A stretch of 64,000 bases of DNA from Roseomonas aerilata DSM 19363 (GTDB lineage Bacteria > Pseudomonadota > Alphaproteobacteria > Acetobacterales > Acetobacteraceae), in contig NZ_JONP01000006.1 in the NCBI RefSeq assembly GCF_000711725.1, positions 1 to 64,000 of the forward strand, in the 5' to 3' direction. Made by a program: the position numbers and the translations under genes. The notes beneath the pieces were generated by a model that made no database searches, was not told the origin of the DNA, and saw only the letters and a list, made by a program, of their open reading frames with translations. Below are positions 1 to 64,000 of the stretch, one piece after another. The first letter of the stretch is position 1. Each line of letters opens with the position of its first letter.

Positions 1-1
1 G

Positions 2-874
2 GAGTACCAGGCGGCGCAGTTCAAGCGGGTGCGCAAGGACGGCAGGCCCGTCTGGATCGAGGGGTCCTACAACCCGATCCTCGATGCCACCGGCAAGGTG
101 GAAAAGATCGTCAAGTTCGCGACCGACGTTTCCGACCAGATCAAGCTGCTGGCCGACCTGAAGACGCTGATCGACAACAATTTCGGCGACATCGACGCGG
201 CGATCGGCCTCTCCCTGGCCGAGGCCGGATCGGCAGCCCGCGCGGCGGACGAGACGGCCGGAAACGTGCAGACGATCGCCGCGGCGGCCGAGCAGCTCGC
301 TTCCTCCGTGGGCGAGATCTCCGGGAACATGGCAAAATCCCGCATCGCCACGGAAAATGCCTCCGAGCAGGCAAGCCTGGGTGCGGAAAGCACCGAGAAA
401 CTGACTGCTGCCGCCCAGGCCATGAGCGGGGTGGTCAGCCTTATCCAGAGCATCGCGGGGCAGGTGAACCTGCTGGCGCTGAATGCGACCATCGAGGCGG
501 CGCGCGCCGGCGAGGCTGGCCGGGGCTTCGCCGTGGTGGCGGCCGAGGTGAAGAACCTGGCCAGCCAGACCGCCCTCGCCACCGAGAAGATCGCGCGCGA
601 GATCGAGGGCGTCCAGTCCATCTCCGACACCGTCACCGGCACGCTCTCGGCGATCCGCCAAGCGGTGGAATCGGTGCGGGAGAGCGTGGCCGTGACAGCT
701 TCCGCGGTGGAGGAACAGAGCGCCGTGACCAGCGGCATGTCCGCCAGCATGGGCAGCGCATCGAGCGCCGTGCGCACCGTCTCAGCCAGTGTCGGGCAGA
801 TCTCCGCGGCCGTGAACCAGGTGGCCACGGCCGTCTCCAGGACGAAGGAGGCCGCACAGGTTCTCGTGCGCTAA
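2..874 (+). CDS. Methyl-accepting chemotaxis protein, 3' part (partial)
   Basis: Truncated by the left window edge; 290 residues remain and the frame is open to base 2. The first 30 residues look like the end of a PAS domain (RKDGRPVW...GSYNPI...), followed by a cytoplasmic MCP signalling domain with the highly conserved hairpin tip around [20 protein letters not shown] and [15 protein letters not shown]. No membrane segment is visible in the remaining part, so it may be a soluble, PAS-sensing receptor of the type involved in redox or oxygen taxis. It would control CheA at a receptor cluster and so feed the flagellar motor encoded further right. The ligand cannot be inferred. The family call is secure; the start and full architecture lie outside the window. 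Confidence 0.95.
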
Positions 875-876
875 AG

Positions 877-905
877 CCCTGCCCTGGCGAGCTCGGGGAG
901 CAGGG
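877..905 (+). terminator. Hairpin after the chemotaxis receptor
   Basis: CCCTGC (877-882) pairs with GCAGGG (900-905), with further C/G pairing inside, starting 3 bases after the MCP stop codon. There is no clear T run after it, so it may be a weak or Rho-assisted terminator, or only a 3'-end stabilising hairpin. Confidence 0.35.
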
Positions 906-931
906 TCTAACCTCGGCTCGGAGGAACCGCC

Positions 932-1759
932 ATGACCCCGTCGAGCCCCGAAGCCCTCGCTGCATCCGTGCCGGACGGCGCGCTGCTGGCCTTGCCGCCC
1001 GACAACTCCCTTCCCTCCGTCGCGCTGGCCAAGGCGCTGGTCCGGCGGGGGGTGCGCGGGCTGCGGCTGCTGGGCGTGCCCGTCTCGGGCTTCGCGACGG
1101 ACCTGCTGATCGGCGCGGGCTGCGTGGCGGAGGTGGAGACGAGCGCGGTCTCTCTCGGGGAGGCGGGCTTCGCGCCGCGCTTCTCGTCCGCCGTGCGGGC
1201 GGGAAGCATTGTCGTGCGGGACGCGACCTGCCCGGCCATCCACACGATGCTACAGGCCGCCGAGAAGGGCGTGCCCTTCATGCCGCTGCGTGGGGTCATC
1301 GGCAGCGACATCCTGGCGCACCGCCCGGACTGGCGGGTGGTGCAGAACCCGATGTCCGAGGCGCCGGACCCGATCCTGCTGGTGCCGGCCCTGCAGCCGG
1401 ACGTGGCCGCCATCCACGCCGTCATGGCGGACGAGGCCGGCAATCTTTGGGTGGGGCGGCGGCGGGAGCTTGCGACCCTTGCCCATGCCTCCCGCCGGCT
1501 GCTGGCGACGGTCGAGCGGGTGGTGCCCGGCAACCTGCTGGAGGACGAGCGCCTGGCCGCCGGCACCATCTCCGCCACCTATGTCGAAGCCTTCGCCGTG
1601 GCCGAGCGGGGGGCGCATCCTGTCGCGCTGCTCGATGAGTACGGCTTCGACGCCGCCTATGTCGCCACCTATGCCCGCGCCGCGCGGACGGAGGAGGGTT
1701 TCCGGGCCTGGGTGGAGGAACATGTGTTCGGCCAGGCCGCCCGGATCGCCGCCGAATGA
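932..1759 (+). CDS. CoA-transferase family I, alpha-type subunit
   Basis: Protein of 275 residues resembling the A subunit of glutaconate/3-oxoacid-type CoA-transferases (COG1788 group). It starts at ATG 932 with GGAGG nine bases upstream. It would form a heteromer with the product of the next gene, whose ATG overlaps this stop codon (ATGA at 1756-1759), so the two are translationally coupled. Family members move CoA between an acyl-CoA and a carboxylate. The substrate is unknown; some members of this branch act as hydrolases on steroid-ring CoA esters instead. The following D-tartrate dehydratase-like gene, 57 bases downstream of the B subunit, could mean a role in organic-acid metabolism, but that is inference from proximity only. 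Confidence 0.85.
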   Translation: MTPSSPEALAASVPDGALLALPPDNSLPSVALAKALVRRGVRGLRLLGVPVSGFATDLLIGAGCVAEVETSAVSLGEAGFAPRFSSAVRAGSIVVRDATCPAIHTMLQAAEKGVPFMPLRGVIGSDILAHRPDWRVVQNPMSEAPDPILLVPALQPDVAAIHAVMADEAGNLWVGRRRELATLAHASRRLLATVERVVPGNLLEDERLAAGTISATYVEAFAVAERGAHPVALLDEYGFDAAYVATYARAARTEEGFRAWVEEHVFGQAARIAAE

Positions 1760-2508
1760 GCGCGGTGCAGCCCGAGGAGCGGCTGGCGGCGGCGCTGGCG
1801 CGGCTGATCCTCGACCCCTCGGCGCCGCCCGCCCGCCACATCGCCGTCGGCGCCGCCTCCCCGATCCCGGCAGCGGCCTGCTGGCTGGTCGCGAAGTCCG
1901 GCCGCCCCGTGCGGCTGTCGCTGCTGCACAAGCGTTCCGGCAACCCCTTCACCGAGGGATCGCGCGAGCTGTTCGACCTCACCGGGCAGGGGCGGATCGA
2001 CCTCTTCTTTCTCGGCGGCGGGCAGATCGACGGGGAGGCGAACCTCAACCTCATCGGCACCGGGGAATGGCCAGGAGACGGGGTGCGGTTTCCCGGCAGC
2101 TTCGGCTCCGCCTTCATGTACCTTATGACGCCGCGCACGATCCTCTTCCGCGAGGAGCACTCGCCGCGCGTGCTGGTGCCGCGCGTCGCCCATGTCTCGG
2201 CCGCCGGTGTCACCCCGCCCGAGGTGTTCCGGCGCGGCACGGCGCAGGCGCTGGTCACGGGCCGCTGCGTCTTCCGCTTCGACGCCCAGCGGGCGCGCTT
2301 CATGCTGGAGAGCGTCCACCCCGGGGAAAGCCTCGCCTCCATTCGCGCCGAGACGGGGTTCGACTTCGATGCACCAGCCGAGGTGCCGGTGACGCCGGAC
2401 CCGACCGCCGCGGAACTGGCCCTGCTGCGCGGCCCGGTCTGCGAGGAGATGGCGGAGACCTATCCCGATTTCTGCGCCCGCGTGTGGGACCGCGCCGCCG
2501 TGGCCTGA
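1756..2508 (+). CDS. CoA-transferase family I, beta-type subunit
   Basis: Protein of 250 residues, partner of the preceding subunit (COG2057-like). Characteristic stretches include FFLGGGQIDGEANLN and a nearby GSFGSAFMYLMTPRTIL segment, which in the family line the CoA site and the glycine-rich core. It starts inside the stop codon of the alpha subunit. I could not identify the catalytic glutamate of the classical enzymes with confidence, so transferase activity is assumed from family membership; a hydrolase-like activity remains possible. Confidence 0.82.
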   Translation: MSAVQPEERLAAALARLILDPSAPPARHIAVGAASPIPAAACWLVAKSGRPVRLSLLHKRSGNPFTEGSRELFDLTGQGRIDLFFLGGGQIDGEANLNLIGTGEWPGDGVRFPGSFGSAFMYLMTPRTILFREEHSPRVLVPRVAHVSAAGVTPPEVFRRGTAQALVTGRCVFRFDAQRARFMLESVHPGESLASIRAETGFDFDAPAEVPVTPDPTAAELALLRGPVCEEMAETYPDFCARVWDRAAVA

Positions 2509-2565
2509 CCTTGGCGCGGCGCGGCGCCCGGCCCATGGTGCGCGCCGCTTACCGGAGGACCGCCC

Positions 2566-3726
2566 ATGCGCATCGTGGACCTGAAGGAGGTGACGGCGCC
2601 GATCGCCTCCTCCATCGCCAACGCCTATATCGACTTCAGCAAGATGACCCTGTCGCTCGTCGCGGTCGTGACGGATGTGGTGAGGGACGGCCGACGGGTG
2701 GTGGGCTACGGCTTCAACTCCAACGGCCGCTACGGCCAGGGCGGGTTGATCCGGGAGCGTTTCGCCCCCCGCCTGCTGGAGGCACCGCCGGAATCCCTGC
2801 TGAACGACGCCGGCGACAACCTGGATCCCGACCGGATCTGGGCCACCCTGATGAAGAACGAGAAGCCGGGCGGGCACGGGGAGCGGTCCGTCGCGGTCGG
2901 CACGATCGACATGGCGGTTTGGGACGCGGTCGCGAAGATCGCGGGCAAGCCCCTCTTTCGCCTGCTGGCGGAGCGGCACGGGCGGGAGGCCGACCCGCGC
3001 GTCTTCGTCTATGCCGCCGGCGGCTACTATTACCCGGGCAAGGGCATCGAGCAGCTGCGGGCGGAGATGCGCAGCTATCTCGACCGCGGCTACTCCGTCG
3101 TGAAGATGAAGATCGGCAACGGCATCGCCGAGGACCGCCCGCGGATCGAAGGCGTGCTGAAGGAGCTGGACGGCAAGGCGCAGCTGGCGGTGGACGCGAA
3201 CGGCCGCCTCGGCCTCGAGGACGCCATCGCCTACGCCAAGATGCTCCGCGACTACCCTCTCTTCTGGTACGAGGAGGCGGGCGATCCGCTGGACTACGCG
3301 CTCCAGGCCGCCCTGGCGGAGTTCTACCCGGGCCCGATGGCGACGGGGGAGAACCTGTTCAGCCACCAGGACGCCCGCAACCTGCTGCGCTACGGCGGGA
3401 TGCGCCCGGACCGGGACTGGCTGCAATTCGACTGCGCGCTCTCCTACGGTCTCGTCGAGTATCAACGCACGCTAAAGGACCTGGAGGTCGCGGGCTGGTC
3501 GCCTTCCCGCTGCATCCCGCATGGCGGGCACCAGATGTCGCTGAACATCGCGGCCGGGCTGGGGCTGGGCGGCAACGAGAGCTACCCGGACCTTTTCCAG
3601 CCCTATGGCGGCTTCCCCGACGGCGTGCGGGTGGAGGACGGGCACATCACCATGCCCGACCTTCCGGGCATTGGCTTCGAGGGCAAGTCCGACCTCATCA
3701 AGGTGATGCGCGACCTCGCGGCCTGA
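2566..3726 (+). CDS. tarD: D(-)-tartrate dehydratase-like enolase-superfamily enzyme
   Basis: Protein of 386 residues of the mandelate racemase/muconate-lactonising group, close to the Bradyrhizobium D-tartrate dehydratase as I recall it (AYIDFSKMT, GYGFNSNGRYGQGGLIRERF, NEKPGGHGERSVAVGTIDMAVWD). Members abstract the alpha proton of an acid sugar and eliminate water, here probably D-tartrate to oxaloacetate. The expected active-site set is visible: a KxK motif at K180/K182, metal ligands D210, E236 and E262, and the general acid/base H319 in IPHGGHQ. The start is supported by GGAGG before ATG 2566. It follows the CoA-transferase pair on the same strand. The exact acid-sugar substrate is a family-based inference, but the similarity is high over the whole length. 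Confidence 0.85.
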   Translation: MRIVDLKEVTAPIASSIANAYIDFSKMTLSLVAVVTDVVRDGRRVVGYGFNSNGRYGQGGLIRERFAPRLLEAPPESLLNDAGDNLDPDRIWATLMKNEKPGGHGERSVAVGTIDMAVWDAVAKIAGKPLFRLLAERHGREADPRVFVYAAGGYYYPGKGIEQLRAEMRSYLDRGYSVVKMKIGNGIAEDRPRIEGVLKELDGKAQLAVDANGRLGLEDAIAYAKMLRDYPLFWYEEAGDPLDYALQAALAEFYPGPMATGENLFSHQDARNLLRYGGMRPDRDWLQFDCALSYGLVEYQRTLKDLEVAGWSPSRCIPHGGHQMSLNIAAGLGLGGNESYPDLFQPYGGFPDGVRVEDGHITMPDLPGIGFEGKSDLIKVMRDLAA

Positions 3727-3753
3727 GGGGATGCGCCCGGCGGCGGGGGGGGG

Positions 3754-4794
3754 TCAGGCCTTCCAGGCCTCCATCGTCGCCCGGGCGCATTCGTGCATGA
3801 CGGTCAGCGCGCGCACCGTGGTGTCCGCGCCGATCACGAAGGGGTTGCGGCCTGCCGAGGGCATGGCCGCCAGCTTCGTGATCGCCTCGTCGTAGCCGGC
3901 GTGATTCGAGATGAAGACATCCACGTTGCGCTGGCGGGCGATGTCGCGCAGGCGGGCAGTGGCGTCGATGTAGCCCTGCAGGCGCTCAATCCGGTCGGGC
4001 TGCGCCCCGAAGTTGAAGGCGGTGCCGCCCCAGAGCAGCGCCCGGTGCTCCTGCCCGCCCTGCCGGACGGTGAAGAGAAGGGAGATGGTGCCTCTAGTAT
4101 GGCCCGGCGTCACCAGCACCTCGACGGCGGTGTCGCCGAGGGTGATCCGGTCTCCGTCCCTCACCGCGACGTCGCGCTGGGGCGGGCGGCCCCATTCAGG
4201 CGCGTCGAATTCGAGCTTCGTTGCCATCATCGTCCAGTCGGCATCGGACGCGACAATCTTCGGCGAGGCGACGCGCTTCACCCAGCCGGCGCCGCCGTAG
4301 TGATCGCCGTGGCCGTGGGTGATGACCAGATACCGGATCTGCGCGGGGTCGAGGCCGAGGCGGCGCATGCCCGCGCCGATGACGCGCTCCGCCTCGTCGT
4401 CGTTGTTCAGGGCGTCAATCAGGATCAGCCCGTCGGAGGTGCGGATGATCCAGGCGCTGACCCAGCGGGCCCCGACGTAGAACAGGTTGTCGAAGGCCTG
4501 GCCCGGCGGCGGCACGGGCTGGTTGATGAGCGGGCCGAGATCCACCTGCGGCGCGGCCGGAGGCGTGAGCGCGGTGTTGCCCAGCCGTAGATAGGCGCCG
4601 AGATCGTTGCCGGCCGCCTCCTTCGCGAGGTTCAGGTGGCGCTGCACCGCCGGCGGGACGGCGGCGCCGGCCGGCAGGGCGGGAAGCGCCACCGCCGCGC
4701 AGCACGCGCAGCCCAGCGCCAGGAAGCGCCGCCGCCCGGGCTCGACCGCCTCCGCCCGCAGGGTTGTCCTCTCGGTCTTACGCCAGAAAGACAT
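3754..4794 (-). CDS. Tat-exported metallo-beta-lactamase fold hydrolase, subclass B3-like
   Basis: Protein of 346 residues from ATG 4794, chosen over an in-frame upstream ATG at 4896 because AGGA lies just before it and a twin-arginine signal (RRRFLALG at residues 21-28, hydrophobic to about 45) then sits near the N terminus. The zinc-binding set is complete: H160-x-H162-x-D164-H165 in THGHGDH, H232 in PGHTRGT, and H298 in ISNHAG, the order seen in B3 enzymes. It would act in the periplasm. It may be a true B3 beta-lactamase or another periplasmic MBL hydrolase; sequence alone does not settle this. It is transcribed divergently from the CaiB-type gene and ends convergently with the tartrate dehydratase gene. 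Confidence 0.85.
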   Translation of the reverse strand: MSFWRKTERTTLRAEAVEPGRRRFLALGCACCAAVALPALPAGAAVPPAVQRHLNLAKEAAGNDLGAYLRLGNTALTPPAAPQVDLGPLINQPVPPPGQAFDNLFYVGARWVSAWIIRTSDGLILIDALNNDDEAERVIGAGMRRLGLDPAQIRYLVITHGHGDHYGGAGWVKRVASPKIVASDADWTMMATKLEFDAPEWGRPPQRDVAVRDGDRITLGDTAVEVLVTPGHTRGTISLLFTVRQGGQEHRALLWGGTAFNFGAQPDRIERLQGYIDATARLRDIARQRNVDVFISNHAGYDEAITKLAAMPSAGRNPFVIGADTTVRALTVMHECARATMEAWKA

Positions 4795-4925
4795 CGTCTC
4801 GTTCCTGCTCCCCGCGCAGGACAGAAGGCTCCCACCCCGGGGAACTGTAAAGGATGTGCGAGCCTCCGGGGCAGCCTTGAGCGCGGCGCCGGGCAAGGGC
4901 AGAAACAGGGCACGGAGGAAGAACC

Positions 4926-6164
4926 ATGACCGACGCGCTGCCGACCACCGAGACCGGAGCGGATTCCCGCGCCGTGAGCCCCGGCGCCCTGGCCGGGATC
5001 AGGGTGATCGACCTCACCCGCGTGCTCGGCGGTCCCTACTGCACCATGATCCTGTCGGACCACGGGGCGGAGGTCATCAAGATCGAGCCGCCCCAGGGCG
5101 ACGAGGTCCGCGCCTGGGGCCCGCCCTTCCTGGATGGCACCGCCAGCTACTTCCTCGGCGTGAACCGCAACAAGCGGAGCATCGCGCTCGACCTCTCCAA
5201 GCCCGAGGGGCGTGAGGTGCTGCTGCGCCTGCTGGAGGGCGCGGACGTGCTGGTGGAGAACTACAAGCCCGGCAGCATGGAGAAGTGGGGCATCGGCTAC
5301 GACAAGCTGAGCGAGCGCTTCCCGCGCCTCGTGCACTGCCGCGTCTCCGGCTTCGGCGCCACGGGGCCGCTCGGCGGGCTGCCCGGCTACGATGCCATCG
5401 TGCAGGCCATGGTCGGGCTGATGTCCATCAACGGGGAGCCCGGCAGCGGGCCGCTGCGGATGGGAACGCCCGTGGTGGACCTCGCGACCGGTCTCTACTC
5501 CACCATCGGCATCCTCATGGCGCTGCAGGAGCGGGAGCGTTCCGGCCGCGGGCAGTATATCGACATGACGCTGCACGACTGCGGCATGGCGCTGCTGCAC
5601 CCGCAGGCGGCGAACCACTTCCTCAACGGCAAGCGCCCGGCGGCCACGGGCAACCCGCACCCGAATATCTCCCCCTACTCGAAGTTCCGCACGGCCACCT
5701 GCGAGATCTTCGTCGCCTGCGGGAACGAGCCCGCCTGGCGGAAGTTCTGCGGCTTCCTCGGCCTGGAGCACCTCGTGGACGACCCGCGCTTCGCCACCAA
5801 CGGGGACCGGGTGGTCAACCGCGCGGACCTCGACACCATCCTCGCCGCCCGGCTCCACACGGAGGATGGGCACGCGCTCTGCGACCGGATGCTGAAGGCG
5901 GGGCTTCCCGCCGGGCCCGTGCTCTTCGTGGACGAGGCCGTGGCCGCGCCCCACACGGCCGCCCGCAACATGGTCGCCGAGATTGGCGAGTTCCGGGCGC
6001 TGAACACCCCCATCAAGCTCTCCCGCACGCCCGGCGGCGCCCGCGCCGTGCCGCCCGCCTTCAACGAGCACGGAGAGGAGGTCCTGCTGGCCGCCGGCTA
6101 CACGGCGGAGGAGGTGGCGGCGCTGCGCGAGAAGGGCATCCTCGTCGCGACGCCGCGGGGCTAG
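4926..6164 (+). CDS. CaiB/BaiF (family III) CoA-transferase
   Basis: Protein of 412 residues, the usual length. The N-terminal GIRVIDLTRVLGGPYCTMILSD and the later GMP-like MGTPVVDLATGL are hallmarks of formyl-CoA/carnitine-CoA transferases; the aspartate in PVVDL (D185) matches the catalytic residue that carries the acyl anhydride. It would transfer CoA between a carboxylate and an acyl-CoA in the cytoplasm, often using succinyl-CoA. GAGGA precedes ATG 4926. It is divergent from the MBL gene (131 bases apart) and its stop codon overlaps that of pssA on the other strand. The substrate is not identifiable. Confidence 0.92.
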   Translation: MTDALPTTETGADSRAVSPGALAGIRVIDLTRVLGGPYCTMILSDHGAEVIKIEPPQGDEVRAWGPPFLDGTASYFLGVNRNKRSIALDLSKPEGREVLLRLLEGADVLVENYKPGSMEKWGIGYDKLSERFPRLVHCRVSGFGATGPLGGLPGYDAIVQAMVGLMSINGEPGSGPLRMGTPVVDLATGLYSTIGILMALQERERSGRGQYIDMTLHDCGMALLHPQAANHFLNGKRPAATGNPHPNISPYSKFRTATCEIFVACGNEPAWRKFCGFLGLEHLVDDPRFATNGDRVVNRADLDTILAARLHTEDGHALCDRMLKAGLPAGPVLFVDEAVAAPHTAARNMVAEIGEFRALNTPIKLSRTPGGARAVPPAFNEHGEEVLLAAGYTAEEVAALREKGILVATPRG

Positions 6165-7033
6165 GGCCCGGTCAGGGGCACGGCCGGGCTGACCTCTCCG
6201 CCCGGCTGCTCCATCCGCGTCCTCGCCCGCTGGTAGGAGCGGAAGGAGAGCGGGATCATCGCCGCATAGGCCAGACCGGCCGCGGCGATGGCCGCCCAGG
6301 GCTCCGCGACGAGCAGCGCGACGTAGCCGGCGGCGCCGAGCAGCAGCGGCAGCACTGCCTTGCGCGGCACCTTGTAGTTCTTGAAGGACCAGGTCGGCAG
6401 CGTGCTGACCAGCAGCCCCGCGACGACCACGAGCACGAGGGCGGAGAAGACCGGGTGGCGGATGGCGCCGGCGAGGCCCGTCCAGCCCCAGCCCTCGAAG
6501 GCGAGGGCCGCGAAGATCGGAAAGAGCGCGAGCCCTGCCCCGGCCGGCGCCGGCACACCCGTGAAGAAGCCTGGCGGGCGGGGCGCGGCGCCGGGCTGGA
6601 GCGGCGCGTCGATCGCCGCGTTGAAGCGCGCGAGGCGCAGCGCCATGCAGGCGGCGAAGAGAAGGCAGGGGATGAAGCCGAAGCCCCGGGCGTCGTGCAG
6701 CGTCCAGAGGAAGAGGATGAAGGCGGGCGCCACGCCGAAGCAGAGGAAATCCGAGAGGCTGTCGAACTCCGCCCCAAAGCGGGAGGTGGCCTTCAGCAGC
6801 CGCGCCAGCCGCCCGTCGATCCCGTCGATGAAGGCTGCGACGACGATAAGGGTAACCGCCAGCTCCCACCGGCTGTCCAGGGCGAAGCGGATCGCCGTCA
6901 TGCCCGCGCAGAGGCCGACCATCGTGAGGATGTTCGGCAGCAACCGGTTGAAGGACAGGCCGGGCAGCCGGCCGGAGCCCTTCGGCCGGAACCGCTGGGG
7001 GGCGAAGCGGAACCGGCGCGGCGGCATGCCCAT
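6161..7033 (-). CDS. pssA: CDP-diacylglycerol-serine O-phosphatidyltransferase
   Basis: Integral membrane enzyme of 290 residues that makes phosphatidylserine from CDP-diacylglycerol and serine. The CDP-alcohol phosphotransferase signature is intact: D73-G74-x2-A77-R78-x8-G87-x3-D91-x3-D95, next to a run of hydrophobic segments to the C terminus. It follows psd on the same strand with 6 bases between them, so the two enzymes that make phosphatidylethanolamine from CDP-DAG are co-transcribed. The N-terminal 25 residues are arginine-rich. Its stop overlaps that of the convergent CaiB-type gene. Confidence 0.95.
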   Translation of the reverse strand: MGMPPRRFRFAPQRFRPKGSGRLPGLSFNRLLPNILTMVGLCAGMTAIRFALDSRWELAVTLIVVAAFIDGIDGRLARLLKATSRFGAEFDSLSDFLCFGVAPAFILFLWTLHDARGFGFIPCLLFAACMALRLARFNAAIDAPLQPGAAPRPPGFFTGVPAPAGAGLALFPIFAALAFEGWGWTGLAGAIRHPVFSALVLVVVAGLLVSTLPTWSFKNYKVPRKAVLPLLLGAAGYVALLVAEPWAAIAAAGLAYAAMIPLSFRSYQRARTRMEQPGGEVSPAVPLTGP

Positions 7034-7039
7034 GCGCCG

Positions 7040-7738
7040 TCAGGCCCGGATGGGGGCGGCGACGGGAGAGGCGAGGTCGGCGATGATCGTCTCGCCGCCG
7101 ATCATCGTCTGACCTACCTCCACCAGCGGGCGCACACCCTCGGGCAGGTAGAGGTCCGTGCGGCTGCCGAAGCGGATGATACCGAAGCGCTCGCCCACAC
7201 GGACGCGGCTGCCCTCGCGCACGTCGCAGAGGATGCGGCGGGCGATGAGGCCCGCAATCTGCACCACCGCGATATCGCGCCCGTCCGCCATGCGGATGGC
7301 CAGCGCGTTGCGCTCGTTGTCCACGCTCGCCTTGTCGAGGGAGGCGTTGACGAAGGCGCCGTGACGGTAGGCGATGCGGGTGACGGTGCCGTCGATCGGC
7401 GCTCGGTTCACGTGCACGTCCAGCACCGAGAGGAAGATCGCCACCCGCCAGCGGGCGGCCGGGCCGAGGCCCAGCTCCTCCGGCGGCACGGCGGGCTCGA
7501 CCGAGACCACGTGCCCGTCGGCGGGCGCGATGAAGAGGCCGGGGCGGGTCGGCGTCACGCGCTCGGGGTCCCGGAAGAAGTAGAGGCAGAAGCCGGTGAA
7601 GGCCGCGCCGAGCCAGAAGAGCCAGCTTCCGAGGATGGCGCCCCCGATCACGGCGACGCCGGCGCCGCCGATAAGGAAAGGGCGCCCTGCCGGGTGCGGG
7701 GGCGCAATGACGAGGCGCAGGCTGTGCCCGAGTGACAT
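7040..7738 (-). CDS. psd: Phosphatidylserine decarboxylase proenzyme
   Basis: Protein of 232 residues, the length of the short (archaeal/alphaproteobacterial, PSD-A) form. It decarboxylates phosphatidylserine to phosphatidylethanolamine at the inner membrane. The self-cleavage site is the G191-S192 pair in RFGSRTD, which makes the pyruvoyl group. A hydrophobic N-terminal segment (about 20-55) precedes the conserved FFRDPER and [11 protein letters not shown] stretches. It is the first gene of a two-gene unit with pssA. The ribosome-binding site is weak (GGAT), but no better start is visible. Confidence 0.95.
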
Positions 7739-7835
7739 GATGATCCAGGAGAAGGGGGACAGGGAGCGGACGAGTGCGCGTTATGGTTTCTCCCGCCCGC
7801 CCGGACAACCCTGAAGCTGCCCCCGGCGCCCCCGC

Positions 7836-8891
7836 TCAGTCCGCGAGCGGCAGGGTGAGGACCTGGCCGGGGAAAATCCGGTCGGGATGGCGGACCCCCT
7901 CGCGGTTGGCGCTGAGGATCACGGTATAGCGCGCCCCGCGGCCGTAGCTGTCGCGGGCGATGCGCCAGAGGTTGTGCCCGGGCTGGACCACCAGGCGCCC
8001 CTCGCGGAGGAGGCCGGGGGGAAGGAACTCGCGAGTGAAGGCCACCTGGATCCGCCCCGCCGGGGTTGCGCGGCCGGGCCGCGCCATCTCTTCCACCCGG
8101 AGGATGTGCTGGCCCGCCACCGGCGGATCCTCGAGGCCGAGGGACCAGCGGCCGGTCTCGTCCGCCGCGGTGTCCCCGAGGTGTCGGTCATCGGCGTAGA
8201 CGCGAAGCCGCGCGCCGGGCGAGGCGGTGCCGGCGAAGCCCATGCCGCCTGCTTCGTCGTAGTCCAGCACGTCGAGCCCGAGCGCCACGGGACCGGCCGA
8301 GGGGGAAAGGCGGCGCGGGGCCGCGGCGCCAATCGGGGGGAGGAGAAGCACGAGGGAGGGAGGCGCCGCCGATCCAGGGCCGGCCGGCGCGGTGGCCAGC
8401 AAGCTGGCCAATGGCGGTTCCACCCGGGCCGGGCCCACCACGAGCACCGTGTCCGGGCCTCGCAGCTCCTCACCGCCGGGGAGGCGCGAGCGGAGCGACA
8501 ACTCGCGCGGGCCGCCGGCGAGGGGCTCCGGCGGCAGGATAACCCATTCCCCACGCCCGTCCGCGCGGGCGCGGCCGATCTCCTCACCGCTGTCGAGCAG
8601 CACCACCTCCGCCCCCGGCGAGGCTCGGCCCGCCGTCACGGCCATCCCGCGGGCGCCGAGGCGGACCACGTCGAAACGAGGCAGGCCGGCGGTCGGACGG
8701 GGCGCCGGCTCTGCCGGAACATCGGCTGGCAAGGGCCCGGCGGCCGGGCCGGGAAGAGCGCCGGTGGCCGTGCCCGCCCCGCGCCAAGGCGCCGCGCCAG
8801 GTTGTTCCCTCGACCCGTGGTAGGCCCCTGCCGCCAGGGCAGCGAGAACCGCCGCGCCGCCGGCGACTCGCAGGCGCGCTGCTCTTGTCAT
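7836..8891 (-). CDS. LysM-domain cell-envelope protein
   Basis: Protein of 351 residues from ATG 8891. An N-terminal hydrophobic segment (about 8-24) suggests a membrane anchor or signal, followed by a proline/alanine-rich linker, Ig-like or carbohydrate-binding-like segments (around residues 70-120 and 210-260) and a C-terminal LysM repeat (VVQPGHNLWRIARDSYGRG...FPGQVLTLP). LysM binds peptidoglycan, so it probably sits in the periplasm. Proteins with this layout are common in Rhodospirillales, but their role is not established. An upstream in-frame ATG (8936) would only add residues before the hydrophobic segment. It is transcribed toward psd but 97 bases away, so co-transcription is possible. 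Confidence 0.8.
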   Translation of the reverse strand: MTRAARLRVAGGAAVLAALAAGAYHGSREQPGAAPWRGAGTATGALPGPAAGPLPADVPAEPAPRPTAGLPRFDVVRLGARGMAVTAGRASPGAEVVLLDSGEEIGRARADGRGEWVILPPEPLAGGPRELSLRSRLPGGEELRGPDTVLVVGPARVEPPLASLLATAPAGPGSAAPPSLVLLLPPIGAAAPRRLSPSAGPVALGLDVLDYDEAGGMGFAGTASPGARLRVYADDRHLGDTAADETGRWSLGLEDPPVAGQHILRVEEMARPGRATPAGRIQVAFTREFLPPGLLREGRLVVQPGHNLWRIARDSYGRGARYTVILSANREGVRHPDRIFPGQVLTLPLAD

Positions 8892-9032
8892 GGGCACGCA
8901 ACTAAGCCGCGCGCCCCTGCCCCCACAAGGGCACATCCGAGGCGGTGCCCTGCCTGCCGTGGCCAGGAGGGCCTGGGCGAGGGCCCCTCACCCTCCCTAT
9001 CCTCACCTCCACGGTGGCGAACGGAGAGGCCG

Positions 9033-9722
9033 ATGGCGGAGCCGACGGAGCGGGCGCAGGGACCGCTGGTGAAGGTGAAGGTCTGGGATGGCTGGATCCG
9101 GACGGTGCATTGGGCGTTGGTCGTGTTGATCGGCTTCTCCTGGTGGGCCGCCGAGACCGAGCGCTACGAGTGGCACATGCTTTCGGGCGAGGTGATCCTG
9201 ACGCTGCTGCTGTTCCGCCTCGCCTGGGGGATCGCCGGTTCCGACACGGCGCGCTTCACGCGCTTGCTCCGCTCCCCGGTGGAGGGGTTTCGCCACCTGC
9301 GCCACCTCGCGCGGCGCGAGCCGGACACGGAGATCGGGCACAACGCGGCCGGGGGGTGGATGGTGCTGGTCATGCTGCTCGCGCTGCTGACCCAGGCGGT
9401 GTCCGGCCTCTTCACCGACGACGGCATTCTGACGAAGGGGCCGCTCGCGCGCAGTGTCTCCGGCGCCACGGCGGATGCGGCGCGGAGCATCCACCTGATC
9501 AACTTCGACCTCATCCTCGTGCTCGTCGCGCTGCACGTGGTGGCGGTGCTCGCCTATGCGGGGCTGAAGCGGCACGACCTCGTGCGGCCGATGGTCACGG
9601 GCTTCAAGCGCATGCCGGCGGCTCTGGCCGCGCGGGCGCCGCGGCTGGGCAATCCCTGGCTTGCCCTGGCGCTGCTGGCCGTCGCCGCCGGCATCGTGAC
9701 GATGATCGCGCGCCAGGGTTAG
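9033..9722 (+). CDS. Cytochrome b561-family protein
   Basis: Protein of 229 residues with four hydrophobic segments and membrane histidines at the places expected for two b-type hemes (TVHWALV, YEWHMLSGE, EIGHNAAG, VALHVVAVLAY). It belongs to the COG3658-like cytochrome b group that passes electrons between the quinone pool or periplasmic c cytochromes and partner enzymes. ATG 9033 is preceded by GGAGAGG, 6 bases away. It faces a small cytochrome c gene tail to tail (30 bases between stops); such pairs are common, so the two may be redox partners. Confidence 0.88.
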   Translation: MAEPTERAQGPLVKVKVWDGWIRTVHWALVVLIGFSWWAAETERYEWHMLSGEVILTLLLFRLAWGIAGSDTARFTRLLRSPVEGFRHLRHLARREPDTEIGHNAAGGWMVLVMLLALLTQAVSGLFTDDGILTKGPLARSVSGATADAARSIHLINFDLILVLVALHVVAVLAYAGLKRHDLVRPMVTGFKRMPAALAARAPRLGNPWLALALLAVAAGIVTMIARQG

Positions 9723-9752
9723 GGGGAGGCGCGAGCCCCTCCCCCGCCCGGT

Positions 9753-10196
9753 TCAGCGGCCGCGGAAGTTGCGGTGGCAGGCGCCGCAGGCACCGCCCAT
9801 GGCGCGAACGGCCTGGGCGGTCGCCGCCGCGTCGCCGCTGGCGGCGGCGTTGCGCAGCGCGCCCGCGGCGTTCACGGCATTCGCCGACGCCGCCTCGAAA
9901 CCCGCCCGGTCCGCCCAGACGCTCGGCAGCGCCTTCGAGCCGTTATTGTCGGAGCCCGGCGGGAAGAGCGCGGGGAAGCCCGTGAAGAAGGCGATCATGT
10001 CCTCCGTGCGCGGCACCGTCTCGCGCACGTTGCCGCCGGCGGAGGCCACGGGGGTGATCGCCTCCAGATGCCCCTGCATGCGCTTCAGCCCCTCCTTGCG
10101 GGTGGCGACTGGGTCGGGCTGCGCGAGGGCGGCGCCGGTGCCGAGAAGCGACAGGACAGCGAGGAGAGCGGCGAGATGGGGCATGCGATGCGCCAT
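9753..10196 (-). CDS. Cytochrome c, class II (c556/c-prime type)
   Basis: Protein of 147 residues from ATG 10196, chosen because GGAAGG lies upstream and a normal signal peptide (to about residue 26, ending ALAQP) follows. The single heme-binding motif CGACH lies 10 residues from the C terminus, the class II layout of a four-helix bundle with C-terminal heme. The early RKEGLKRMQGHLEAI and FPALFPPGS...KALPSVW segments fit cytochrome c556. It would be periplasmic and may exchange electrons with the adjacent cytochrome b561. Confidence 0.92.
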   Translation of the reverse strand: MAHRMPHLAALLAVLSLLGTGAALAQPDPVATRKEGLKRMQGHLEAITPVASAGGNVRETVPRTEDMIAFFTGFPALFPPGSDNNGSKALPSVWADRAGFEAASANAVNAAGALRNAAASGDAAATAQAVRAMGGACGACHRNFRGR

Positions 10197-10322
10197 GAGG
10201 ACCTTCCGGGTTGAATGACGGCAGCGTAACCGTCTCCGCGCCCGCCGCACCGCGATTCGGCAGCCCATCCCTGCTTTTCACCCCATTACGACGGCCGTGT
10301 CGCGCCATCGTCACGCCTGCCC

Positions 10323-10351
10323 TTGCCGACATCTCGGCACGGCGCTATACG
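10323..10351 (+). promoter_or_regulatory. Promoter of tRNA-Pro
   Basis: TTGCCG (10323-10328) and TATACG (10346-10351), 17 bases apart, each matching 4 of 6 consensus bases. The predicted start near 10358 lies 17 bases before the mature tRNA. Confidence 0.5.
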
Positions 10352-10374
10352 CCGCCGCCCGGACGTTGTCGTGA

Positions 10375-10451
10375 CGGAGCGTAGCTCAGCCTGGTAGAGC
10401 ACTGTGTTCGGGACGCAGGGGCCGGAGGTTCGAATCCTCTCGCTCCGACCA
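10375..10451 (+). tRNA. tRNA-Pro, anticodon CGG
   Basis: A 77-base cloverleaf with encoded CCA. Acceptor arm CGGAGCG (10375-10381) pairs with CGCTCCG (10441-10447); the T arm has GGAGG-TTCGAAT-CCTCT; the anticodon loop is TTCGGGA, giving anticodon CGG followed by G37, as is usual for proline tRNAs. It reads CCG, a frequent codon in this GC-rich genome. Confidence 0.97.
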
Positions 10452-10467
10452 TCGACAGCACCGCGTG

Positions 10468-10499
10468 AACCCCGCTAGGCGCCGCCTGGCGGGGTTTTT
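10468..10499 (+). terminator. Intrinsic terminator after tRNA-Pro
   Basis: AACCCCGC (10468-10475) pairs with GCGGGGTT (10489-10496) and the inner AGGCG/CGCCT extends the stem across a T/G mismatch; TTTTT (10495-10499) follows. It lies 17 bases past the tRNA end. Confidence 0.9.
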
Positions 10500-10589
10500 C
10501 GTCAGCGGCTGCCGTAGCGGCAATCCACGTGGCCGATCTGCAACAGTGCGGCACCGTCCGCACGCAGCACCCCGTGCGAGCCGTTCCGT

Positions 10590-10604
10590 TGGCATGCCAA
10601 TCGC
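10590..10604 (+). promoter_or_regulatory. Possible sigma-54 promoter or palindromic operator before the porin gene
   Basis: TGGCAT-N5-TCGC matches 8 of 10 bases of the sigma-54 consensus TGGCAC-N5-TTGC and keeps GG-N10-GC exactly. A start near 10616 would give a 33-base leader. The same bases include the perfect palindrome TTGGCATGCCAA (10589-10600), so a repressor site is an alternative reading. Confidence 0.35.
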
Positions 10605-10648
10605 AGGATGGCGCCCTGCCACGCCGGAGCGTGAATGGGGATCAAGCC

Positions 10649-11398
10649 ATGAAAACAAATGCCGTCGCTGCCGTCACACTCGCCCTCGGCCTCTCGCTCG
10701 CCGCCGGTTCCGCCGGGGCCTTCGAGCTCGAGGATGCCGGGCTGACCATCGGCCTCACGCCCACCATCTCGTCCGACTACCTCTTCCGCGGCGTCAGCCA
10801 GACGCAGAACCGCCCAGCAGCGCAGGGCACGATCGACATCCAGCACACCACGGGCTTCTACGTCGGCGCCTTCATCTCGAACGTCAGCTTCCTGGGCACG
10901 AATGCCCGGCAGGAGGTCGACGCGCTGGCCGGCTGGCGGACGACCGTCGCGGGGGTGAGCCTGGATCTCGGCGGCATCGCCTACACCTATCCCGGCTATC
11001 GCAACCCTACCGGCTCGGGGCTCTACGACCTGCAGTACTTCGAGGTCTCGGCCAAGGCGTCCTACGAGTTCGAGCCGGTGAAGGTGCTGGCGGCGATCAA
11101 CTACTCGCCCAACTACCAGCTCGAGTCCGGCACGGGCGTCTATGTCGAGGGCGGCGTGGAAGTGGCGCTGCCCTTCAACCTGACCCTCGGCGGCCGCGTC
11201 GGCCACCAGTGGATCCAGAACAACACCCGCTGGGGCTCGCCGGACTTCACGAACTGGAACGTGACGGTCTCCACGAAGCTCTACGACTTCGTGCTCACCG
11301 CCGGCTACTTCGACACCGACCTCAACCGGGGCGAGTGCTTCGCCGGGCAGAAGATCTGCGCCGCGCGCGGCATGGTCTATCTCAGCCGCACCTTCTAA
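10649..11398 (+). CDS. TorF-family putative outer-membrane porin
   Basis: Protein of 249 residues from ATG 10649, which begins directly with a classical signal peptide (to about residue 24, ending AGAFE). Upstream in-frame starts would place untypical residues before the signal. The mature part matches the TorF/TIGR02001 family of small beta-barrels: SDYLFRGVSQT near the start, alternating aromatic strands, AGYFDTDLN, and a terminal aromatic residue (YLSRTF) recognised by the Bam machinery. Function in the family is presumed transport of small solutes; no substrate is proven here. Its end overlaps the convergent DUF2842 gene by 4 bases. Confidence 0.88.
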   Translation: MKTNAVAAVTLALGLSLAAGSAGAFELEDAGLTIGLTPTISSDYLFRGVSQTQNRPAAQGTIDIQHTTGFYVGAFISNVSFLGTNARQEVDALAGWRTTVAGVSLDLGGIAYTYPGYRNPTGSGLYDLQYFEVSAKASYEFEPVKVLAAINYSPNYQLESGTGVYVEGGVEVALPFNLTLGGRVGHQWIQNNTRWGSPDFTNWNVTVSTKLYDFVLTAGYFDTDLNRGECFAGQKICAARGMVYLSRTF

Positions 11399-11616
11399 CG
11401 GCGGGAACGGGACGGGCGGCGCGGGGGCTCTTTCCGCGCCGCCCAGTACATCAGCCGGCTGGCCGGCCAGACCCAGGCAATGCCCGCGACCGTGAAATAC
11501 AGGACGTGCAGCGTCCAGTGGCCCGGCAGCACGGCGTCGGCCAGCGCCACGACCGCTGCGATGTAGAGCAGGAAGCCCAGGATTCCGGCGATGACCGCCA
11601 CGGGAATGCGCGACAT
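11395..11616 (-). CDS. DUF2842 small membrane protein
   Basis: Protein of 73 residues with two hydrophobic segments (about 5-27 and 35-55) and the family hallmark PASRLMYWA followed by a very basic tail ([13 protein letters not shown]). DUF2842 proteins are found in alphaproteobacteria and have no established function. It converges on the porin gene with overlapping stops. I assign the family by pattern recognition. Confidence 0.7.
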
Positions 11617-11726
11617 GCCCGCGCTCCTGCCGGATTCCGGGCGCAGTGGCCAGCCCTTTCGCGGCGCCCCTCCCCTTTTGGCAAGGCTCCTCGTCCACAG
11701 CGCCGGCGCTTCGCGCAGGCAGTGAT

Positions 11727-11755
11727 TTGCGCAGGCCGGGGCCGGCCCTTATGAG
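11727..11755 (+). promoter_or_regulatory. apt: Possible apt promoter
   Basis: TTGCGC (11727-11732) and TATGAG (11750-11755) with a 17-base spacer. The predicted start near 11762 lies about 19 bases before the apt ATG. The -35 match is poor. Confidence 0.3.
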
Positions 11756-11780
11756 GCGGACGCCCGAACGGAGCCCCGCG

Positions 11781-12341
11781 ATGAACGACAGCCCCGCCGC
11801 CAGCCCGCCCGAGAACCAGGTTCTCGACCTGAAGCGGCACATCCGCGGGATCCCGGATTTCCCGAAGCCGGGCATCCTCTTCTACGACATCTCGACCCTG
11901 CTGCGGCACGGGCCGGCCTGGAAGGAGGCCATGCGCCGCCTGGCCGACATCGTTCGCCCGCACCGGCCGACGCTGCTCGCGGGGATCGAGAGCCGCGGCT
12001 TCCTCGTCGCGGCGCCGCTGGCGCTCGAGCTAGGCCTCGGCTTCGTCATGCTCCGCAAGCGCGGCAAGCTGCCGGGCGCGATCATCGGGCTGAACTATGC
12101 CCTCGAATACGGCACGGACCGGATCGAGATGCAGGCCGATGCCGTGCGCCCCGGAGACCGCGTGGTGGTGCTGGACGACCTGCTGGCCACGGGCGGCACC
12201 CTGGCGGCCTGCATCGCGCTTCTGCGCCAAGCCGGCGCGGAGGTGCCCGCCGCGGCCGCGCTGATCGAGCTGACCTTCCTCAAGGGGCGCGAACGGCTCG
12301 GCGGCACGGCTTTCGAGTCCCTCGTCGCCTATGACGACTAG
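11781..12341 (+). CDS. apt: Adenine phosphoribosyltransferase
   Basis: Protein of 186 residues that salvages adenine to AMP using PRPP in the cytoplasm. The N-terminal [17 protein letters not shown] hallmark and the PRPP-binding loop [13 protein letters not shown] are complete. The start at ATG 11781 has GGAG upstream; earlier in-frame codons lie upstream of or inside the likely promoter. It appears monocistronic, with an unrelated exported protein 48 bases downstream. Confidence 0.96.
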
Positions 12342-12389
12342 CGGCGGTCGCCACATTCCTGCCCCATCGCGGCGGCAGCGTCCGCCAAC

Positions 12390-13370
12390 ATGACCGCCCT
12401 TCCGCCGCCGGGCCCGCGAGGCGACACCCCCCTGACTCGTCGGGCGCTTGGCCGGGGGGCGATGGGACTCGGCGTGCTGGGCGCCGCCCCTGCCCGGGCG
12501 AGCGAGGGCGCGACGATCCTCGCCCCAGGGCCGGAGGACGGTGACTGCGCGCGCTGGGCCGTGCGGGCGGGCCAAGCCCTGGCGCGCGGGATGCAGCGGC
12601 CGGGCACCATCCGCCTCGCCCTGCTCGGCGGGCCCGATGGGGTGACGGCAGCGAACCGCTTCGCCACCCTCGACGGTGCCGGGGGCCCCAGCCTTCTCGC
12701 CCTGCCCGGCTGGGCCTGCCACGCGCGCCTGACCGGATCACCCCGCGCGCGCTTCGAGCCGCGCGCCTGGGTGCCGCTGCTGCTCTCCTGGCGTGGGGCG
12801 GTGCTGGCGGGGCGGGGGCCCCTGCCCGGCCGCGGCGGCGCGCCACTGAGGGTCGCCATGCCTTCCGCTGAGGTGCCGGAGGCGGCGGCCCTCGCCGCGC
12901 TGGATCTGCTCGGCCTGCCGGCGCTTCCGCTGGTGGGCATGCCCGAGGCCAGCTTCGCAGCGGGTGGGGCGGACGCGCTGATCATCCTCGGCCCCGAACC
13001 GCTGACACGCGCGCAGGCGATGGGCGCCACGCCATGGTATGGCTTCCCGGGCCTGGCCGAGACCGAGCGGGCGGAGCTTGCCCCCTTTCCCCTCGCCGCA
13101 CCCCTGGCGCGCGCGGTGGTGGCCGCCGTGGCGGCCCTGCAAATCCGGGCAGCGCTCGTCGCGCCCGTGCTGAGCCCGGCGGACAGCCTGGCCGCGTGGC
13201 GGATGGCTGCTCCGCGCTGGCAGGAGGAGGAGCGGGCGACCGCCGGGGATGATCAGCCGCTGGTTGGAACCTCCGCCGCCGAGGCCTTCGCCCTGCTGAC
13301 CCCGCCGCCGGATGCCGTGCTCGACTACCGCAACTGGCTCGATCGCCGGCTCGGCTGGCGCGCGGGCTGA
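12390..13370 (+). CDS. Exported protein of unknown function, possibly a degenerate Bug-type receptor
   Basis: Protein of 326 residues, very rich in alanine and glycine. The N terminus (TRRALGRGAMGLGVLGAAPARA) looks like a Tat-type signal peptide. The rest is not clearly assignable. The spacing of segments such as PAWxxL-like RFEPRAWVPLLLSWRGAVLAG and the helical start after the signal faintly recall TctC/Bug periplasmic binding proteins, in which PYDPxxDFxPV is found at that place, but the Bug signatures (PGG, NRPGA) are absent. The codon bias is like its neighbours and nothing overlaps, so I accept it as a gene. It lies between apt and the flagellar region and its link to either is unknown. 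Confidence 0.6.
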   Translation: MTALPPPGPRGDTPLTRRALGRGAMGLGVLGAAPARASEGATILAPGPEDGDCARWAVRAGQALARGMQRPGTIRLALLGGPDGVTAANRFATLDGAGGPSLLALPGWACHARLTGSPRARFEPRAWVPLLLSWRGAVLAGRGPLPGRGGAPLRVAMPSAEVPEAAALAALDLLGLPALPLVGMPEASFAAGGADALIILGPEPLTRAQAMGATPWYGFPGLAETERAELAPFPLAAPLARAVVAAVAALQIRAALVAPVLSPADSLAAWRMAAPRWQEEERATAGDDQPLVGTSAAEAFALLTPPPDAVLDYRNWLDRRLGWRAG

Positions 13371-13477
13371 CAGCGCCTCGTTAGCCGCCAGATAGGGCCG
13401 ACCGACAGGCCACAGAGCGGCACGGCCACCGTGAGCACGCCCGCTTCCCACCGCGAGAAGCGTGCGGGCATCGACGG

Positions 13478-13499
13478 GACTCGACGGTCCCCGCGAGTC
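13478..13499. terminator. Hairpin between convergent genes
   Basis: GACTCG (13478-13483) pairs with CGAGTC (13494-13499) in the 149-base gap where the exported-protein gene and the DUF1217 gene converge. TCGACGG is also directly repeated at 13471 and 13481. There is no T run, so termination is only a possibility. Confidence 0.3.
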
Positions 13500-13519
13500 A
13501 GACGCCCGACCGTCGCGTC

Positions 13520-14299
13520 TCAGCCGAATAGGCTGAGCAGCGGGGAGCTCGCGCTGCCGGCGTTGTTGGCAGACATAACGTAGCGCTCCGCCAGCTTCGC
13601 GGCCTGCTTCGGATCGCTCAGCTTCGACAGGTCGACGCGCGAGGTGATGGCCCGTGCCTGGGTGGTCACCTCCTGGATGGCGAGGGAAGCCGGCAGGCCG
13701 AGCGCACCGGTGACCACGCGCCGCAGCACGGCATCGCCGAGCACCTCGTAGACCGAGGGTGCCTTCCCGGTGGCCATGCGCTTCTCGAAATAGAGGGCGT
13801 CCGAGATGCCCGAGGCTTCCCCATCCTTCGAGAGGCGCCACTCGTAGGAGGTGTAGCCGTCGATGAGCTTCTGCTGGACGGCGGGATCGCGCAGCGCGTC
13901 CATGCCACGCTTCGCGAGGTTGAGCGTGGTCGCGGCCGACTTCCAGCGCGTGTCGGACAGCTTGGCCACGACGGACTTCGGATCCTTGGGGTCCGATGTC
14001 AGGGCGCGAACCGCGAGGCCCGGCACGTCCGTCGCGTCCGGAAGCCCGAGGGCCGGCAGCAGCACGGCCGAAACCCGTGGGTCGCGCAGCGCTGTCTCGA
14101 CATCCTTCGCGCGCGAAATCCCCTCCTTGAAGCGGGTGATCGCGAGCTTGACCGCGGCCTCCTTGGCGGTGGCAGCGACGCCCTTCGTCTCTGCGCCGGC
14201 GGCAGAGGCTCGGCGGAGCGCGGCCACGGCGCTGGCGGCATCCGCGGTGGCGGAGGTGCCGCCACCACCGAGCAGGGCAAGGGCGATCGAGCCGGACAT
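13520..14299 (-). CDS. DUF1217-family flagellar-cluster protein
   Basis: Protein of 259 residues. DUF1217 proteins lie in alphaproteobacterial flagellar clusters; the middle part (YTSYEWRLSKDGE, DALYFEKRM, VYEVLGDAVLRRVV) fits the family. Function is not established. It is the last gene of the run flgE-flgK-flgL-flagellin-flbT-flaF-DUF1217, 16 bases after flaF. Its C terminus (SPLLSLFG) resembles that of the flagellin (QSLLSLFR), which may hint at export or chaperone recognition by the flagellar system. Confidence 0.75.
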   Translation of the reverse strand: MSGSIALALLGGGGTSATADAASAVAALRRASAAGAETKGVAATAKEAAVKLAITRFKEGISRAKDVETALRDPRVSAVLLPALGLPDATDVPGLAVRALTSDPKDPKSVVAKLSDTRWKSAATTLNLAKRGMDALRDPAVQQKLIDGYTSYEWRLSKDGEASGISDALYFEKRMATGKAPSVYEVLGDAVLRRVVTGALGLPASLAIQEVTTQARAITSRVDLSKLSDPKQAAKLAERYVMSANNAGSASSPLLSLFG

Positions 14300-14315
14300 G
14301 CCCCCACCCCGCCCG

Positions 14316-14672
14316 TCAGCCCGTTCCGGCCAGGCCAGCCGCGATGTTCTCGTTCACCTCGATAAGGAAGGCGAGATCAGGCTTCTCGGACTCCATCTCC
14401 TTCAGCACGGTGCGGCCGACGGAGATGATGGAGGCGCGGAGCGGCGGCGGCAGGCCGTTGGTGGGATCGACCAGCACGCCTTCCACCGCGAGCCAGAGGC
14501 GGCGGTTGTCGGAAAGGGCACGCGCGCGGCGCAGCGTGCTCTCTGCCCCGCCATCCAGCGCAGCGCGGAGCGAGCCGGTCACACGGCGGAACACGTCGGC
14601 CTCCTGCGCTCTCACCGGCATGGCCGACCTCGCCGCCCGATAGGCGGAAAGCGGGTTGCTGTGCTGCATCAT
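14316..14672 (-). CDS. flaF: Flagellar biosynthesis regulator FlaF
   Basis: Protein of 118 residues with the family pattern AYRAARSAMP near the N terminus and NRRLWLAVEGVLVDPTNGLPPPLRASI in the middle. In Caulobacter FlaF promotes flagellin synthesis or export and opposes FlbT. ATG 14672 overlaps the flbT stop (ATGA) and is preceded by GGAGGAG, so the two regulators are translationally coupled. Confidence 0.92.
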   Translation of the reverse strand: MMQHSNPLSAYRAARSAMPVRAQEADVFRRVTGSLRAALDGGAESTLRRARALSDNRRLWLAVEGVLVDPTNGLPPPLRASIISVGRTVLKEMESEKPDLAFLIEVNENIAAGLAGTG

Positions 14673-15106
14673 GCGGTCATCTCCTCCGGCACGGGACGGG
14701 AGTTGGGTGGTGGGGCAATGCCGAGCACCGCCTCCTCGTGCCGCATCACGCGGCGGGCGAGCTTGAGGGCGGTGTAGCAGTCATCCTCCTCGGCCGCGGT
14801 CAGCGCGCGGTCGAGCATGGCGGAGGCCAGGGCCGAGGTGGTCGCGGCCTGGAACTCCGCGATCAGGACGCGGGCGGCTTCCAGACCCCGCTCGCGCTCG
14901 TCTTCCGTGCCGATATAGGCGGTCTGCAGGGCGAAGTAGATCCGGCGCGCAGGGGTATCCGCGGCCTCGGGCGAGAGGATCTGCTTGCCGAAGAGGAAGC
15001 GGGCCTTTGCCGTCAGCTCGATGCGCGTGCGGTTGCGGAAGCGTATGGGTGCACCATTCACGACCATGAGGTCGCCCTGGCGCAGCTCTAGAACCAACGT
15101 GGACAC
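14669..15106 (-). CDS. flbT: Flagellin mRNA regulator FlbT
   Basis: Protein of 145 residues from GTG 15106. I chose this start because the family begins just before LVLELRQGDLMVVNGAPIRF; a longer reading from ATG 15232 would add about 42 non-conserved residues and run into the intergenic hairpin. FlbT in Caulobacter binds the 5' leader of flagellin mRNA and promotes its decay until the hook is complete. The TRIELTAKARFLFGKQIL segment and the helical C-terminal half fit the family. It lies directly downstream of flagellin and overlaps flaF. Confidence 0.92.
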   Translation of the reverse strand: MSTLVLELRQGDLMVVNGAPIRFRNRTRIELTAKARFLFGKQILSPEAADTPARRIYFALQTAYIGTEDERERGLEAARVLIAEFQAATTSALASAMLDRALTAAEEDDCYTALKLARRVMRHEEAVLGIAPPPNSRPVPEEMTA

Positions 15107-15213
15107 GATCTTCGCGTTCCTTCGTGGTAGGCGGTGGACGGCGGGCGGGGCCGTCGCCGCACCGCAGCCGGGGGCGTCTCGCCACCCGGCGCGATGGAGG
15201 GGAAACGGAGCGT

Positions 15214-15238
15214 GGCACCGTGGATCTTTCACGGCGCC
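15214..15238 (-). terminator. Hairpin between flagellin and flbT
   Basis: On the minus strand GGCGCCGTG pairs with CACGGTGCC around a 7-base loop (nine pairs, one G-T). It starts 7 bases after the flagellin stop and has no T run, so it may stabilise the flagellin 3' end and partly reduce read-through to flbT. Confidence 0.5.
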
Positions 15239-15245
15239 GCACCGT

Positions 15246-16076
15246 TCAGCGGAAGAGGCTCAGCAGGCTCTGCGGCGCCTGGTTGGCGATGCTGAGGGCC
15301 TGAGTGCCGAGCTGCTGCTTGATCTGGAGCGACTGAAGTTTCGCGCTCTCCTTCGCGAGGTCGGCATCGACCAGGGCACCAAGGCCCGTGTCCAACGACA
15401 CCATCTTCTCCTTGTTGAAGGATACCTGGGCATCCAGGTAGTTGTTGTTGCCGCCGAAGGTGTTCAGCGCCGTGTTGATGGCCCCCATCTTCGTCGTGAA
15501 GTCGCCGCCCGAGGCCAGCGCCGAGGCAGCCGCCTCCGCGCTGGTGGGCTTGTCCGCAATGGTCAGTGTCGTGCTGTCGACGGCCGAGAGCGTGTAGGTC
15601 GTGCCCGTCTCGTTGCGCACCGTCGCGATGTCGCCGCCGCCGGCGTCGGTGCTCGTGCTCAGCAGTGTGCGGCCGTTGTAGGTGGCATCCGAGAGGAAGT
15701 TCTCGACCTGCTTCTTGAGCCCGTCGTACTGCGACTCGTACTGCGAGCGCTGGTCGGTCGAGAGCGTGCCGTCGGCGAGCTTCACCAGCACGCCGCGGAT
15801 GTTGCTCATGGTGTCCGAGACCTTGGTGAGCCCCGCGAGGGTGGTGTCGAGCACCCCCTTCACGCCGCCCATCTGCTCGTTCGCCGAGGTCAGGCCCGCG
15901 ATGTCCGCGCGCACGGACTGGGCGACGGCGAAGGCCGCGCCGTCATCCTTGGCATCCGCCACGCGATAGCCCGTGGAAATGCGCTTCTGCGTCACGGCCA
16001 GCGCGTCGTTCGTGCGATTGAGCGACTGCAGCGCCACCTGCGCGCCGACATTCGTGTTGACTGAGTTCAGGGCCAC
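15246..16076 (-). CDS. fliC: Flagellin
   Basis: Filament subunit of 276 residues, short and typical of alphaproteobacteria. The N-terminal D0/D1 region (SVNTNVGAQVALQSLNRTND...VTQKRISTGYRVADAKDDGAAFAVAQSVR) and the C-terminal helix (KLQSLQIKQQLGTQALSIANQAP) are well conserved, with a short variable middle (residues about 105-185). The start is GTG 16076, with AAAGGGG upstream. It is the only flagellin in the window. The 117-base leader region carries a hairpin and a CtrA-like box. Confidence 0.97.
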   Translation of the reverse strand: MALNSVNTNVGAQVALQSLNRTNDALAVTQKRISTGYRVADAKDDGAAFAVAQSVRADIAGLTSANEQMGGVKGVLDTTLAGLTKVSDTMSNIRGVLVKLADGTLSTDQRSQYESQYDGLKKQVENFLSDATYNGRTLLSTSTDAGGGDIATVRNETGTTYTLSAVDSTTLTIADKPTSAEAAASALASGGDFTTKMGAINTALNTFGGNNNYLDAQVSFNKEKMVSLDTGLGALVDADLAKESAKLQSLQIKQQLGTQALSIANQAPQSLLSLFR

Positions 16077-16100
16077 GTCTTGCCCCTTTCCTGTCCGAAG

Positions 16101-16118
16101 GAGGCCTCTTCAGGCCTC
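16101..16118 (-). promoter_or_regulatory. Hairpin in the flagellin 5' leader
   Basis: GAGGCCT and AGGCCTC form a perfect 7-pair stem around a 4-base loop, 24 bases upstream of the flagellin GTG and just before its ribosome-binding site. In Caulobacter FlbT acts on a structured flagellin leader, so this is a candidate FlbT target. That role is inference. Confidence 0.5.
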
Positions 16119-16170
16119 ACCCGTTGCGTTCCGCCTTTTGCGGTGAGAGCTCATCCTGAGCCCGGCGCGG

Positions 16171-16185
16171 TTAACAGGGGTTGAA
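16171..16185 (-). promoter_or_regulatory. CtrA-like box before flagellin
   Basis: TTAA-N7-TGAA, one mismatch from the CtrA site TTAA-N7-TTAA, 95 to 109 bases before the flagellin start. AT-rich tetramers are rare in this DNA. No convincing sigma-54 or sigma-28 element is visible nearby. Confidence 0.35.
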
Positions 16186-16193
16186 TCGGGGCA

Positions 16194-17276
16194 TCAGCGC
16201 AGGAACTGCGTTAGTGACAGTCCCGAGAGCATTGAAAGGGCTTTCCAGGACGCCTGCAGCCGGTTCTGCGTGTCCTGCATGGCCGCGAGCGTCGAGGCGA
16301 GGTCCACCTCCTCAACATCCGCGAGCTGGGTCTTGAGGGTGACGCCGAGCTCCTCATGGCGGGTCTTGGCAGCCTCGAGCTTCGCCTCGGACATGCCGAG
16401 GGCGCCCGACTCGACACCTAGCCCGGTCATGGCGGATTTCAGCGCCCCGGTGATGCCGCCGAGCACCTTGTCGAAATCCTGCCCCGAGGCGGTCTTGTCG
16501 GGCGTGAGGCTGGCGAGCGTCATCAGCCCGCGCAGGAGGTCGCGTGACCAGCCTCCCTCCTCGGGGCTGCCGGGGTTGGCCGGCTCGGTGGCGTTGCGGT
16601 TGGCGAAAAGGCCGACGGCGACCGCCTGGCCATCCTCGGCGAGGACGTTCGGGCGGGCATCCTGCCGGCCCCGCGCGGGATCGAGGAGGTAGTCGGAGAA
16701 GGGGGTGTCTCCCGGCGCGGTGCTGCTGGCCGCCGCCAGCGCTGCCGCGTTCACCGCGTCCCCGTTGCCGGGCGCGAGCGAGGCGACCGCGTCCGCGATG
16801 CCCTGGGCCATGGGCGTCGCCATGATGCCATCAGGGTCCGGAATGGGCGGGTTCGCCGTGTCCGCCCCGCTAAAGAGGTAGTCGCTGCCGGATTTCGCGT
16901 TCAGCAGGGAGGCCACCTGCCCGATCGCCTGCCGGGCGCTATCCGCCAGGGCGCTGATGCGGCTGGTGTCGGCGCGGCTGATCTTGCCCGCCTGGGTGAG
17001 GAAGTTCTCCGCGATGGAGGAGAGCTGCGTCATCGTGCTCTGGGCGATGGTGGTGCGGCTCAGCGCGCGGTCGATCGCCTGCGCATGGGCCTCGCCCCGG
17101 GCCACCCCGCCGCGCAGGTTGATGGCGCGCCCCGCTTGCCCGGCGATGTCGCCGTAGAAGGTGCCGCGCTTCCCGTCCACCGACTGGGCGGAAAGCGTGC
17201 CGAGCTGCGTCTTCAGCGTCGAGGACTGCGCGATCAGCCAGGCCAGGCTGCCGTTCCCCACTCCTGCTATCGCCAT
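16194..17276 (-). CDS. flgL: Flagellar hook-filament junction protein FlgL (flagellin-like)
   Basis: Protein of 360 residues from ATG 17276, which shares one base with the flgK stop (TGATG); a GTG one codon earlier is possible. The N-terminal (IAQSSTLKTQLGTLSAQSVDGKRGTFYGD) and C-terminal (DLASTLAAMQDTQNRLQASWKALSMLSGLSLTQFLR tail) helices are of the flagellin/FlgL type. FlgL forms the outer junction ring between hook and filament. The alanine-rich middle is variable. Order and overlap with flgK support HAP3 rather than a second flagellin. Confidence 0.9.
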   Translation of the reverse strand: MAIAGVGNGSLAWLIAQSSTLKTQLGTLSAQSVDGKRGTFYGDIAGQAGRAINLRGGVARGEAHAQAIDRALSRTTIAQSTMTQLSSIAENFLTQAGKISRADTSRISALADSARQAIGQVASLLNAKSGSDYLFSGADTANPPIPDPDGIMATPMAQGIADAVASLAPGNGDAVNAAALAAASSTAPGDTPFSDYLLDPARGRQDARPNVLAEDGQAVAVGLFANRNATEPANPGSPEEGGWSRDLLRGLMTLASLTPDKTASGQDFDKVLGGITGALKSAMTGLGVESGALGMSEAKLEAAKTRHEELGVTLKTQLADVEEVDLASTLAAMQDTQNRLQASWKALSMLSGLSLTQFLR

Positions 17277-18799
17277 CACCGCACCGCCTGGAGAAGGTTG
17301 TCGTACATCGACTGCACCACCGAGAGGATCCGGGCATTGGCCGAATAGGCGGTCTGCAGCGTGACCATCGCCGCCAGCTCCTTGTCCATGTCCACGCCCG
17401 AGCGCGCGGCAAAGCGGGTCTCGAGGGAGGTGAGCAGGTCCCCGCTGGACTTGCCCTCCACCTCGGCCACGGCGCGGAGGGAGGTCTGGGAGGAAACGAC
17501 CTGCGCCGCCTGATCGCCCAGTGTCCTTGCCGCCCGCAGGCGGGAGGAGAGGGTTCCGTCGGGCCCGAGGCCGGTGATCGCGAAGCCGGGCTGGGCGGTG
17601 CCGGGCGCGACCTCCGGGCCGAAGGTGCGGTTCAGCACGCGGTCGAGCAGGGTGGTGAAGTCGGCCGGGCCGCCCGGGGGATTGGGCGTGAAGCCGCTCG
17701 CCCCGCCGGCGCCGTCCGCCACCGCGTGGGAACCGTCCCGCAGCTGGGCCGGTTCCGCCCTGACCGCGGCGTTCACCCCGATGAAACCGGCGAAGCCGAT
17801 CCAGCCCCCGGTCGCGTAGGGGGTGGAGGGGTCGGGCACGGTGCCGGCGGCGTTGGAGAAGAGCGTGAGCCCCTGCGCGTCGAAGCGGGAGGCAAGGTTG
17901 GCGGCGGAGACGTCGAGCTCGGCCTGGGCCAGGGGTAGTTCCCGGTCGCGCAGGTCCGCATAGGCCGCGAGCGTCCCGCGTCCGAGCTGCGCGGTGATGT
18001 CGGTCTTGCCGAGTATCACGCCCGGCAGGCTGCCGCCGGCCCCATGGAAGGCCTCCACCCCCGTCGTCGCGGGGTCCATGAAGAAGGGACCGGTGGTGGA
18101 GCGGAGCGGCAGGTTCAGCCCGCCGGCCGAGATCAGCGTCACGCCGCCGTCAGGCTGGGCGACGGCGCGCACCTCCATGATGGAGGAGATGGTCGCGATG
18201 GCCGCGTCCCGCTGGTCCTCCAGCTCGGCGGTGCTCCGGCCCTGCACGCGCATGGGCAGGATCTGATCGGTCAGCGAGGAAACCTGGCGGAGCGCGCCGT
18301 TCAGCCGGTCCACATCGGCCACCATGCCGTCCTGCGCGTCCTGGCGGGCGGACTGGACGGCGGCCGAGACGGTGTTGTAGCGCGCGGCCAGCCCGTCCGC
18401 GGCATCGACGGCGCGGGCCTGGAGGAGCGCGTCCGAGGGGTTGGCGCGGAGCGCGACGAAGGCGTCGCCGAGCGCGGCCGTCAGGTCGCCGATGGACTGC
18501 CCGGCGGCGCCGTGGGCGACCTCCACCCCCTGGAGCAGGCGCGTGCGCACCTCGGCCGCGCCCGTTGCGGCGCGGGCGGCGTTCATCTGCATCACCAGCG
18601 CCGTGTCCACCTCCCGCGTCGCCTCCTGGCTACGCACGCCCGCAGACAGCCCGCCGGCGACATTGGAGGCTGCCTGGACCTCCTTGCGGGTGTAGCCGGG
18701 GGTGGCTGCGTTCGCGACGTTGGCGGCGGATTGCGCGAGCTGCCGGTTGATATGGGACAGGCCGCTGCGCGCGATGGAGAGGGCGAGGTCGAGGCTCAT
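17276..18799 (-). CDS. flgK: Flagellar hook-associated protein FlgK
   Basis: Protein of 507 residues, HAP1, the inner hook-filament junction protein exported through the flagellar secretion system. The N-terminal rod/hook motif (LSHINRQLAQSAANVANAATPGYTRKEV) and the C-terminal helix (DMDKELAAMVTLQTAYSANARILSVVQSMYDNLL) are typical. It lies 79 bases downstream of flgE on the same strand and overlaps flgL. The RBS is distant (AGGAG about 17 bases from ATG). Confidence 0.95.
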   Translation of the reverse strand: MSLDLALSIARSGLSHINRQLAQSAANVANAATPGYTRKEVQAASNVAGGLSAGVRSQEATREVDTALVMQMNAARAATGAAEVRTRLLQGVEVAHGAAGQSIGDLTAALGDAFVALRANPSDALLQARAVDAADGLAARYNTVSAAVQSARQDAQDGMVADVDRLNGALRQVSSLTDQILPMRVQGRSTAELEDQRDAAIATISSIMEVRAVAQPDGGVTLISAGGLNLPLRSTTGPFFMDPATTGVEAFHGAGGSLPGVILGKTDITAQLGRGTLAAYADLRDRELPLAQAELDVSAANLASRFDAQGLTLFSNAAGTVPDPSTPYATGGWIGFAGFIGVNAAVRAEPAQLRDGSHAVADGAGGASGFTPNPPGGPADFTTLLDRVLNRTFGPEVAPGTAQPGFAITGLGPDGTLSSRLRAARTLGDQAAQVVSSQTSLRAVAEVEGKSSGDLLTSLETRFAARSGVDMDKELAAMVTLQTAYSANARILSVVQSMYDNLLQAVR

Positions 18800-18878
18800 C
18801 GGCGCTGCTGGGCTCCTGCTGGGGGTGCGCCATGGCCGGCGCCGCGGCTAGGCATCGCCGTTCTGGCGAAGCCCGGCA

Positions 18879-20237
18879 TCAGCGCCGCATGTTCAGCGTG
18901 TCCTGTAGCAGCTCGTCGGCCGCGGTCACGATCTTCGTGTTTGCGGAATAGGCACGCTGCGCGAGGATGAGCTTGGAGAATTCCGAAGCAAGATCCACGT
19001 TCGAGCTCTCGAGCGAGGAGGTAACGATCTTGCCTGCGCCGTTGGAGTTGGCGTCGTTCACCCGGGCGTCGCCGCTCTCGTTTGTGCGGAGGTAGGCCTG
19101 GCCGTCCGTCTTCTGCAGCTTGTCCGGATCGGCGAAGCTGACGATGGGCACGCGACCGATCGTGCGGGACTGGCCGTTGTCGTAGTTGACGGACACGTCA
19201 CCGCTCTCTGACAGGGACACGTTCGAGAAGGCGCCGAGCGGCACGCCGTCCTGCGAGAAGGAGTTCTCATTCGTCTTCCCGTCGAACTGCGTGACGGTCG
19301 AGTTGGTGCCGTAATTGCCAAAGTTGAGGCTGACGGTCTGCGGCCCCTGGCCAAAATCGACGCTGAAGGCGACGCTGGCGGGATTTCCAAGCGTGGCGGC
19401 CGTCGGCAACAGGCCGTTGTCCGGGATTGGGTCGGGAGGTGTGATCGTGCCCTCGCCGGAGAAGGAGCCGAGCTGGCCGTCCGGCACTACAGGAGTCTCC
19501 GTGCTGCCCTCTGGCGGCAGAGGGGTCGCTGCGATGCCGAACTGCGCCTGGATGGTGCGCGTGGTGACGCCGCTCTTGTCGTCCGGGACGGAGACGTTGA
19601 GCGTCCATTGGTTCAGCTCGTCCCTCTTCCAGCTCAGGTTCACCGCGTGCTGAGTACCAAGGCTGTCGTAAACCTGGACCGGCATCGACACCTCGCCCGT
19701 CGCGGAGGTCACCGGCAGGGTCGCCGAGACGTTCACGTTCCCGGTGGGCACGGGGTTGTAGACGGACTTGTCGATGCGGATCGGTTTGACCACCGTCCGG
19801 TCTGGCGTGCCCGCAGCGTCAGTGGCCCAGCCCTGCAGGTAGTAGCCCTGGCTGTTAACCATGTAGCCGTCCTGGTCCATGTCGAAGTCGCCCGCGCGCG
19901 TGTAAAAGGTGCGGGCGTCGAAGGTGGGCTGATTGTTCTCCCGGCCCGCCGGCATGGCGACCGCGAACATTCCCTGCCCGGCGATGGCCATGGCAAGAGG
20001 GTTATCGGAGGGCTGCACCGTGCCCTGCACCGTCATGGTGTAGTTCGGTCGTGCGATCACGGACCCCGGCTGGTTCACCTGCTGGTTCGAGCGGGTGACG
20101 TAGGAGACGAAATTCGTGTCCGTCCGCTTGAAGCCGGTGGTCTGGCTGTTGGCGACATTGTCGGCCACGTTGCCCAGCGCACGGGCCTGCGCGGTGAGAC
20201 CGCTGATGGCCGTGTTCATCGAGGCGTAGAGCGACAT
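18879..20237 (-). CDS. flgE: Flagellar hook protein FlgE
   Basis: Hook subunit of 452 residues from ATG 20237, preceded by AGGGAG. The N terminus carries SLYASMNTAISGLTAQARALGNVADNVANSQTTGFKR, the usual hook start, then a TRSNQQV segment and the C-terminal NVDLASEFSKLILAQRAYSANTKIVTAADELLQ. An in-frame open stretch runs further upstream (to 20792) but it crosses the promoter region and is not part of the gene. Transcription probably starts near 20334 at a sigma-54 promoter and continues into flgK and flgL. Confidence 0.96.
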   Translation of the reverse strand: MSLYASMNTAISGLTAQARALGNVADNVANSQTTGFKRTDTNFVSYVTRSNQQVNQPGSVIARPNYTMTVQGTVQPSDNPLAMAIAGQGMFAVAMPAGRENNQPTFDARTFYTRAGDFDMDQDGYMVNSQGYYLQGWATDAAGTPDRTVVKPIRIDKSVYNPVPTGNVNVSATLPVTSATGEVSMPVQVYDSLGTQHAVNLSWKRDELNQWTLNVSVPDDKSGVTTRTIQAQFGIAATPLPPEGSTETPVVPDGQLGSFSGEGTITPPDPIPDNGLLPTAATLGNPASVAFSVDFGQGPQTVSLNFGNYGTNSTVTQFDGKTNENSFSQDGVPLGAFSNVSLSESGDVSVNYDNGQSRTIGRVPIVSFADPDKLQKTDGQAYLRTNESGDARVNDANSNGAGKIVTSSLESSNVDLASEFSKLILAQRAYSANTKIVTAADELLQDTLNMRR

Positions 20238-20345
20238 GCTGGCTCCCTGTCCTGTGGGGTTGTGGTGGGGCGGCCGGACCGGCGCCGGGGGGCCTAGAAC
20301 TCCACCTGCACCGCCCGGCCCGGCCGCCCGGGTGGGGACGCTGGC

Positions 20346-20360
20346 GCAACCGATGTGCCA
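20346..20360 (-). promoter_or_regulatory. Sigma-54 promoter of flgE
   Basis: On the minus strand TGGCAC-ATCGG-TTGC, a perfect match to the -24/-12 consensus (TGGCAC-N5-TTGC). The start is predicted near 20334, about 97 bases before flgE. It would need an enhancer-binding activator, most simply FlbD encoded in this window. Confidence 0.85.
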
Positions 20361-20398
20361 GCCATCGCGCGGGGTTTCGCGGCGCCCCTTGCCGCTCA

Positions 20399-20417
20399 CC
20401 CGGCAAAGCCTGCCGAC
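20399..20417. promoter_or_regulatory. Palindromic FlbD (ftr-type) enhancer candidate between flgE and fliK
   Basis: CCCGGCAAAGCCTGCCGAC: inverted CGGCA/TGCCG arms around 5 bases. Its first ten bases equal those of the palindrome before fliF. The centre (20408) is 74 bases from both predicted sigma-54 start sites. Confidence 0.65.
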
Positions 20418-20455
20418 CTGAGGGACGAGCGTGCCGGCGCGGCGTGGCCAGGCGC

Positions 20456-20470
20456 TGGCAAGCGGCTTGC
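20456..20470 (+). promoter_or_regulatory. Sigma-54 promoter of fliK-flgD
   Basis: TGGCAA-GCGGC-TTGC, one mismatch from TGGCAC-N5-TTGC. The start is predicted near 20482, about 42 bases before the fliK ATG. It rules out fliK starts upstream of 20482. Confidence 0.8.
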
Positions 20471-20523
20471 GGAGGGGGTTGCGGGGCCGTGCTGACAGTG
20501 CCCCCCGAGGAGCGGAGCCGAGC

Positions 20524-22293
20524 ATGGAAGCGCTGGACAGCCTGCCGACAACCGGCCCCGCCACGGCGGCGCCCGCCGCGACCGGCGGGACCACCTCTGC
20601 CGGGAAGGGTTTCCACCAGACCCTCCGCCATGTGCGGGAGGAGGGTGGATCCGCCGCCACGACGCCGGTCGGTGCCGGGCCCAGGCCCGCTGCGGGTGGC
20701 GCGGCGCCGGCGATTCCTGCCCAAGGGGTTCCGGGGCAGGTCGCCCAGGGCCAAACCGCGGGGGCGCAGGCCGTCTTGGCCCAGGGTGGCACGGGTCAGG
20801 CTCTTCCGGGTCAGGCGTTGCCCCCGGGTGGGGTAGCGGGTGGGCAGGCCCAGCCTATGGAAGTCGCCGGCCAGGAAGGCCGGCCTGGGGAAGCAGCGAT
20901 CCCTTCCCCAGTTTCTGCCGTCCCGCAAAATGCGGGGCAAGTCGTGGCGGGCAACCCGGCGAAGCTGGCGGCCGGCAAAACGCCGTTGCCTCCTCCTACC
21001 GGGAGCTCGCCAACCGGACAGGCCGCTCAGCCCGGCAAGGGGGCGCCCGTCGGCCAGGGGGTTCCCGCGCCGGTGGATGCGAAGGACGACGCCGACCCGA
21101 GCGCCGATGGCGAAACGAGCGAGCTCGCGCCGACGGAGGATGCGCCCGTGCTCCCCTTGTCGGCGCTGCCCACTGGTGCCGGGGCGGAGACGGCTGGCCC
21201 CGACCTCACGCCGCCGAAAATGGCTGCGGAGTCGGGCGTTCCGCCGCAGGAGCCCCCTGTGGCGGTGATTCCGTCCCCGACCGCCGGGCAGGCCCCGTCG
21301 CCCGCTTCGCCCGCGGCGAATCCGGCGACGGGCCCTGCGGGGACGGCCGGGGGGGGCGGAACGGGCCGGCCGACGACCGGGACTGCCAATAGGGCAGCCA
21401 ACGGTCCCTCCTCCCCTGCGCCCGCCTCGGTCCGCTCGGCCGCGGCTGGCGAGGCGGGAATAGGTGGGACCGTGGCCGAGGCGGACGGAGCCAGGAAGGC
21501 CTCCGTCTCCGCGGAGAAACAGGCGCAGGCGGAGCATCCGGGGCAACAGGCCGATGGACCCGGCCTGTTGGGGCCACCGGTTGCAGAGCGATCCTCGAGA
21601 TCCACACCCTCGGGCTTTGACATCCTTCTCGGCGAGGGTGGGAAAACCTCGGAAGCCGGCCAGGTGCGTGCGGCGGGCGAGGTCACGGCGGCACCCCTCG
21701 TGTCCGCCACGGCGTCGTCTGCCCTGCCCACTCCGGCCATGCCGGCGCAAAGCCCGCCCCTCGCCGCAATGCCGGTCGCCGCGCCTCCGTCGGAGGCAGG
21801 CGCGGCCCCGCGCCTGATGCCGCGCGTGGCGCCGTCCGAGCAGGTGGCGCCTGTTGCGATCGCGCTGGCCCTGGGGGGCGGCGCGGACGGGCGGATCAGC
21901 CTCAGCCTCGATCCCGTGGAACTAGGCCGGGTGGAGGTGACGGTGGAGCGGGTGGGGGAAGGCGCGCGCGTCCAAGTGGCGGCGGAACGGCCCGAGACCC
22001 TCGCGCTGCTGGCGCGGGACGGCGCCTCGCTGGACCGGGCCCTCGGGGGTGCCGGGATCGGCGGCGACGGCGGCCGGAGCATCAGCTTCTCGCTCCTGGG
22101 CGGGGATGCAGGGGGCCAGGGGAGTGCCCCCGGGAACGGCCAGAGCGGCACCGGCTGGTCCGAGGGTGGCCGCGGCGGCGGCCAGGGGAGTGGCCGCCAG
22201 GGTGGTCCCTGGCGCGGCACGGCGGGCGAGCCGCCGGAGGCATCGAACACGCAGCACCGGGCCCTGCTCGGCCTGCTCGATATCGCGATCTAG
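20524..22293 (+). CDS. fliK: Flagellar hook-length control protein FliK
   Basis: Protein of 589 residues from ATG 20524. A very long low-complexity region rich in Pro, Ala, Gly and Gln (residues about 10-440) acts as the molecular ruler in the family. The conserved C-terminal domain begins about residue 440 and includes ISLSLDPVELGRVEVTVE, RVQVAAERPETLALLARD and LDRALGGAGI. FliK is secreted during hook growth and switches export specificity through FlhB. The start is supported by its position just after the sigma-54 promoter. flgD follows 10 bases later. Confidence 0.93.
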   Translation: MEALDSLPTTGPATAAPAATGGTTSAGKGFHQTLRHVREEGGSAATTPVGAGPRPAAGGAAPAIPAQGVPGQVAQGQTAGAQAVLAQGGTGQALPGQALPPGGVAGGQAQPMEVAGQEGRPGEAAIPSPVSAVPQNAGQVVAGNPAKLAAGKTPLPPPTGSSPTGQAAQPGKGAPVGQGVPAPVDAKDDADPSADGETSELAPTEDAPVLPLSALPTGAGAETAGPDLTPPKMAAESGVPPQEPPVAVIPSPTAGQAPSPASPAANPATGPAGTAGGGGTGRPTTGTANRAANGPSSPAPASVRSAAAGEAGIGGTVAEADGARKASVSAEKQAQAEHPGQQADGPGLLGPPVAERSSRSTPSGFDILLGEGGKTSEAGQVRAAGEVTAAPLVSATASSALPTPAMPAQSPPLAAMPVAAPPSEAGAAPRLMPRVAPSEQVAPVAIALALGGGADGRISLSLDPVELGRVEVTVERVGEGARVQVAAERPETLALLARDGASLDRALGGAGIGGDGGRSISFSLLGGDAGGQGSAPGNGQSGTGWSEGGRGGGQGSGRQGGPWRGTAGEPPEASNTQHRALLGLLDIAI

Positions 22294-22303
22294 GAAGGTA
22301 ACC

Positions 22304-22981
22304 ATGGCCACCACCGCGACCGCCGGGGCAACCGCGGCGAGCAGCACGACGGCAACGTCCGCGGCCTCAAAGTCGGGCACGCAGCTTGCCGGCAACTTCA
22401 ACAACTTCCTCTCGCTGCTCACGACGCAGCTGAAGAGCCAGTCGCCGACCGATCCGCTCGACACGAACCAGATGACGAACCAGCTCGTGCAGTTCGCCTC
22501 CGTCGAGCAGCAGATCTCGATGAACAAGAACCTCGAGCAGATGGTCTCGCTCCAGCAGGCGTCGCAGCTGACGGCGGCGGCGCCGCTGATGGGCCAGCGG
22601 GTGGAGGTGGAGGGCGATTCGCTGCCGCTGCAGAACGGCAGCGCCACCATCCGCCTGCCGGCCGCGGGCAATGCCCGGACGGCCCGGGTGGCGGTGCTGG
22701 ACGGCGCCGGGCGGACGCTGCGGGAGGCGCAGGTGAGCCTCGGCCCGTCCGCGCAGGACTGGCAATGGGACGGGCGCGACGCAACCGGGAACAAGCTGGC
22801 GGACGGCGCCTACAAGGTGGCCGTGACGGGCGCGGATGCCTCGGGCGGCGCCGCCGCGACGAGCTTCACCGTCATCGGCACGGCGACGGCGGCGGAGCGC
22901 GCGGACGGGGTGCTGAATCTTCGCATCGGCGGCGCGACCTATACCTTCGACAAGGTGCGCTCGATCGGGGCCGGAACCTAA
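22304..22981 (+). CDS. flgD: Flagellar hook-capping protein FlgD
   Basis: Protein of 225 residues from ATG 22304, with GGAAGG upstream. The N-terminal hallmark FLSLLTTQLKSQSPTDPLDTNQM-TNQLVQFASVEQQI is complete, followed by a FlgD Ig-like/tudor C-terminal half (DWQWDGRDATGNKLADGAYKVAVTG). It caps the growing hook so FlgE can polymerise. It is co-transcribed with fliK, matching the late-gene sigma-54 promoter, and separated by a regulated 142-base gap from fliF. Confidence 0.95.
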   Translation: MATTATAGATAASSTTATSAASKSGTQLAGNFNNFLSLLTTQLKSQSPTDPLDTNQMTNQLVQFASVEQQISMNKNLEQMVSLQQASQLTAAAPLMGQRVEVEGDSLPLQNGSATIRLPAAGNARTARVAVLDGAGRTLREAQVSLGPSAQDWQWDGRDATGNKLADGAYKVAVTGADASGGAAATSFTVIGTATAAERADGVLNLRIGGATYTFDKVRSIGAGT

Positions 22982-22997
22982 CGCAAAGGGAACCTTG

Positions 22998-23012
22998 GTA
23001 ACCTCCTCTTAA
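22998..23012 (+). promoter_or_regulatory. CtrA-like box before fliF
   Basis: GTAA-N7-TTAA, one mismatch from the CtrA box TTAA-N7-TTAA, in the flgD-fliF gap. In Caulobacter the fliF operon is CtrA-activated. It is a candidate class II flagellar promoter element. Confidence 0.5.
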
Positions 23013-23018
23013 CCCCGA

Positions 23019-23037
23019 CCCGGCAAAGATTGCCGGG
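23019..23037. promoter_or_regulatory. Palindromic FlbD (ftr-type) site 1 before fliF
   Basis: CCCGGCAAAGATTGCCGGG: perfect 7-base arms (CCCGGCA/TGCCGGG) around AAGAT. It is almost the same as the flgE-fliK palindrome and lies 6 bases after the CtrA-like box, where binding could block transcription of fliF. Confidence 0.6.
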
Positions 23038-23053
23038 CCGGCAGAATGCCGGC
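23037..23053. promoter_or_regulatory. Palindromic site 2 before fliF
   Basis: GCCGGCA-GAA-TGCCGGC: perfect 7-base arms with a 3-base centre, abutting site 1 and sharing the CCGGCA/TGCCGG arms with shorter spacing. It could be a second FlbD site of lower affinity or a leader hairpin. Confidence 0.45.
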
Positions 23054-23123
23054 TCGAGAGGGCCGCGGGATGCGAGAGGTTGGGGTTCGTTCTTCCGGAC
23101 CGTTCGGCGCGGGGAGCCGCTGA

Positions 23124-24788
23124 ATGCCGGGCTTCCTGGAGCAGCTGCGTGCCCTCGGGCCGGTGCGCCTCGCGGCGATGGGGGGAACGGCGCTCGCCGT
23201 TCTCGGGCTCCTCGCCTGGTTTGGGATGCGCGCCGGGCAGCCGGGCATGGCGCTCCTCTACTCCGACCTGGATGCGCGCGATGCCGGGGCGGTGGTCGCG
23301 ACGCTGGATCGCCAGAAGGTGCCCTACCGGCTCGGCGCGGGCGGCACGACCATCCTCGTGCCCGAGGAAATGGTACCACGCCTTCGCCTCTCCCTCGCGC
23401 GTGAGGGGCTGCCCGCCGGCGGCAATGTCGGTTGGGAGATCTTCGACCGCGGCGAGAGCCTGACCACCACGCCCTTCCAGCAGGACGTTAACCGGCTGCG
23501 CGCCATGGAGGGCGAGCTGGCCCGGACCATCCGCGGCCTGGCCGGCGTGCGCGCCGCGCGGGTGCACCTCGTTCTTCCTCGCCGGGAGGCCTTCTCGCGC
23601 CAGCAATCCGAGGCGCAGGCGAGCGTGGTGCTGACCATGCAGGGCGTGCAGCGGCTGGACCGGGAGGGCGTGCAGGCGGTGCTGCACCTGGTGGCGACCG
23701 CCGTACCCGGGTTGCAGGCGAGAAACGTCTCCATCGTGGACAGCCGCGGCGAGCTGCTGGCGCGCGGTGGGCAGGCCGTGAGCGGCCCCGCCGCCGCCGC
23801 CACGCAGGAGGAGATGCGCCGTGCCGAGGGCATGCGCATCGCCCGCTCCCTCGAGGAGATGCTGGAGCGCAGCCTCGGCGCCGGCCGTGTGCGGGCCGAG
23901 GCGACGGTCGAGATGGACTTCGACCGCGTCCAGACGACCGAGGAGCGCTTTGACCCCGAGAACCAGGTGCCGCGCAGCGTCCAGAACAGCCAGGAGCAGT
24001 CGCGCGGCGCGGATGGCGGGAATGTCTCCGTCGCCAACCAGCTTCCAGGGGCGGACGGGGCTGGTGGGGGCGGCGGTTCCTCGGAGAGCAAGTCCGAGGA
24101 AACGACGAACTTCGAAATCGGCAAGACCGTCCGCAACACGGTCCGCGAGCACCCGGTGGTGCGCCGCCTCTCCGTCGCCGTGCTGGTGGACGGCGTGTGG
24201 GAGGGAACGCCGCCCGCCTTCCGCGAGCGAGGTGCCGAGGAGCTGGCCCGCATCGGCACGCTCGTGCGCAGCGCGGTCGGCTTCGATGAGCGGCGCGGCG
24301 ACCGGGTGGAGGTGGTCTCCATGCGCTTCGCGGCGCCCGAGGGCGGCGACAGCCCGATGGATGCGGGCGTGCTGGGCCTGGGGATCGGGCCGGCGACGGT
24401 CGCCCGACTGGTGGAGTCGGCGCTCTACGCCGTCGTCGCCCTGCTCGCGATCCTCCTTGTCGTGCGCCCCATGACCCGGCGGCTTACCGCGACCCTCGTC
24501 CCGCCGGCGCTGGCCGCGGGGCCGGAGGGGACCGCACTGCCGGGCGTAACCGGGGCCGCGGGCGCGGCCCTCGCCGGGCCGGCCGCCATGGGCGCCCTGG
24601 CCGGACCGGGCAGTGTCCTGGCTGGTTCGGATGACGGCGCGCCTGAGGATGAATCGATGGTCACCATGAGCCGCGTGCAAGGCCAGCTCCGCGCCTCTTC
24701 GATCGCGAGAGTGAACGCCTTGGTCGAGAGCAACCCTGACGAGGGGCTGGCCGTGATCCGTGGCTGGCTTGCCCCTGAAGGAGCCTGA
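23124..24788 (+). CDS. fliF: Flagellar MS-ring protein FliF
   Basis: Protein of 554 residues forming the basal-body ring in the inner membrane. Two membrane segments bracket the periplasmic part: about 18-36 and 428-448 ([13 protein letters not shown]). The YscJ-like ring domains carry [26 protein letters not shown] and [11 protein letters not shown]. The C-terminal end ([13 protein letters not shown]) is the FliG-binding motif. It is the first gene of an operon continuing to flhA; fliG follows after 2 bases. Confidence 0.96.
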
Positions 24789-24790
24789 CG

Positions 24791-25786
24791 ATGGTATCGC
24801 CCCTGAACGGACCGCAGAAGGCTGCGGTCATCCTTCTCACCCTGGCGGAGGAGCACTCCGAGAAGCTCTTCGCCCGGCTGCACGAGGACGAGATCAAGGA
24901 CGTTTCGGCCGCCATGGCGACGCTCGGCGTCGTGGACGCGACGGTGGTGGAGGATCTCTGCAAGGAGTTCTCCGACGCGCTGGGCGCGACCGGCAAGCTC
25001 GTCGGCTCCTACGAGACGACGGAGCGAATGCTGCTCAAGACGCTGCCGAAGGATCGCGTCCAGCAGATCATGGAGGAGATCCGCGGCCCCGCCGGCCGCA
25101 CCATGTGGGACAAGCTCGGCAACGTGTCCGAGGCCGTTCTCGCGAATTACCTCAAGAACGAATACCCGCAGACGGTCGCGGTCGTGCTCTCCAAGGTGAA
25201 GCCCGATCATGCGGCGCGCGTGCTGGCGCTGCTGCCCGAGGGCTTCGCCATGGAGGTGGTGATGCGGATGCTACGCATGGAAACCGTGCAGAAGGAGGCG
25301 CTGGAGGGCGTCGAGCGCACGCTGAAGATGGAGTTCATGAGCAACCTGGCGCGCGCCAGCCGCCAGGACAGCCACGAGGTCATGGCCGAGATCTTCAACA
25401 ACCTCGACCGCGCCGCCGAGGGGCGGATCATGGCCGCGCTGGAGGAGCGCAACCGCGAGAGCGCGGAGCGCATCCGGGCGCTGATGTTCACCTTCGACGA
25501 TCTCGCCCGCCTGGACGGGCAGGGCGTGCAGCTCCTGCTGCGCAGCGTGGAGAAGGACAAGCTGGCGCTGGCGCTTAAGGGGGCGAGCGAGCCGCTGAAG
25601 GACCTCTTCTACCGCAACCTGTCGGAGCGCGCGGCGAAGATGCTGAAGGACGACGTGGCCGCGCTCGGCGCCGTCAGGCTGCGCGACGTGGACGAGGCGC
25701 AGGCCGCGATGGTCGCGGCCGCGAAGGATCTAGCCGCCTCCGGCCAGATCCAACTCGAGGACGGGCAGGAGGCCATGATCGCGTGA
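24791..25786 (+). CDS. fliG: Flagellar motor switch protein FliG
   Basis: Protein of 331 residues, the cytoplasmic rotor protein that binds FliF, FliM/FliN and the stator. The N-terminal [13 protein letters not shown], the middle EHPQ-like [14 protein letters not shown] and the C-terminal torque domain ([48 protein letters not shown]) are all present, including the charged residues that meet the stator. Confidence 0.97.
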
Positions 25787-25808
25787 CGCGCTTCGCCTGG
25801 ATGCTGCC

Positions 25809-26450
25809 ATGCTGAGTTCCTCGATCCTGATGACCGGTCTGCGGGGCCTCTCCCTTCCCGACCTGGACGCGCCGGCCCCGACGATCCCCGCCGAGCCGCC
25901 GCCGCCCGCAATCGAGGACCGACTGGAGGAGGCCCGCCGCGAGGGGCACGCCGCCGGCCTGCGGGAGGGCGAGGCCCGCGGGCGTGCGGCCGAGCAGGTG
26001 TCGCGCGACGCCCTGCGGGACGAGGCGATCCGCGTGGCGCTGCTGGAACTCGAGGGCGCCCGCGCCGCCGCACGGGAGGCGAGCGATGCGGGCGCGCATG
26101 CGCTGGCCTCGCTGCTGGTCGGCATGGTGGACGCCGCCCTCCCCGGCGCCGCCGCGCGCGAGGCGGCGGCGCTGCTGGAGCCGCTGGTAAAGGCCCTCGG
26201 CCCCGTGGAGGACGCGCCAAGTGGCGCGACACTGCAGGTGCCGCCTGCCCTGCTTGATCACGCGCGCACCCGCTTCGGTGCGCTTGGCCTGCCGATCGAG
26301 CCCGATTCAGCGCTGCCGGAGGGGGATGCGCGCATCACCTGGAAGCATGGCGGCCTCGAGCTCGACCTTTCCCGCCGCCGCGCGGCCATCAAGGAATGCC
26401 TGGAGGCGCTGCGGCTGACGCCCCCGGATGAAACAGGAGACAGCCTGTGA
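25809..26450 (+). CDS. fliH: Flagellar export regulator FliH-like protein
   Basis: Protein of 213 residues in the fliH position between fliG and fliN (flbE in Caulobacter). The region from about 35 to 65 is Gly/Arg/Glu-rich with GxxxG-like spacing (REGHAAGLREGEARGRA), as in FliH, followed by a C-terminal domain ending in a predicted strand-helix (DARITWKHGGLELDLSRR). FliH regulates the FliI ATPase of the export gate; fliI is not in this window. The RBS is weak. Assignment relies on both context and weak motif similarity. Confidence 0.75.
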   Translation: MLSSSILMTGLRGLSLPDLDAPAPTIPAEPPPPAIEDRLEEARREGHAAGLREGEARGRAAEQVSRDALRDEAIRVALLELEGARAAAREASDAGAHALASLLVGMVDAALPGAAAREAAALLEPLVKALGPVEDAPSGATLQVPPALLDHARTRFGALGLPIEPDSALPEGDARITWKHGGLELDLSRRRAAIKECLEALRLTPPDETGDSL

Positions 26451-26761
26451 CGAATGGATTCGAGCCCGTTTCCGCGAATGAGGCCGGCGAGCCCCGCCCG
26501 CCCGGTGCGAGCCAGGGCCTGGACGCCGTCTATGACATCCCCGTGCAGGTCAGCGCGGTGCTGGGACGCGCAACGCTTCAGGTCAGTCAGCTCCTGAAGC
26601 TGGGACGCGGCGCGGTTGTGGAGCTGGACCGCAAGCTGGGAGAGGCGGTGGACATCTATGTCAACAACCGCCTCGTCGCCCGCGGCGAGGTGGTCATGGT
26701 CGAGGACAATCGCCTCGGCGTGACGATGACGGAAATCGTGAAGGCGGACCGGGCAGGATGA
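26447..26761 (+). CDS. fliN: Flagellar motor switch protein FliN
   Basis: Protein of 104 residues from GTG 26447, which overlaps the fliH stop and is preceded by AGGAG. The SpoA domain is complete (YDIPVQVSAVLGRATLQVSQLLKLGRGAVVELDRKLGEAVDIYVNNRLVARGEVVMVEDNRLGVTMTEI region, residues about 25-98). It forms the lower C ring and helps dock the export apparatus. The flbD ATG overlaps its stop. Confidence 0.96.
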   Translation: MTNGFEPVSANEAGEPRPPGASQGLDAVYDIPVQVSAVLGRATLQVSQLLKLGRGAVVELDRKLGEAVDIYVNNRLVARGEVVMVEDNRLGVTMTEIVKADRAG

Positions 26762-28146
26762 CGCGCCTTCTCATCATCGGCAGCCTCGAGGCGGAGCTCG
26801 GGCACGCGGCGCGGATCGCGATGTCGCGCGGGGCGCGTCTGCGGCAGGCGGACGGAGTCACCTCCGGTCTGGCCATGGCGCGGACGGAGGGTTTCGACCT
26901 TATCCTCTGCGACGTGCTGCACGACGTCGGCTGGATGGTCTCCTCCCTCGAGGCGGAGCGGATCTCCTGCCCGGTGATCGCCTGCGGGCGCAACGCGGAC
27001 GCGGCCTCGGCCGTGCGGGCGATCCAGGCGGGGGCGAAGGAGTTCCTGCCCCTGCCGCCGGACGCCGACCTGATCGCGGCGATGCTGCAGGCCGCGACCG
27101 GGGAGCCCGACGCGCCCGTGCACCGCGACCCCGCCATGGCCGCCGTGCTGCGCCGTGCCGAGGGTGTCGCGCGCGCGGAGGCGAGCGTGCTGATCACGGG
27201 TGAGAGCGGCACGGGCAAGGAGGTGCTGGCCCGCTACATTCACCAGCACTCCCGCCGCGCCCAGGGCGCCTTCGTCGCGCTCAACTGCGCGGCCCTGCCG
27301 GAGGCCTTGCTGGAGAGCGAGCTGTTCGGCCACGAGAAGGGCGCCTTCTCCGGCGCCGTGGCGGCCAGGCGCGGCAAGTTCGAGCAGGCCGACGGCGGCA
27401 CGCTGCTGCTGGACGAGATCGGCGAGATGGACCCCCGCCTGCAGGCGAAGATCCTGCGCGCCTTGCAAGAGCGGGAGATCGACCGGCTCGGCGGCGCGGG
27501 CCCGGTGAAGGTGGATGTCCGCATCCTCGCGGCTACCAACCGCGACCTCGCGGCCGAGGTGGCGGCGGGGCGCTTCCGGGAGGACCTGTTCTTCCGCCTG
27601 AACGTGGTGGCCCTGCGAATTCCCGCGCTGCGCGACCGCCCCGACGACATCCTGCCCATCGCCGAGCACTTCGCGCGGCGCTACGCGGAGGCAAATGGGC
27701 TGCCGCACCGCCGCTTCTCCCCTGCCGCGCGCGCGGCGCTGCTTGCCCATCCCTGGTCCGGTAATGTGCGGGAGCTGGAGAACACCGTGCACCGCGCCGT
27801 GCTGCTGGCCGAAGGCGACGAGATCGGCGCGGAGGCGGTGGAGTTGCACACCCCGCTGCCGCGCGCCGCGACCGCCGCCAGTGCCGTCAGCGAGGCTGCG
27901 GCGCAGCCCGCGCGGGCCGTTGGCGTCGCGGCGCTCGTCGGGCGGAAGATGGAGGAGGTCGAGCGCGACCTCATCATCGAGACGCTGACGCATTGCCTGG
28001 GCAACCGGACGCGCGCGGCAGAGATCCTCGGCATCTCGATCCGTACGCTGCGGAACAAGCTGCACGAGTACCGCGCGGCAGGGGCGCCGGTCCCGGTCGC
28101 GCCCGGGCAGATGCCCGTGGCCCCTTTCCCCTACGCGATGGGCTGA
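26758..28146 (+). CDS. flbD: Sigma-54-dependent flagellar regulator FlbD
   Basis: Protein of 462 residues: receiver-like domain (1-115), AAA+ domain (about 125-360) and C-terminal Fis-type helix-turn-helix (RAAEILGISIRTLRNKL). Walker A is GESGTGKE (148-155) and Walker B is LLLDEIGEM. The sigma-54 contact loop reads GAFSGA (195-200) rather than the usual GAFTGA. The receiver has D52 and K94 but lacks the acidic pair near residue 8 (IIGSLEAE), so normal phosphorylation is doubtful, as in Caulobacter FlbD. Position in the fliF operon and palindromic sites at flgE/fliK and fliF support its identity as activator of late genes and repressor of its own operon. Confidence 0.92.
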   Translation: MTRLLIIGSLEAELGHAARIAMSRGARLRQADGVTSGLAMARTEGFDLILCDVLHDVGWMVSSLEAERISCPVIACGRNADAASAVRAIQAGAKEFLPLPPDADLIAAMLQAATGEPDAPVHRDPAMAAVLRRAEGVARAEASVLITGESGTGKEVLARYIHQHSRRAQGAFVALNCAALPEALLESELFGHEKGAFSGAVAARRGKFEQADGGTLLLDEIGEMDPRLQAKILRALQEREIDRLGGAGPVKVDVRILAATNRDLAAEVAAGRFREDLFFRLNVVALRIPALRDRPDDILPIAEHFARRYAEANGLPHRRFSPAARAALLAHPWSGNVRELENTVHRAVLLAEGDEIGAEAVELHTPLPRAATAASAVSEAAAQPARAVGVAALVGRKMEEVERDLIIETLTHCLGNRTRAAEILGISIRTLRNKLHEYRAAGAPVPVAPGQMPVAPFPYAMG

Positions 28147-28149
28147 GCC

Positions 28150-30204
28150 ATGGTCGCGCTGCCCGCCTGGGTCCGGACGATCGGCGCCTCCACGGACGTG
28201 GCGCTGGCGCTCGGCGTCGGCATGCTCATCGTCGTGCTCGTGGTGCCGCTGCCGGTGCCGATGCTGGACGCGGGGCTCGCGCTCTCGGTCACGCTGTCGG
28301 TGCTCGTGCTGATGACCGCGCTGTTCCTCCAGCGGCCGCTCGACTTCACCTCCTTCCCGACGATCCTGCTGCTGACCACGCTGCTGCGCCTGGCGCTGAA
28401 CGTCGCGACCACGCGCACCATCCTCACCCACGGGCATGAGGGCCCTTCGGCGGCGGGCCACGTGGTCTCGGCCTTCGGCGGCTTCCTGATGGGCGGCGAC
28501 GTGGTGGTAGGGCTGATCGTCTTCGCCATCCTCCTCGTCGTGAACTTCATGGTGGTGACGAAGGGCTCTGGCCGCATCGCCGAGGTCGCGGCGCGCTTCA
28601 GCCTGGACGCCATGCCCGGCAAGCAGATGGCGATCGACGCCGACCTCTCCTCCGGCCTCATCGACGAGAAGGTGGCGCGCATCCGCCGGGCGGAGCTGGA
28701 GGCGGAGAGCGGCTTTTATGGCGCCATGGATGGTGCCGCGAAATTCGTGCGCGGCGACGCCATCGCGGGGCTGATCGTCACCTTCATCAACCTGCTCGGC
28801 GGCATCGCGATCGGCGCTGGGCGGCACGGGCTGCCCTTCCTCGACGCCATTTCCACCTTTGCATCCCTCACGGTGGGCGATGGGCTGGTCTCGCAGATCC
28901 CGGCGCTGCTGACCTCGGTCGCGGCCGGCGTCGTGGTTACCAAGGGCAACACCGAGGGCACGGCGGACAAGGCGATGGTCCAGCAGCTGGGCCTGGCCAA
29001 GCCGCTCTGGATCGCCTCCGGTGCCGCCGCGATGATGGGTCTGCTGCCTGGCATGCCGCTGATCCCCTTCCTCTTGCTCGCCGCTGGCTTCGGCGCGGGC
29101 GCCTGGAGCCGCAACAAGTCCGACGACGCGGCGGAGGCCGTGGCTGCGGCGCCGCCAGCGGTCGCGCCCGAGCCACCGATCGCGGATACCCTGCGGATCG
29201 ACCTGCTGCGCATCGAGCTGGGCTACGGGCTGCTCTCGCTCGCGGCCGGCGACGGGCCGCGGCTGACCGACCAGATCCGCAATCTTCGCAAGACCGTCGC
29301 GCAGGAGATGGGCTTCGTGCTGCCGAGCGTGCGCCTGCAGGACAACCTGCACCTGCGCCCGCACGAGTACGTGGTGCGCGTGAAGGAGATCGAGGCCGGG
29401 CGGGGCGAGCTGCGGATCCCGATGCAGCTCGCAATCGACCCCTCGGGCAATCGCCCGGATATGCCGGGCGAGGCCTGTGAGGAGCCCACCTTCGGGCTGC
29501 CAGCGCTCTGGATCGAGGAGCACCGGCGCGAGGAGGCACTGGCCCGCGGCTGCACCGTGGTGGACGGCGCCGGCGTGCTGGCCACCCACCTGACCGAGGT
29601 GGTGCGCGAGAACATGCCGGAGCTGCTGAGCCACGCAGAGGCGCAGAAGCTGCTGGACGACCTGCCGGCCGAGAACGCCAAGCTCCTGGCCGACCTCATC
29701 CCCGCGCAGATCACGACGGGCGGCGTGCAGCGCGTGCTGCAGGCGCTCCTGGCGGAGCGCGTCTCCATCCGCGACCTGCCGACGATCCTGGAGGGCGTCC
29801 AGGAGGCGCTGGCCACGGGCGCACGGGGCGTGCCCGGCATCGTCATGGTGGTGCGGACGCGGCTGGCCCGCCAGCTCTCGGACGCGGCGCGCGGGCCGGA
29901 AGGCTACGTGCCGCTGATCTCGCTCTCCGCGGAGTGGGAGCAGGCCTTTGCCGAGGCGCTGATCGGCCCGGGCGACGAGCGGCAGCTTGCGATGGCACCC
30001 TCCCGCCTGCACGAGTTCATGCAGCGCGTGCGGGACGCCTTCGACAAGGCGACCGCCATGGGTGACCAGCCCGTGCTCGTCTGCAGCCCCGCGGTGCGCG
30101 CCCATGTGCGCGCGATCGTGGAGCGCTTTCGCCCTTCCACCGCCGTGCTGGCGCAGACGGAGATCCATCCCCGCGCGCGCATTCGCACGGTGGGCGCCGT
30201 CTAG
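28150..30204 (+). CDS. flhA: Flagellar export-gate protein FlhA
   Basis: Protein of 684 residues. The N-terminal half has about eight membrane segments with the FHIPEP-family core (LLLTTLLRLALNVATTRTIL, MVVTKGSGRIAEVAARFSLDAMPGKQMAIDADLSSGLIDE), and the C-terminal cytoplasmic domain binds export substrates and chaperones. It drives export using the proton gradient. It follows flbD by 3 bases and completes a fliF-to-flhA operon like that of Caulobacter, where flhA is separate. Confidence 0.96.
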   Translation: MVALPAWVRTIGASTDVALALGVGMLIVVLVVPLPVPMLDAGLALSVTLSVLVLMTALFLQRPLDFTSFPTILLLTTLLRLALNVATTRTILTHGHEGPSAAGHVVSAFGGFLMGGDVVVGLIVFAILLVVNFMVVTKGSGRIAEVAARFSLDAMPGKQMAIDADLSSGLIDEKVARIRRAELEAESGFYGAMDGAAKFVRGDAIAGLIVTFINLLGGIAIGAGRHGLPFLDAISTFASLTVGDGLVSQIPALLTSVAAGVVVTKGNTEGTADKAMVQQLGLAKPLWIASGAAAMMGLLPGMPLIPFLLLAAGFGAGAWSRNKSDDAAEAVAAAPPAVAPEPPIADTLRIDLLRIELGYGLLSLAAGDGPRLTDQIRNLRKTVAQEMGFVLPSVRLQDNLHLRPHEYVVRVKEIEAGRGELRIPMQLAIDPSGNRPDMPGEACEEPTFGLPALWIEEHRREEALARGCTVVDGAGVLATHLTEVVRENMPELLSHAEAQKLLDDLPAENAKLLADLIPAQITTGGVQRVLQALLAERVSIRDLPTILEGVQEALATGARGVPGIVMVVRTRLARQLSDAARGPEGYVPLISLSAEWEQAFAEALIGPGDERQLAMAPSRLHEFMQRVRDAFDKATAMGDQPVLVCSPAVRAHVRAIVERFRPSTAVLAQTEIHPRARIRTVGAV

Positions 30205-30245
30205 CCTTCATCATCGGGTAACCACGGGGGCCCCAGGCTGTACCC

Positions 30246-31154
30246 ATGCGGCTTCGAGTCTTCCGCGCTGCCAGGATGGCAGATGCCATGGCGGAGTGTC
30301 GCCAGGCACTGGGTCCGGACGCGCTCATCCTCTCCACCCGGCGCACCGCCTCGGGCGTCGAGGTGACGGCCGCGCTGGAGCCGGCGGAGGAGCCTCCTCT
30401 CCCGCCGCCGCCGGCCGCCGCTGCACCGGTGCCGGGTCCGCCGGACGCTCTGGCGCGCCACAACATGCCCGCCGCCCTGCGCGCAAGGATCGGAGCTGGC
30501 AGCCCGTCCGCGCTGGCCACGGCGCTTCGCTTCGCGGAGGTGCCGGACGCATCGGCGCGGCCGCTGGCGCTGGTTGGCCCACCCGGCGCGGGCAAGACCC
30601 TCACCTGCGCCAAGCTCGCCACGCGCCTCGTGCTGCAGGGGAACATCCCGCTGGTCGTGACAGCCGATTCGCAGCGGGCGGGCGCGACGGAGCAGATCGC
30701 CGCCTTCACCCGCGTGCTCGGCGCACCACTGGCGGTGGCGGGTACCGGCGCACAACTCGCCCAGGCCCTGGCGCGGCGGACACGGGGCCAACCGATGCTG
30801 CTTGATACCGCCGGCTGCGACCCCTTCGACCCGGCCCAGGCGGAACAACTCCTCGCCCTGCTGCGCGTGACCGATGCCGCACCGCTGCTGGTCATGCCCG
30901 CGGGTCTGGATGCCGAGGAAGCGGCGGAAACGGCGCGCGCCTTTGCGGCGCTCGGTGCCCGCCACCTGCTGCCGACGCGCCTGGACGGCGCGCGGCGCCT
31001 CGGGGCCGTGCTGGCCGCCGCCCTCGCCGGGCCGCTCGCGCTGACCGAGGCCGGCACGGGCCCCGGCGCGGCCGATGGCCTGACCCCCCTCACCCCAGCC
31101 TGGCTGTCGGCGCGCCTCGCCGGCCCCGCACGCCGCCCGCAGGAGGCCGCATGA
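30246..31154 (+). CDS. flhF: SRP-type GTPase FlhF
   Basis: Protein of 302 residues, somewhat short for FlhF. Residues 1-45 form the B domain (MRLRVFRAARMADAMAECRQALGPDALILSTRR region), a proline/alanine linker follows, and the G domain starts with P-loop GPPGAGKT (111-118) and the SRP-like TADSQRAGATEQ switch. The canonical DTxxG becomes LLDTAGCDPF. It sets the site and number of flagella together with FlhG, encoded in the overlapping next gene. Confidence 0.88.
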   Translation: MRLRVFRAARMADAMAECRQALGPDALILSTRRTASGVEVTAALEPAEEPPLPPPPAAAAPVPGPPDALARHNMPAALRARIGAGSPSALATALRFAEVPDASARPLALVGPPGAGKTLTCAKLATRLVLQGNIPLVVTADSQRAGATEQIAAFTRVLGAPLAVAGTGAQLAQALARRTRGQPMLLDTAGCDPFDPAQAEQLLALLRVTDAAPLLVMPAGLDAEEAAETARAFAALGARHLLPTRLDGARRLGAVLAAALAGPLALTEAGTGPGAADGLTPLTPAWLSARLAGPARRPQEAA

Positions 31155-31915
31155 ACATTGTCCCGACGAACGGGGCCCGGCTGATCGGGATCGCCTCCGG
31201 CAAGGGCGGCGTGGGCAAGACGGTGCTGGCCATCGGCCTCGCCCAGGCCCTCGCCCGCGCCGGGCGGCGCGTGCTGCTGGCGGACGGAGATCTTGGCCTC
31301 GCGAACGTGGACGTGCAGCTCGGGCTGTCCGTCCGGCAGGATCTCATGGCGGTGCTGGCGGAGCAGGTGCCGCTGCGCGAAGCCGTGGTCACGCGGGAGG
31401 AGGGGTTCGACGTGCTGCCCGGCCGCTCGGGTTCCGGCGGGTTGGCCGCGCTCGATCCCGGCTGGATCGACCGCTTTCTGGCGCTGCTGCGCGGCGCCCC
31501 CTACGATCACGTGGTGCTCGATATCGGCGCGGGGCTGGACCCGGTGCCGCGCCGGCTGTCGGCGGGATGCGACACCCTGCTGGTGGTGGCAACCGACGAG
31601 CCGACGAGCCTCACCGACGCCTATGCGGTGCTGAAGCTACTGGCGCGGGATGCGCCGGGGGCGGATGCGCGGGTGGTCGTGAACCTCGCGGCCGACGCGG
31701 CCCAGGGGGCGCGGACACACGGCGCGCTGGACCGGGCCTGCCGCGGCTTCCTCGGCCGGGGCGTGGCGCTGGCGGGTGTGGTCCGGCGGGATGCCAAGGT
31801 GCGGGATGCCATCCGCCACCAGGCGCCGCTGCTGACGCGCCATCCAGGCTGCAACGCCGCGCGGGACCTCGAGGCGCTGGCGGGCGGACTGCTGGGGGTG
31901 CGGGCCGCGGCTTGA
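31151..31915 (+). CDS. flhG: MinD-like ATPase FlhG (FleN)
   Basis: Protein of 254 residues with a deviant Walker A KGGVGKT (18-24), the LLADGDLGLANVDVQLGL segment and DIGAGL. FlhG controls flagellar number by acting on FlhF GTPase activity. Its ATG overlaps the flhF stop. It converges on the TPR-methyltransferase gene with 7 bases between stops. Confidence 0.9.
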   Translation: MNIVPTNGARLIGIASGKGGVGKTVLAIGLAQALARAGRRVLLADGDLGLANVDVQLGLSVRQDLMAVLAEQVPLREAVVTREEGFDVLPGRSGSGGLAALDPGWIDRFLALLRGAPYDHVVLDIGAGLDPVPRRLSAGCDTLLVVATDEPTSLTDAYAVLKLLARDAPGADARVVVNLAADAAQGARTHGALDRACRGFLGRGVALAGVVRRDAKVRDAIRHQAPLLTRHPGCNAARDLEALAGGLLGVRAAA

Positions 31916-31922
31916 AGGCGTT

Positions 31923-33140
31923 TTAGACGCGCCGCAGCACCAGCAGGGTGCCGGCCACGGGGGCGCCGCGCTCCTCGCGCAGCACCACCTCTTCCCGCGC
32001 GACGGGGTGCAGGCGGGTGGCCTCGGCGAGCTTCAGCACGTGGGCCGGGTCGTGGCGGTAGCGCATTCCCTCCCCCAGGGCATAGGGCGCGCCCTCGCCG
32101 GTCTCGATGCTGAAGGCGGCGTAGCCGCCGGGGCGAAGGGCCGCCGCGGTGGCGTTGAGGGCGGGGGCGAGGTCGCCGAGGTAGTTCAGCACGTCGGAGG
32201 CCGCGATCAGGTCGTACTCCCCGCGATGGGCGGCAAGGAAGGTGACCAGCTCCGCCTCCTCCAGCACGTCGTAGATGCCGCGCTGGCGCGCGATGTCGAG
32301 CATGCGCGGAGAGAGGTCCACGCCCGTCATCCGCCGCGCCCAGGGTCGGAGGGCTTGGCCGGAAAGGCCGGTGCCGCAGCCGAGGTCGAGCACCTCCAGC
32401 TCGCCGGTCGACGGGGTGGCGCCGCGGAGGAGTTCGGCCAGGGCATCGGGCGTTCGGTAGCCCAGGGTGCCCGTCAGCTCGGATTCGAAGCGGGGCGCGT
32501 AGGTGTCGAAGAGGTTGCGGACATAGGATTCGGGCGGGCGGGCCGGCGCCTTGCCCTCGCCAAGGGAGGCGAGGAAGAAGCGCGCCTGGGCACCCACCGC
32601 CCCGCCGGCCGAGAGCGCGCGGCGGGCGGCCTCGGCCGCGCCCGGGGCGCCGGCCTCGCGCAGGCCATGGGCGAGGGCGAGTTGCGCCTCGGGATCGACG
32701 GGGGCGAGAGCCACCGCCTCGTGCAGATGCGGCAGGGCTTCCCCCACGCGTCCGAGCGCGCAGAGGGCTTGGCCGAGGTTGCGGCGGGAGACCGCGTCGC
32801 CCGGCCGAATGGAGGCGACGCGGGAGAGGACGGTGACGGCCTCCTCCAGCTGCCCGGCAGCGGCCAGGGTCGCCCCGCGGGCGGCCAGAAACACCGGGCT
32901 GTCCGGCATGGCCGCGACGGCGCGGGAGGAGAGGACGAGCGCCCCCTCGAGGTCGCCGTGCTGGCGGGCGATGATGCCGAGGAGGTTCATCGCGTTCGGC
33001 TCGTTCGGCTCCAGCTCGAAGGCGCGGCGGTACAGGGCGATGGCGCCCTGGTCGTCGCCCACGGCCTGGCGCGCCGCGCCCTCCCGTACCAGGGCGGCGG
33101 CAGCCTGCCGGGAATCGGGGGGCGTGTTGGTCTGCGACAT
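31923..33140 (-). CDS. TPR-repeat SAM-dependent methyltransferase
   Basis: Protein of 405 residues from ATG 33140. Residues about 10-200 carry five or so tetratricopeptide repeats (AIALYRRAFELEPNEPNAMNLLG, DAVSRRNLGQALCALGR). A class I methyltransferase domain follows, with SAM motif VLDLGCGTGLSG and acidic motif II GVDLSPRMLDIAR. The combination suggests methylation of a protein partner held by the TPRs. It lies tail to tail with flhG, so a flagellar target is possible but unproven. Confidence 0.82.
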   Translation of the reverse strand: MSQTNTPPDSRQAAAALVREGAARQAVGDDQGAIALYRRAFELEPNEPNAMNLLGIIARQHGDLEGALVLSSRAVAAMPDSPVFLAARGATLAAAGQLEEAVTVLSRVASIRPGDAVSRRNLGQALCALGRVGEALPHLHEAVALAPVDPEAQLALAHGLREAGAPGAAEAARRALSAGGAVGAQARFFLASLGEGKAPARPPESYVRNLFDTYAPRFESELTGTLGYRTPDALAELLRGATPSTGELEVLDLGCGTGLSGQALRPWARRMTGVDLSPRMLDIARQRGIYDVLEEAELVTFLAAHRGEYDLIAASDVLNYLGDLAPALNATAAALRPGGYAAFSIETGEGAPYALGEGMRYRHDPAHVLKLAEATRLHPVAREEVVLREERGAPVAGTLLVLRRV

Positions 33141-33279
33141 CGGATGCTCCGGAGAGGGCCGGCGGGGCGGGCGATCGGCCCCTCCCCTACAGGATCGGCC
33201 GGTTCCTGTCCCTGCCCGCCCGATCCGTTGGAGACCCATCTAGCGCGGCGGCGCGAGCCGCGCGAGAAATGGCGCCACG

Positions 33280-33299
33280 GGCACGGGAACGGCCGTGCC
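33280..33299 (+). promoter_or_regulatory. Hairpin in the leader of the Liv-type operon
   Basis: GGCACGG and CCGTGCC form a perfect 7-pair stem with a 6-base loop, ending 18 bases before the ATG of the binding-protein gene. It may be a leader structure or an operator. No known riboswitch is recognised. Confidence 0.35.
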
Positions 33300-33317
33300 G
33301 GCCCCGGAGAGACGTCC

Positions 33318-34493
33318 ATGACAACGCTGACCCGCCGCGCTGCCATTCTGTCCGCCGCCGCCCTGCCGGCGGCGCTGGCCCGCCCTGCCCTGGCGCAGTC
33401 GGGCGATCCGTTCAGGATCGGGCTGGTCCTGCCGATGACCGGCCCCTTCGCCAGCACGGGGCGGCAGATCGATGCGGCCATCAAGGCCTGGCTGCGCGCC
33501 AACCCTGCCGCCGTTGCCGGCAAGCGCCTCGAGATCCTGCTGCGCGACGACACCGGCGTGGCGCCGGACGTCACCCGCCGCCTGGCGCAGGAACTGGTGG
33601 TGCGCGAGCGCGTGCGGGCCCTGGCCGGCTTCGGGCTGACGCCGCTCGCGCTTTCCGCCGCCCCGATCGCGACCGAGGCGAAGGTGCCGATGATCGTGAT
33701 GGCGGCGGCGACGAGCATCATCCCGCAGCGCTCCCCCTATATCGTGCGGACGAGCTTCACCCTGCCGCAGGCGGTGCGGCCGATGGCCGAATGGGCGGCG
33801 AAGAACGGCATCAAGTCCGTGGTCACGATGGTGACGGACTTCGCGCCCGGCCTCGACTCCGAGAAAGCCTTCAAGGAGGCCTTCTCGGCCGCCGGCGGCA
33901 ATGTGGTGGCCGAGATCCGCACGCCGCTGCGCAACCCCGACTACGCGCCCTTCCTGCAGCGCGTGCGCGACCTGAAGCCGGACGCGCTGTTCATCTTCGT
34001 CCCCTCCGGCGAGGGATCGGCGCTCATCAAGCAGTTCAGCGAGCGTGGGCTGAAGGAGGCGGGCATCCGCCTGATCGGCACGGGCGACGTGCTGGACGAC
34101 GACATCCTGAACGACATGGGTGACGCCGTTCTCGGTGCCGTCACCTCCCACCACTACTCCACCGCGCATGAGAGCCGCGAGAACGCGGCCTTCCGCGAGG
34201 CCTTCAAGGCGGTCGCGCCGGATATGCGCCCGAACTTCATGGCGGTGGGCGGCTGGGACGGCATGCACCTGCTGGCCGAGGCGCTGCGCCGCACGAACGG
34301 TGATGTGGACGGCACGAAGCTGGTGGAGGCGATGAAGGGCCAGTCCTGGACCTCGCCGCGCGGCCCTGTCTCGATCGACCCCGCCACGCGCGAGATGGTG
34401 CAGGACATCTACATCCGCCGCACGGAGCGCCGCGACGGGCAGCTCTGGAACGTCGAGTTCGACAAGATCCAGGGCGTGAAGGACGCAGCCTAA
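33318..34493 (+). CDS. Liv-type ABC transporter substrate-binding protein
   Basis: Periplasmic binding protein of 391 residues from ATG 33318, beginning with a signal peptide (TRRAAILSAAALPAALARPALAQ). The type I fold motif FRIGLVLPMTGPFASTGRQIDAAIKAW and a C-terminal WTSPRGPVSIDPATREMVQDIYIRR mark the hydrophobic amino acid uptake (HAAT) family. These receptors bind branched amino acids, amides or aromatic acids; the ligand here is unknown. It heads the receptor-permease-permease-ATPase-ATPase operon. Confidence 0.92.
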   Translation: MTTLTRRAAILSAAALPAALARPALAQSGDPFRIGLVLPMTGPFASTGRQIDAAIKAWLRANPAAVAGKRLEILLRDDTGVAPDVTRRLAQELVVRERVRALAGFGLTPLALSAAPIATEAKVPMIVMAAATSIIPQRSPYIVRTSFTLPQAVRPMAEWAAKNGIKSVVTMVTDFAPGLDSEKAFKEAFSAAGGNVVAEIRTPLRNPDYAPFLQRVRDLKPDALFIFVPSGEGSALIKQFSERGLKEAGIRLIGTGDVLDDDILNDMGDAVLGAVTSHHYSTAHESRENAAFREAFKAVAPDMRPNFMAVGGWDGMHLLAEALRRTNGDVDGTKLVEAMKGQSWTSPRGPVSIDPATREMVQDIYIRRTERRDGQLWNVEFDKIQGVKDAA

Positions 34494-34514
34494 GGCAGTA
34501 GGGAAACTCCGGGC

Positions 34515-35381
34515 ATGGCCGCAGCCATCACCGTCCTGCTCGACGGCGTCGCGAGTGGGATGCTGCTCTTCGTGCTGTCGGTCGGGCTGTCCGTCACGCT
34601 CGGGCTGATGAACGTGGTGAACCTCGCCCACGGGGCCTTCGGCATGGTCGGCGGCTATGTCTGCGTGGTGCTGCTGAGCCGCGCGGGCGTGCCCTTCCTG
34701 CCCAGCCTCGCGGCCGCGACGCTGGTGGCTGCGGCGCTGGGTTGGGTACTGGAGCGGCTGCTCTATGTCCGCCTTTATGGACGGGACCACCTGGACCAGG
34801 TGCTCTTCTCCATCGGGCTGGTCTTCGTGATGGGCGCGGCCGCGGACTGGCTGATGGGCGCGCGCCAGCAGCTCATCCAGCTGCCGGAATGGCTTTCGGG
34901 GCGCGTGGAGTTCGCGGGGATCGGCCTCGGACGCTATCGCATCTTCCTCATCCTCCTCTGCGGAGCGGTGGCGGCGGGGCTGCATTTCGGGCTCGTGCGG
35001 ACGCGCTTCGGGGCGCGACTGCGGGCGGCGGTGGATGACGGCGTGGTGGCGCGCGGCATGGGGCTGCCGGTCGGGCGGATTTTCTCCCTTACCTTCGCGC
35101 TCGGCTCGGGGCTCGCGGGGCTGGGCGGGGCGCTGGGGGTGGAGGTGCTGGGCCTCGATCCGAACTTCCCGCTGAAATACCTCGTCTACTTCCTCGTGGT
35201 GGTGGCGGTGGGAGGCGCGAACTCCGTCATCGGCCCCTTCGTCGCGGCCATCCTGCTCGGCGTGCTCGACGTCGCCGGGAAGTACTGGGTGCCGCAGGTG
35301 GGGGCCTTCGTGATCTACACGGCCATGGTCGTGCTGCTGCTCGCCCGTCCCGACGGGCTGCTGGCGAAGGCGCGTTCCTAA
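34515..35381 (+). CDS. livH: Branched-chain-type ABC permease (LivH)
   Basis: Inner-membrane permease of 288 residues with about eight hydrophobic segments and the family motif GLMNVVNLAHGAFGMVGGY near the N terminus. It pairs with LivM downstream, whose ATG shares one base with this stop codon. Confidence 0.93.
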   Translation: MAAAITVLLDGVASGMLLFVLSVGLSVTLGLMNVVNLAHGAFGMVGGYVCVVLLSRAGVPFLPSLAAATLVAAALGWVLERLLYVRLYGRDHLDQVLFSIGLVFVMGAAADWLMGARQQLIQLPEWLSGRVEFAGIGLGRYRIFLILLCGAVAAGLHFGLVRTRFGARLRAAVDDGVVARGMGLPVGRIFSLTFALGSGLAGLGGALGVEVLGLDPNFPLKYLVYFLVVVAVGGANSVIGPFVAAILLGVLDVAGKYWVPQVGAFVIYTAMVVLLLARPDGLLAKARS

Positions 35382-36316
35382 TGCGGGTGCTGTTGCACGC
35401 CGTGCCCTGGCTGGCAGCGATCGCGGCCTACTTCCTGATGCCGGAGAGGTTGCCGCTGCTCTCTTCCATCGCCATCGCGGCGCTGTTCACGGTCTCGCTG
35501 GACCTGATCGTCGGCTATGCGGGGGTGGTGACGCTCGGGCAGGCCGCCTTTTTTGGGGCCGGGGCCTATACGGCGGGGCTGCTGGCGCAGAACGGCTGGG
35601 GCGAGCCGCTTTCCGGGCTGCTGGCGGCGGCGGCGGTGGCGGCGGTGCTGGGGCTGGTGACGGCGCCGCTGGTGCTGCGGTCGGGCGCGCTGGCGGGGCT
35701 GATGGTGACGCTCGGCCTCGGGCTGATGCTCTACGAGGCCGCGAACAAGGCCGCCGCGATCACCGGCGGGGCGGACGGGTTGCAGGGGGTGGAGGTCTGG
35801 CCAGTGCTCGGCGTCTTCCGCTTCGATCTCTATGGACAGACCGCCTATCTCTACAGCCTTGCCGTTCTCTTCGTGCTGTTCTGGCTGGCAAAGCTGATCG
35901 TGGCCTCGCCCTATGGCCTCTCGCTGCGGGGGATCAACGGCAATCCGCGGCGGGCGCCGGCACTGGGCGTGCCGGTGAAGACGCGGCTGACGGTGGCCTA
36001 TGCGCTGGCCGCGGCCTATGCCGGAGTGGCGGGGGCGCTGCTGGCGCAGACCACGGCCTTCGTCTCGCTCGACGCGCTCTCCTTCCAGCGCTCGGCGGAC
36101 GGGCTGCTGATGCTGGTGCTGGGCGGATTGGGCAGCCTCTATGGCGCGCTGATCGGGGCGGCGGCCTTCACGCTCGCGCACCACGCGCTGAGCGAGGCGA
36201 GTCCGATCTTCTGGCAGTTCTGGCTGGGCATCGCGCTCATCGCGCTCGCCCTCTACGGGCGTGGCGGGCTGATGGGGTTGCTGCGGAAGCTCATGCCGCG
36301 GGGGGCGGGCTCGTGA
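35381..36316 (+). CDS. livM: Branched-chain-type ABC permease (LivM)
   Basis: Permease of 311 residues with many hydrophobic segments and the LivM hallmark DLIVGYAGVVTLGQAAFFGAGAY. The LRGINGNPRRAPALGVPV loop is the ATPase-coupling region. It overlaps livH by one base and livG by four. Confidence 0.93.
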   Translation: MRVLLHAVPWLAAIAAYFLMPERLPLLSSIAIAALFTVSLDLIVGYAGVVTLGQAAFFGAGAYTAGLLAQNGWGEPLSGLLAAAAVAAVLGLVTAPLVLRSGALAGLMVTLGLGLMLYEAANKAAAITGGADGLQGVEVWPVLGVFRFDLYGQTAYLYSLAVLFVLFWLAKLIVASPYGLSLRGINGNPRRAPALGVPVKTRLTVAYALAAAYAGVAGALLAQTTAFVSLDALSFQRSADGLLMLVLGGLGSLYGALIGAAAFTLAHHALSEASPIFWQFWLGIALIALALYGRGGLMGLLRKLMPRGAGS

Positions 36317-37077
36317 GCGGCCCTGCCCTTCAGACGCAGGGGCTGACGCGCCGCTTCGGGGCCTTTACGGCGGTTGACAAGGTCTCCCTCTCGGTGGCCG
36401 CGGGGGCGCGGCACGCGCTGATCGGGCCGAACGGCGCGGGTAAGACGACCTTCGTGAACCTTCTCTCCGGCGCCATCCCCGCTACCGCCGGCAGCGTGGC
36501 GCTACTCGGCGAGGACGTGACGGCGGCGCCGCAGCACGCGCGGGTGCGGCGCGGGTTGGCGCGCACCTTCCAGGTGAACCAGCTCTTCGCCGAGCTCTCC
36601 CCGCGCGAGGCGGTGGTGCTGGCGGTATCGGAGCGTGCGGGGGCGGGCGGCACCTGGTGGCGCCCAGTTTCCTCCATGCCTGCGCTGCGGCGGGAGGCGG
36701 ACGCGCTGCTCGACCTCGTACGCTTCCCCATCGCCGGGCGGGACGGGCGCACGGGCTCGCTTGCCTATGGGCGGCAGCGGCTGCTGGAGATCGCGCTGGC
36801 GTTGGCGATGAAGCCGCGCGTGCTGCTGCTGGACGAGCCCGCCGCCGGCGTGCCGCCTGCCGAGAGCCGTGAGGTGCTGGAGGCCGTCTCCGCCCTGCCG
36901 CGCGACGTGGCGGTGCTGCTCATCGAGCACGACATGGACCTCGTCTTCCGCTTCGCCGAGCGGATCACCGTGCTCGCCCAGGGCGCCGTGCTGGCGGATG
37001 GGGAGCCGGGCGCCATCGCGCGCGACCCACGCGTGAAGGAGGCCTATCTCGGCACAATGGAGATCGGGCATGGCTGA
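36313..37077 (+). CDS. livG: ABC transporter ATPase (LivG)
   Basis: Protein of 254 residues from GTG 36313, overlapping livM (GTGA). Walker A GPNGAGKTT, the signature loop read as LAYGRQRLLEIA, and Walker B LLLDEPAAG are visible. It energises the LivH/LivM pore. The next ATPase starts inside this gene's end. Confidence 0.94.
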   Translation: MSGPALQTQGLTRRFGAFTAVDKVSLSVAAGARHALIGPNGAGKTTFVNLLSGAIPATAGSVALLGEDVTAAPQHARVRRGLARTFQVNQLFAELSPREAVVLAVSERAGAGGTWWRPVSSMPALRREADALLDLVRFPIAGRDGRTGSLAYGRQRLLEIALALAMKPRVLLLDEPAAGVPPAESREVLEAVSALPRDVAVLLIEHDMDLVFRFAERITVLAQGAVLADGEPGAIARDPRVKEAYLGTMEIGHG

Positions 37078-37780
37078 GCCGCTCCTCGTCGTGGAGGGCC
37101 TCACCGGCGGGTGGGGCGAGGGTGTGGTGCTGGAGAACCTCTCGCTTTCCCTGCGCGAGGGCGAGGCAATGGCGCTGCTCGGCCGCAACGGCGCCGGCAA
37201 GACGACGCTCATCTGCGCGCTGATGGGCGTGGCCCGGCGCCGGGCCGGCACGATCCGCCTCGGCGGGGTTCCGCTGGAGCGGCTGGCGACGGAGAAGCGT
37301 GCGGTGCTGGGCCTCGGCTGGGTGCCGCAGGAGCGCAACATTTTCCGTTCGCTCACGGTGGAGGAGAACCTCACCGCGGTCGCACGCCCCGGCCGCTGGG
37401 ACCTCCGCGCCGTCTACGGGCTGATGCCCCGGTTGGAGGAGCGGCGGAGCAACCTCGGCAACGAGCTGTCGGGCGGGGAGCAGCAGATGCTTGCCCTCGG
37501 CCGCGCGCTGATGCTGAACCCGCGCCTGCTGCTGCTGGACGAGCCGCTGGAGGGCCTGGCTCCCGTGATCGTCCAGGCCCTGCTGGCCGCCATTCGCCGC
37601 CTCGTGCGGGACGAGGGGATGACGGCCATCATCGTGGAGCAGCACGCCCACCAGATCCTCCCCATCGCCGATTGCGCCGTGATCCTCGATCGCGGGCGGG
37701 TGGCGGCGGAGGGGGCCGCGGCGGAGATGCTGGCCGCGCCGGAAATCCTCGACCGGCATCTCGGCCTGAACGCGCATTAG
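37070..37780 (+). CDS. livF: ABC transporter ATPase (LivF)
   Basis: Protein of 236 residues with Walker A GRNGAGKTT, signature LSGGEQQM and Walker B LLLDEPLEG, and the LivF-type WVPQERNIFRSLTVEENL segment. It overlaps livG by 8 bases and ends 20 bases before a MetE-like gene. Confidence 0.94.
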   Translation: MAEPLLVVEGLTGGWGEGVVLENLSLSLREGEAMALLGRNGAGKTTLICALMGVARRRAGTIRLGGVPLERLATEKRAVLGLGWVPQERNIFRSLTVEENLTAVARPGRWDLRAVYGLMPRLEERRSNLGNELSGGEQQMLALGRALMLNPRLLLLDEPLEGLAPVIVQALLAAIRRLVRDEGMTAIIVEQHAHQILPIADCAVILDRGRVAAEGAAAEMLAAPEILDRHLGLNAH

Positions 37781-37800
37781 AAGTCACCAAGGAGAACGTC

Positions 37801-38910
37801 ATGACCAACGGCAAGCCACCCTTCCGCGCCGACCATGTGGGCAGCCTGCTGCGCCCGCCCGTGCTGCGCGAGGCCCGCGCCGCCCGCCTCGCCGGGCAGA
37901 AGGACGATGAGGCCGTGCGCGAGGTCGAGGACCGCTGCATCGTCGATGCCATCCGCGAGCAGAAGAATGTCGGCCTCAAGGCCGTGACGGACGGCGAGTA
38001 CCGCCGCGCCTTCTGGCACTTCGACTTCCTGGCCAAGCTCGGCGGCGTCGAGATGTACGAGGCCGATCAGGGCATCCAGTTCCAGGGCGGGCAGACGAAG
38101 TCCTACGGGCTGAAGGTCACCTCGAAGCTCCGCTACGAGCCGCATCCCTTCGTGCAGGACTTCGCCTATGTCGCCGCCCATGCCGATGGCGCGGTCGCGA
38201 AGCAGACCATCCCCTCCCCCTCCGTGCTGCATTTCCGCGGCGGGCGGCGGGCGGTGGACGCGGCCGTCTATCCGGAGATGGACGCTTTCTTCGCTGACCT
38301 GGCCGGCGCCTATAACGGCGCGATGAAGGCCTTTGCCGCCGCCGGCTGCCGCTACCTGCAGCTGGACGAGGTGAACATCGCCTATCTCTGCGATCCGAAT
38401 CAGGTCGCGATGCTGAAGGCCCGCGGGGACGACACCGACAACCTGCTGAATCGCTACGCGGACATCATCAACGGCACGATCGAGGGCCGGCCCTCGGACA
38501 TGTTCGTTTCTATGCACCTCTGCCGCGGCAACTTCCAGTCGATGCACATCGCGGCCGGCGGCTACGACCCGGTGGCAGAGGTGCTGTTCAATGGCATCAA
38601 CGTCGATGCGTACTTCATGGAATATGACGACGAGCGCTCCGGCAGCTTTGCGCCACTGCGCTTCTTGCCGAAGGGCAAGACGGTCGTGCTCGGCCTTGTC
38701 ACCAGCAAGCGCGGCGAGCTGGAGACAAAGGACGAACTGAAGCGCCGGATTGAGGAGGCGGCGAAGCACTGCCCGATCGAGCAGCTCGCGCTCTCCCCGC
38801 AATGCGGCTTCGCCTCGACGGAGGAGGGCAACCTTCTGACCGTCGAGCAGCAATGGGCCAAGCTGCGGCTCTGCGTCGACGTTGCCCGCGAGGTCTGGGG
38901 CGAGGTGTAG
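37801..38910 (+). CDS. Short MetE-like (cobalamin-independent methionine synthase family) protein
   Basis: Protein of 369 residues from ATG 37801, with AAGGAG upstream. It corresponds only to the catalytic half of MetE. The zinc set is present: H239-x-C241 in MHLCRGN, E274 in YFMEYDD and C335 in PQCGFAS. It starts with FRADHVGSLLRPP, typical of stand-alone family members whose methyl donor is often unknown. It may transfer a methyl group from a compound imported by the preceding ABC system to a thiol. The N-terminal MetE half that binds folate polyglutamate is absent, so classical methionine synthesis with methyl-folate is unlikely. Confidence 0.85.
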   Translation: MTNGKPPFRADHVGSLLRPPVLREARAARLAGQKDDEAVREVEDRCIVDAIREQKNVGLKAVTDGEYRRAFWHFDFLAKLGGVEMYEADQGIQFQGGQTKSYGLKVTSKLRYEPHPFVQDFAYVAAHADGAVAKQTIPSPSVLHFRGGRRAVDAAVYPEMDAFFADLAGAYNGAMKAFAAAGCRYLQLDEVNIAYLCDPNQVAMLKARGDDTDNLLNRYADIINGTIEGRPSDMFVSMHLCRGNFQSMHIAAGGYDPVAEVLFNGINVDAYFMEYDDERSGSFAPLRFLPKGKTVVLGLVTSKRGELETKDELKRRIEEAAKHCPIEQLALSPQCGFASTEEGNLLTVEQQWAKLRLCVDVAREVWGEV

Positions 38911-38917
38911 TCAGGCC

Positions 38918-38940
38918 GGGCCGGGGGCGTTCCCCGGCCC
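38918..38940. terminator. Bidirectional terminator between the MetE-like gene and obg
   Basis: GGGCCGGGG (38918-38926) and CCCCGGCCC (38932-38940) form a perfect 9-pair stem with a 5-base loop, followed by TTCCT on the plus strand. It lies between convergent stops only 33 bases apart. Confidence 0.75.
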
Positions 38941-38943
38941 TTC

Positions 38944-40020
<1,077 letters not shown>

Positions 40021-40290
40021 CTATTCGGCGGCGGCCGCCAGCGGCTCGACCGAAACGGCCACGCGGTGGTCCGCCTTGCGCTCGAACTTCACGACGCCGT
40101 CGACCAGCGCGTGAAGGGAGTGGGTGCGGCCGACGAGGACATTGCGGCCAGCCATCATCTTCGTGCCGCGCTGGGTCACGATGATGTTGCCGGCGCGGAC
40201 GGCCTGGCCGCCATAGAGCTTCACGCCGAGCCGCTTGCCGGCGGAGTCGCGTCCGTTGCGGGAGGAGCCGCCGGCCTTCTTGTGCGCCAT
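40021..40290 (-). CDS. rpmA: 50S ribosomal protein L27
   Basis: Protein of 89 residues beginning [16 protein letters not shown], the usual start without a cleavable leader. [23 protein letters not shown] is conserved. It binds near the peptidyl-transferase centre. It lies 25 bases after rplU on the same strand. Confidence 0.98.
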
Positions 40291-40315
40291 GGTCTGTCTC
40301 CTTGGCTTTTCGGGG

Positions 40316-40630
40316 TTAGGCCGCGATGTCGCCGATGCGCAGAACCGTCAGGTTCTGGCGGTGGCCGTTCTTGCGGCGGCTGTTCTGGCGGCGGCGCTTC
40401 TTGAAGATGATCACCTTGTCGCCGCGCTTCTGCTCGAGCACGGTGGCGGTGACGGTGGCACCCGGCACCGTCGGCGCGCCGATGGTCAGGCCGGCTTCGC
40501 CGCCCACCGCCAGCACGTCGTGGAAGGTGATGGAGGCGCCGGCCTCACCCTCGAGCTTCTCCACGGTGAGGACGGCGTTCGGGGTCACGCGGTACTGCTT
40601 GCCGCCGGTGCGGATCACTGCGTAGGTCAT
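40316..40630 (-). CDS. rplU: 50S ribosomal protein L21
   Basis: Protein of 104 residues from ATG 40630, beginning [15 protein letters not shown] and ending with [17 protein letters not shown] and ILRI-like VLRIGDI. A longer open frame upstream (to 41149) contains the promoter and tRNA-Ser on the other strand and is not coding. The first gene of the rplU-rpmA unit. Confidence 0.98.
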
Positions 40631-40750
40631 GGGGGTGAGGGTCCGCTCTCGTCTCGGCCGGTTTGATGGAGGCCGGGCTGATCCTGGCCTAGTCGTGCTT
40701 TTACCGGCGGGGCCCACGCCCTGGAAGGGGGGCCTCACCGGAGAGGCGGG

Positions 40751-40780
40751 CATATAGCGGTCCGGTAGCCCGCCCGTCAA
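40751..40780 (-). promoter_or_regulatory. Promoter of rplU-rpmA
   Basis: On the minus strand TTGACG (40780-40775) and TATATG (40756-40751) with an 18-base spacer. Transcription would begin near 40744 and give a leader of about 113 bases. The leader contains short inverted repeats (GGCC pairs near 40655-40690) that could fold, but no known r-protein leader is recognised. Confidence 0.6.
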
Positions 40781-40802
40781 CATCGGTCTCGCTCGTGGTG
40801 CG

Positions 40803-40831
40803 TTGCAAGGGGCGGCCAGGGGCATTATAGG
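40803..40831 (+). promoter_or_regulatory. Promoter of tRNA-Ser
   Basis: TTGCAA (40803-40808) and TATAGG (40826-40831), spacer 17, each 4 of 6 to consensus. Start near 40838, 7 bases before the mature tRNA. It is divergent from the rplU promoter. Confidence 0.5.
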
Positions 40832-40844
40832 GGCGCCACGCGCC

Positions 40845-40935
<91 letters not shown>

Positions 40936-41184
40936 CGCCCTCCTCCCCGATCATCTCAGCATCGTCCTGGATCAACCCGATCAGGGTGGGATCAATGCTG
41001 TTTCCGGCTATTCGTGCCGGTCGCTGACCCCTGGCCCGTGGGCGGAAAGGCATCGAGCGTGCCGGCCGGCGTAAAGCGAGAACGGCAGGAAGCGGCGCCG
41101 CCGATCCCGCTTCCGCTTCTGGTCCCTCCGTAGTCAACTTCTCCCGCACGGCCGAAGGTCGGGAACGGGAGGAGAGCCAGGGTC

Positions 41185-42057
41185 ATGGCCATTCAGCGAC
41201 GTCTTCTGCTCGCCGCAGCGGGTGCATGCCTTGCAGCCGGCGATGCCGGTGCGGCCGAGGAGCAGCGCTTCGATTCCGCGGGCGTGCCGATCCGCTTCAT
41301 CGAGGCCGGGCGCGGCGAGCCCGTGGTGCTGGTCCATGGCTACACGGTGGACACCGAGGCGCAGTGGGTCGAGCCCGGCGTCTTCGGTACGCTGGCCGAA
41401 GGCTTTCGCGTGATCGGCATGGACGCGCGCGGACACGGCCGCAGCGGCAAGCCGCACGATCCCGCGCAGTACGGGCCGGAAATGGGGATGGACGTCGTCC
41501 GCCTGCTCGATCATCTCGGCCTGCAGCGGGCGCATATCGTGGGCTACTCCATGGGCTCGCATGTCGTGGCCCAGCTCGTCACCCTGCGGCCCGAGCGCTT
41601 CGCGACCCTCACCCTTGGTGGGGCCTGCGGCCGCCTTGGCTGGACGGCCGAGGATCAGCGGCGCGTCGATGTCGAGTCGGCGGAGATGGATCAGGGGCTG
41701 CTTACCTCGCAGATTGTCCGCCTCGCGCCCCGCAACCAGCCGCCGCCGAGCGAGGCCGAGATCCGCGCGCAGTCGGAGCGCGCTCTGGCCGGCAAGGATC
41801 CCCGCGCGCTGGCCGCCGTGCGCCGGTCCAATCCGGCGCAGGTGATCGCGGTGGAGGGGCTTGCCGCGGCGCCGGTGCCGATGCTCGGCGTGGTCGGCAC
41901 CGCCGATCCCTATCTGCGCGACTTCGAGCGGCTGAAGGCGGCGCGTCCCGCCCTCCAGCTCGTCACCATCGAGGGCGCTTCACACGGCACGGCACCGGGA
42001 CGGCCCGAATTCGTCCGCGCCGTCGCCGACTTCCTGCGCGCCAACCGGATCGGCTAA
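41185..42057 (+). CDS. Exported alpha/beta-hydrolase
   Basis: Protein of 290 residues with an N-terminal signal (QRRLLLAAAGACLAAGDAGAAE) and a complete alpha/beta-hydrolase triad: nucleophile S122 in GYSMGS, D241 in GTADP and H267 in GASHG. The oxyanion segment is VLVHGYTVD. It is probably a periplasmic esterase or related hydrolase. The next gene, one base away from its stop, is another exported alpha/beta-hydrolase-like protein, so the two probably work together. Confidence 0.85.
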   Translation: MAIQRRLLLAAAGACLAAGDAGAAEEQRFDSAGVPIRFIEAGRGEPVVLVHGYTVDTEAQWVEPGVFGTLAEGFRVIGMDARGHGRSGKPHDPAQYGPEMGMDVVRLLDHLGLQRAHIVGYSMGSHVVAQLVTLRPERFATLTLGGACGRLGWTAEDQRRVDVESAEMDQGLLTSQIVRLAPRNQPPPSEAEIRAQSERALAGKDPRALAAVRRSNPAQVIAVEGLAAAPVPMLGVVGTADPYLRDFERLKAARPALQLVTIEGASHGTAPGRPEFVRAVADFLRANRIG

Positions 42058-42058
42058 C

Positions 42059-43639
42059 ATGAAGGCGCTGCATTTCGTCATCCCGGCCGCGGCGGTCCTG
42101 TTCGGCCTCGGGGGTACGGCGCTGGCGCAGGCGCCCGCCGTCAATCCCGGCGCCCCCGCTCCGGAATGCAGGGCGCGCGTGAACTTCGACCGCAATGCCG
42201 ACCTGCCGGGCTACCTGGCGCAGGAGGGCGGGCAGGCGGTCTGCATCCCCTTCATGCCGACGGCGCAGCTCGCCCCGTCCGGCTTCAGCGGCGACTACTA
42301 CGTGCAGGAGTTCACGGACGCGCGGATAAGGGCGCGCTGGGCGGAATGCCGCGCCAATCCGGCCTGCGCCGATCCCGCCCGCACCGGCGCCGCCACCTTC
42401 ACCGCGGCCGAGCGGCGCCGCACGGGCACGGTCGATCCGCAGGGTCGAGTGGACCCGCAGGGCGAGGTGGACCTCCGCGCCATCCGCCGCCCCGGCTATT
42501 TCGCCCGCTTCGGGGAGCCGATCGCGGCCGCCGAGCCGCGCGCCTGGACCGTCGAGTTCACCGTGCCGCGCGACAGCTACGAGCGGCGCCACCTGAATCT
42601 CGACGCGCCGATCCGGCTTCGCGGCTGGTATCTTGAAGGCAGCGGCATCGAGGATGGCGCGGGCGGGCGGCGCCGCGCGCTGGTCATCCTCAACAACGGC
42701 GGCGGCGGCGAGATCACGGGCATCGACGATCCCGCGGCGACCGGCGTCGTGCGGACGGCGGCGGGCGATTTCGTCGCAGCGGCTGAAACCGGCACCTCGG
42801 AGCAGCCGGGCATGCGCCACTGGCGCGGCTTCGCCGCCGCGCTGAACGCGGCGGGGCTGGACGTGCTCGTCACCGATCGCCGCGGCAACGGCATCTCCGG
42901 CGGCGTGAGCGGTTACAACACGGCCGAGCAGGCGCGCGACATGTTCCGCATGCTCGACGCGCTCGAGACCGGGAAGGACCTTCGCCTCCTCTCGCCGGGC
43001 GGGGAGCTGCTGTCGGGCGAGGCCGCGCGGGGGCGCCTCCTCGCGGGGCAGCGCGCAACGGAGATCCCGGTGGTGCTCGGCGGCTACTCCCGCGGCTCCT
43101 ACGCAACGGCCTGGGCGATGCAGCAGAACTTCGTGGCGGACTGCGACAGGGACCTGCCGGACGGCGCCTGCCGCCCGCCGCTCGACCGCACGAATATCCG
43201 CGGGGCCATTCTCTACGGCCCGAATTCGGGCGGCCTCGGCTGGCGCGTCGCGGGGCACGACATGGTCGAGGCGGCGCTTCGCGTGGAGCGGAACACGACC
43301 TACTACCCCGACGGGGACGTGCTCGCCGGCGTGGAGCGGTGGCCGGCGCTGTTGATCGTTAAGGGCACCTGGGACTATGTCGAGGGGCTGGAGGGATCGT
43401 TCTCCGTCCTTCGCCGCGCGCGGGGCCTGCGGGACATCCTTGTTTTCCGGGGGCCGCACCCGCTGCAGACGCAGCACGAGGAGAACATGCGCCTCGTTGG
43501 CCTCCGCATGGCCACCTTTGCCCGCGCCGCCGTGCTCGGCCAGCGGAGCGTGGAAGGGGCGCATGAACCCGCCGACCTGCGCGCGCTCGTGCTCTCCAGC
43601 CCGCCCTACTGGGAAGCCACCACCCCGCCCGGGAGGTGA
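42059..43639 (+). CDS. Large exported alpha/beta-hydrolase-like protein
   Basis: Protein of 526 residues with a signal peptide (to about 24, ALAQA). Residues 25-170 are not recognised and contain cysteine pairs that may form disulfides (CRARVNF, CIPFMP, CRANPACADP). From about 180 the fold looks like alpha/beta-hydrolase: VILNNGGGG, TDRRGNG, nucleophile elbow GGYSRGSYA with S344, D439 in GTWDYVEG and H467 in FRGPHP. The substrate is unknown; the size suggests an ester or peptide-like target outside the cytoplasm. Co-transcribed with the preceding hydrolase. Confidence 0.72.
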   Translation: MKALHFVIPAAAVLFGLGGTALAQAPAVNPGAPAPECRARVNFDRNADLPGYLAQEGGQAVCIPFMPTAQLAPSGFSGDYYVQEFTDARIRARWAECRANPACADPARTGAATFTAAERRRTGTVDPQGRVDPQGEVDLRAIRRPGYFARFGEPIAAAEPRAWTVEFTVPRDSYERRHLNLDAPIRLRGWYLEGSGIEDGAGGRRRALVILNNGGGGEITGIDDPAATGVVRTAAGDFVAAAETGTSEQPGMRHWRGFAAALNAAGLDVLVTDRRGNGISGGVSGYNTAEQARDMFRMLDALETGKDLRLLSPGGELLSGEAARGRLLAGQRATEIPVVLGGYSRGSYATAWAMQQNFVADCDRDLPDGACRPPLDRTNIRGAILYGPNSGGLGWRVAGHDMVEAALRVERNTTYYPDGDVLAGVERWPALLIVKGTWDYVEGLEGSFSVLRRARGLRDILVFRGPHPLQTQHEENMRLVGLRMATFARAAVLGQRSVEGAHEPADLRALVLSSPPYWEATTPPGR

Positions 43640-43717
43640 ATCGGTGGACATCCAACCGCCGGCTGGACCTGCTGAAGCGCTGTAAGCCCTCTTCAAGGGC
43701 GATCAGGACCGGCCCCC

Positions 43718-43740
43718 CGACCGGCATGCCCGCCCGGTCG
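43718..43740. terminator. Hairpin between convergent operons
   Basis: CGACCGG (43718-43724) and CCGGTCG (43734-43740) pair perfectly around 9 bases; a smaller GCCCT/AGGGC hairpin lies at 43686-43700. It separates the hydrolase pair from the end of the long minus-strand catabolic operon. No T run. Confidence 0.4.
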
Positions 43741-43763
43741 CTGGGCGCATCAAGCCCAGAAAG

Positions 43764-45062
43764 TCACCCCAGGGGTGCGCCGAAAATGCCGGGGCCAGGG
43801 CAGCGTTCCGGTGGCCCGAGCATGGCCGCCAGGGCGTGCTCCACGGCCGCTTCCGGGAGGACGCTGCCGGCATAGCGACGGAACTTCACCAGCGCCTCCT
43901 CCTCACCCATTGGCCGATCCGGATCGCCGGTCACGCCGGTGACATCGGCCTCCGCCCGCGTGCCGTCCTGTAGGAGGAGCGCCAGCCGGGCCCCTCGCCG
44001 CCCTGCCGCCAGACCCGGATCTTCCGCCAGTTCCACCATCGCCTCGATCGCCCGCATGCGCGGGTCGGCGAGGGCTTCCTCGGCATAGGCGGCGGGGCCA
44101 AGGTCACCCTGCACGAGGGTCGCTGCCACCGCCCAGGAAAGGCTGAACTGGGCGGCGATCGGCACGGCCGGCGCGCGGTTGCCGGCGTAGTGCAGCGCCT
44201 CCGTATAGGTTTCCAGCCGGACTGCCCGCGGCAACGCGACGCCGAGGGCTGGGCGCAGCTTCAGGGCGGCAGCGGCGGCATAATGGGCGTGCCGCACCCC
44301 GGCGAAGGGCTTGAGATAAGCCTCCTCCAACAGCCAGCGGCCGGTGGGTTCCACCGCGGGCGGCTCCTCCAGGCCGAGGGCGAGGCGGCGGGCCACCAGC
44401 ATCCCGTCCCCTGGCGCGTCCATGCCAGCCAATGCCGAGGCGGCGGCCAGGCCGCCCAGGAGCACGGCGTGCGAGGCGTAGCTGTTGCGGCCGTCCATTC
44501 CGGCGGCGATCGGCGCGTAGAGGCTGAAGGGGATCTGGCAGGCGGCGACCCGCACGGCGCGTGCCGCCGCCGCCCTGTCACCGCCGCCGAGCCGGGCTGC
44601 GGCGGCGGCGGCGCCGAGGCTATGCCAGGAGCCGTCCACATGCATCCCCGGACGGATGCGCCAGGCCTCCCCGGCGCGGGCGGCGACCTCGTAGCCGAGG
44701 GCATAAGCTGAGAGAGCCTCGCCGAGCCGGGCGCCCGTCGCGAGGGCAACGAGGGCAAGGGGTGCGACCGGCAGGCCGGGCCGTCCGTGGGCGCGCGCCA
44801 GTCCCTCGTTCGCCTCGTCCCAGAGAAGGGCGGCGGCCAGCACCGCGGCGGCCCCGGCCGGGCCGAGCGGTGGGCAGCCCGGCAGGGACAGCGTGCCAGG
44901 ATGCAGCGGGGCGAGAGCCGCCGCTAGCGCGCGCGGCCGGGCGTGGGAGAGCCCCGCTAAGGAGCAGCCGAGACTGTCGATCAGCAGAAGCCGGGCCGCG
45001 CGTCCCTCCCTCGAGCCTGGAGGCGGCCCGTCCCAGGCCCAGTCCACCACGGCGTCAAGCAT
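43764..45062 (-). CDS. MmgE/PrpD-family protein
   Basis: Protein of 432 residues. Family features include LLIDSLGCSLAGLSHARP near the N terminus, HVDGSWHSLGAAAAAARLGG in the middle and a FAGVRHAHYAAAAALKLRPA stretch. Known members are 2-methylcitrate dehydratase and cis-aconitate decarboxylase, so a dehydratase, decarboxylase or isomerase role on a di- or tricarboxylate is likely. It is the last gene of the minus-strand operon, 14 bases after a Bug receptor gene. Confidence 0.88.
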   Translation of the reverse strand: MLDAVVDWAWDGPPPGSREGRAARLLLIDSLGCSLAGLSHARPRALAAALAPLHPGTLSLPGCPPLGPAGAAAVLAAALLWDEANEGLARAHGRPGLPVAPLALVALATGARLGEALSAYALGYEVAARAGEAWRIRPGMHVDGSWHSLGAAAAAARLGGGDRAAAARAVRVAACQIPFSLYAPIAAGMDGRNSYASHAVLLGGLAAASALAGMDAPGDGMLVARRLALGLEEPPAVEPTGRWLLEEAYLKPFAGVRHAHYAAAAALKLRPALGVALPRAVRLETYTEALHYAGNRAPAVPIAAQFSLSWAVAATLVQGDLGPAAYAEEALADPRMRAIEAMVELAEDPGLAAGRRGARLALLLQDGTRAEADVTGVTGDPDRPMGEEEALVKFRRYAGSVLPEAAVEHALAAMLGPPERCPGPGIFGAPLG

Positions 45063-45076
45063 CCTCGTCGACTCCC

Positions 45077-46048
45077 TCAGTCGGCCCTGACACCCGTGCG
45101 GCGGACCACCTCCTGCCAGACTTCCCGTTCGCGCTCGATGCGGCTGGTCAAGGCGGCGCGGTCGCCCGGAAGCGGGTCGGCCTGCCGGTCCGACAGGATC
45201 CGCGCCCAGGTCGCTTCCGTCAGCACCGCCTGCAGCGCGGCTTCCAGTGCCGCGAGGATGTCCGGCGGCGTCGCGGCGGCGGCGAAGACGCCGTACCAGG
45301 GTGTGGCGTCGAAGCCCGGCACGGTCTCGGCGACGGAGGGCACTTCCGGCAGCAACGGGCTGCGCGCGGCGGAGGAGACGGCGAGCGCGCGCAGGGCCCC
45401 GGCCCGCACCTGCGGCAGGGAGGTGCCGAGCGCGTCGAAGGCGATGTCGAGGTTGCCTGCCACGAGGTCGGTCAGCATCGGCGCGCTGCCCCGGTAGGGC
45501 ACATGCGTCATCTCCGCCCCCGTCAGGCTCCGCAGCAGTTCCATGGAGAGATGGGTGAAGGAGCCGGCGCCGTTGGAACCGTAGGAGAGGCCGCCGCTGC
45601 GTTCCTTGGCGGCGGCCAGCGCCTCCGCCAGGGAACCGAAGCCCCGGGCGCGGGCGACCAGAAGGTTCGGCTGCTGCGCCAGCATCCCGAGCGGCACGAA
45701 ATCGGTATCCGGATCGTAGCCGAGCCGGGCGTAGAGGGCCTTGTTGATGGCCAGGATGCCCTGCGTGCCCACCAGAAGCGCGTGCCCGTCCGGCGCGGCC
45801 CGCGCCACCGCCTCGGCCGCCAGGTTGCCGCCGGCCCCGCCCCGGTTCTCCACGACCACGGTCTGGCCCAGGCGCGGCGTCAGCGCCTCCGCGGCCTGAC
45901 GCGCCAGGATGTCGGTCAGGCCGCCCGGCGCGAAGGGAACCACGAGGCGCACGGGGCGGTTGGGCTTCCAGGGCGGCTGCGCCCGCGATCCGCGGGCCAG
46001 GAGGGGGAATGCCGCCGCCCCGAACAGGACGCCTCGCCGCGTGGTCAT
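45077..46048 (-). CDS. Bug/TctC-family periplasmic solute receptor
   Basis: Protein of 323 residues from ATG 46048; GAGG lies 5 bases before it, and two other in-frame ATGs (46051, 46060) are slightly upstream. A signal peptide (TTRRGVLFGAAAFPLLARGSRAQ) precedes the family hallmarks RPVRLVVPFAPGGLTDILAR, VVENRGGAGGNLAAEAVARA and YDPDTDFVPLGMLAQ. Such receptors bind carboxylates and often function without nearby TctAB permeases. It lies inside the catabolic operon between the flavoprotein and the PrpD-like gene. Confidence 0.92.
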   Translation of the reverse strand: MTTRRGVLFGAAAFPLLARGSRAQPPWKPNRPVRLVVPFAPGGLTDILARQAAEALTPRLGQTVVVENRGGAGGNLAAEAVARAAPDGHALLVGTQGILAINKALYARLGYDPDTDFVPLGMLAQQPNLLVARARGFGSLAEALAAAKERSGGLSYGSNGAGSFTHLSMELLRSLTGAEMTHVPYRGSAPMLTDLVAGNLDIAFDALGTSLPQVRAGALRALAVSSAARSPLLPEVPSVAETVPGFDATPWYGVFAAAATPPDILAALEAALQAVLTEATWARILSDRQADPLPGDRAALTSRIEREREVWQEVVRRTGVRAD

Positions 46049-46100
46049 CATCGCCTCCATGCCTGGCCCGGCACCGTCGTCTCGCTTGCGGGGCCGCCCG

Positions 46101-47492
46101 TCACCGTACCGCCTCGCCCGCCGCCGTGCCGGCGATGCGGCCGAGCGCCACCGCCGTCAGCAGGCCGTTGCCGGAGAGATAGCCCGAGGCCTTGGACCCC
46201 GAGACGCCGCAGGCCGCGCCGCCTGCCGCAAAGAGATTGGGCAGGGCCCCACCATCCCGGCGCAGGACGCGCGCCGAGCTGTCTACGACCAGCCCGCCTT
46301 GGGTGTGGAACAGCGCGCCCGTGACACGGACCGCGCGGTAAGGCGACTCCAGTTGGGCAACGCCCGCGAAGTTCCGGCCGAAGCCGTCCGTGGCACCAGC
46401 TTCCTTCAGCCGGCGCAGCGCCGACAGCGTCACCGCCAGGGCGGTTTCCGGCAGGCCAGTGGCGGCGGCCAGGTCCGGCACCGTCTCGGCGGCCAGCACC
46501 GCGCCCGCCGCCTCGGCCTGGCGGAAATCCTCGAATTGCCGGGCGATGCCGGCGATGCGCGCGTCGAACACGGTCCAGGCGATGCCGTCCGGTTGCTCCA
46601 GCACCTTCGCGGCCTGCTCGGAGTAGCCGTGGCTCTCGTCGGAGAAGCGCTGGCCCTGGCGGTTCACCTGCACGCCGCCCTCGGTGATCGTGGCCCAGGT
46701 GATGAGGATGCCGGCGGGATGGGCGACCGATCCGTGCCCCTGGTGGCCGGAAAGATGCCGCGTGGCGGCGCCCAGCGCCTCGCCCCAGAGGACGGCCTCG
46801 CCCTGGTTGCCGGGATGGCCGAAATAGGTGGCCTCCGCCAGGGCGGGCACGTGCTGGCGGACAAGCTCCTTGTTGCCGCCATAGCCGTTGCAGGCCAGCA
46901 CCAGCGTGCCGCAGCCCAGCGCGTCGTCCGTGCCGTCCGGACGGCGGAGGGTCAGGCCGGTAATGCGGCCATCGGGCGCGGCGTGCAGCGCGGTCACCTG
47001 GGCGTCGCAGAGGATGTCGATTCCGGCCGCCTCCGCCGCCTCGCGCAGCCGGTCCACCAGTTCCTCGCCGGAGCGGCTGGGCAGGCCGTGCATGCGGTTC
47101 GCGGAATGGCCGGGATAGCGGAAATCGGTGATGACGGAGAAATCCAGGCCGTGCACGTCGGCCAGCCATTCCAGCGCGGGCGCGACGGCGTCGGTGACGG
47201 TCTTCACCGCCGCCGGGTCGGGCTCGCCCTCCGCCTTCGCCGCGATATCGGCGGCGAAGCGCGCGGGGTCGTCCTCGATCCCCGCCGCGCGCTGCCAGCG
47301 GGTGCCGGCGGCCGGCACCAGCCCGGCCGAGAGGGCGGTCGAGCCGCGCGGCACCGGGTCGCGCTCGAGCACCAGCACCTCGGCGCCCGCCTCCCGTGCC
47401 GCCAGGGCCGCGCAGAGGCCCGCGGCGCCGGCGCCGACCACCACCACGGGGATGGCGACCTCGTAGGCCTCGCGTGCCGGAAGGATCGTCAC
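46101..47492 (-). CDS. Fumarate-reductase-like FAD oxidoreductase
   Basis: Protein of 463 residues of the FAD_binding_2 family. The nucleotide-binding GAGAAGLCAALAAREAGAEVLVLE is near the N terminus, and SNTRxSGGG-like STALSAGLVPAAG, LACNGYGGN, and GVSGSKASGYLSGNGL near the C terminus are seen. Relatives are fumarate reductase, 3-ketosteroid dehydrogenase and tricarballylate dehydrogenase, which introduce or remove a C=C bond next to a carbonyl or carboxylate. Here it would probably desaturate a pathway intermediate. Its ATG overlaps the stop of the isochorismatase-like gene. Confidence 0.88.
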   Translation of the reverse strand: MTILPAREAYEVAIPVVVVGAGAAGLCAALAAREAGAEVLVLERDPVPRGSTALSAGLVPAAGTRWQRAAGIEDDPARFAADIAAKAEGEPDPAAVKTVTDAVAPALEWLADVHGLDFSVITDFRYPGHSANRMHGLPSRSGEELVDRLREAAEAAGIDILCDAQVTALHAAPDGRITGLTLRRPDGTDDALGCGTLVLACNGYGGNKELVRQHVPALAEATYFGHPGNQGEAVLWGEALGAATRHLSGHQGHGSVAHPAGILITWATITEGGVQVNRQGQRFSDESHGYSEQAAKVLEQPDGIAWTVFDARIAGIARQFEDFRQAEAAGAVLAAETVPDLAAATGLPETALAVTLSALRRLKEAGATDGFGRNFAGVAQLESPYRAVRVTGALFHTQGGLVVDSSARVLRRDGGALPNLFAAGGAACGVSGSKASGYLSGNGLLTAVALGRIAGTAAGEAVR

Positions 47493-48100
47493 GCGCCAAG
47501 CTCCGCCATCACCTCGGCGACCGTTGCCACCCGCGCGACGGGCCGCAGCGCCGCGATGGCCGTTTCGTGCGCCGCCCGGCCGAAGGTGGCGCAGCCGTCG
47601 GAGAGCACGGTGACGTCAATGTCCCGCACATGCGCGTCCCGCACGGTGGTGGAGACGCCGCCGTTGGTGGTGATGCCACCGACCACCAGCCGCTCGATCC
47701 CGCATTTGCGGAGCATCCATTCGAGGCGGGTCATGTAGAAGGCGGAGTAGGCGACCTTCTCGATCGGGATGTCGCTCGGACCCAGCTCCTCCACCAGTTG
47801 CTGCCCCCAGCTTCCCGGGGCGAAGTCGCCGCGGCGCAGAAAGGGGCGAAGGGTCTTCAGGTGCGGCGCGATGATCGGCTCCCCTCCCCTCCCCGGCCAG
47901 AGGGTGAAATGGGTGGAGGCGATCCAGCCGCCGGCGCGTCGCATCGCGTTTGCCAGCGGGGCCAGCCGCGCCGAAAGCGCCGCGATGTCGGGATCACCCT
48001 GCCCGCCGCGGGCATAGGCGCCTTCCGGGTGGATGAAGTCGTTCTGCAGGTCGAAGAGCAGCAGGGCCGTGTTCGCGGCGGGAATGGACGGGTGGCTCAT
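47489..48100 (-). CDS. Isochorismatase-like hydrolase lacking the catalytic cysteine
   Basis: Protein of 203 residues. D17 in LLFDLQND and K115 in IEKVAYSAF match two residues of the Asp-Lys-Cys set in cysteine hydrolases of this fold, but the cysteine position reads glycine (G148 in GGITTNGGVSTTVRDA, where TNVCV is usual). Glycine is found there in true isochorismatases, which cleave a vinyl ether by acid catalysis. So this may not be an amidase. Start ATG 48100 overlaps the hyuA stop; its own stop overlaps the flavoprotein gene. Confidence 0.85.
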   Translation of the reverse strand: MSHPSIPAANTALLLFDLQNDFIHPEGAYARGGQGDPDIAALSARLAPLANAMRRAGGWIASTHFTLWPGRGGEPIIAPHLKTLRPFLRRGDFAPGSWGQQLVEELGPSDIPIEKVAYSAFYMTRLEWMLRKCGIERLVVGGITTNGGVSTTVRDAHVRDIDVTVLSDGCATFGRAAHETAIAALRPVARVATVAEVMAELGA

Positions 48101-50157
48101 GCCGCGGCCTCGACAATGACGTTGCCCAGGTGATCCACCCGCGCGGTCAGGCCGGGGTCCACCACGGTAGTGGCGTCGGGCTGCTCCAGGATCGCGGGGC
48201 CCGGGATCACGGCACCCACCGGCAGGTCGAGCCGCGAGAGGATGGCCGTCTCGTGCCAGGCGCCGCTGAACCAGACCGGCCGCGCGCCGCGCCGCGCGCC
48301 CTCGACTGTCGTGCCGGGCTCGGGCGCCAGGCTGGCGAGGTCGAAATGCGGGCGCCGCCCCACTGCTGCCGTGCGGAGATTCACGATCCGCGCGGGCACC
48401 CCGTGCAGCAGGCGGCTGAAGCTCGCCTGATAGGCCGCCTCGAAGGCCGCGCGGATCACGGCCTCGCTCACGCCCGCCGTGCCGCCCGTGACATCCAGCG
48501 CCAGGGGCACGGAAACGGTATGCGTCTGGCCGGCATAGTGCATGTCCAGCTCGAAGAGCGTGTCGATGCGCTCGACCGGCAGCCCCGCCTCCGCGACCAC
48601 CGCCCGCACCGCTTCCGCCTCGGATACCATCAGTGCGTCGAGCGACGCGGCGTCGATGCCCTCGAGCGAGAGGTTCACCGTGCGAACCTGGTCGTGGCGG
48701 ATATCGGCTATGACGCAGCCCAGCGCCGAGTTGATGCCGGGGAAGCGCGGCACCAGCGCGGCCTTCAGCCCGACCTCTCGGATCAGCGCCCCCGCGTGCA
48801 GGGCGCCGCCACCGCCGAAGGGCACGGCGGCGAAGCGCGAGGGATCGTGGCCGCGCTCGATGGAGACGAGGCGGATCGCCTTCGCCATATGGCCGTTTGC
48901 GACCCGCAGGATCGCCTCCGCCGCCGCCATGGCGTCGAGGCCGAGGGGGGCGCCCACATGCTCGAGGATCGCGGCCTTCGCGGCCTCCACGTCCAGCCGC
49001 TTGAGCCCGCCGCCTATCGGCCGCTCCGCGTTGATGCGGCCGAGGACGACATTGGCGTCCGTCAGCGTCGGCCGCGTGTTGCCGCCGCCGTAGCAGACCG
49101 GGCCAGGGCGCGAGCCCGCGCTTTCCGGCCCCACCTGGAGGAGCCCGCCCGCATCCACCCGCGCGATGGAGCCGCCGCCGGCGCCGATCGTGGTGATTTC
49201 GATCATCGGCGTGCGGATGACGAGGCCGAAGTCGATCGTCGTCTGCGCCGCCAGCGCCGTCTCGCCGCCGACGACGAGGGAAACGTCGAAGGAGGTGCCG
49301 CCGAGGTCGCCCGTGACCACGTCGGGGTAACCCGCCGCACGCGCGATCGCCGCCGCCGCGATCACCCCCGCCGCCGGGCCGGAGAGTGCCGTCCGCACCG
49401 GCAGCTTGCGCGCCGATTCCGTGGACATGACGCCGCCGTTCGACTGCACGATGTGGAAGCGGCCGGTGAAGCCATCCCCCTTCAGCGCCGCGTCCAGCTT
49501 GCCGAGATAGGAGCCGACGACGGGCTGGAGATAGGCGTTCAGGGCCGCGGTGGAGGTGCGCTCGAACTCGCGGATCTCGGGCAGGATGGCGGAGGAGCAG
49601 GCGATGCAGTCGCCTTCCCAGACCTCCTCGGCAGCGGCTAGCGCCGCGCGCTCGTTCGCCGAATTGGCGTAGGCGTTGATGAAAACGATGGCCAGCGCTT
49701 CCGCCCCCATCTCCCGCAGGCGCCGCGCCGCGCCGCGCACGGCGTCGAGGTCCACGGGCTGGCGCACGGTGCCGTCGGCGAGCGTCCGCTCCGGCACTTC
49801 CAGCCGGAAGTCGCGGTCCACCACCGGCACGAAGTCGCCCCAAAGGCCCCAGGTCCGCAGTCGGTCGCGCCGCCGCATCTCCAGTACGTCGCGGAAGCCC
49901 GCGGTGGTGATGAGGCCGACCCTCGCGCCCTTACGCTCCAGTAGCGCGTTGGTGCCAACCGTCGTGCCGTGAACCACCGAGGCGAGATCGGCCACCGCGC
50001 CGAACTGGCGCAGGCCGTTCAGGAATCCCACCGCCTCGTCGCCGCGGTTCGAGGGCACCTTGGCTGTGCGGAAGCTGCGCGCGGCCTCGTCGTAGAGGAA
50101 GAGGTCGGTGAAGGTGCCGCCGACATCGACGCCGACGACCTTGGCGGAAGCGGTCAC
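48097..50157 (-). CDS. hyuA: Hydantoinase/oxoprolinase family protein, subunit A
   Basis: Protein of 686 residues from GTG 50157 (GTGA overlap with the hyuB stop). An earlier in-frame ATG (50511) lies far inside hyuB and is rejected. The ASKHA-type ATP site starts with VGVDVGGTFTDLFLYD, followed by VHGTTVGTNALLERKG and DVVTGDLGGTSFDVSLV. With HyuB it forms an ATP-dependent enzyme that opens hydantoin, 5-oxoproline or similar cyclic amides, or carboxylates ketones. The partner gene set here favours a ring-opening amidohydrolase, without proof. Confidence 0.93.
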   Translation of the reverse strand: MTASAKVVGVDVGGTFTDLFLYDEAARSFRTAKVPSNRGDEAVGFLNGLRQFGAVADLASVVHGTTVGTNALLERKGARVGLITTAGFRDVLEMRRRDRLRTWGLWGDFVPVVDRDFRLEVPERTLADGTVRQPVDLDAVRGAARRLREMGAEALAIVFINAYANSANERAALAAAEEVWEGDCIACSSAILPEIREFERTSTAALNAYLQPVVGSYLGKLDAALKGDGFTGRFHIVQSNGGVMSTESARKLPVRTALSGPAAGVIAAAAIARAAGYPDVVTGDLGGTSFDVSLVVGGETALAAQTTIDFGLVIRTPMIEITTIGAGGGSIARVDAGGLLQVGPESAGSRPGPVCYGGGNTRPTLTDANVVLGRINAERPIGGGLKRLDVEAAKAAILEHVGAPLGLDAMAAAEAILRVANGHMAKAIRLVSIERGHDPSRFAAVPFGGGGALHAGALIREVGLKAALVPRFPGINSALGCVIADIRHDQVRTVNLSLEGIDAASLDALMVSEAEAVRAVVAEAGLPVERIDTLFELDMHYAGQTHTVSVPLALDVTGGTAGVSEAVIRAAFEAAYQASFSRLLHGVPARIVNLRTAAVGRRPHFDLASLAPEPGTTVEGARRGARPVWFSGAWHETAILSRLDLPVGAVIPGPAILEQPDATTVVDPGLTARVDHLGNVIVEAAA

Positions 50158-51797
50158 TTCGCGGCACTCACATAGCCCAGCCGCACGTCGCGCGCGGCCG
50201 CGGCCGGATCGCGCGCGGCTGGGTCGCCCCAGCCGCCGCCGCCAGGCGTTTCCAGCCGCACCCGCTGCCCGGCCTCCAGGCGGATATCCGTAACCTTCGA
50301 GACCATCGGCGGGTTCCGCGGCCCCTCCGGCGTGTCGTAGGTGAAGCGGTTCCGCGCGGCCTCTCCGCCGCCGCCCACGCCGAAGGGCGCGACTTTGCCG
50401 CGTTCGCCAAGAAGGGACACGGAGGCCGGCACCAGCGCCTCGACCTCGTAGACCGCGCCCAGCCCGCCGCGATGCATGCCGGTGCCGGCGGAGTCCGGCC
50501 GCAGCGCCCACTGCGTGAACATCACGGGATAGGCGGCCTCCAGGATCTCCACCGGCGGGATGGTGGCGGTGGAGATGGGATTGTTCGCGTGGTTCAGCCC
50601 GTCGCTCTCCGGGTTGCCGCCAAGGCCGCCGCCGAAGAAGGAGAACATGACGAAGCGCGAGCCATCCTGCCGGTGCCCGGCGATGGAGAGCGCGTTGATC
50701 GTGCCGAAGGGCGCGGCGGTGGCGCGGGCAGGATCGGCCTTCGCCAGCGCGCCGAAGATCACGCCGATCAGACGCAGCACCGTTTCCGTGTAGCCCGCCA
50801 TCGGATGCGGCGCGCCCGCACCGAGCAAGGTGGTACCGGGCACCACGAAGCGGATCGGCCGCAGGCAGCCCGCATTTGCCGGCACCTCGGTGAACACATG
50901 CTTCAGCGCGACATAGCAGCCCGCGATGGTCGTGGCGCGGCTGATGCTCACCGGCCCTTGCGCGGGCGGGGAGGAGCGGGAGAAGTCGAGCACCATCTCC
51001 TCCCCAGCGATGGTGAGGTCGAGCGCGATGGTCAGCACCTCGTCCGTTATGCCGTCGTTGTCCAGCACGTCCTCAAAGGTGTAGGTGCCATCGGGAAGGC
51101 TCGTGATCGAGGCACGCATCAGCGCCTCCGCCCGCGCGGAGAAGGCGGCGAAGGCGCCCTGCACCAGTTCCTCCCCGTGCTCGTCGACGAGTGCGTTGAG
51201 GCGCCGCTCGCCGAGGTCGAGCGCGTTGATCTGGCCGTTCAGGTCGCCCCAGTTAGAGGCGGGCACGCGGGAGTTCGCAGCCAGAATGTCCACGATATCC
51301 GAGTTCAGCACCCCATCCCGCATCAGCCGCACGGGCGGCAGGCGAAAGCCCTCCTGGAAGCTCTCCGTCGCCTTCGGGTTGTAGCCGCCGGGCACGTTGC
51401 CGCCGACATCGAGCCAGTGGCCCACGCTCGCGATCCAGCAGAACAGCTCGCCCTTGCGGAAGACCGGCCGCACCAGGCGGAAATCATTCAGGTGCGTGCC
51501 GCCCTCATAGGGGTCGTTGAACAGAAAGGTGTCGCCAGGGCGCAGGTCACCGTCGCGCGCGACCTTGTCGATCACCACCTTCACCGCGAAGGCCATGGCG
51601 CCGACGAATATCGGCAACCCGCTGGTGCCCTGCACCAGCGTTTCGCCGGTGGTCGCGTGGTACAGCCCGTGGCAGGCGTCCTTCGCCTCGGCGATGATGG
51701 GGTTGAAGGCGGAGCGGAAGAGGGTGGCGTCCATCTCGTCCGCGATGCCCTCCAGCCGCCCCTTGAGGATGGCAAGCGTGACGGGATCCGGCGTCAT
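50154..51797 (-). CDS. hyuB: Hydantoinase/oxoprolinase family protein, subunit B
   Basis: Protein of 547 residues starting with DPVTLAILKGRLEGIADEMDATLFRSAFNPIIAEAKDACHGLYH, the usual HyuB beginning, with DTFLFNDPYEGGTHLNDF and a glycine-rich C-terminal RVRLETPGGGGWGDP. It is the second component of the ATP-dependent ring-opening enzyme. ATG 51797 overlaps the lyase stop. Confidence 0.94.
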   Translation of the reverse strand: MTPDPVTLAILKGRLEGIADEMDATLFRSAFNPIIAEAKDACHGLYHATTGETLVQGTSGLPIFVGAMAFAVKVVIDKVARDGDLRPGDTFLFNDPYEGGTHLNDFRLVRPVFRKGELFCWIASVGHWLDVGGNVPGGYNPKATESFQEGFRLPPVRLMRDGVLNSDIVDILAANSRVPASNWGDLNGQINALDLGERRLNALVDEHGEELVQGAFAAFSARAEALMRASITSLPDGTYTFEDVLDNDGITDEVLTIALDLTIAGEEMVLDFSRSSPPAQGPVSISRATTIAGCYVALKHVFTEVPANAGCLRPIRFVVPGTTLLGAGAPHPMAGYTETVLRLIGVIFGALAKADPARATAAPFGTINALSIAGHRQDGSRFVMFSFFGGGLGGNPESDGLNHANNPISTATIPPVEILEAAYPVMFTQWALRPDSAGTGMHRGGLGAVYEVEALVPASVSLLGERGKVAPFGVGGGGEAARNRFTYDTPEGPRNPPMVSKVTDIRLEAGQRVRLETPGGGGWGDPAARDPAAAARDVRLGYVSAAK

Positions 51798-52666
51798 TCC
51801 GCGCCCTCCTCGTAGCGGCGCCCGAGCTCCAGCATCTCCGGCGTGCCGATGAGCGCGTTCAGGCCGCCAAAGTCGAACATGCGGTCGGCGAATGGCTTGT
51901 TTGAACCGTGCGCGGCCAGCGAACGGTAGTAGTCCTGTGCCGTGCGGGCGACGGCGCGCACGATGCCGCCGGGGAAGATCACCAGCCGGAAGCCCATCCG
52001 GCCCAGTTCCTCCCCGGTCGAGATCGGCGTATCCCCGCCCTCCACCATGTTCGCCATCAGGGGGCAGGTGCCGCCGAGCGCGGCCACGATGCCCTCCATC
52101 TGCGCGCGGTCGCGCGGCGCCTCCACGAAGAGCACGTCTGCGCCCGCCTCGGCGTAGCGGGCGGCGCGCTCCAGCGCGGCCTCGAAGCCCTCCACCGCCA
52201 CCGCGTCGGTGCGGGCGATGACGAGGGTCTCCTCACTCGCGCGCGCATCCACGGCGGCGTGGATCTTTCCCACCATCTCACCCGTCGTGACGAGCGACTT
52301 GCCCTGAAGATGGCCGCAGCGCTTCGGCAGCGTCTGGTCTTCGAGTTGCAGCGCGTTCGCGCCGGCGCGCTCGAAGAGGCGCAGGGTGCGCTGCACGTTA
52401 AGCGCGTTGCCGTGGCCATTATCCGCATCGACGACGAGCGGGATGCCCACGCGGTCGCGAATCAGCGAGACCACCTCCGCCACCTCGGTCATCGAGACGA
52501 GGCCGATATCCGGCCGCCCGAGCCGTGTGTAGGCGATGGCCGCGCCGGAGACATAGGCCGCCTCGAACCCCGCCGCCTCGGCCAGGCTCGCGGTCAGCGC
52601 GTCGTAAACGCCGGGTGCGGTCACGGGCCGCGGCTCGGCCAGGCGGCGCTTCAGGGATGGGATCAT
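51794..52666 (-). CDS. PEP mutase/isocitrate lyase superfamily lyase
   Basis: Protein of 290 residues. The Mg site is in VDADNGHGNA (D80, D82), and the lid loop KRCGH (115-119) keeps the catalytic cysteine (C117) of the lyases methylisocitrate lyase and 2,3-dimethylmalate lyase. It would cleave a 2-hydroxy-dicarboxylate or tricarboxylate, giving pyruvate, glyoxylate or oxaloacetate plus a smaller acid. It lies between livF and hyuB with 7 bases or an overlap, so it is part of the catabolic operon. Exact substrate unknown; oxaloacetate decarboxylase is an alternative. Confidence 0.87.
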   Translation of the reverse strand: MIPSLKRRLAEPRPVTAPGVYDALTASLAEAAGFEAAYVSGAAIAYTRLGRPDIGLVSMTEVAEVVSLIRDRVGIPLVVDADNGHGNALNVQRTLRLFERAGANALQLEDQTLPKRCGHLQGKSLVTTGEMVGKIHAAVDARASEETLVIARTDAVAVEGFEAALERAARYAEAGADVLFVEAPRDRAQMEGIVAALGGTCPLMANMVEGGDTPISTGEELGRMGFRLVIFPGGIVRAVARTAQDYYRSLAAHGSNKPFADRMFDFGGLNALIGTPEMLELGRRYEEGAE

Positions 52667-52673
52667 AGCGTCC

Positions 52674-53375
52674 TCACAGGCCGAGGTAGACCCGGCGCAA
52701 TTGGGGATCGTCGCGCAACTCGGCGGCGGGGCCGCTCATCGCGAAGATCCCGTTCTCCAGGATGAAGCCGCGCGAGGCGATCCCGAGGGACTGCACCACG
52801 TTCTGCTCCACCAGCAGGATCGGCAGGCCCGAGGCGTTCAGGCGGAGGATGAGCGAGAACATCTCCTCCACCAGCAGGGGCGAGAGGCCGAGGGAGGGCT
52901 CGTCGAGGATCAGCAGGCGCGGCTCGGCCATCATGCCGCGGCCGATCGCCAGCATCTGCTGCTCCCCGCCCGAGAGGGTGCCCGCCATCTGGCGTGTCCG
53001 CTCCCGCAGCCGGGGGAAGGTGTCGAACACGCGCTCCAGGTTCATGCGCCTGTTCGCGCGGCCGCGGCGGTAGGAGCCGAGTTCCAGGTTCTCGCGCACG
53101 CTCATGTTGGGGAAGATGCGCCGCCCCTCCGGCACGTGGATCAACCCGGCCTCGACGATGGCGTCCGGCCCCGCGCCGTCCAGCCGCCGGCCATCGAAGT
53201 GGATCTCGCCCGCGCGCGCTGGCAGCACGCCGGAGAGCACCTTGTTGAGCGTCGTCTTGCCCACACCGTTGGCGCCGAGCACCGCCACGATCTCGCCGGC
53301 GGAGACCGCCATGTCGAGACCGCGAAGCACCTCCACCTGGCCATAGCCCGCGCGAAGTCCCTTGACCTCAAGCAT
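52674..53375 (-). CDS. livF: Second Liv-type ABC ATPase (LivF)
   Basis: Protein of 233 residues from ATG 53375, which overlaps the livG end. Walker A GANGVGKTT, VPEGRRIFPNMSVRENL, signature LSGGEQQM and Walker B LILDEPSLG. It is part of the second complete Liv importer in the window. Confidence 0.93.
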   Translation of the reverse strand: MLEVKGLRAGYGQVEVLRGLDMAVSAGEIVAVLGANGVGKTTLNKVLSGVLPARAGEIHFDGRRLDGAGPDAIVEAGLIHVPEGRRIFPNMSVRENLELGSYRRGRANRRMNLERVFDTFPRLRERTRQMAGTLSGGEQQMLAIGRGMMAEPRLLILDEPSLGLSPLLVEEMFSLILRLNASGLPILLVEQNVVQSLGIASRGFILENGIFAMSGPAAELRDDPQLRRVYLGL

Positions 53376-54117
53376 GGGCGGACCCCGCCGCGATACGCGC
53401 CGCCGCACCGTGGCCGAGATAGGCTTCGATCACCCGTGGATCGGCCGTCACCACCTGCGGCGGCCCCGACGCGATCATCCGCCCGCCCGCCAGCACGTGG
53501 ACGTGGTCGCAGAGGTTCATCACCGCTTGCATCACGTGCTCGATCATCAGGATCGCTACGCCGCGCTCCCGGATGGTGCGGATCACGGGAATGATGTCCC
53601 GCACCTCCGAGGGATTGAGCCCGGCCAGTACCTCGTCCAGCAGGAGCAGGCGCGGCTCGGTCGCCAACGCGCGGGCGAGTTCCAGCCGCTTCCGTCCCGC
53701 GACCGTCAGCGCGGCAGCCTGGGCGTCGAGCATCGGCCCAAGGCCTACCTCCTCCGCCACCGCCTCGGCGCTGCGGATCGCGTCCCGTCGCGCGGGGTGG
53801 CGAAGATAGGCGCCGACCGCGATGTTCTCCCGCACCGTAAGGCCCGCAAAGGGCTGGACGATCTGGAAGGTGCGGGCCATGCCGCGCACAGCGCGCCGGT
53901 GCGGCGGTTCCGCCGTCACGTCCGCTCCCGCGAAGTCGACGCGCCCCGCGCTGGGCGTGAGGAAGCCGGAGAGAAGGGCGAAGAGCGTCGTCTTCCCTGC
54001 CCCGTTCGGCCCGATAAGCCCGATGAGCCCGCCCTCCGGCACCTCAAGCGAGGCGCCATCCACCGCCAGCAGCCCGCCGAAGCGGCGGGAAAGGCTCTCG
54101 GCGCGCATCAGGCTCAT
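53368..54117 (-). CDS. livG: Second Liv-type ABC ATPase (LivG)
   Basis: Protein of 249 residues with Walker A GPNGAGKTT, RTFQIVQPFAGLTVRENI and Walker B LLLDEVLAG. Where the canonical LSGG signature is expected it reads LTVAGRKRLELARAL, a common Liv-type variant. Overlaps livM by 4 bases. Confidence 0.93.
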   Translation of the reverse strand: MSLMRAESLSRRFGGLLAVDGASLEVPEGGLIGLIGPNGAGKTTLFALLSGFLTPSAGRVDFAGADVTAEPPHRRAVRGMARTFQIVQPFAGLTVRENIAVGAYLRHPARRDAIRSAEAVAEEVGLGPMLDAQAAALTVAGRKRLELARALATEPRLLLLDEVLAGLNPSEVRDIIPVIRTIRERGVAILMIEHVMQAVMNLCDHVHVLAGGRMIASGPPQVVTADPRVIEAYLGHGAAARIAAGSAHA

Positions 54118-55079
54118 CGTGCCAATCCCCGGACAAGACGCTGCACCCCGTCCATCACGCCGCGCGGAAGGAAGGCGACTGCGAGGATCAGCAGGGCGCC
54201 GAACACCACGAGATCCACACCCGGCACCGGGCCCGCCACGCGGCCCAGTGCGAGTTTCGCCAGTTCCCCCACCCCGTGCAGGGCCAGCGCTCCAACCACC
54301 GGCCCCAGCACCGTGCCCGTGCCGCCGAGCACGCAGGCGATCAGCACCTCAATCGAGATCCAGGTGCCGTAGGCGATGTTGGCGTCGAGATAGAGGAAGT
54401 TCTGCGCGTAGAGGCACCCGGCCGCCGCCGTGACGCCGCCCGAAAGCGCGATGGCGCGAAGCTTCGTCCGCAGCACGTCCACGCCCAGCGCCCGGGCCGC
54501 GTCCTCGTTCTCGCGGACCGCGACCAGTTGCGCGCCGAAGCGGTGGTGGGCGATCCAGCCCGTCAGCAGCAGCACCGCCGCGACGGCGCCGGCAAGCAGC
54601 CAGAGGAAGGCGGCGCGCGAGGCGAATTGCAGGTTCTCCACGCCGGGGGAGAGCCGGATCAGCAGCCCCGACGCGCCGCCCGTGAAGTCCGCGGCGTTCG
54701 CGAGGATCCGCAGCACCTCGGCGAAGGCGAGGGTGACGAGCGCGAAGTACGAACCGCGCAGCCGCGCCCGGAAGGAGAGCGCGCCGATCACCCAACCCAC
54801 GGCGGCCCCGAGCGCGATCCCCGCCGCGAGGCCCGCCCAGGCATTCACGCCGTAGCGGATCTGCAGGACTGCCGTGGCGTAGGCCCCAGTGCCGAAGAAG
54901 GCCGCGTGCCCGAAGGAGAGCTGGCCGGCATAACCGCCCAGCAGGTTCCAGCCCTGCGCCGCCAGCGCGACGATGAGAGAGGAGAGCAGGAAGTTCAGCA
55001 CGACGTTTGAGGCGACGAGCGGCAGCAGCGCGATCACCGCCAGCAGCGCCAGCCCGGGAATGACCTCCCGCGGATTCAT
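54114..55079 (-). CDS. livM: Second Liv-type ABC permease (LivM)
   Basis: Permease of 321 residues with around nine hydrophobic segments and the LivM motif WNLLGGYAGQLSFGHAAFFGTGAY; the coupling loop reads RENEDAARALGVDV. Overlaps livH by 4 bases. Confidence 0.93.
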   Translation of the reverse strand: MNPREVIPGLALLAVIALLPLVASNVVLNFLLSSLIVALAAQGWNLLGGYAGQLSFGHAAFFGTGAYATAVLQIRYGVNAWAGLAAGIALGAAVGWVIGALSFRARLRGSYFALVTLAFAEVLRILANAADFTGGASGLLIRLSPGVENLQFASRAAFLWLLAGAVAAVLLLTGWIAHHRFGAQLVAVRENEDAARALGVDVLRTKLRAIALSGGVTAAAGCLYAQNFLYLDANIAYGTWISIEVLIACVLGGTGTVLGPVVGALALHGVGELAKLALGRVAGPVPGVDLVVFGALLILAVAFLPRGVMDGVQRLVRGLAR

Positions 55080-55945
55080 GCCCTGGCCCCGAACAGCCCG
55101 GTCGGCCGCAGCAGCAGCACGAGGATGAAGATCAGGAAGATGCCGAGCTGCCCCAGGCTCTCGCCCAGCAGCAGCCCGCCGAGGCTTTCCACCACGCCCA
55201 CGAAAAGCCCGCCGACCAGCGCACCGGGGATGGAGCCCATGCCGCCCAGCACGACGATCGTGAAGGCCACCAGCACGAAGGCGTTGCCCACGCGCGGGTT
55301 CACGTAAAAGGTCGGCAGCAGCAGGCAGGCCGCGACCGCGAGGCAGGCGCAGCCTAGCCCGAAGGTCACGGCATAGACGTGCCGCGGATCGATGCCGCAG
55401 AGCTGTGCGCCGAACTTCTCCTTCGCGACAGCACGGATGGCGCGGCCCGTATCCGTCAGGGCCAGCAGGGCCCAGAGTAGGGCCGCCGTGACGAGGGCCA
55501 CGCCGAAGCCGATCAGCCGCGGGCGGGAGAGCAGCATGGGCCCGATCTCAACCACGTCGAACCCCGCATCGCCTCCGAGCGTCCGCGTGTCCGAGCGGAA
55601 CAGCGCGAGCAACGCGTTCTCGATCATGATCGACAGGCCGAGCGTGACCAGCAGCGTGTTGCCGTCGTCGCCGTGGCTCGCGGGCCCGATCACCCAGCGC
55701 TGCAGCGCGTAGCCGAAGCCGAAGAAGGCCACCACCAGAGGCAGGATCGCCGTGTATGGGTCAAGCCCGAAGGCGGCGTGCAGTCCCCAGGCCGCGAACA
55801 TCGCGACCGAGAGCAGGGCCCCGTGCGCGAAGTTCACGATGTGCAGCACGCCATAGACGAGCGTGAGCCCCAGCGCGACGAGCGCATAGGCCGCGCCGGC
55901 GAGAAGGCCGTTGGCGACGGCCTCCGCGATCAGTTCGGGCGGCAC
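55076..55945 (-). CDS. livH: Second Liv-type ABC permease (LivH)
   Basis: Permease of 289 residues with VYGVLHIVNFAHGALLSVAMF near the N terminus and a GMGSIPGALVGGLFVG segment. It follows the receptor gene with one base between them. Confidence 0.93.
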   Translation of the reverse strand: MPPELIAEAVANGLLAGAAYALVALGLTLVYGVLHIVNFAHGALLSVAMFAAWGLHAAFGLDPYTAILPLVVAFFGFGYALQRWVIGPASHGDDGNTLLVTLGLSIMIENALLALFRSDTRTLGGDAGFDVVEIGPMLLSRPRLIGFGVALVTAALLWALLALTDTGRAIRAVAKEKFGAQLCGIDPRHVYAVTFGLGCACLAVAACLLLPTFYVNPRVGNAFVLVAFTIVVLGGMGSIPGALVGGLFVGVVESLGGLLLGESLGQLGIFLIFILVLLLRPTGLFGARA

Positions 55946-55946
55946 G

Positions 55947-57161
55947 TCAGCCCTGGATCGGGAAGACGGGCCGGGCGTCGGCGGCCTCGGCGGGGAAAAT
56001 CACCTTGATGTCGCCGTCCTGAACCTGAGTGTTCACCGGGCGCGCGCCCTGGTTCTGGCCGTTCACGAAGCGCGTGGGGCCGTAGGGCATGATGTGCCCG
56101 GAATAGTCGGAGGCCGCGAGCGCCGCCATCACCTTCGCCCTGTCCGCCGCGCCGGCGCGGTTCACCGCATCGGCCACCAGCTTCACGCAGGAGTAGTTCA
56201 GCGGGATGTTGTAGGCCCAGAACTTGCCGGCCGCGTCCACCTGCGCCTTCAGCGCCACGGCCTCGGAGTTCTTCGGGTCGTGCCAGTGGTTGCAATCCAT
56301 CACCCCCAGCGCGGCGTCCGGGAACTCCTTCACGAAGCGGTAGTTCGAGGCGGCGCCGTTCAGCACGGCGTAAACCCCCTTCGGCCGGATCCGCTGCTGC
56401 CGCATGGTGCGGGAGAGCAGCACGAACTCTCCGTAATAGGAGGAGGGGATCAGCAGGTCCGGCCGCAAGGAGCGCAGGCGCAGCGCAATGTTGTTCATGT
56501 CGCGCGCGGGAGTTGGATGCGGGATCGTCTCCAGCACCTCGAAGCCGTGCTTCGGCAGCTCCATTGCCATCAGCCGCGCCAGGCCCGAACCGAATAGCCC
56601 GTCCTCATGCACCAGCACGACGGTCTTGCAGGGTTTGCCCGCGGCGTCGTTCAGCCGTATGAGGTTCTCCACCGCCGCCGAGGTTACCGTCCCGAAGCCT
56701 GGCGCCAGGCGGAAGGTATTGGCCAGCCCGCGCGTGACGATCCCGTCGGCCACCCCGACATCGACCACATAGGGCAGGTCGTAGCGCGCGGCGGCCTGGC
56801 TGGCGGCGAGGCAGATCGGGCTGGCGAAGCCGCCGACGATCGCGACCACCCCCTCCCCTTGCAGCTTCTCCACCTCCTGCGCCCCGGCTTCGGGATTGGA
56901 GCGCGCGTCGGCCACCACCAGCTCGATCTTCGCCCCGCCCAGCGCCGGCAAGCCGCCATCGGCGTTGATTTTCGCGACCGCCGCCTCGGCGCCCAGCCGG
57001 CCGAGCTCCCCGTCCTGCGCGAGCGCGCCGGTGAGGGGCTGCAGCAGGCCGATTTTCACGGGAGCGGGCTGGGCCCGCAGCACGGCCGGCATCGCGAGAA
57101 GCGCGGCGCCAGAGGCCGCGGTGCCGAGCAGAGCGCGGCGGTTGATGGGATAAACTGTCAT
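55947..57161 (-). CDS. Second Liv-type substrate-binding protein
   Basis: Receptor of 404 residues with a Tat-like signal (NRRALLGTAASGAALLAMPAVLRAQ), then VKIGLLQPLTGALAQDGELGRLGAEAAVAKINADGG. It belongs to the amide/urea/HAAT receptors. Its ligand is presumably the substrate of the operon, perhaps a cyclic amide or carboxamide. Its ATG overlaps the GntR stop. Confidence 0.92.
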   Translation of the reverse strand: MTVYPINRRALLGTAASGAALLAMPAVLRAQPAPVKIGLLQPLTGALAQDGELGRLGAEAAVAKINADGGLPALGGAKIELVVADARSNPEAGAQEVEKLQGEGVVAIVGGFASPICLAASQAAARYDLPYVVDVGVADGIVTRGLANTFRLAPGFGTVTSAAVENLIRLNDAAGKPCKTVVLVHEDGLFGSGLARLMAMELPKHGFEVLETIPHPTPARDMNNIALRLRSLRPDLLIPSSYYGEFVLLSRTMRQQRIRPKGVYAVLNGAASNYRFVKEFPDAALGVMDCNHWHDPKNSEAVALKAQVDAAGKFWAYNIPLNYSCVKLVADAVNRAGAADRAKVMAALAASDYSGHIMPYGPTRFVNGQNQGARPVNTQVQDGDIKVIFPAEAADARPVFPIQG

Positions 57162-58018
57162 CGGCTCGTCCTCTTGCGCTCTGATCTGGAGGTCTTCGTG
57201 CAGCTTACCGATGCCGCCTTCGCGGAGGCGGCATCGGCGGCATTCGCCGCGGGCGGCACGCTCGTCGGGCTCCAGCGCCGCTCGCCCTCGGCGCCGGTTC
57301 GCTGAAGCTGCATCTCGAAGGAGAAACGGTCCGGGCGGTACAGGGCGCGCAGGTGCTCCACCGGCCGCCCCTCCTCGTCCTGCACAAGCCGCGTCAGCGC
57401 GATCAGCGGCGCGCCGATCTCAACCTCCAGGGCCTCGGCCAGCTCCGGTCCGGCGAGCGCCGCGCCGATGCTCTGGCGCGCCCGGCCGATCCTCAGCCCC
57501 GACCGCTCAAGCAGCGTCAGCAGCGGGTGGCTCGCCAGTTCCGCCTCGGAATAGGTCCGCCCGATCCCCGCGGGCACGTGGGTGGTGAGGTGGGAGAAAG
57601 GCCCGCCGCCCATGCGCCGCACGCGCACGGCCCGCTGCGCGGCCTCGCCCGGCGCCAGTTCCAGCGCCTCGGCCACGGGCGGGGGCGGCACGGCATAGGC
57701 GAAGGAGAGCAGCCGCACCTCAGTGCGCCGGCCCATCTCCTTGAGGTGCAGGAACACGTCCGAGAAATCGACGATGGTCGGCGGCAGCACCGCGCCGGCG
57801 CGGACGAAGGTGCCGACGCCGGGGCGGCGCTCCACGAGCTGTTCCTGCGCCAGCTGGTCCAGCGCGCGGCGCACGGTCACCCGCGCCACGCCGTGCTCGG
57901 CGGCCAGGTCGGGCTCCCCCGGCAGGCGCGCGCCAGGCGGCAGCGCGCCGCCCGCGATGCGGTCGCGCAGCACGAGGTAGATCCGGCGCGCCTTGAAGGG
58001 TTCGACCGCCGCGCTCAA
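57158..58018 (-). CDS. GntR-family regulator (HutC/UTRA type)
   Basis: Protein of 286 residues from TTG 58018. No ATG or GTG suits the start of the winged helix, and GGAG lies 6 bases upstream of this TTG (GGAGCGGACG before it). The DNA-binding domain (about 8-75) has RLPGEPDLAAEHGVARVTVRRALDQLAQEQLVERRPGVGTFV, followed by a UTRA effector domain (about 95-245) and an unusual Ala/Ser/Arg-rich tail of about 45 residues. It is the first gene of the minus-strand operon, so it probably regulates itself and the divergent LeuC-like operon through the palindrome at 58041-58060. Confidence 0.88.
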   Translation of the reverse strand: MSAAVEPFKARRIYLVLRDRIAGGALPPGARLPGEPDLAAEHGVARVTVRRALDQLAQEQLVERRPGVGTFVRAGAVLPPTIVDFSDVFLHLKEMGRRTEVRLLSFAYAVPPPPVAEALELAPGEAAQRAVRVRRMGGGPFSHLTTHVPAGIGRTYSEAELASHPLLTLLERSGLRIGRARQSIGAALAGPELAEALEVEIGAPLIALTRLVQDEEGRPVEHLRALYRPDRFSFEMQLQRTGAEGERRWSPTSVPPAANAADAASAKAASVSCTKTSRSERKRTSR

Positions 58019-58040
58019 ACGTCCGCTCCTTCGTGCCCAC

Positions 58041-58060
58041 CTGTCCTGTAGGCAGGACAG
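58041..58060. promoter_or_regulatory. Palindromic operator in the gntR-leuC divergent region
   Basis: CTGTCCTG-TAGG-CAGGACAG: perfect 8-base arms around 4 bases, 22 bases upstream of the GntR TTG. A related imperfect site (CTGT-N7-ACAG, 58065-58079) lies beside it. Likely the binding site of the GntR regulator. Confidence 0.65.
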
Positions 58061-58089
58061 CTTCCTGTCTAGGTTACAGAACAGCAGGA

Positions 58090-58119
58090 TTGCATCAAGC
58101 CTCATCGCAAGCCTATCGT
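58090..58119 (+). promoter_or_regulatory. Possible promoter of the LeuC-like operon
   Basis: TTGCAT (58090-58095) and TATCGT (58114-58119), spacer 18. Start near 58126, 19 bases before the ATG. Matches are weak, which would fit activated or derepressed transcription. Confidence 0.3.
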
Positions 58120-58144
58120 TCAGAAGCACAGGGAGGCCAGGACA

Positions 58145-59569
58145 ATGGCGGACCAAGCGCCGCGCACGCTGTTCGACAAGGTGTGGGACGCCCATGTCGT
58201 CCTGACGCGCGAGGACGGGCAGGCCTTGCTGCTCATCGACCGGCACTTCTTCCACGAGGGCTCGCACCACGCCTTCAACCAGCTGGCGGCGCGCGGTGCG
58301 CGGGTGCCCTACCCGACGCAGAACATCGGCGTGGTGGACCACTACATCCCTACGCGCGGCCCCCGGAACAGGGGTCCCGGGGCGATCGCCGATCCGACGA
58401 TCCGCCGCATGGTGGAGCAGGTCACCGATAACGCCGCGCGGCACGGGCTCCGCCTCTTCGGCCTGAACAGCCCCGGCCAGGGGATCGTCCATGTCGTCGG
58501 TCCCGAGCAGGGCCTGACCCTGCCCGGCCTCACAATCGTCTGCGGCGACAGCCACACTTCCACGCACGGGGCCTTCGGCGCGCTCGCCTTCGGCATCGGC
58601 GCGAGCGAGGTCGCGCATGTGCTGATGACGCAGACCCTCTGGCAGCGCCGCCCGGGGCGGATGCGCATCGCGGTGGAGGGAGAATTGGGACCGGGGATTG
58701 GCGCGAAGGACGTTGCGCTTTCCATCATCGCCCGCATCGGCGCGGACGGCGCCGCGCGCCACGCGGTGGAATATGCAGGGTCCGCCATTCGCGCCCTTTC
58801 GATGGAGGGGCGCCTGACCCTCTGCAACCTTGCCATCGAGTCCGGGGCCCGCTGCGGCATGGTGGCGCCGGACGAGACCACCCTCGCCTTCCTTCGCGGC
58901 CGCCCCTTCGCGCCGCAGGGCGCAGAATTCGACCAGGCGGCCGAGGCCTGGTTGGCGCTGCCCGGAGATACGGACGCCGCCTTCGACCGCGAGGTGACGC
59001 TGTCGGCGGACGAGATCGCGCCGATCGTCACCTGGGGCGTGAGCCCGGAGGACGCGCTGCCCGTCACCGCCACCCTGCCCGATCCCGACCGCACCCAGGA
59101 CCCCGCCCGCGCCGCCGGGATCCGCGACGGGCTGGACTATATGGGCCTTCGCGCCGGGCAGAAGCTGTCCGACATCGCCGTGGACCGCGTCTTTATCGGC
59201 TCCTGCACGAACAGCCGCATCGAGGACCTGCGCGCGGCCGCCGCCGTCCTCGCCGGGCGCCGTGCCCGCGTGCCCGGCCTCGTCTCCCCCGGCTCGACCC
59301 TCGTGAAGCAGCAGGCGGAGCAGGAGGGACTGGACCGCATCTTCCGCGACGCCGGATTGGAATGGGTGGAATCCGGCTGCTCGATGTGCGTGGGCATGAA
59401 CGGCGACCTGCTGGCTGCTGGGGAGCGCTGCGCCTCCACCACCAACCGCAACTTCAAGGGGCGGCAAGGCAAGGGCTCGCGCACGCATCTCATGTCGCCC
59501 GCGATGGTCGCCGCGGCCGCCGTCACCGGCCACCTGACTGACGTGCGCCCCCTGCTCGAGGGCCGCTGA
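58145..59569 (+). CDS. leuC: LeuC-type hydro-lyase large subunit (paralogue)
   Basis: Protein of 474 residues, start ATG 58145 after GGGAGG. The 4Fe-4S ligands are C354 (GSCTNSR), C412 and C415 (GCSMC), and most of the 3-isopropylmalate dehydratase sequence is conserved. The substrate-side loop differs: RHFFHEGSHHAF instead of the common HEVTSPQAF, and VVDHYIPT instead of VDHNVPT. Together with the catabolic context this suggests a paralogue working on another 2- or 3-hydroxy acid, for example a methylated malate or citrate-like compound. The small subunit follows 2 bases later. Confidence 0.88.
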   Translation: MADQAPRTLFDKVWDAHVVLTREDGQALLLIDRHFFHEGSHHAFNQLAARGARVPYPTQNIGVVDHYIPTRGPRNRGPGAIADPTIRRMVEQVTDNAARHGLRLFGLNSPGQGIVHVVGPEQGLTLPGLTIVCGDSHTSTHGAFGALAFGIGASEVAHVLMTQTLWQRRPGRMRIAVEGELGPGIGAKDVALSIIARIGADGAARHAVEYAGSAIRALSMEGRLTLCNLAIESGARCGMVAPDETTLAFLRGRPFAPQGAEFDQAAEAWLALPGDTDAAFDREVTLSADEIAPIVTWGVSPEDALPVTATLPDPDRTQDPARAAGIRDGLDYMGLRAGQKLSDIAVDRVFIGSCTNSRIEDLRAAAAVLAGRRARVPGLVSPGSTLVKQQAEQEGLDRIFRDAGLEWVESGCSMCVGMNGDLLAAGERCASTTNRNFKGRQGKGSRTHLMSPAMVAAAAVTGHLTDVRPLLEGR

Positions 59570-59571
59570 CG

Positions 59572-60222
59572 GTGCAGCCCTTCCTCACACTGGCCGCCAC
59601 CGCCTGTCCGCTGCCGCTCGCGAACGTGGACACCGACCAGCTCATCCCCGCGCGCTTCATGAGCCGCCCCCGCAGCGCCGGCTACGGCGACGTGCTGCTG
59701 TACGACCTCCGCTTTGACGCCGACGGCACGGCACGCCCGGGCTTCCCGCTCAACGACCCCGCCCGTACGGGCGCCGGCATCCTCGTCGCCCGCCGCAACT
59801 TCGGCAGCGGCTCCTCGCGGGAGGCGGCGGCCTATGCCCTGGTGGACCACGGCATCCGCTGCGTCCTCGCGCCCAGCTTCGGGGACATCTTCAGCAGCAA
59901 CGCCGTCAATAACGGCCTTCTCCCGGCACGGCTCGAGGAGGAGGCGGTGGAGTGGATCCTAGCCTGGCTGGAAGCCGGCAACACTGAGATGACGGTCGAT
60001 CTCGATGCCTGCAGCGTCTCGGCCGGTGGCCGCAGCTGGAGCTTCGCCATCGACCCGGTCTGGCGCACGAAGCTGCTCAACGGCTGGACGGACGTGGACC
60101 TGACCCTCAGCCACGCCGCCGCGATCGAGGCCTTCGCGACCACTGACCGGGCGCGCCGCCCCTGGGCGTGGTTGCCGGACGTGCCCTCGAAAGAACCAAG
60201 CCAGGAGACGCCAGCAGCATGA
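59572..60222 (+). CDS. leuD: LeuD-type hydro-lyase small subunit (paralogue)
   Basis: Protein of 216 residues from GTG 59572. Hallmarks: LANVDTDQLIPARFM, RRNFGSGSSREAAAYALVDHGIRCVLAPSFGDIF. The usual GCGSSREHA motif reads GSGSSREAA, another departure from standard LeuD. It completes the swivel domain of the aconitase-fold enzyme with the preceding gene. The next gene begins inside its stop codon (ATGA). Confidence 0.88.
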   Translation: MQPFLTLAATACPLPLANVDTDQLIPARFMSRPRSAGYGDVLLYDLRFDADGTARPGFPLNDPARTGAGILVARRNFGSGSSREAAAYALVDHGIRCVLAPSFGDIFSSNAVNNGLLPARLEEEAVEWILAWLEAGNTEMTVDLDACSVSAGGRSWSFAIDPVWRTKLLNGWTDVDLTLSHAAAIEAFATTDRARRPWAWLPDVPSKEPSQETPAA

Positions 60223-61007
60223 CGAGCCCCGCGCCGGATTTCACGCGAACTGGCACCCTGCCCCGCGCCATCACGCCGGACTGCCTGTGGACGGGGCGCT
60301 GCCTGCCGAGCAGCGTGCCCGACATGCACGCGCATTACGCGCTCTACCTGCTGAAGGGCAGCGAGAAGACGGTGCTGATCGACACCGGCCACCCTATCCA
60401 TTGGGCCGAGGTGCGGCGCGACGTGGACGCCTTCCTCGCTGGTCGTCCCCTCGACTACATCTTCCCAACGCATAGCGAGCTGCCGCATTCCGGCCTGCTG
60501 GAGCGATGGATGCGCGAGTTCCCGCAGGCTGTCGCGATCGGCGACATGCGGGACTACCCGCTCTACCACCCCCAACTCGCGCACCGCTTCCGCCAGGTCG
60601 AGCCCGGCGACCGCCTGGACCTCGGCGACCGCGAGTTGCTCTTCCTCCCGCCCGTCTGGCGCGACCTGCCGGACACCCTTTGGGCCTTCGACACGAAGGA
60701 CCGCATCCTCTTCCTCTCGGATGCCTGCGCCTATTTCCACGCGCATGTCCCCGGCCAGTGCGACCACCTGAGCAGTGAGATCGCGCCGCCCGACCTCGCG
60801 ATCATGAGGGACTTCAACGACAAGGCCCTGCACTGGCCAAAGTTCACGGACAGCCGCCCCAGCTTCCCGGAGATCGATGAGCTTCTTGCGCGCCTTCGCC
60901 CGCGCTTCCTCGCCGGCGCGCATGGCTGCGTGGTCGATACGCCGGCGGAGGCGCTGCCGCTCTTCAAGAGGGGCATCGCCATGGGCCCGGGGGCGGCAGC
61001 GACATGA
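60219..61007 (+). CDS. Beta-lactamase-fold protein, ODP-like, altered metal motif (1)
   Basis: Protein of 262 residues from ATG 60219. It resembles the oxygen-binding (ODP) beta-lactamase domain of flavodiiron proteins without a flavodoxin part: DTGHP, LPPVWRDLPDTLWAFD, FLSDACAYFHAH and AGAHG. The metal motif HxExDH reads H85-S-E87-L-P89-H90, so the aspartate has become proline. The bridging aspartate (D168) and last histidine (H235) remain, but the histidine normally before LPD is replaced. One or no iron may bind. The next gene encodes a paralogue with the opposite pattern of losses. Confidence 0.75.
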   Translation: MTSPAPDFTRTGTLPRAITPDCLWTGRCLPSSVPDMHAHYALYLLKGSEKTVLIDTGHPIHWAEVRRDVDAFLAGRPLDYIFPTHSELPHSGLLERWMREFPQAVAIGDMRDYPLYHPQLAHRFRQVEPGDRLDLGDRELLFLPPVWRDLPDTLWAFDTKDRILFLSDACAYFHAHVPGQCDHLSSEIAPPDLAIMRDFNDKALHWPKFTDSRPSFPEIDELLARLRPRFLAGAHGCVVDTPAEALPLFKRGIAMGPGAAAT

Positions 61008-61900
61008 CCGAGACCGAGGGCTTCGCCGAAATCATCCCCGGCACGCTCGCCGCCACCGGCGGCTGGCTGGACGTGGCCGCGCGTCCCATCAGCTGGATCC
61101 CGCCCACGGCACGCGGCCTGCTGCCCGTGCAGGGTTATATCCTGCGCGACGGCGAGAGCTGGCTCATGGTGGATACCGGCCTTGCCGTGCACTGGCCCCT
61201 CGTGGCCGAAGGCATCCGCCGCACGCTGGAAGGTACCACGGAGCGCCGGCTGATCACCACGCGGCGCGAGCAGGACTGCATGATCAACCTGCCGGCCATC
61301 CTCGGCGAGTTCGGCGTGCGCGAGGTGCTATACGCGGGCGTTCTCAATCCGCTCGACTTCTTCGAGGGCGTGGAGGAACGCGACGCCGTCGCCCGGATTG
61401 AAGCGACGCCCGGCCTGCGCGCCACGCGCATCGCCCCCGGCGCGGTCACGGTCGTCGGGCGCCTGCGGCTGGAAGTCCTGCGCGTGGAGCTGCGCCTTCT
61501 CGCGACGAACTGGTTCTACGAGACGGAGACGGCGACGCTCTTCACCTCCGATGCCTTCGCCTTCCTCGCGCGGCCCGCGCAGGCCTGGAGCGCCGGCCTC
61601 TCGCGCCTGCGCGCGCCGGACGAGGCGCCGATCCGGGCGGAGGACGCCGCACTCTATCTCTCCGCCAAGATGGACTGGCTGATCGGCATCGACCCCGCCC
61701 CGGTGCTGGCCGATCTCGACGCTATCCAGGCCGCCCGTCCCATCGCCCGCCTCTGCCCCGGCTTCGGCCTCGTGATCGAGGGCGAGGCGGCGGTGCGCGA
61801 AGCTTTCGATGCGGTCCGGGAAGCGCTGCGGATCCTCGGCGCGCGCCCGCGTAAGGTGTGGCGCTTCCCGGACGCGTTGAACGCAGAGGCGGCGGCATGA
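61004..61900 (+). CDS. Beta-lactamase-fold protein, ODP-like, altered metal motif (2)
   Basis: Protein of 298 residues overlapping the previous gene by 4 bases and similar in layout (GYILRDGESWLMVDTGLAVHWP, TSDAFAF, CPGFG). Its HxExDH position reads R87-R-E89-Q-D91-C92: the glutamate and aspartate stay but both histidines are lost, and the last histidine is a phenylalanine (F254). It is unlikely to hold a normal two-metal site alone. It may be a regulatory or structural partner of the first protein. Function unknown. Confidence 0.72.
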   Translation: MTETEGFAEIIPGTLAATGGWLDVAARPISWIPPTARGLLPVQGYILRDGESWLMVDTGLAVHWPLVAEGIRRTLEGTTERRLITTRREQDCMINLPAILGEFGVREVLYAGVLNPLDFFEGVEERDAVARIEATPGLRATRIAPGAVTVVGRLRLEVLRVELRLLATNWFYETETATLFTSDAFAFLARPAQAWSAGLSRLRAPDEAPIRAEDAALYLSAKMDWLIGIDPAPVLADLDAIQAARPIARLCPGFGLVIEGEAAVREAFDAVREALRILGARPRKVWRFPDALNAEAAA

Positions 61901-62703
61901 GCGGCTATCCCGGCACCGCCTTCCGCGCCCGCATGCAGGCGGGAGAGCTCGCCCTCGGCAGCAATCTTCGCCTCACCCGCAGTGCGGAGGCAGGGCCCAT
62001 CCTCGCGGCCTGCGGTTTCCACTGGGCGATGCTCGACTTCGAGCACAGTCCGGCCTCGCCACATATCGCGCACGACGTCGCGCTCTCGGCCATCCGCGCC
62101 GGCATCCTGCCCCTCGCGCGCCCTTCCAGCCACGACCCGCACGAGATCGCGGGGCTTCTCACCAACGGCGCGCTCGGCCTCGTCGTGCCGCATGTGGACA
62201 CACCGGAGCAGGCGGCGGCCGTTGCGCGGGCGGCGCGCTTCGCGCCGCGCGGCAATCTCTCCGTCCCTGGAACCCTCGCGCATTTCGGCTATGACAAGGG
62301 CCTCGCAGAGGCCTGCGCGATCTTCAATGAGGAGGTCGTGGTTGCGGTGATGATCGAGAGCCGCACGGCAGTCGAGAATGTCGAGGCGATCGCGGCGGTG
62401 CCGGGCGTGGACGGGCTGTTCATCGGCGGCTCGGACCTGCTCTGGGATCTCGGCTTGCCCGGCCGCTACGACGCGCCCGAACTGCTCGACGCCGTGGAGC
62501 GGACCTGCGCCGCGGCCGCGCGCAACGGGCTCTTCGCCGGCATGGGTGGGCCACGCGACGAGGGCCCCTGGCACGGTTTCCTCCGCGCCGGGATGCGCAT
62601 GATCCTGACCGAGAATGATCTCTCGCTGATGATGCGCGGCGCGCGCGACCGACGCGCCTTCTTCGAGGGTGTGCTCTCCGGCAGTGCGGCGGTGGGGGCC
62701 TGA
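61897..62703 (+). CDS. HpcH/HpaI-family aldolase
   Basis: Protein of 268 residues from ATG 61897, overlapping the previous stop (ATGA). Class II pyruvate aldolase hallmarks: LDFEHSP (catalytic histidine), MIESRTAVENVEAIAAVPGVDGLFIGGSDL (metal-binding Glu and Asp). Enzymes of the family cleave 4-hydroxy-2-oxo acids to pyruvate and an aldehyde. It closes the plus-strand operon; the next gene is convergent. It may cleave the pathway product made after hydration by the LeuCD-like enzyme. Confidence 0.87.
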   Translation: MSGYPGTAFRARMQAGELALGSNLRLTRSAEAGPILAACGFHWAMLDFEHSPASPHIAHDVALSAIRAGILPLARPSSHDPHEIAGLLTNGALGLVVPHVDTPEQAAAVARAARFAPRGNLSVPGTLAHFGYDKGLAEACAIFNEEVVVAVMIESRTAVENVEAIAAVPGVDGLFIGGSDLLWDLGLPGRYDAPELLDAVERTCAAAARNGLFAGMGGPRDEGPWHGFLRAGMRMILTENDLSLMMRGARDRRAFFEGVLSGSAAVGA

Positions 62704-62717
62704 TGGAAGCGCCGGCC

Positions 62718-63446
62718 TCAACGTTGTGGGGCCGGCATCCCCTCCAGGACGAGCGGCCCCTGGTCGTCCACCGCGGCCCAGGCGGCGAAGGCGGGAGAGG
62801 GCGAGACGCGTCCGCTCCGCAGAAGGCGGAGCCAGGTCTCTGCCGCGCGCACGAAGGGGTTCACCCCGCGTGGCCAGATGATGAGGCTGATCGCCTCGGC
62901 CATTCGCCGCTCGTCGATGTCCGCGCCGTAGGCCGCTTCAAGCTCGACCTCCAGCGCCCAGAGCCTTCCGCGCGCAGCATGCACCGCAAGGCGCGCCAGC
63001 CGCACCGTCTCGTCCGGCAGGTCGCCCGCGGCATTCAGGGCGGAGGCGGCTTCGAGATAGGCGGCCGCAGGATCGTACCCCGGGAAGTGCGGCGCCCATT
63101 CCCCGCGCAGGAAGCCGAGCGCATCCGCGCCCAGGGCCCAGGCCGTCTGCCGGAAAAGTGCCGCTGCCTCGCGATCGGTGCCGCCGCAACGTCGGAAGGC
63201 GGCGACGTGGTGCGTGCCCACCGGCTCGTTGCAGGCAACGAGGATCGCGAGCCACACGCATTCCCGTGCGAGCGGCGTCATGTGGCGCTCATCCACCGTC
63301 AGCGCGCGGTACATCGCGCCGTAGGCCTGGTGCAACTCAGGCAGCGCGGCAGCGAGAAGCCCGCGATGCGGCAGCACGTAGCCGCGCTCCGCCTGGAGCG
63401 ATGCCAGCGTATCGTGGATACCGGCCGCGGCCTCGTTCTTGCTCAT
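62718..63446 (-). CDS. Carboxymuconolactone decarboxylase-like (AhpD-fold) protein
   Basis: Protein of 242 residues. The segment LHQAYGAMYRALTVDERHMTPLARECVWLAILVACNEPVGTHHV matches the AhpD/CMD helical core. The redox CxxC of AhpD is missing (CNEPVGTHH), so peroxidase-type chemistry is unlikely. A second, weaker copy of the fold may lie at about 120-200 (AVHAARGRLWALEVELEAAYGADIDERRMAEAISLIIWP). Function unknown; family members include decarboxylases of ring-cleavage products, which would suit a catabolic neighbourhood. Convergent with the aldolase gene. Confidence 0.72.
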   Translation of the reverse strand: MSKNEAAAGIHDTLASLQAERGYVLPHRGLLAAALPELHQAYGAMYRALTVDERHMTPLARECVWLAILVACNEPVGTHHVAAFRRCGGTDREAAALFRQTAWALGADALGFLRGEWAPHFPGYDPAAAYLEAASALNAAGDLPDETVRLARLAVHAARGRLWALEVELEAAYGADIDERRMAEAISLIIWPRGVNPFVRAAETWLRLLRSGRVSPSPAFAAWAAVDDQGPLVLEGMPAPQR

Positions 63447-63538
63447 TCGATCAGGGCCCTCCGTGCCGCAAACTCCCGCGCACTGTCGCGCCGGTCAATG
63501 GATGGCTGGGCGCCCGAGCAACATCTGTGAGGAACACC

Positions 63539-64000
63539 ATGCGTCGCCGCACCGCGCTCAGCCTGCTGTCCACCCCGTTACTGCCCCTGCCGCACATCGC
63601 ACGGGCGCAGGCGGCGTGGCGCCCGAGCCGCCCTGTGACGCTGCTCGTGCCCTTCCCGCCCGGCGGCGCCACGGATCTCTGCGCGCGCGCCCTTCAGCCC
63701 GGGCTTCAGGCGGCGCTTGGACAGAACGTGGTCATCGACAACCGGCCGGGCGCGACGGGGGTGATCGGCACGCGCGTGGTAGCCGCCATGCCTGGCGACG
63801 GACACGTCCTTCTCGTCAACGCCAGCGGCACGATGACGATCCAGCCCGTGGTCATGCAGTCCCCCGGCTTCGATCCTGAGAAGGATTTCAAGCCGATCAT
63901 CCTGGCGATGAGCGCGCCGAACGTCATCGTCGTCCATCCCTCCGTGCCCGCGACGAATGTCGCGGAGCTGCGGAACTGGATGCTGCAGAAGGGCGACGCG
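63539..64000 (+). CDS. Bug/TctC-family solute receptor, 5' part (partial)
   Basis: Open from ATG 63539 to the window end (154 codons), with GAGGA upstream. A signal peptide (RRRTALSLLSTPLLPLPHIARAQ) precedes RPVTLLVPFPPGGATDLCAR, VVIDNRPGATGVIGTRVVAA and FDPEKDFKPI, the Bug hallmarks. It binds an unknown carboxylate in the periplasm. It is divergent from the CMD-like gene. It continues beyond the right edge. Confidence 0.93.
   Translation, partial: MRRRTALSLLSTPLLPLPHIARAQAAWRPSRPVTLLVPFPPGGATDLCARALQPGLQAALGQNVVIDNRPGATGVIGTRVVAAMPGDGHVLLVNASGTMTIQPVVMQSPGFDPEKDFKPIILAMSAPNVIVVHPSVPATNVAELRNWMLQKGDA

Follow-up and report, generated by a model that had tools for sequence, protein, structure and literature searches.

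The 64,000-nucleotide stretch of Roseomonas aerilata DSM 19363 analysed here (the window) carries two divergent operons for which, according to an earlier note on this DNA, there was no recognised substrate. The question thereby raised is what compound these transport, hydrolase, flavoprotein, hydratase and lyase genes might jointly degrade. That an imide is converted to a 2-oxoacid and a carboxylate appears rather probable; the fuller reading deduced from sequence, in which a five-membered cyclic imide with one methyl and one 2-carboxyethyl substituent (hematinic acid, its dihydro form, or both) would yield pyruvate plus glutarate, is as we judge it evenly balanced between right and wrong.

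Organisation of the locus

All 18 genes were confirmed at their coordinates, and a Pfam scan matched 17 of them to families fitting their names, no Pfam match being obtained for MBL protein 2 (61004–61900). The minus-strand operon consists of 13 genes with 4-base overlaps at most junctions, the only larger gaps being 40 bases before the Bug gene and 14 before the PrpD gene. As called, the LivG-LivF overlap extends to 41 bases; the first Met of LivF is residue 12, and its start probably lies 11 codons further in. In the five-gene plus-strand operon a gap of 2 bases between LeuC and LeuD is followed by three 4-base overlaps. The operons lie back to back on either side of a 138-base spacer (58007–58144). 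The paired operons of the earlier note are thereby confirmed as real and tightly coupled.

The spacer contains an operator-like palindrome, CTGTCCTGTAGGCAGGACAG (58041–58060), of the form CTGT-N12-ACAG, and a second such site at 58065–58084; these are the only exact occurrences in the window, and two or more sites arose in just one of 100 shuffles. Although the motif was picked after some GntR-upstream regions had been viewed, exact copies were recorded in 20 of 68 such regions (19 of 67 other loci plus the window), compared with 200 sets of stretches drawn at random from the same loci, which averaged 0.39 and never exceeded 3. A listing of perfect palindromes alone yielded no common operator, whereas this spaced motif did. 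The adjacent minus-strand gene (57158–58006) codes for a GntR/HutC-type regulator with a UTRA domain (Pfam GntR and UTRA), detected at 40% identity or above in 69 of the 80 loci of the first sample described below, and it may control both operons from the shared spacer.

Conservation of the gene set

Three samples of loci were assembled: 80 from a lyase pattern search, 26 (in 25 genomes) from an independent query with the isochorismatase-like protein (ISO), and 14 from a phylum-wide search for the lyase, which found 15 places beyond that in the window, one of them (G255) being already present as L165. The first and third together give 94 lyase-chosen loci, with one locus common to both; adding the 19 ISO-query loci that possess the lyase gives 113 lyase loci, and the glutaryl-CoA dehydrogenase (GcdH) count was made over the 106 loci of the first two samples. 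Retained in all counts were two stretches of DNA entered twice (L044 = L208 and L118 = L180) and two loci whose labels, Flavobacteriia (L059) and Oceanobacillus (L069), look like contamination or mislabelling. Neighbour families were assigned by eye except where a match in Pfam, NCBIfam or the PDB is given.

Of the 94 lyase-chosen loci, 86 also carry a ring-opening enzyme and 80 a hydratase of the LeuC or Dmd type; HyuB, HyuA, ISO and lyase were all present at 67 of the 80 loci of the first sample. Of the 26 ISO-query loci, 24 had HyuA, 23 HyuB, 19 the lyase and 17 a LeuC-type protein at 33% identity or above. Two genomes from a single genus have the set divided over two loci, and it is complete when these are combined. 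Within the stretch examined, 20 of the 113 lyase loci had no hydratase and 9 no ring opener, some being cut by contig ends; ISO stood alone at L158 and L161, and HyuAB-ISO occurred with no lyase nearby at L160 and L179. At 20 control loci containing lyase paralogues, HyuB, ISO, FAD enzyme and GcdH were each found at 0 of 20 at 50% identity, although one (L238) combined a 58% LeuC and a distant HyuAB (32–39%) with a 42% lyase.

The earlier note had held that its grouping would fail were the gene order not conserved outside close relatives; the order is kept far beyond them. The core is GntR, LivKHMGF, lyase, HyuAB, ISO, FAD enzyme and LeuCD, and its co-conservation supports the claim of a single import-and-catabolism system.

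Five window genes do not belong to this core. Candidates for membership were the minus-strand MmgE/PrpD protein (43764–45062; 0 of 80 loci even at 40% identity) and Bug/TctC receptor (45077–46060; 0 of 80 at 50%, 1 of 80 at 40%), both within the operon here, plus the plus-strand ODP-like MBL protein 1 (60219–61007), MBL protein 2 (61004–61900) and HpcH/HpaI aldolase (61897–62703); all five were rejected, none being present in any of the 80 loci at 50% identity, and the last three are regarded as local additions. MBL protein 2 was found in 3 other genomes among the 150 family genomes searched (33–38% identity), and a different PrpD (PrpD2) is common elsewhere (20 of 80 loci at 50%). The translational coupling of both MBL proteins and HpaI to LeuCD would suit a single pathway of all 18 genes with PrpD hydration and HpaI cleavage, but the same absence of these five proteins makes that very improbable. 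HpaI, one of two candidates in the earlier note for the carbon–carbon cleaving step, is not supported in that role.

Proposed import and ring opening

Substrate import, the presumed first step, would be served by a LivK-type binding protein (55947–57161; Pfam Peripla_BP_6; 44 of 80 loci), the permeases LivH (55076–55945) and LivM (54114–55079; both Pfam BPD_transp_2 and both at 45 of 80 loci at 50% identity or above), and the ATPases LivG (53368–54117; Pfam ABC_tran plus BCA_ABC_TP_C) and LivF (52674–53408; Pfam ABC_tran), each at 48 of 80 loci by the same threshold; all five genes are on the minus strand. TRAP-type transport genes are present in other clusters, and the receptors of some clusters belong to the carboxylate-binding TRAP and TctC families.

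The second step would be ATP-dependent opening of an imide to a half-amide by the hydantoinase/lactamase subunits HyuB (50154–51797, minus strand; Pfam Hydantoinase_B; 72 of 80 loci) and HyuA (48097–50157, minus strand; 70 of 80). Both have hydantoinase A/B Pfam domains scoring over cut-off. At 486 and 300 bits they fall short of the caprolactamase CapAB equivalog cut-offs (1000 bits each), and HyuA matched the N-methylhydantoinase structure 7hk5 at 402 bits. At eight loci, all of which have no HyuAB, a hydrolase from one of two groups (at least 50% identity) was present instead, AllB-like at L104, L114, L116 and L215, or PuuE-like at L048, L051, L220 and L221. However, distant AllB-type proteins (26–32% identical to that of L104) occur beside HyuAB at L098, L106 and L117, as does a distant PuuE-like protein (31%) at L163, so the replacement rule is valid for the close groups only, and for this reason our confidence in the general conversion of an imide to a 2-oxoacid and a carboxylate was lowered slightly.

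The AllB and PuuE families are openers of allantoin and hydantoins, and the PuuE-like protein of L048 scored 112 bits against PuuE allantoinase versus 44 bits against the imidase-related structure 3qbu. Cyclic imide hydrolases have nonetheless been linked to the PuuE family (PMC9304392). That source also describes nicotinate use in Aspergillus, where HxnM and HxnN open an imide and then remove the amide, as proposed here, but with a six-membered ring and an HxnM-type imidase in place of HyuAB.

The Cys-less isochorismatase-like protein

The product of the next gene (47489–48100, minus strand) is an isochorismatase-like hydrolase that has Gly148 where the catalytic Cys of the family would be. 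Of the Asp-Lys-Cys triad of the isochorismatase-like cysteine hydrolases, Asp17 and Lys115 are conserved in at least 97% of 94 orthologues, and the Cys is gone from every one (Gly in 93, Ala in 1). With the nucleophile missing, an ordinary amidase role for this protein is not supported; the loss fits the self-cleavage of disubstituted maleamates, and as a third step ISO may aid ammonia release from a substrate whose neighbouring carboxylate would replace the missing Cys.

In the creatinine route an isochorismatase-fold protein likewise follows a HyuAB-type hydantoinase. That route (ATP-dependent hydantoinase plus carbamoyl amidase) and CapAB have the HyuAB family in common with the present locus, but the second enzyme here has no Cys and the downstream enzymes differ. 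By analogy with creatinine and caprolactam breakdown, HyuAB and ISO could act on a hydantoin or lactam, the hydratase and lyase serving another acid under the same regulator, as the nearest relatives of HyuA (caprolactamase and N-methylhydantoinase) and the ring-opening chemistry of the AllB and PuuE families might suggest. We consider this improbable: hydantoin or lactam opening yields amino acids, yet no transaminase appears among the recurrent families (named by eye), ISO does not possess the Cys of carbamoyl amidases, and HyuAB and ISO are tightly co-conserved with the hydratase and lyase.

Proposed desaturation and hydration

The FAD enzyme (46101–47492, minus strand; 61 of 80 loci at 50%) belongs to the flavocytochrome c/TcuA superfamily, scoring 249 bits with TIGR01813 (below cut-off) and 175.6 bits against 369 for the tricarballylate dehydrogenase TcuA equivalog. 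It is proposed to be an alkylsuccinate dehydrogenase which, in a fourth step, would desaturate succinate-type inputs to the maleate type. Tricarballylate use thus offers an enzyme of the same superfamily for the proposed succinate-to-maleate conversion, but we know of no ring-opening hydrolases in that pathway.

The hydratase subunits LeuC (58145–59569; TIGR00170, 640 versus 560 bits) and LeuD (59572–60222; TIGR00171, 177 versus 116 bits), both on the plus strand, score over the cut-offs of these models. As to a possible role of LeuCD in leucine synthesis, the genome has three other LeuC copies (52–59% identity, one with an internal stop), and the catabolic neighbourhood of the window's LeuCD is conserved. 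LeuC was present at 54 of 80 loci and a Dmd-type hydratase at others, the Dmd/Hac family accounting for 14 of 80, 12 of 26 and 7 of 14 loci in the three samples. In a fifth step LeuCD, or the Dmd/Hac type elsewhere, would hydrate 2-methyl-3-(2-carboxyethyl)maleate, a methylated homoaconitate.

The FAD enzyme follows the ring opener, being present at 70 of the 86 lyase-chosen loci with an opener and at none of the 8 without. This pattern would be fully accounted for, as would the Hac-family hydratase, if the substrate were a saturated imide that either lacks the methyl group or has a ring of six members (such as 3-(2-carboxyethyl)succinimide or glutarimide-3-acetate, which a pyridine might yield). 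After opening, the FAD enzyme would desaturate it to homoaconitate, and following hydration a homoisocitrate lyase would release glyoxylate and glutarate; in PMC9304392, HxnM, of the imidase family, opens a six-membered imide. Against this route, no glyoxylate-handling gene was apparent in the recurrent neighbour families (named by eye), single candidates being confined to the edge of L048, and the lyase motif considered below points weakly away from it; we rate it fairly unlikely.

The carbon–carbon lyase

The lyase (51794–52666, minus strand) is of the ICL/PEP-mutase type (Pfam PEP_mutase, 153 versus a cut-off of 31.5 bits) and scores below the methylisocitrate lyase (PrpB) equivalog cut-off (280.2 versus 354.4 bits). 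It is proposed to be a (methyl)homoisocitrate lyase that would, as a sixth step, cleave methylhomoisocitrate to pyruvate plus glutarate. The lyase family and KRCGH motif are shared with the methylcitrate cycle (PrpB, AcnD/PrpD), and both would yield pyruvate and a dicarboxylate, but the substrate here is probably one carbon longer. An enlarged pocket, with PrpB Leu234 replaced by Gly, was considered and rejected: as we read the alignment, Leu234 stands opposite Ile230, and a Pro-Gly-Gly lies two residues on. Phe186 and Leu234 of PrpB are what we take to be selectivity-related residues, and nothing rests on them here. The PKRCGH motif was conserved in 102 of 103 orthologues, and according to PMC11982470 KRCGH is characteristic of PrpB and KKCGH of ICL, weak evidence against a glyoxylate-forming lyase; the same paper calls PrpB selectivity an open question.

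The hydratase and lyase together represent the two superfamilies paired in the 2,3-dimethylmalate pathway, and the chemical likeness to dimethylmalate and tricarballylate metabolism noted earlier is supported. When Eubacterium barkeri degrades nicotinate anaerobically, the 2,3-dimethylmalate branch has an aconitase-superfamily maleate-type hydratase preceding an ICL/PEPM-superfamily lyase that releases pyruvate. The pairing is the same here, but entry is by an imide and hydrolases, an FAD enzyme is present, and glutarate rather than propionate is the probable second product. The proposed sequence of ring opening, FAD-dependent step, hydration and lyase cleavage is likewise supported.

The lyase loop NMVEGG resembles the NMIEGG of petal death protein, and so does not favour a carboxyethyl group. 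It would suit a plain dialkylmaleimide or dialkylsuccinimide (methylethylmaleimide or a dimethyl type) degraded to pyruvate and a monocarboxylate by a 2,3-dimethylmalate-like route, as would the Dmd/LeuD-family hydratases and the minimal form at L209, where lyase, LeuCD, GntR and Bug occur with no ring opener. L041 and L043 resemble this minimal form but are cut by contig ends. The carboxylate-binding receptor families of some clusters and the operon-borne glutarate genes described next argue against plain dialkyl imides, which we regard as unlikely substrates.

Glutarate genes in relatives

Of the 106 loci, 7 carry GcdH, which in 6 of them shares the strand of the operon; none of the 14 loci of the third sample has it. 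A single genus accounts for three of these seven, and at L057 the gene is separated from the operon. A glutarate-type CoA-transferase was also present at 7 loci, the two genes occurring in several arrangements. GcdH matched the glutaryl-CoA dehydrogenase structures 3gnc (611 bits) and 1sir (551 bits), but its best match, 4w9u (702 bits), bears no more specific label than acyl-CoA dehydrogenase, and it fell below the cut-off of the sole NCBIfam glutaryl-CoA dehydrogenase model, FadE models scoring higher. For three CoA-transferase proteins the succinate-glutarate CoA-transferase model scored best of all (492–546 bits against a cut-off of 750). The genome of the window has a GcdH elsewhere, outside these operons.

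Because GcdH and the CoA-transferase lie in the operons of some relatives, glutarate is likely to be a product, and in a seventh step would be handled by these two enzymes. They fit the glyoxylate-plus-glutarate route equally well. Alternative ring openers in the HyuAB slot, taken with these genes, allow the former absence of any recognised substrate to be narrowed, since they point to an imide whose side chain is carboxyethyl.

Possible substrate and significance

The best-fitting compound is hematinic acid, which arises when heme and chlorophyll are degraded; it matches the proposed steps exactly to pyruvate plus glutarate, and that a hematinic-type acid is the substrate has in our estimate just under an even chance. 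Since hematinic acid already contains the double bond, only dihydro forms would require the FAD enzyme; the close tracking of ring openers by that enzyme counts against hematinic acid itself. PMC7318184 places hematinic acid in leaves but states that maleimides were not detected there, which also counts against this reading. In the available text of PMC8669743, bacterial attack on porphyrins is described, maleimides are named among the compounds to which tetrapyrrole pigments degrade, and a reference is cited whose title reports that a bacterial protein frees hematinic acid from heme; that text gives no gene for an onward route. Among the matches listed in our searches, judged by title and abstract and with subscription literature mostly outside their reach, there was no bacterial route from hematinic acid or such imides, and a search combining the four enzymes returned no match. 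As far as we have found, this gene set has no earlier description. It may be the first found for bacterial use of tetrapyrrole-derived maleimides, with a Cys-less hydrolase exploiting the substrate's own carboxylate and hydration to methylhomoisocitrate, a proposal in which our doubts somewhat outweigh our belief.

The turnover of heme and chlorophyll in nature is enormous, and part of what their oxidation leaves behind is small imides, hematinic acid among them. Because the operon is well defined, with a lyase as marker, a hydrolase that has lost its Cys and a predicted operator, the question could be put to the test with a few enzymes and two compounds. Should the proposed reading be true, what remains after heme and chlorophyll are oxidised would return to central metabolism, a homoisocitrate-type lyase and perhaps substrate-assisted amide cleavage would be added to known enzymology, and a gene set spread through many alphaproteobacteria would acquire a function.

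Layout of the divergent operons

All 18 genes that the earlier note had placed in the 43764–62703 region were recovered as described, and each except MBL2 (17 of 18) gave a match in a Pfam scan. On the minus strand, the genes from GntR to the flavocytochrome c/TcuA-superfamily enzyme (FAD) form a near-unbroken run with 4-base overlaps at most junctions, downstream of which lie Bug and then PrpD, preceded by gaps of 40 and 14 bases, respectively. The plus-strand genes LeuC, LeuD, MBL1, MBL2 and HpaI are coupled, the two MBL-fold proteins and the HpaI-type aldolase (60219–62703) being translationally coupled to LeuCD. The two operons lie back to back, and CTGT-N12-ACAG, a motif that occurs just twice in the 64-kb window, has both copies in the 138-base spacer between them. 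Counting the window, 20 of the 68 regions upstream of GntR contain the exact motif, as against a mean of 0.39 and a maximum of 3 across 200 sets of stretches picked at random from the same loci, a comparison that is descriptive because the motif was chosen after inspection of palindromes in those same upstream regions.

Conservation and composition of the core

A lyase query (the ICL/PEP-mutase-type C-C lyase) against named genomes returned at least 80 loci; among the 80 listed, at a minimum of 50% identity, HyuB was present in 72, HyuA in 70, the isochorismatase-like protein (ISO) in 68, FAD in 61 and LeuC in 54, with HyuB, HyuA, ISO and the lyase occurring jointly in 67. The complete five-gene Liv set was found in 44 (at least 45% identity), and TRAP-type genes in some other clusters. 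PrpD, Bug, MBL1, MBL2 and HpaI, which the earlier note had placed in the operons, cannot be retained as conserved members: none was detected in the 80 listed loci at 50% identity, nor, save for Bug in a single locus, at 40%. A PrpD family other than the window's (e.g., L045:8531–9931), often placed LivF-PrpD-lyase, occurred in 20 of these 80 loci at 50% identity.

An ISO query against 385 genomes of the window's class matched 26, the window's among them; the 26 loci outside the window, from 25 genomes, contained HyuA (24), HyuB (23), the lyase (19) and a LeuC-type protein (17) at a minimum of 33% identity. When 398 genomes of the phylum were searched with the lyase, 14 matched besides the window's, six from other classes, and the loci read comprised six with HyuAB plus ISO, one with an AllB-like protein, two with PuuE-like proteins and five devoid of a ring opener. 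The gene-order comparison that the earlier note had called for confirmed that the core is kept far beyond close relatives. Among 20 control loci surrounding lyase paralogues of 39–49% identity, HyuB, ISO, FAD and glutaryl-CoA dehydrogenase (GcdH) were each absent at the 50% level, and LeuC was present in two; one control locus (L238) combined a LeuC of 58% with distant HyuAB of 32–39%.

The two lyase-chosen samples (80 listed loci and 14 loci) include, respectively, 77 and 9 loci with a ring opener, 68 and 12 with a hydratase of the LeuC or Dmd type, and 61 and 9 with FAD. The incidence of FAD in 70 of 86 loci with a ring opener, versus none of eight without, indicated that this enzyme goes together with ring opening. 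In many clusters a Dmd/Hac-family pair replaces LeuCD. The minimal form, seen in L209, consists of the lyase, LeuCD, GntR and Bug; L041 and L043 are similar, but truncated by contig ends. The window's own genome has on another contig (C55) a paralogous cluster that is likewise a minimal form (L122), Bug-PrpD-LeuD-LeuC-lyase-Bug with GntR divergent, a lyase of 46% identity and no ring opener.

Other recurrent neighbours included a fusion of tautomerase-like and SnoaL-like domains (L073:1917–2489 and 32 others of 106 loci), often adjoining GntR or HyuB, which perhaps serves in double-bond shifting. Members of the Asp/Glu/hydantoin racemase family, frequently as tandem copies, flank the cluster in L048 (12851–14394), L057, L090, L100, L106, L190 and L191, and may epimerise succinate-type intermediates. 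In L100 (12873–18038, a Roseovarius MAG) the Liv genes are seemingly fragmented, with several matches per gene.

Alternative ring openers

A cyclic amidohydrolase occupies the place of HyuAB, the ATP-dependent hydantoinase/lactamase-type ring opener, in four loci: L104, whose protein matched the allantoinase and dihydropyrimidinase models below cut-off, and L114, L116 and L215, assigned by similarity. PuuE-like proteins were found in L048, L051, L220 and L221, as a tandem pair in all but L051, and HyuAB was absent at 50% identity from all eight of these loci. Since more distant AllB-type (L098, L106, L117) and PuuE-like (L163) proteins share loci with HyuAB, the replacement rule is limited to the close groups. 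According to PMC9304392, HxnM hydrolyses cyclic imides and shares 64% identity with an imidase homologue from P. putida, while 3qbu, a structural homologue of HxnM, has PuuE as its nearest characterised relative. The PuuE-like protein of L048 scored 112 bits against PuuE and 44 bits against 3qbu, which places it nearer to PuuE. From the location of such unrelated ring hydrolases beside 1,4-dicarboxylate enzymes we infer that the cluster substrate is probably a cyclic imide, with the caveat that hydantoins and allantoin are also opened by these families.

In L160, HyuB-HyuA-ISO lies beside proteins assigned by eye as a seeming molybdenum hydroxylase, HMG-CoA-lyase-like and maleate-isomerase-like proteins and a flavin monooxygenase, a set that may represent a related route acting on a different N-heterocycle.

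An isochorismatase-like protein lacking the catalytic cysteine

ISO retains Asp17 and Lys115, and the nucleophile position, occupied by Cys in an aligned solved relative, carries Gly in 93 of 94 orthologues and Ala in the remaining one, which rules out a normal cysteine amidase. In disubstituted maleamates the adjacent carboxylate is reported to attack with release of the amine, and the substrate's own carboxylate could similarly assume the role of the absent cysteine.

Glutarate genes and the proposed substrate

GcdH was detected in 7 of 106 loci, and in none of the 14 from the phylum-wide lyase search. L073 and L095 have the order lyase-FAD-GcdH-CoA-transferase, with genes overlapping or almost touching; in L049, 183 bases separate ISO from GcdH and the CoA-transferase; L176 reads HyuB-HyuA-ISO-GcdH-CoA-transferase-LeuC-LeuD, an order that the matches in the congeneric L177 and L178 also follow; and L157 has ISO, CoA-transferase and LeuC in that order. 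The GcdH of L057, lying across a LysR-like gene from FAD, is a neighbour rather than an operon member. Two genomes of the L176 genus have the lyase (74–75% identical) at a separate locus with FAD, GntR, LivKHMGF and racemases, so that this and the L176-type locus appear to be two halves of one set. GcdH matched the structures 3gnc (611 bits) and 1sir (551 bits), both named glutaryl-CoA dehydrogenase, its best match being 4w9u (702 bits), named acyl-CoA dehydrogenase; the best model for the CoA-transferase was succinate-glutarate CoA-transferase, below cut-off. The window's genome has a GcdH gene elsewhere, 70% identical to that of L073.

Each core protein is a member of a known superfamily; to our knowledge no known pathway matches the combined cluster, and none was found in the titles and abstracts of the literature listed on bacterial hematinic acid or imide breakdown and related enzymes. 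If glutarate is the lyase product, the lyase substrate would be a malate that bears a 2-carboxyethyl side chain at C3. Hematinic acid, reported in leaves (PMC7318184), would be the corresponding imide methylated on the other carbon, giving pyruvate plus glutarate, and FAD could act on dihydro forms derived from reduced tetrapyrrole rings. A saturated imide processed via homoisocitrate to glyoxylate and glutarate would explain the tight link between FAD and the ring opener at least as well. The lyase shares with PrpB the motif KRCGH (102 of 103 orthologues), which is insufficient to fix pyruvate over glyoxylate as the product, substrate selectivity in this family being described as unresolved (PMC11982470). 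Hematinic acid, or its dihydro form, is the favoured candidate substrate.

Distribution

Clusters resembling alphaproteobacterial ones in records labelled Flavobacteriia (L059) and Oceanobacillus (L069) probably reflect contamination or mislabelling. In a draw of 150 genomes of the window's family, a lyase of at least 55% identity was present in 23 other genomes, 21 of which had HyuB within a short locus, and the two further congeners sampled gave distant lyase matches only (best E 5e-58 and 1e-54). The distribution of the cluster is thus patchy, which suggests horizontal transfer.
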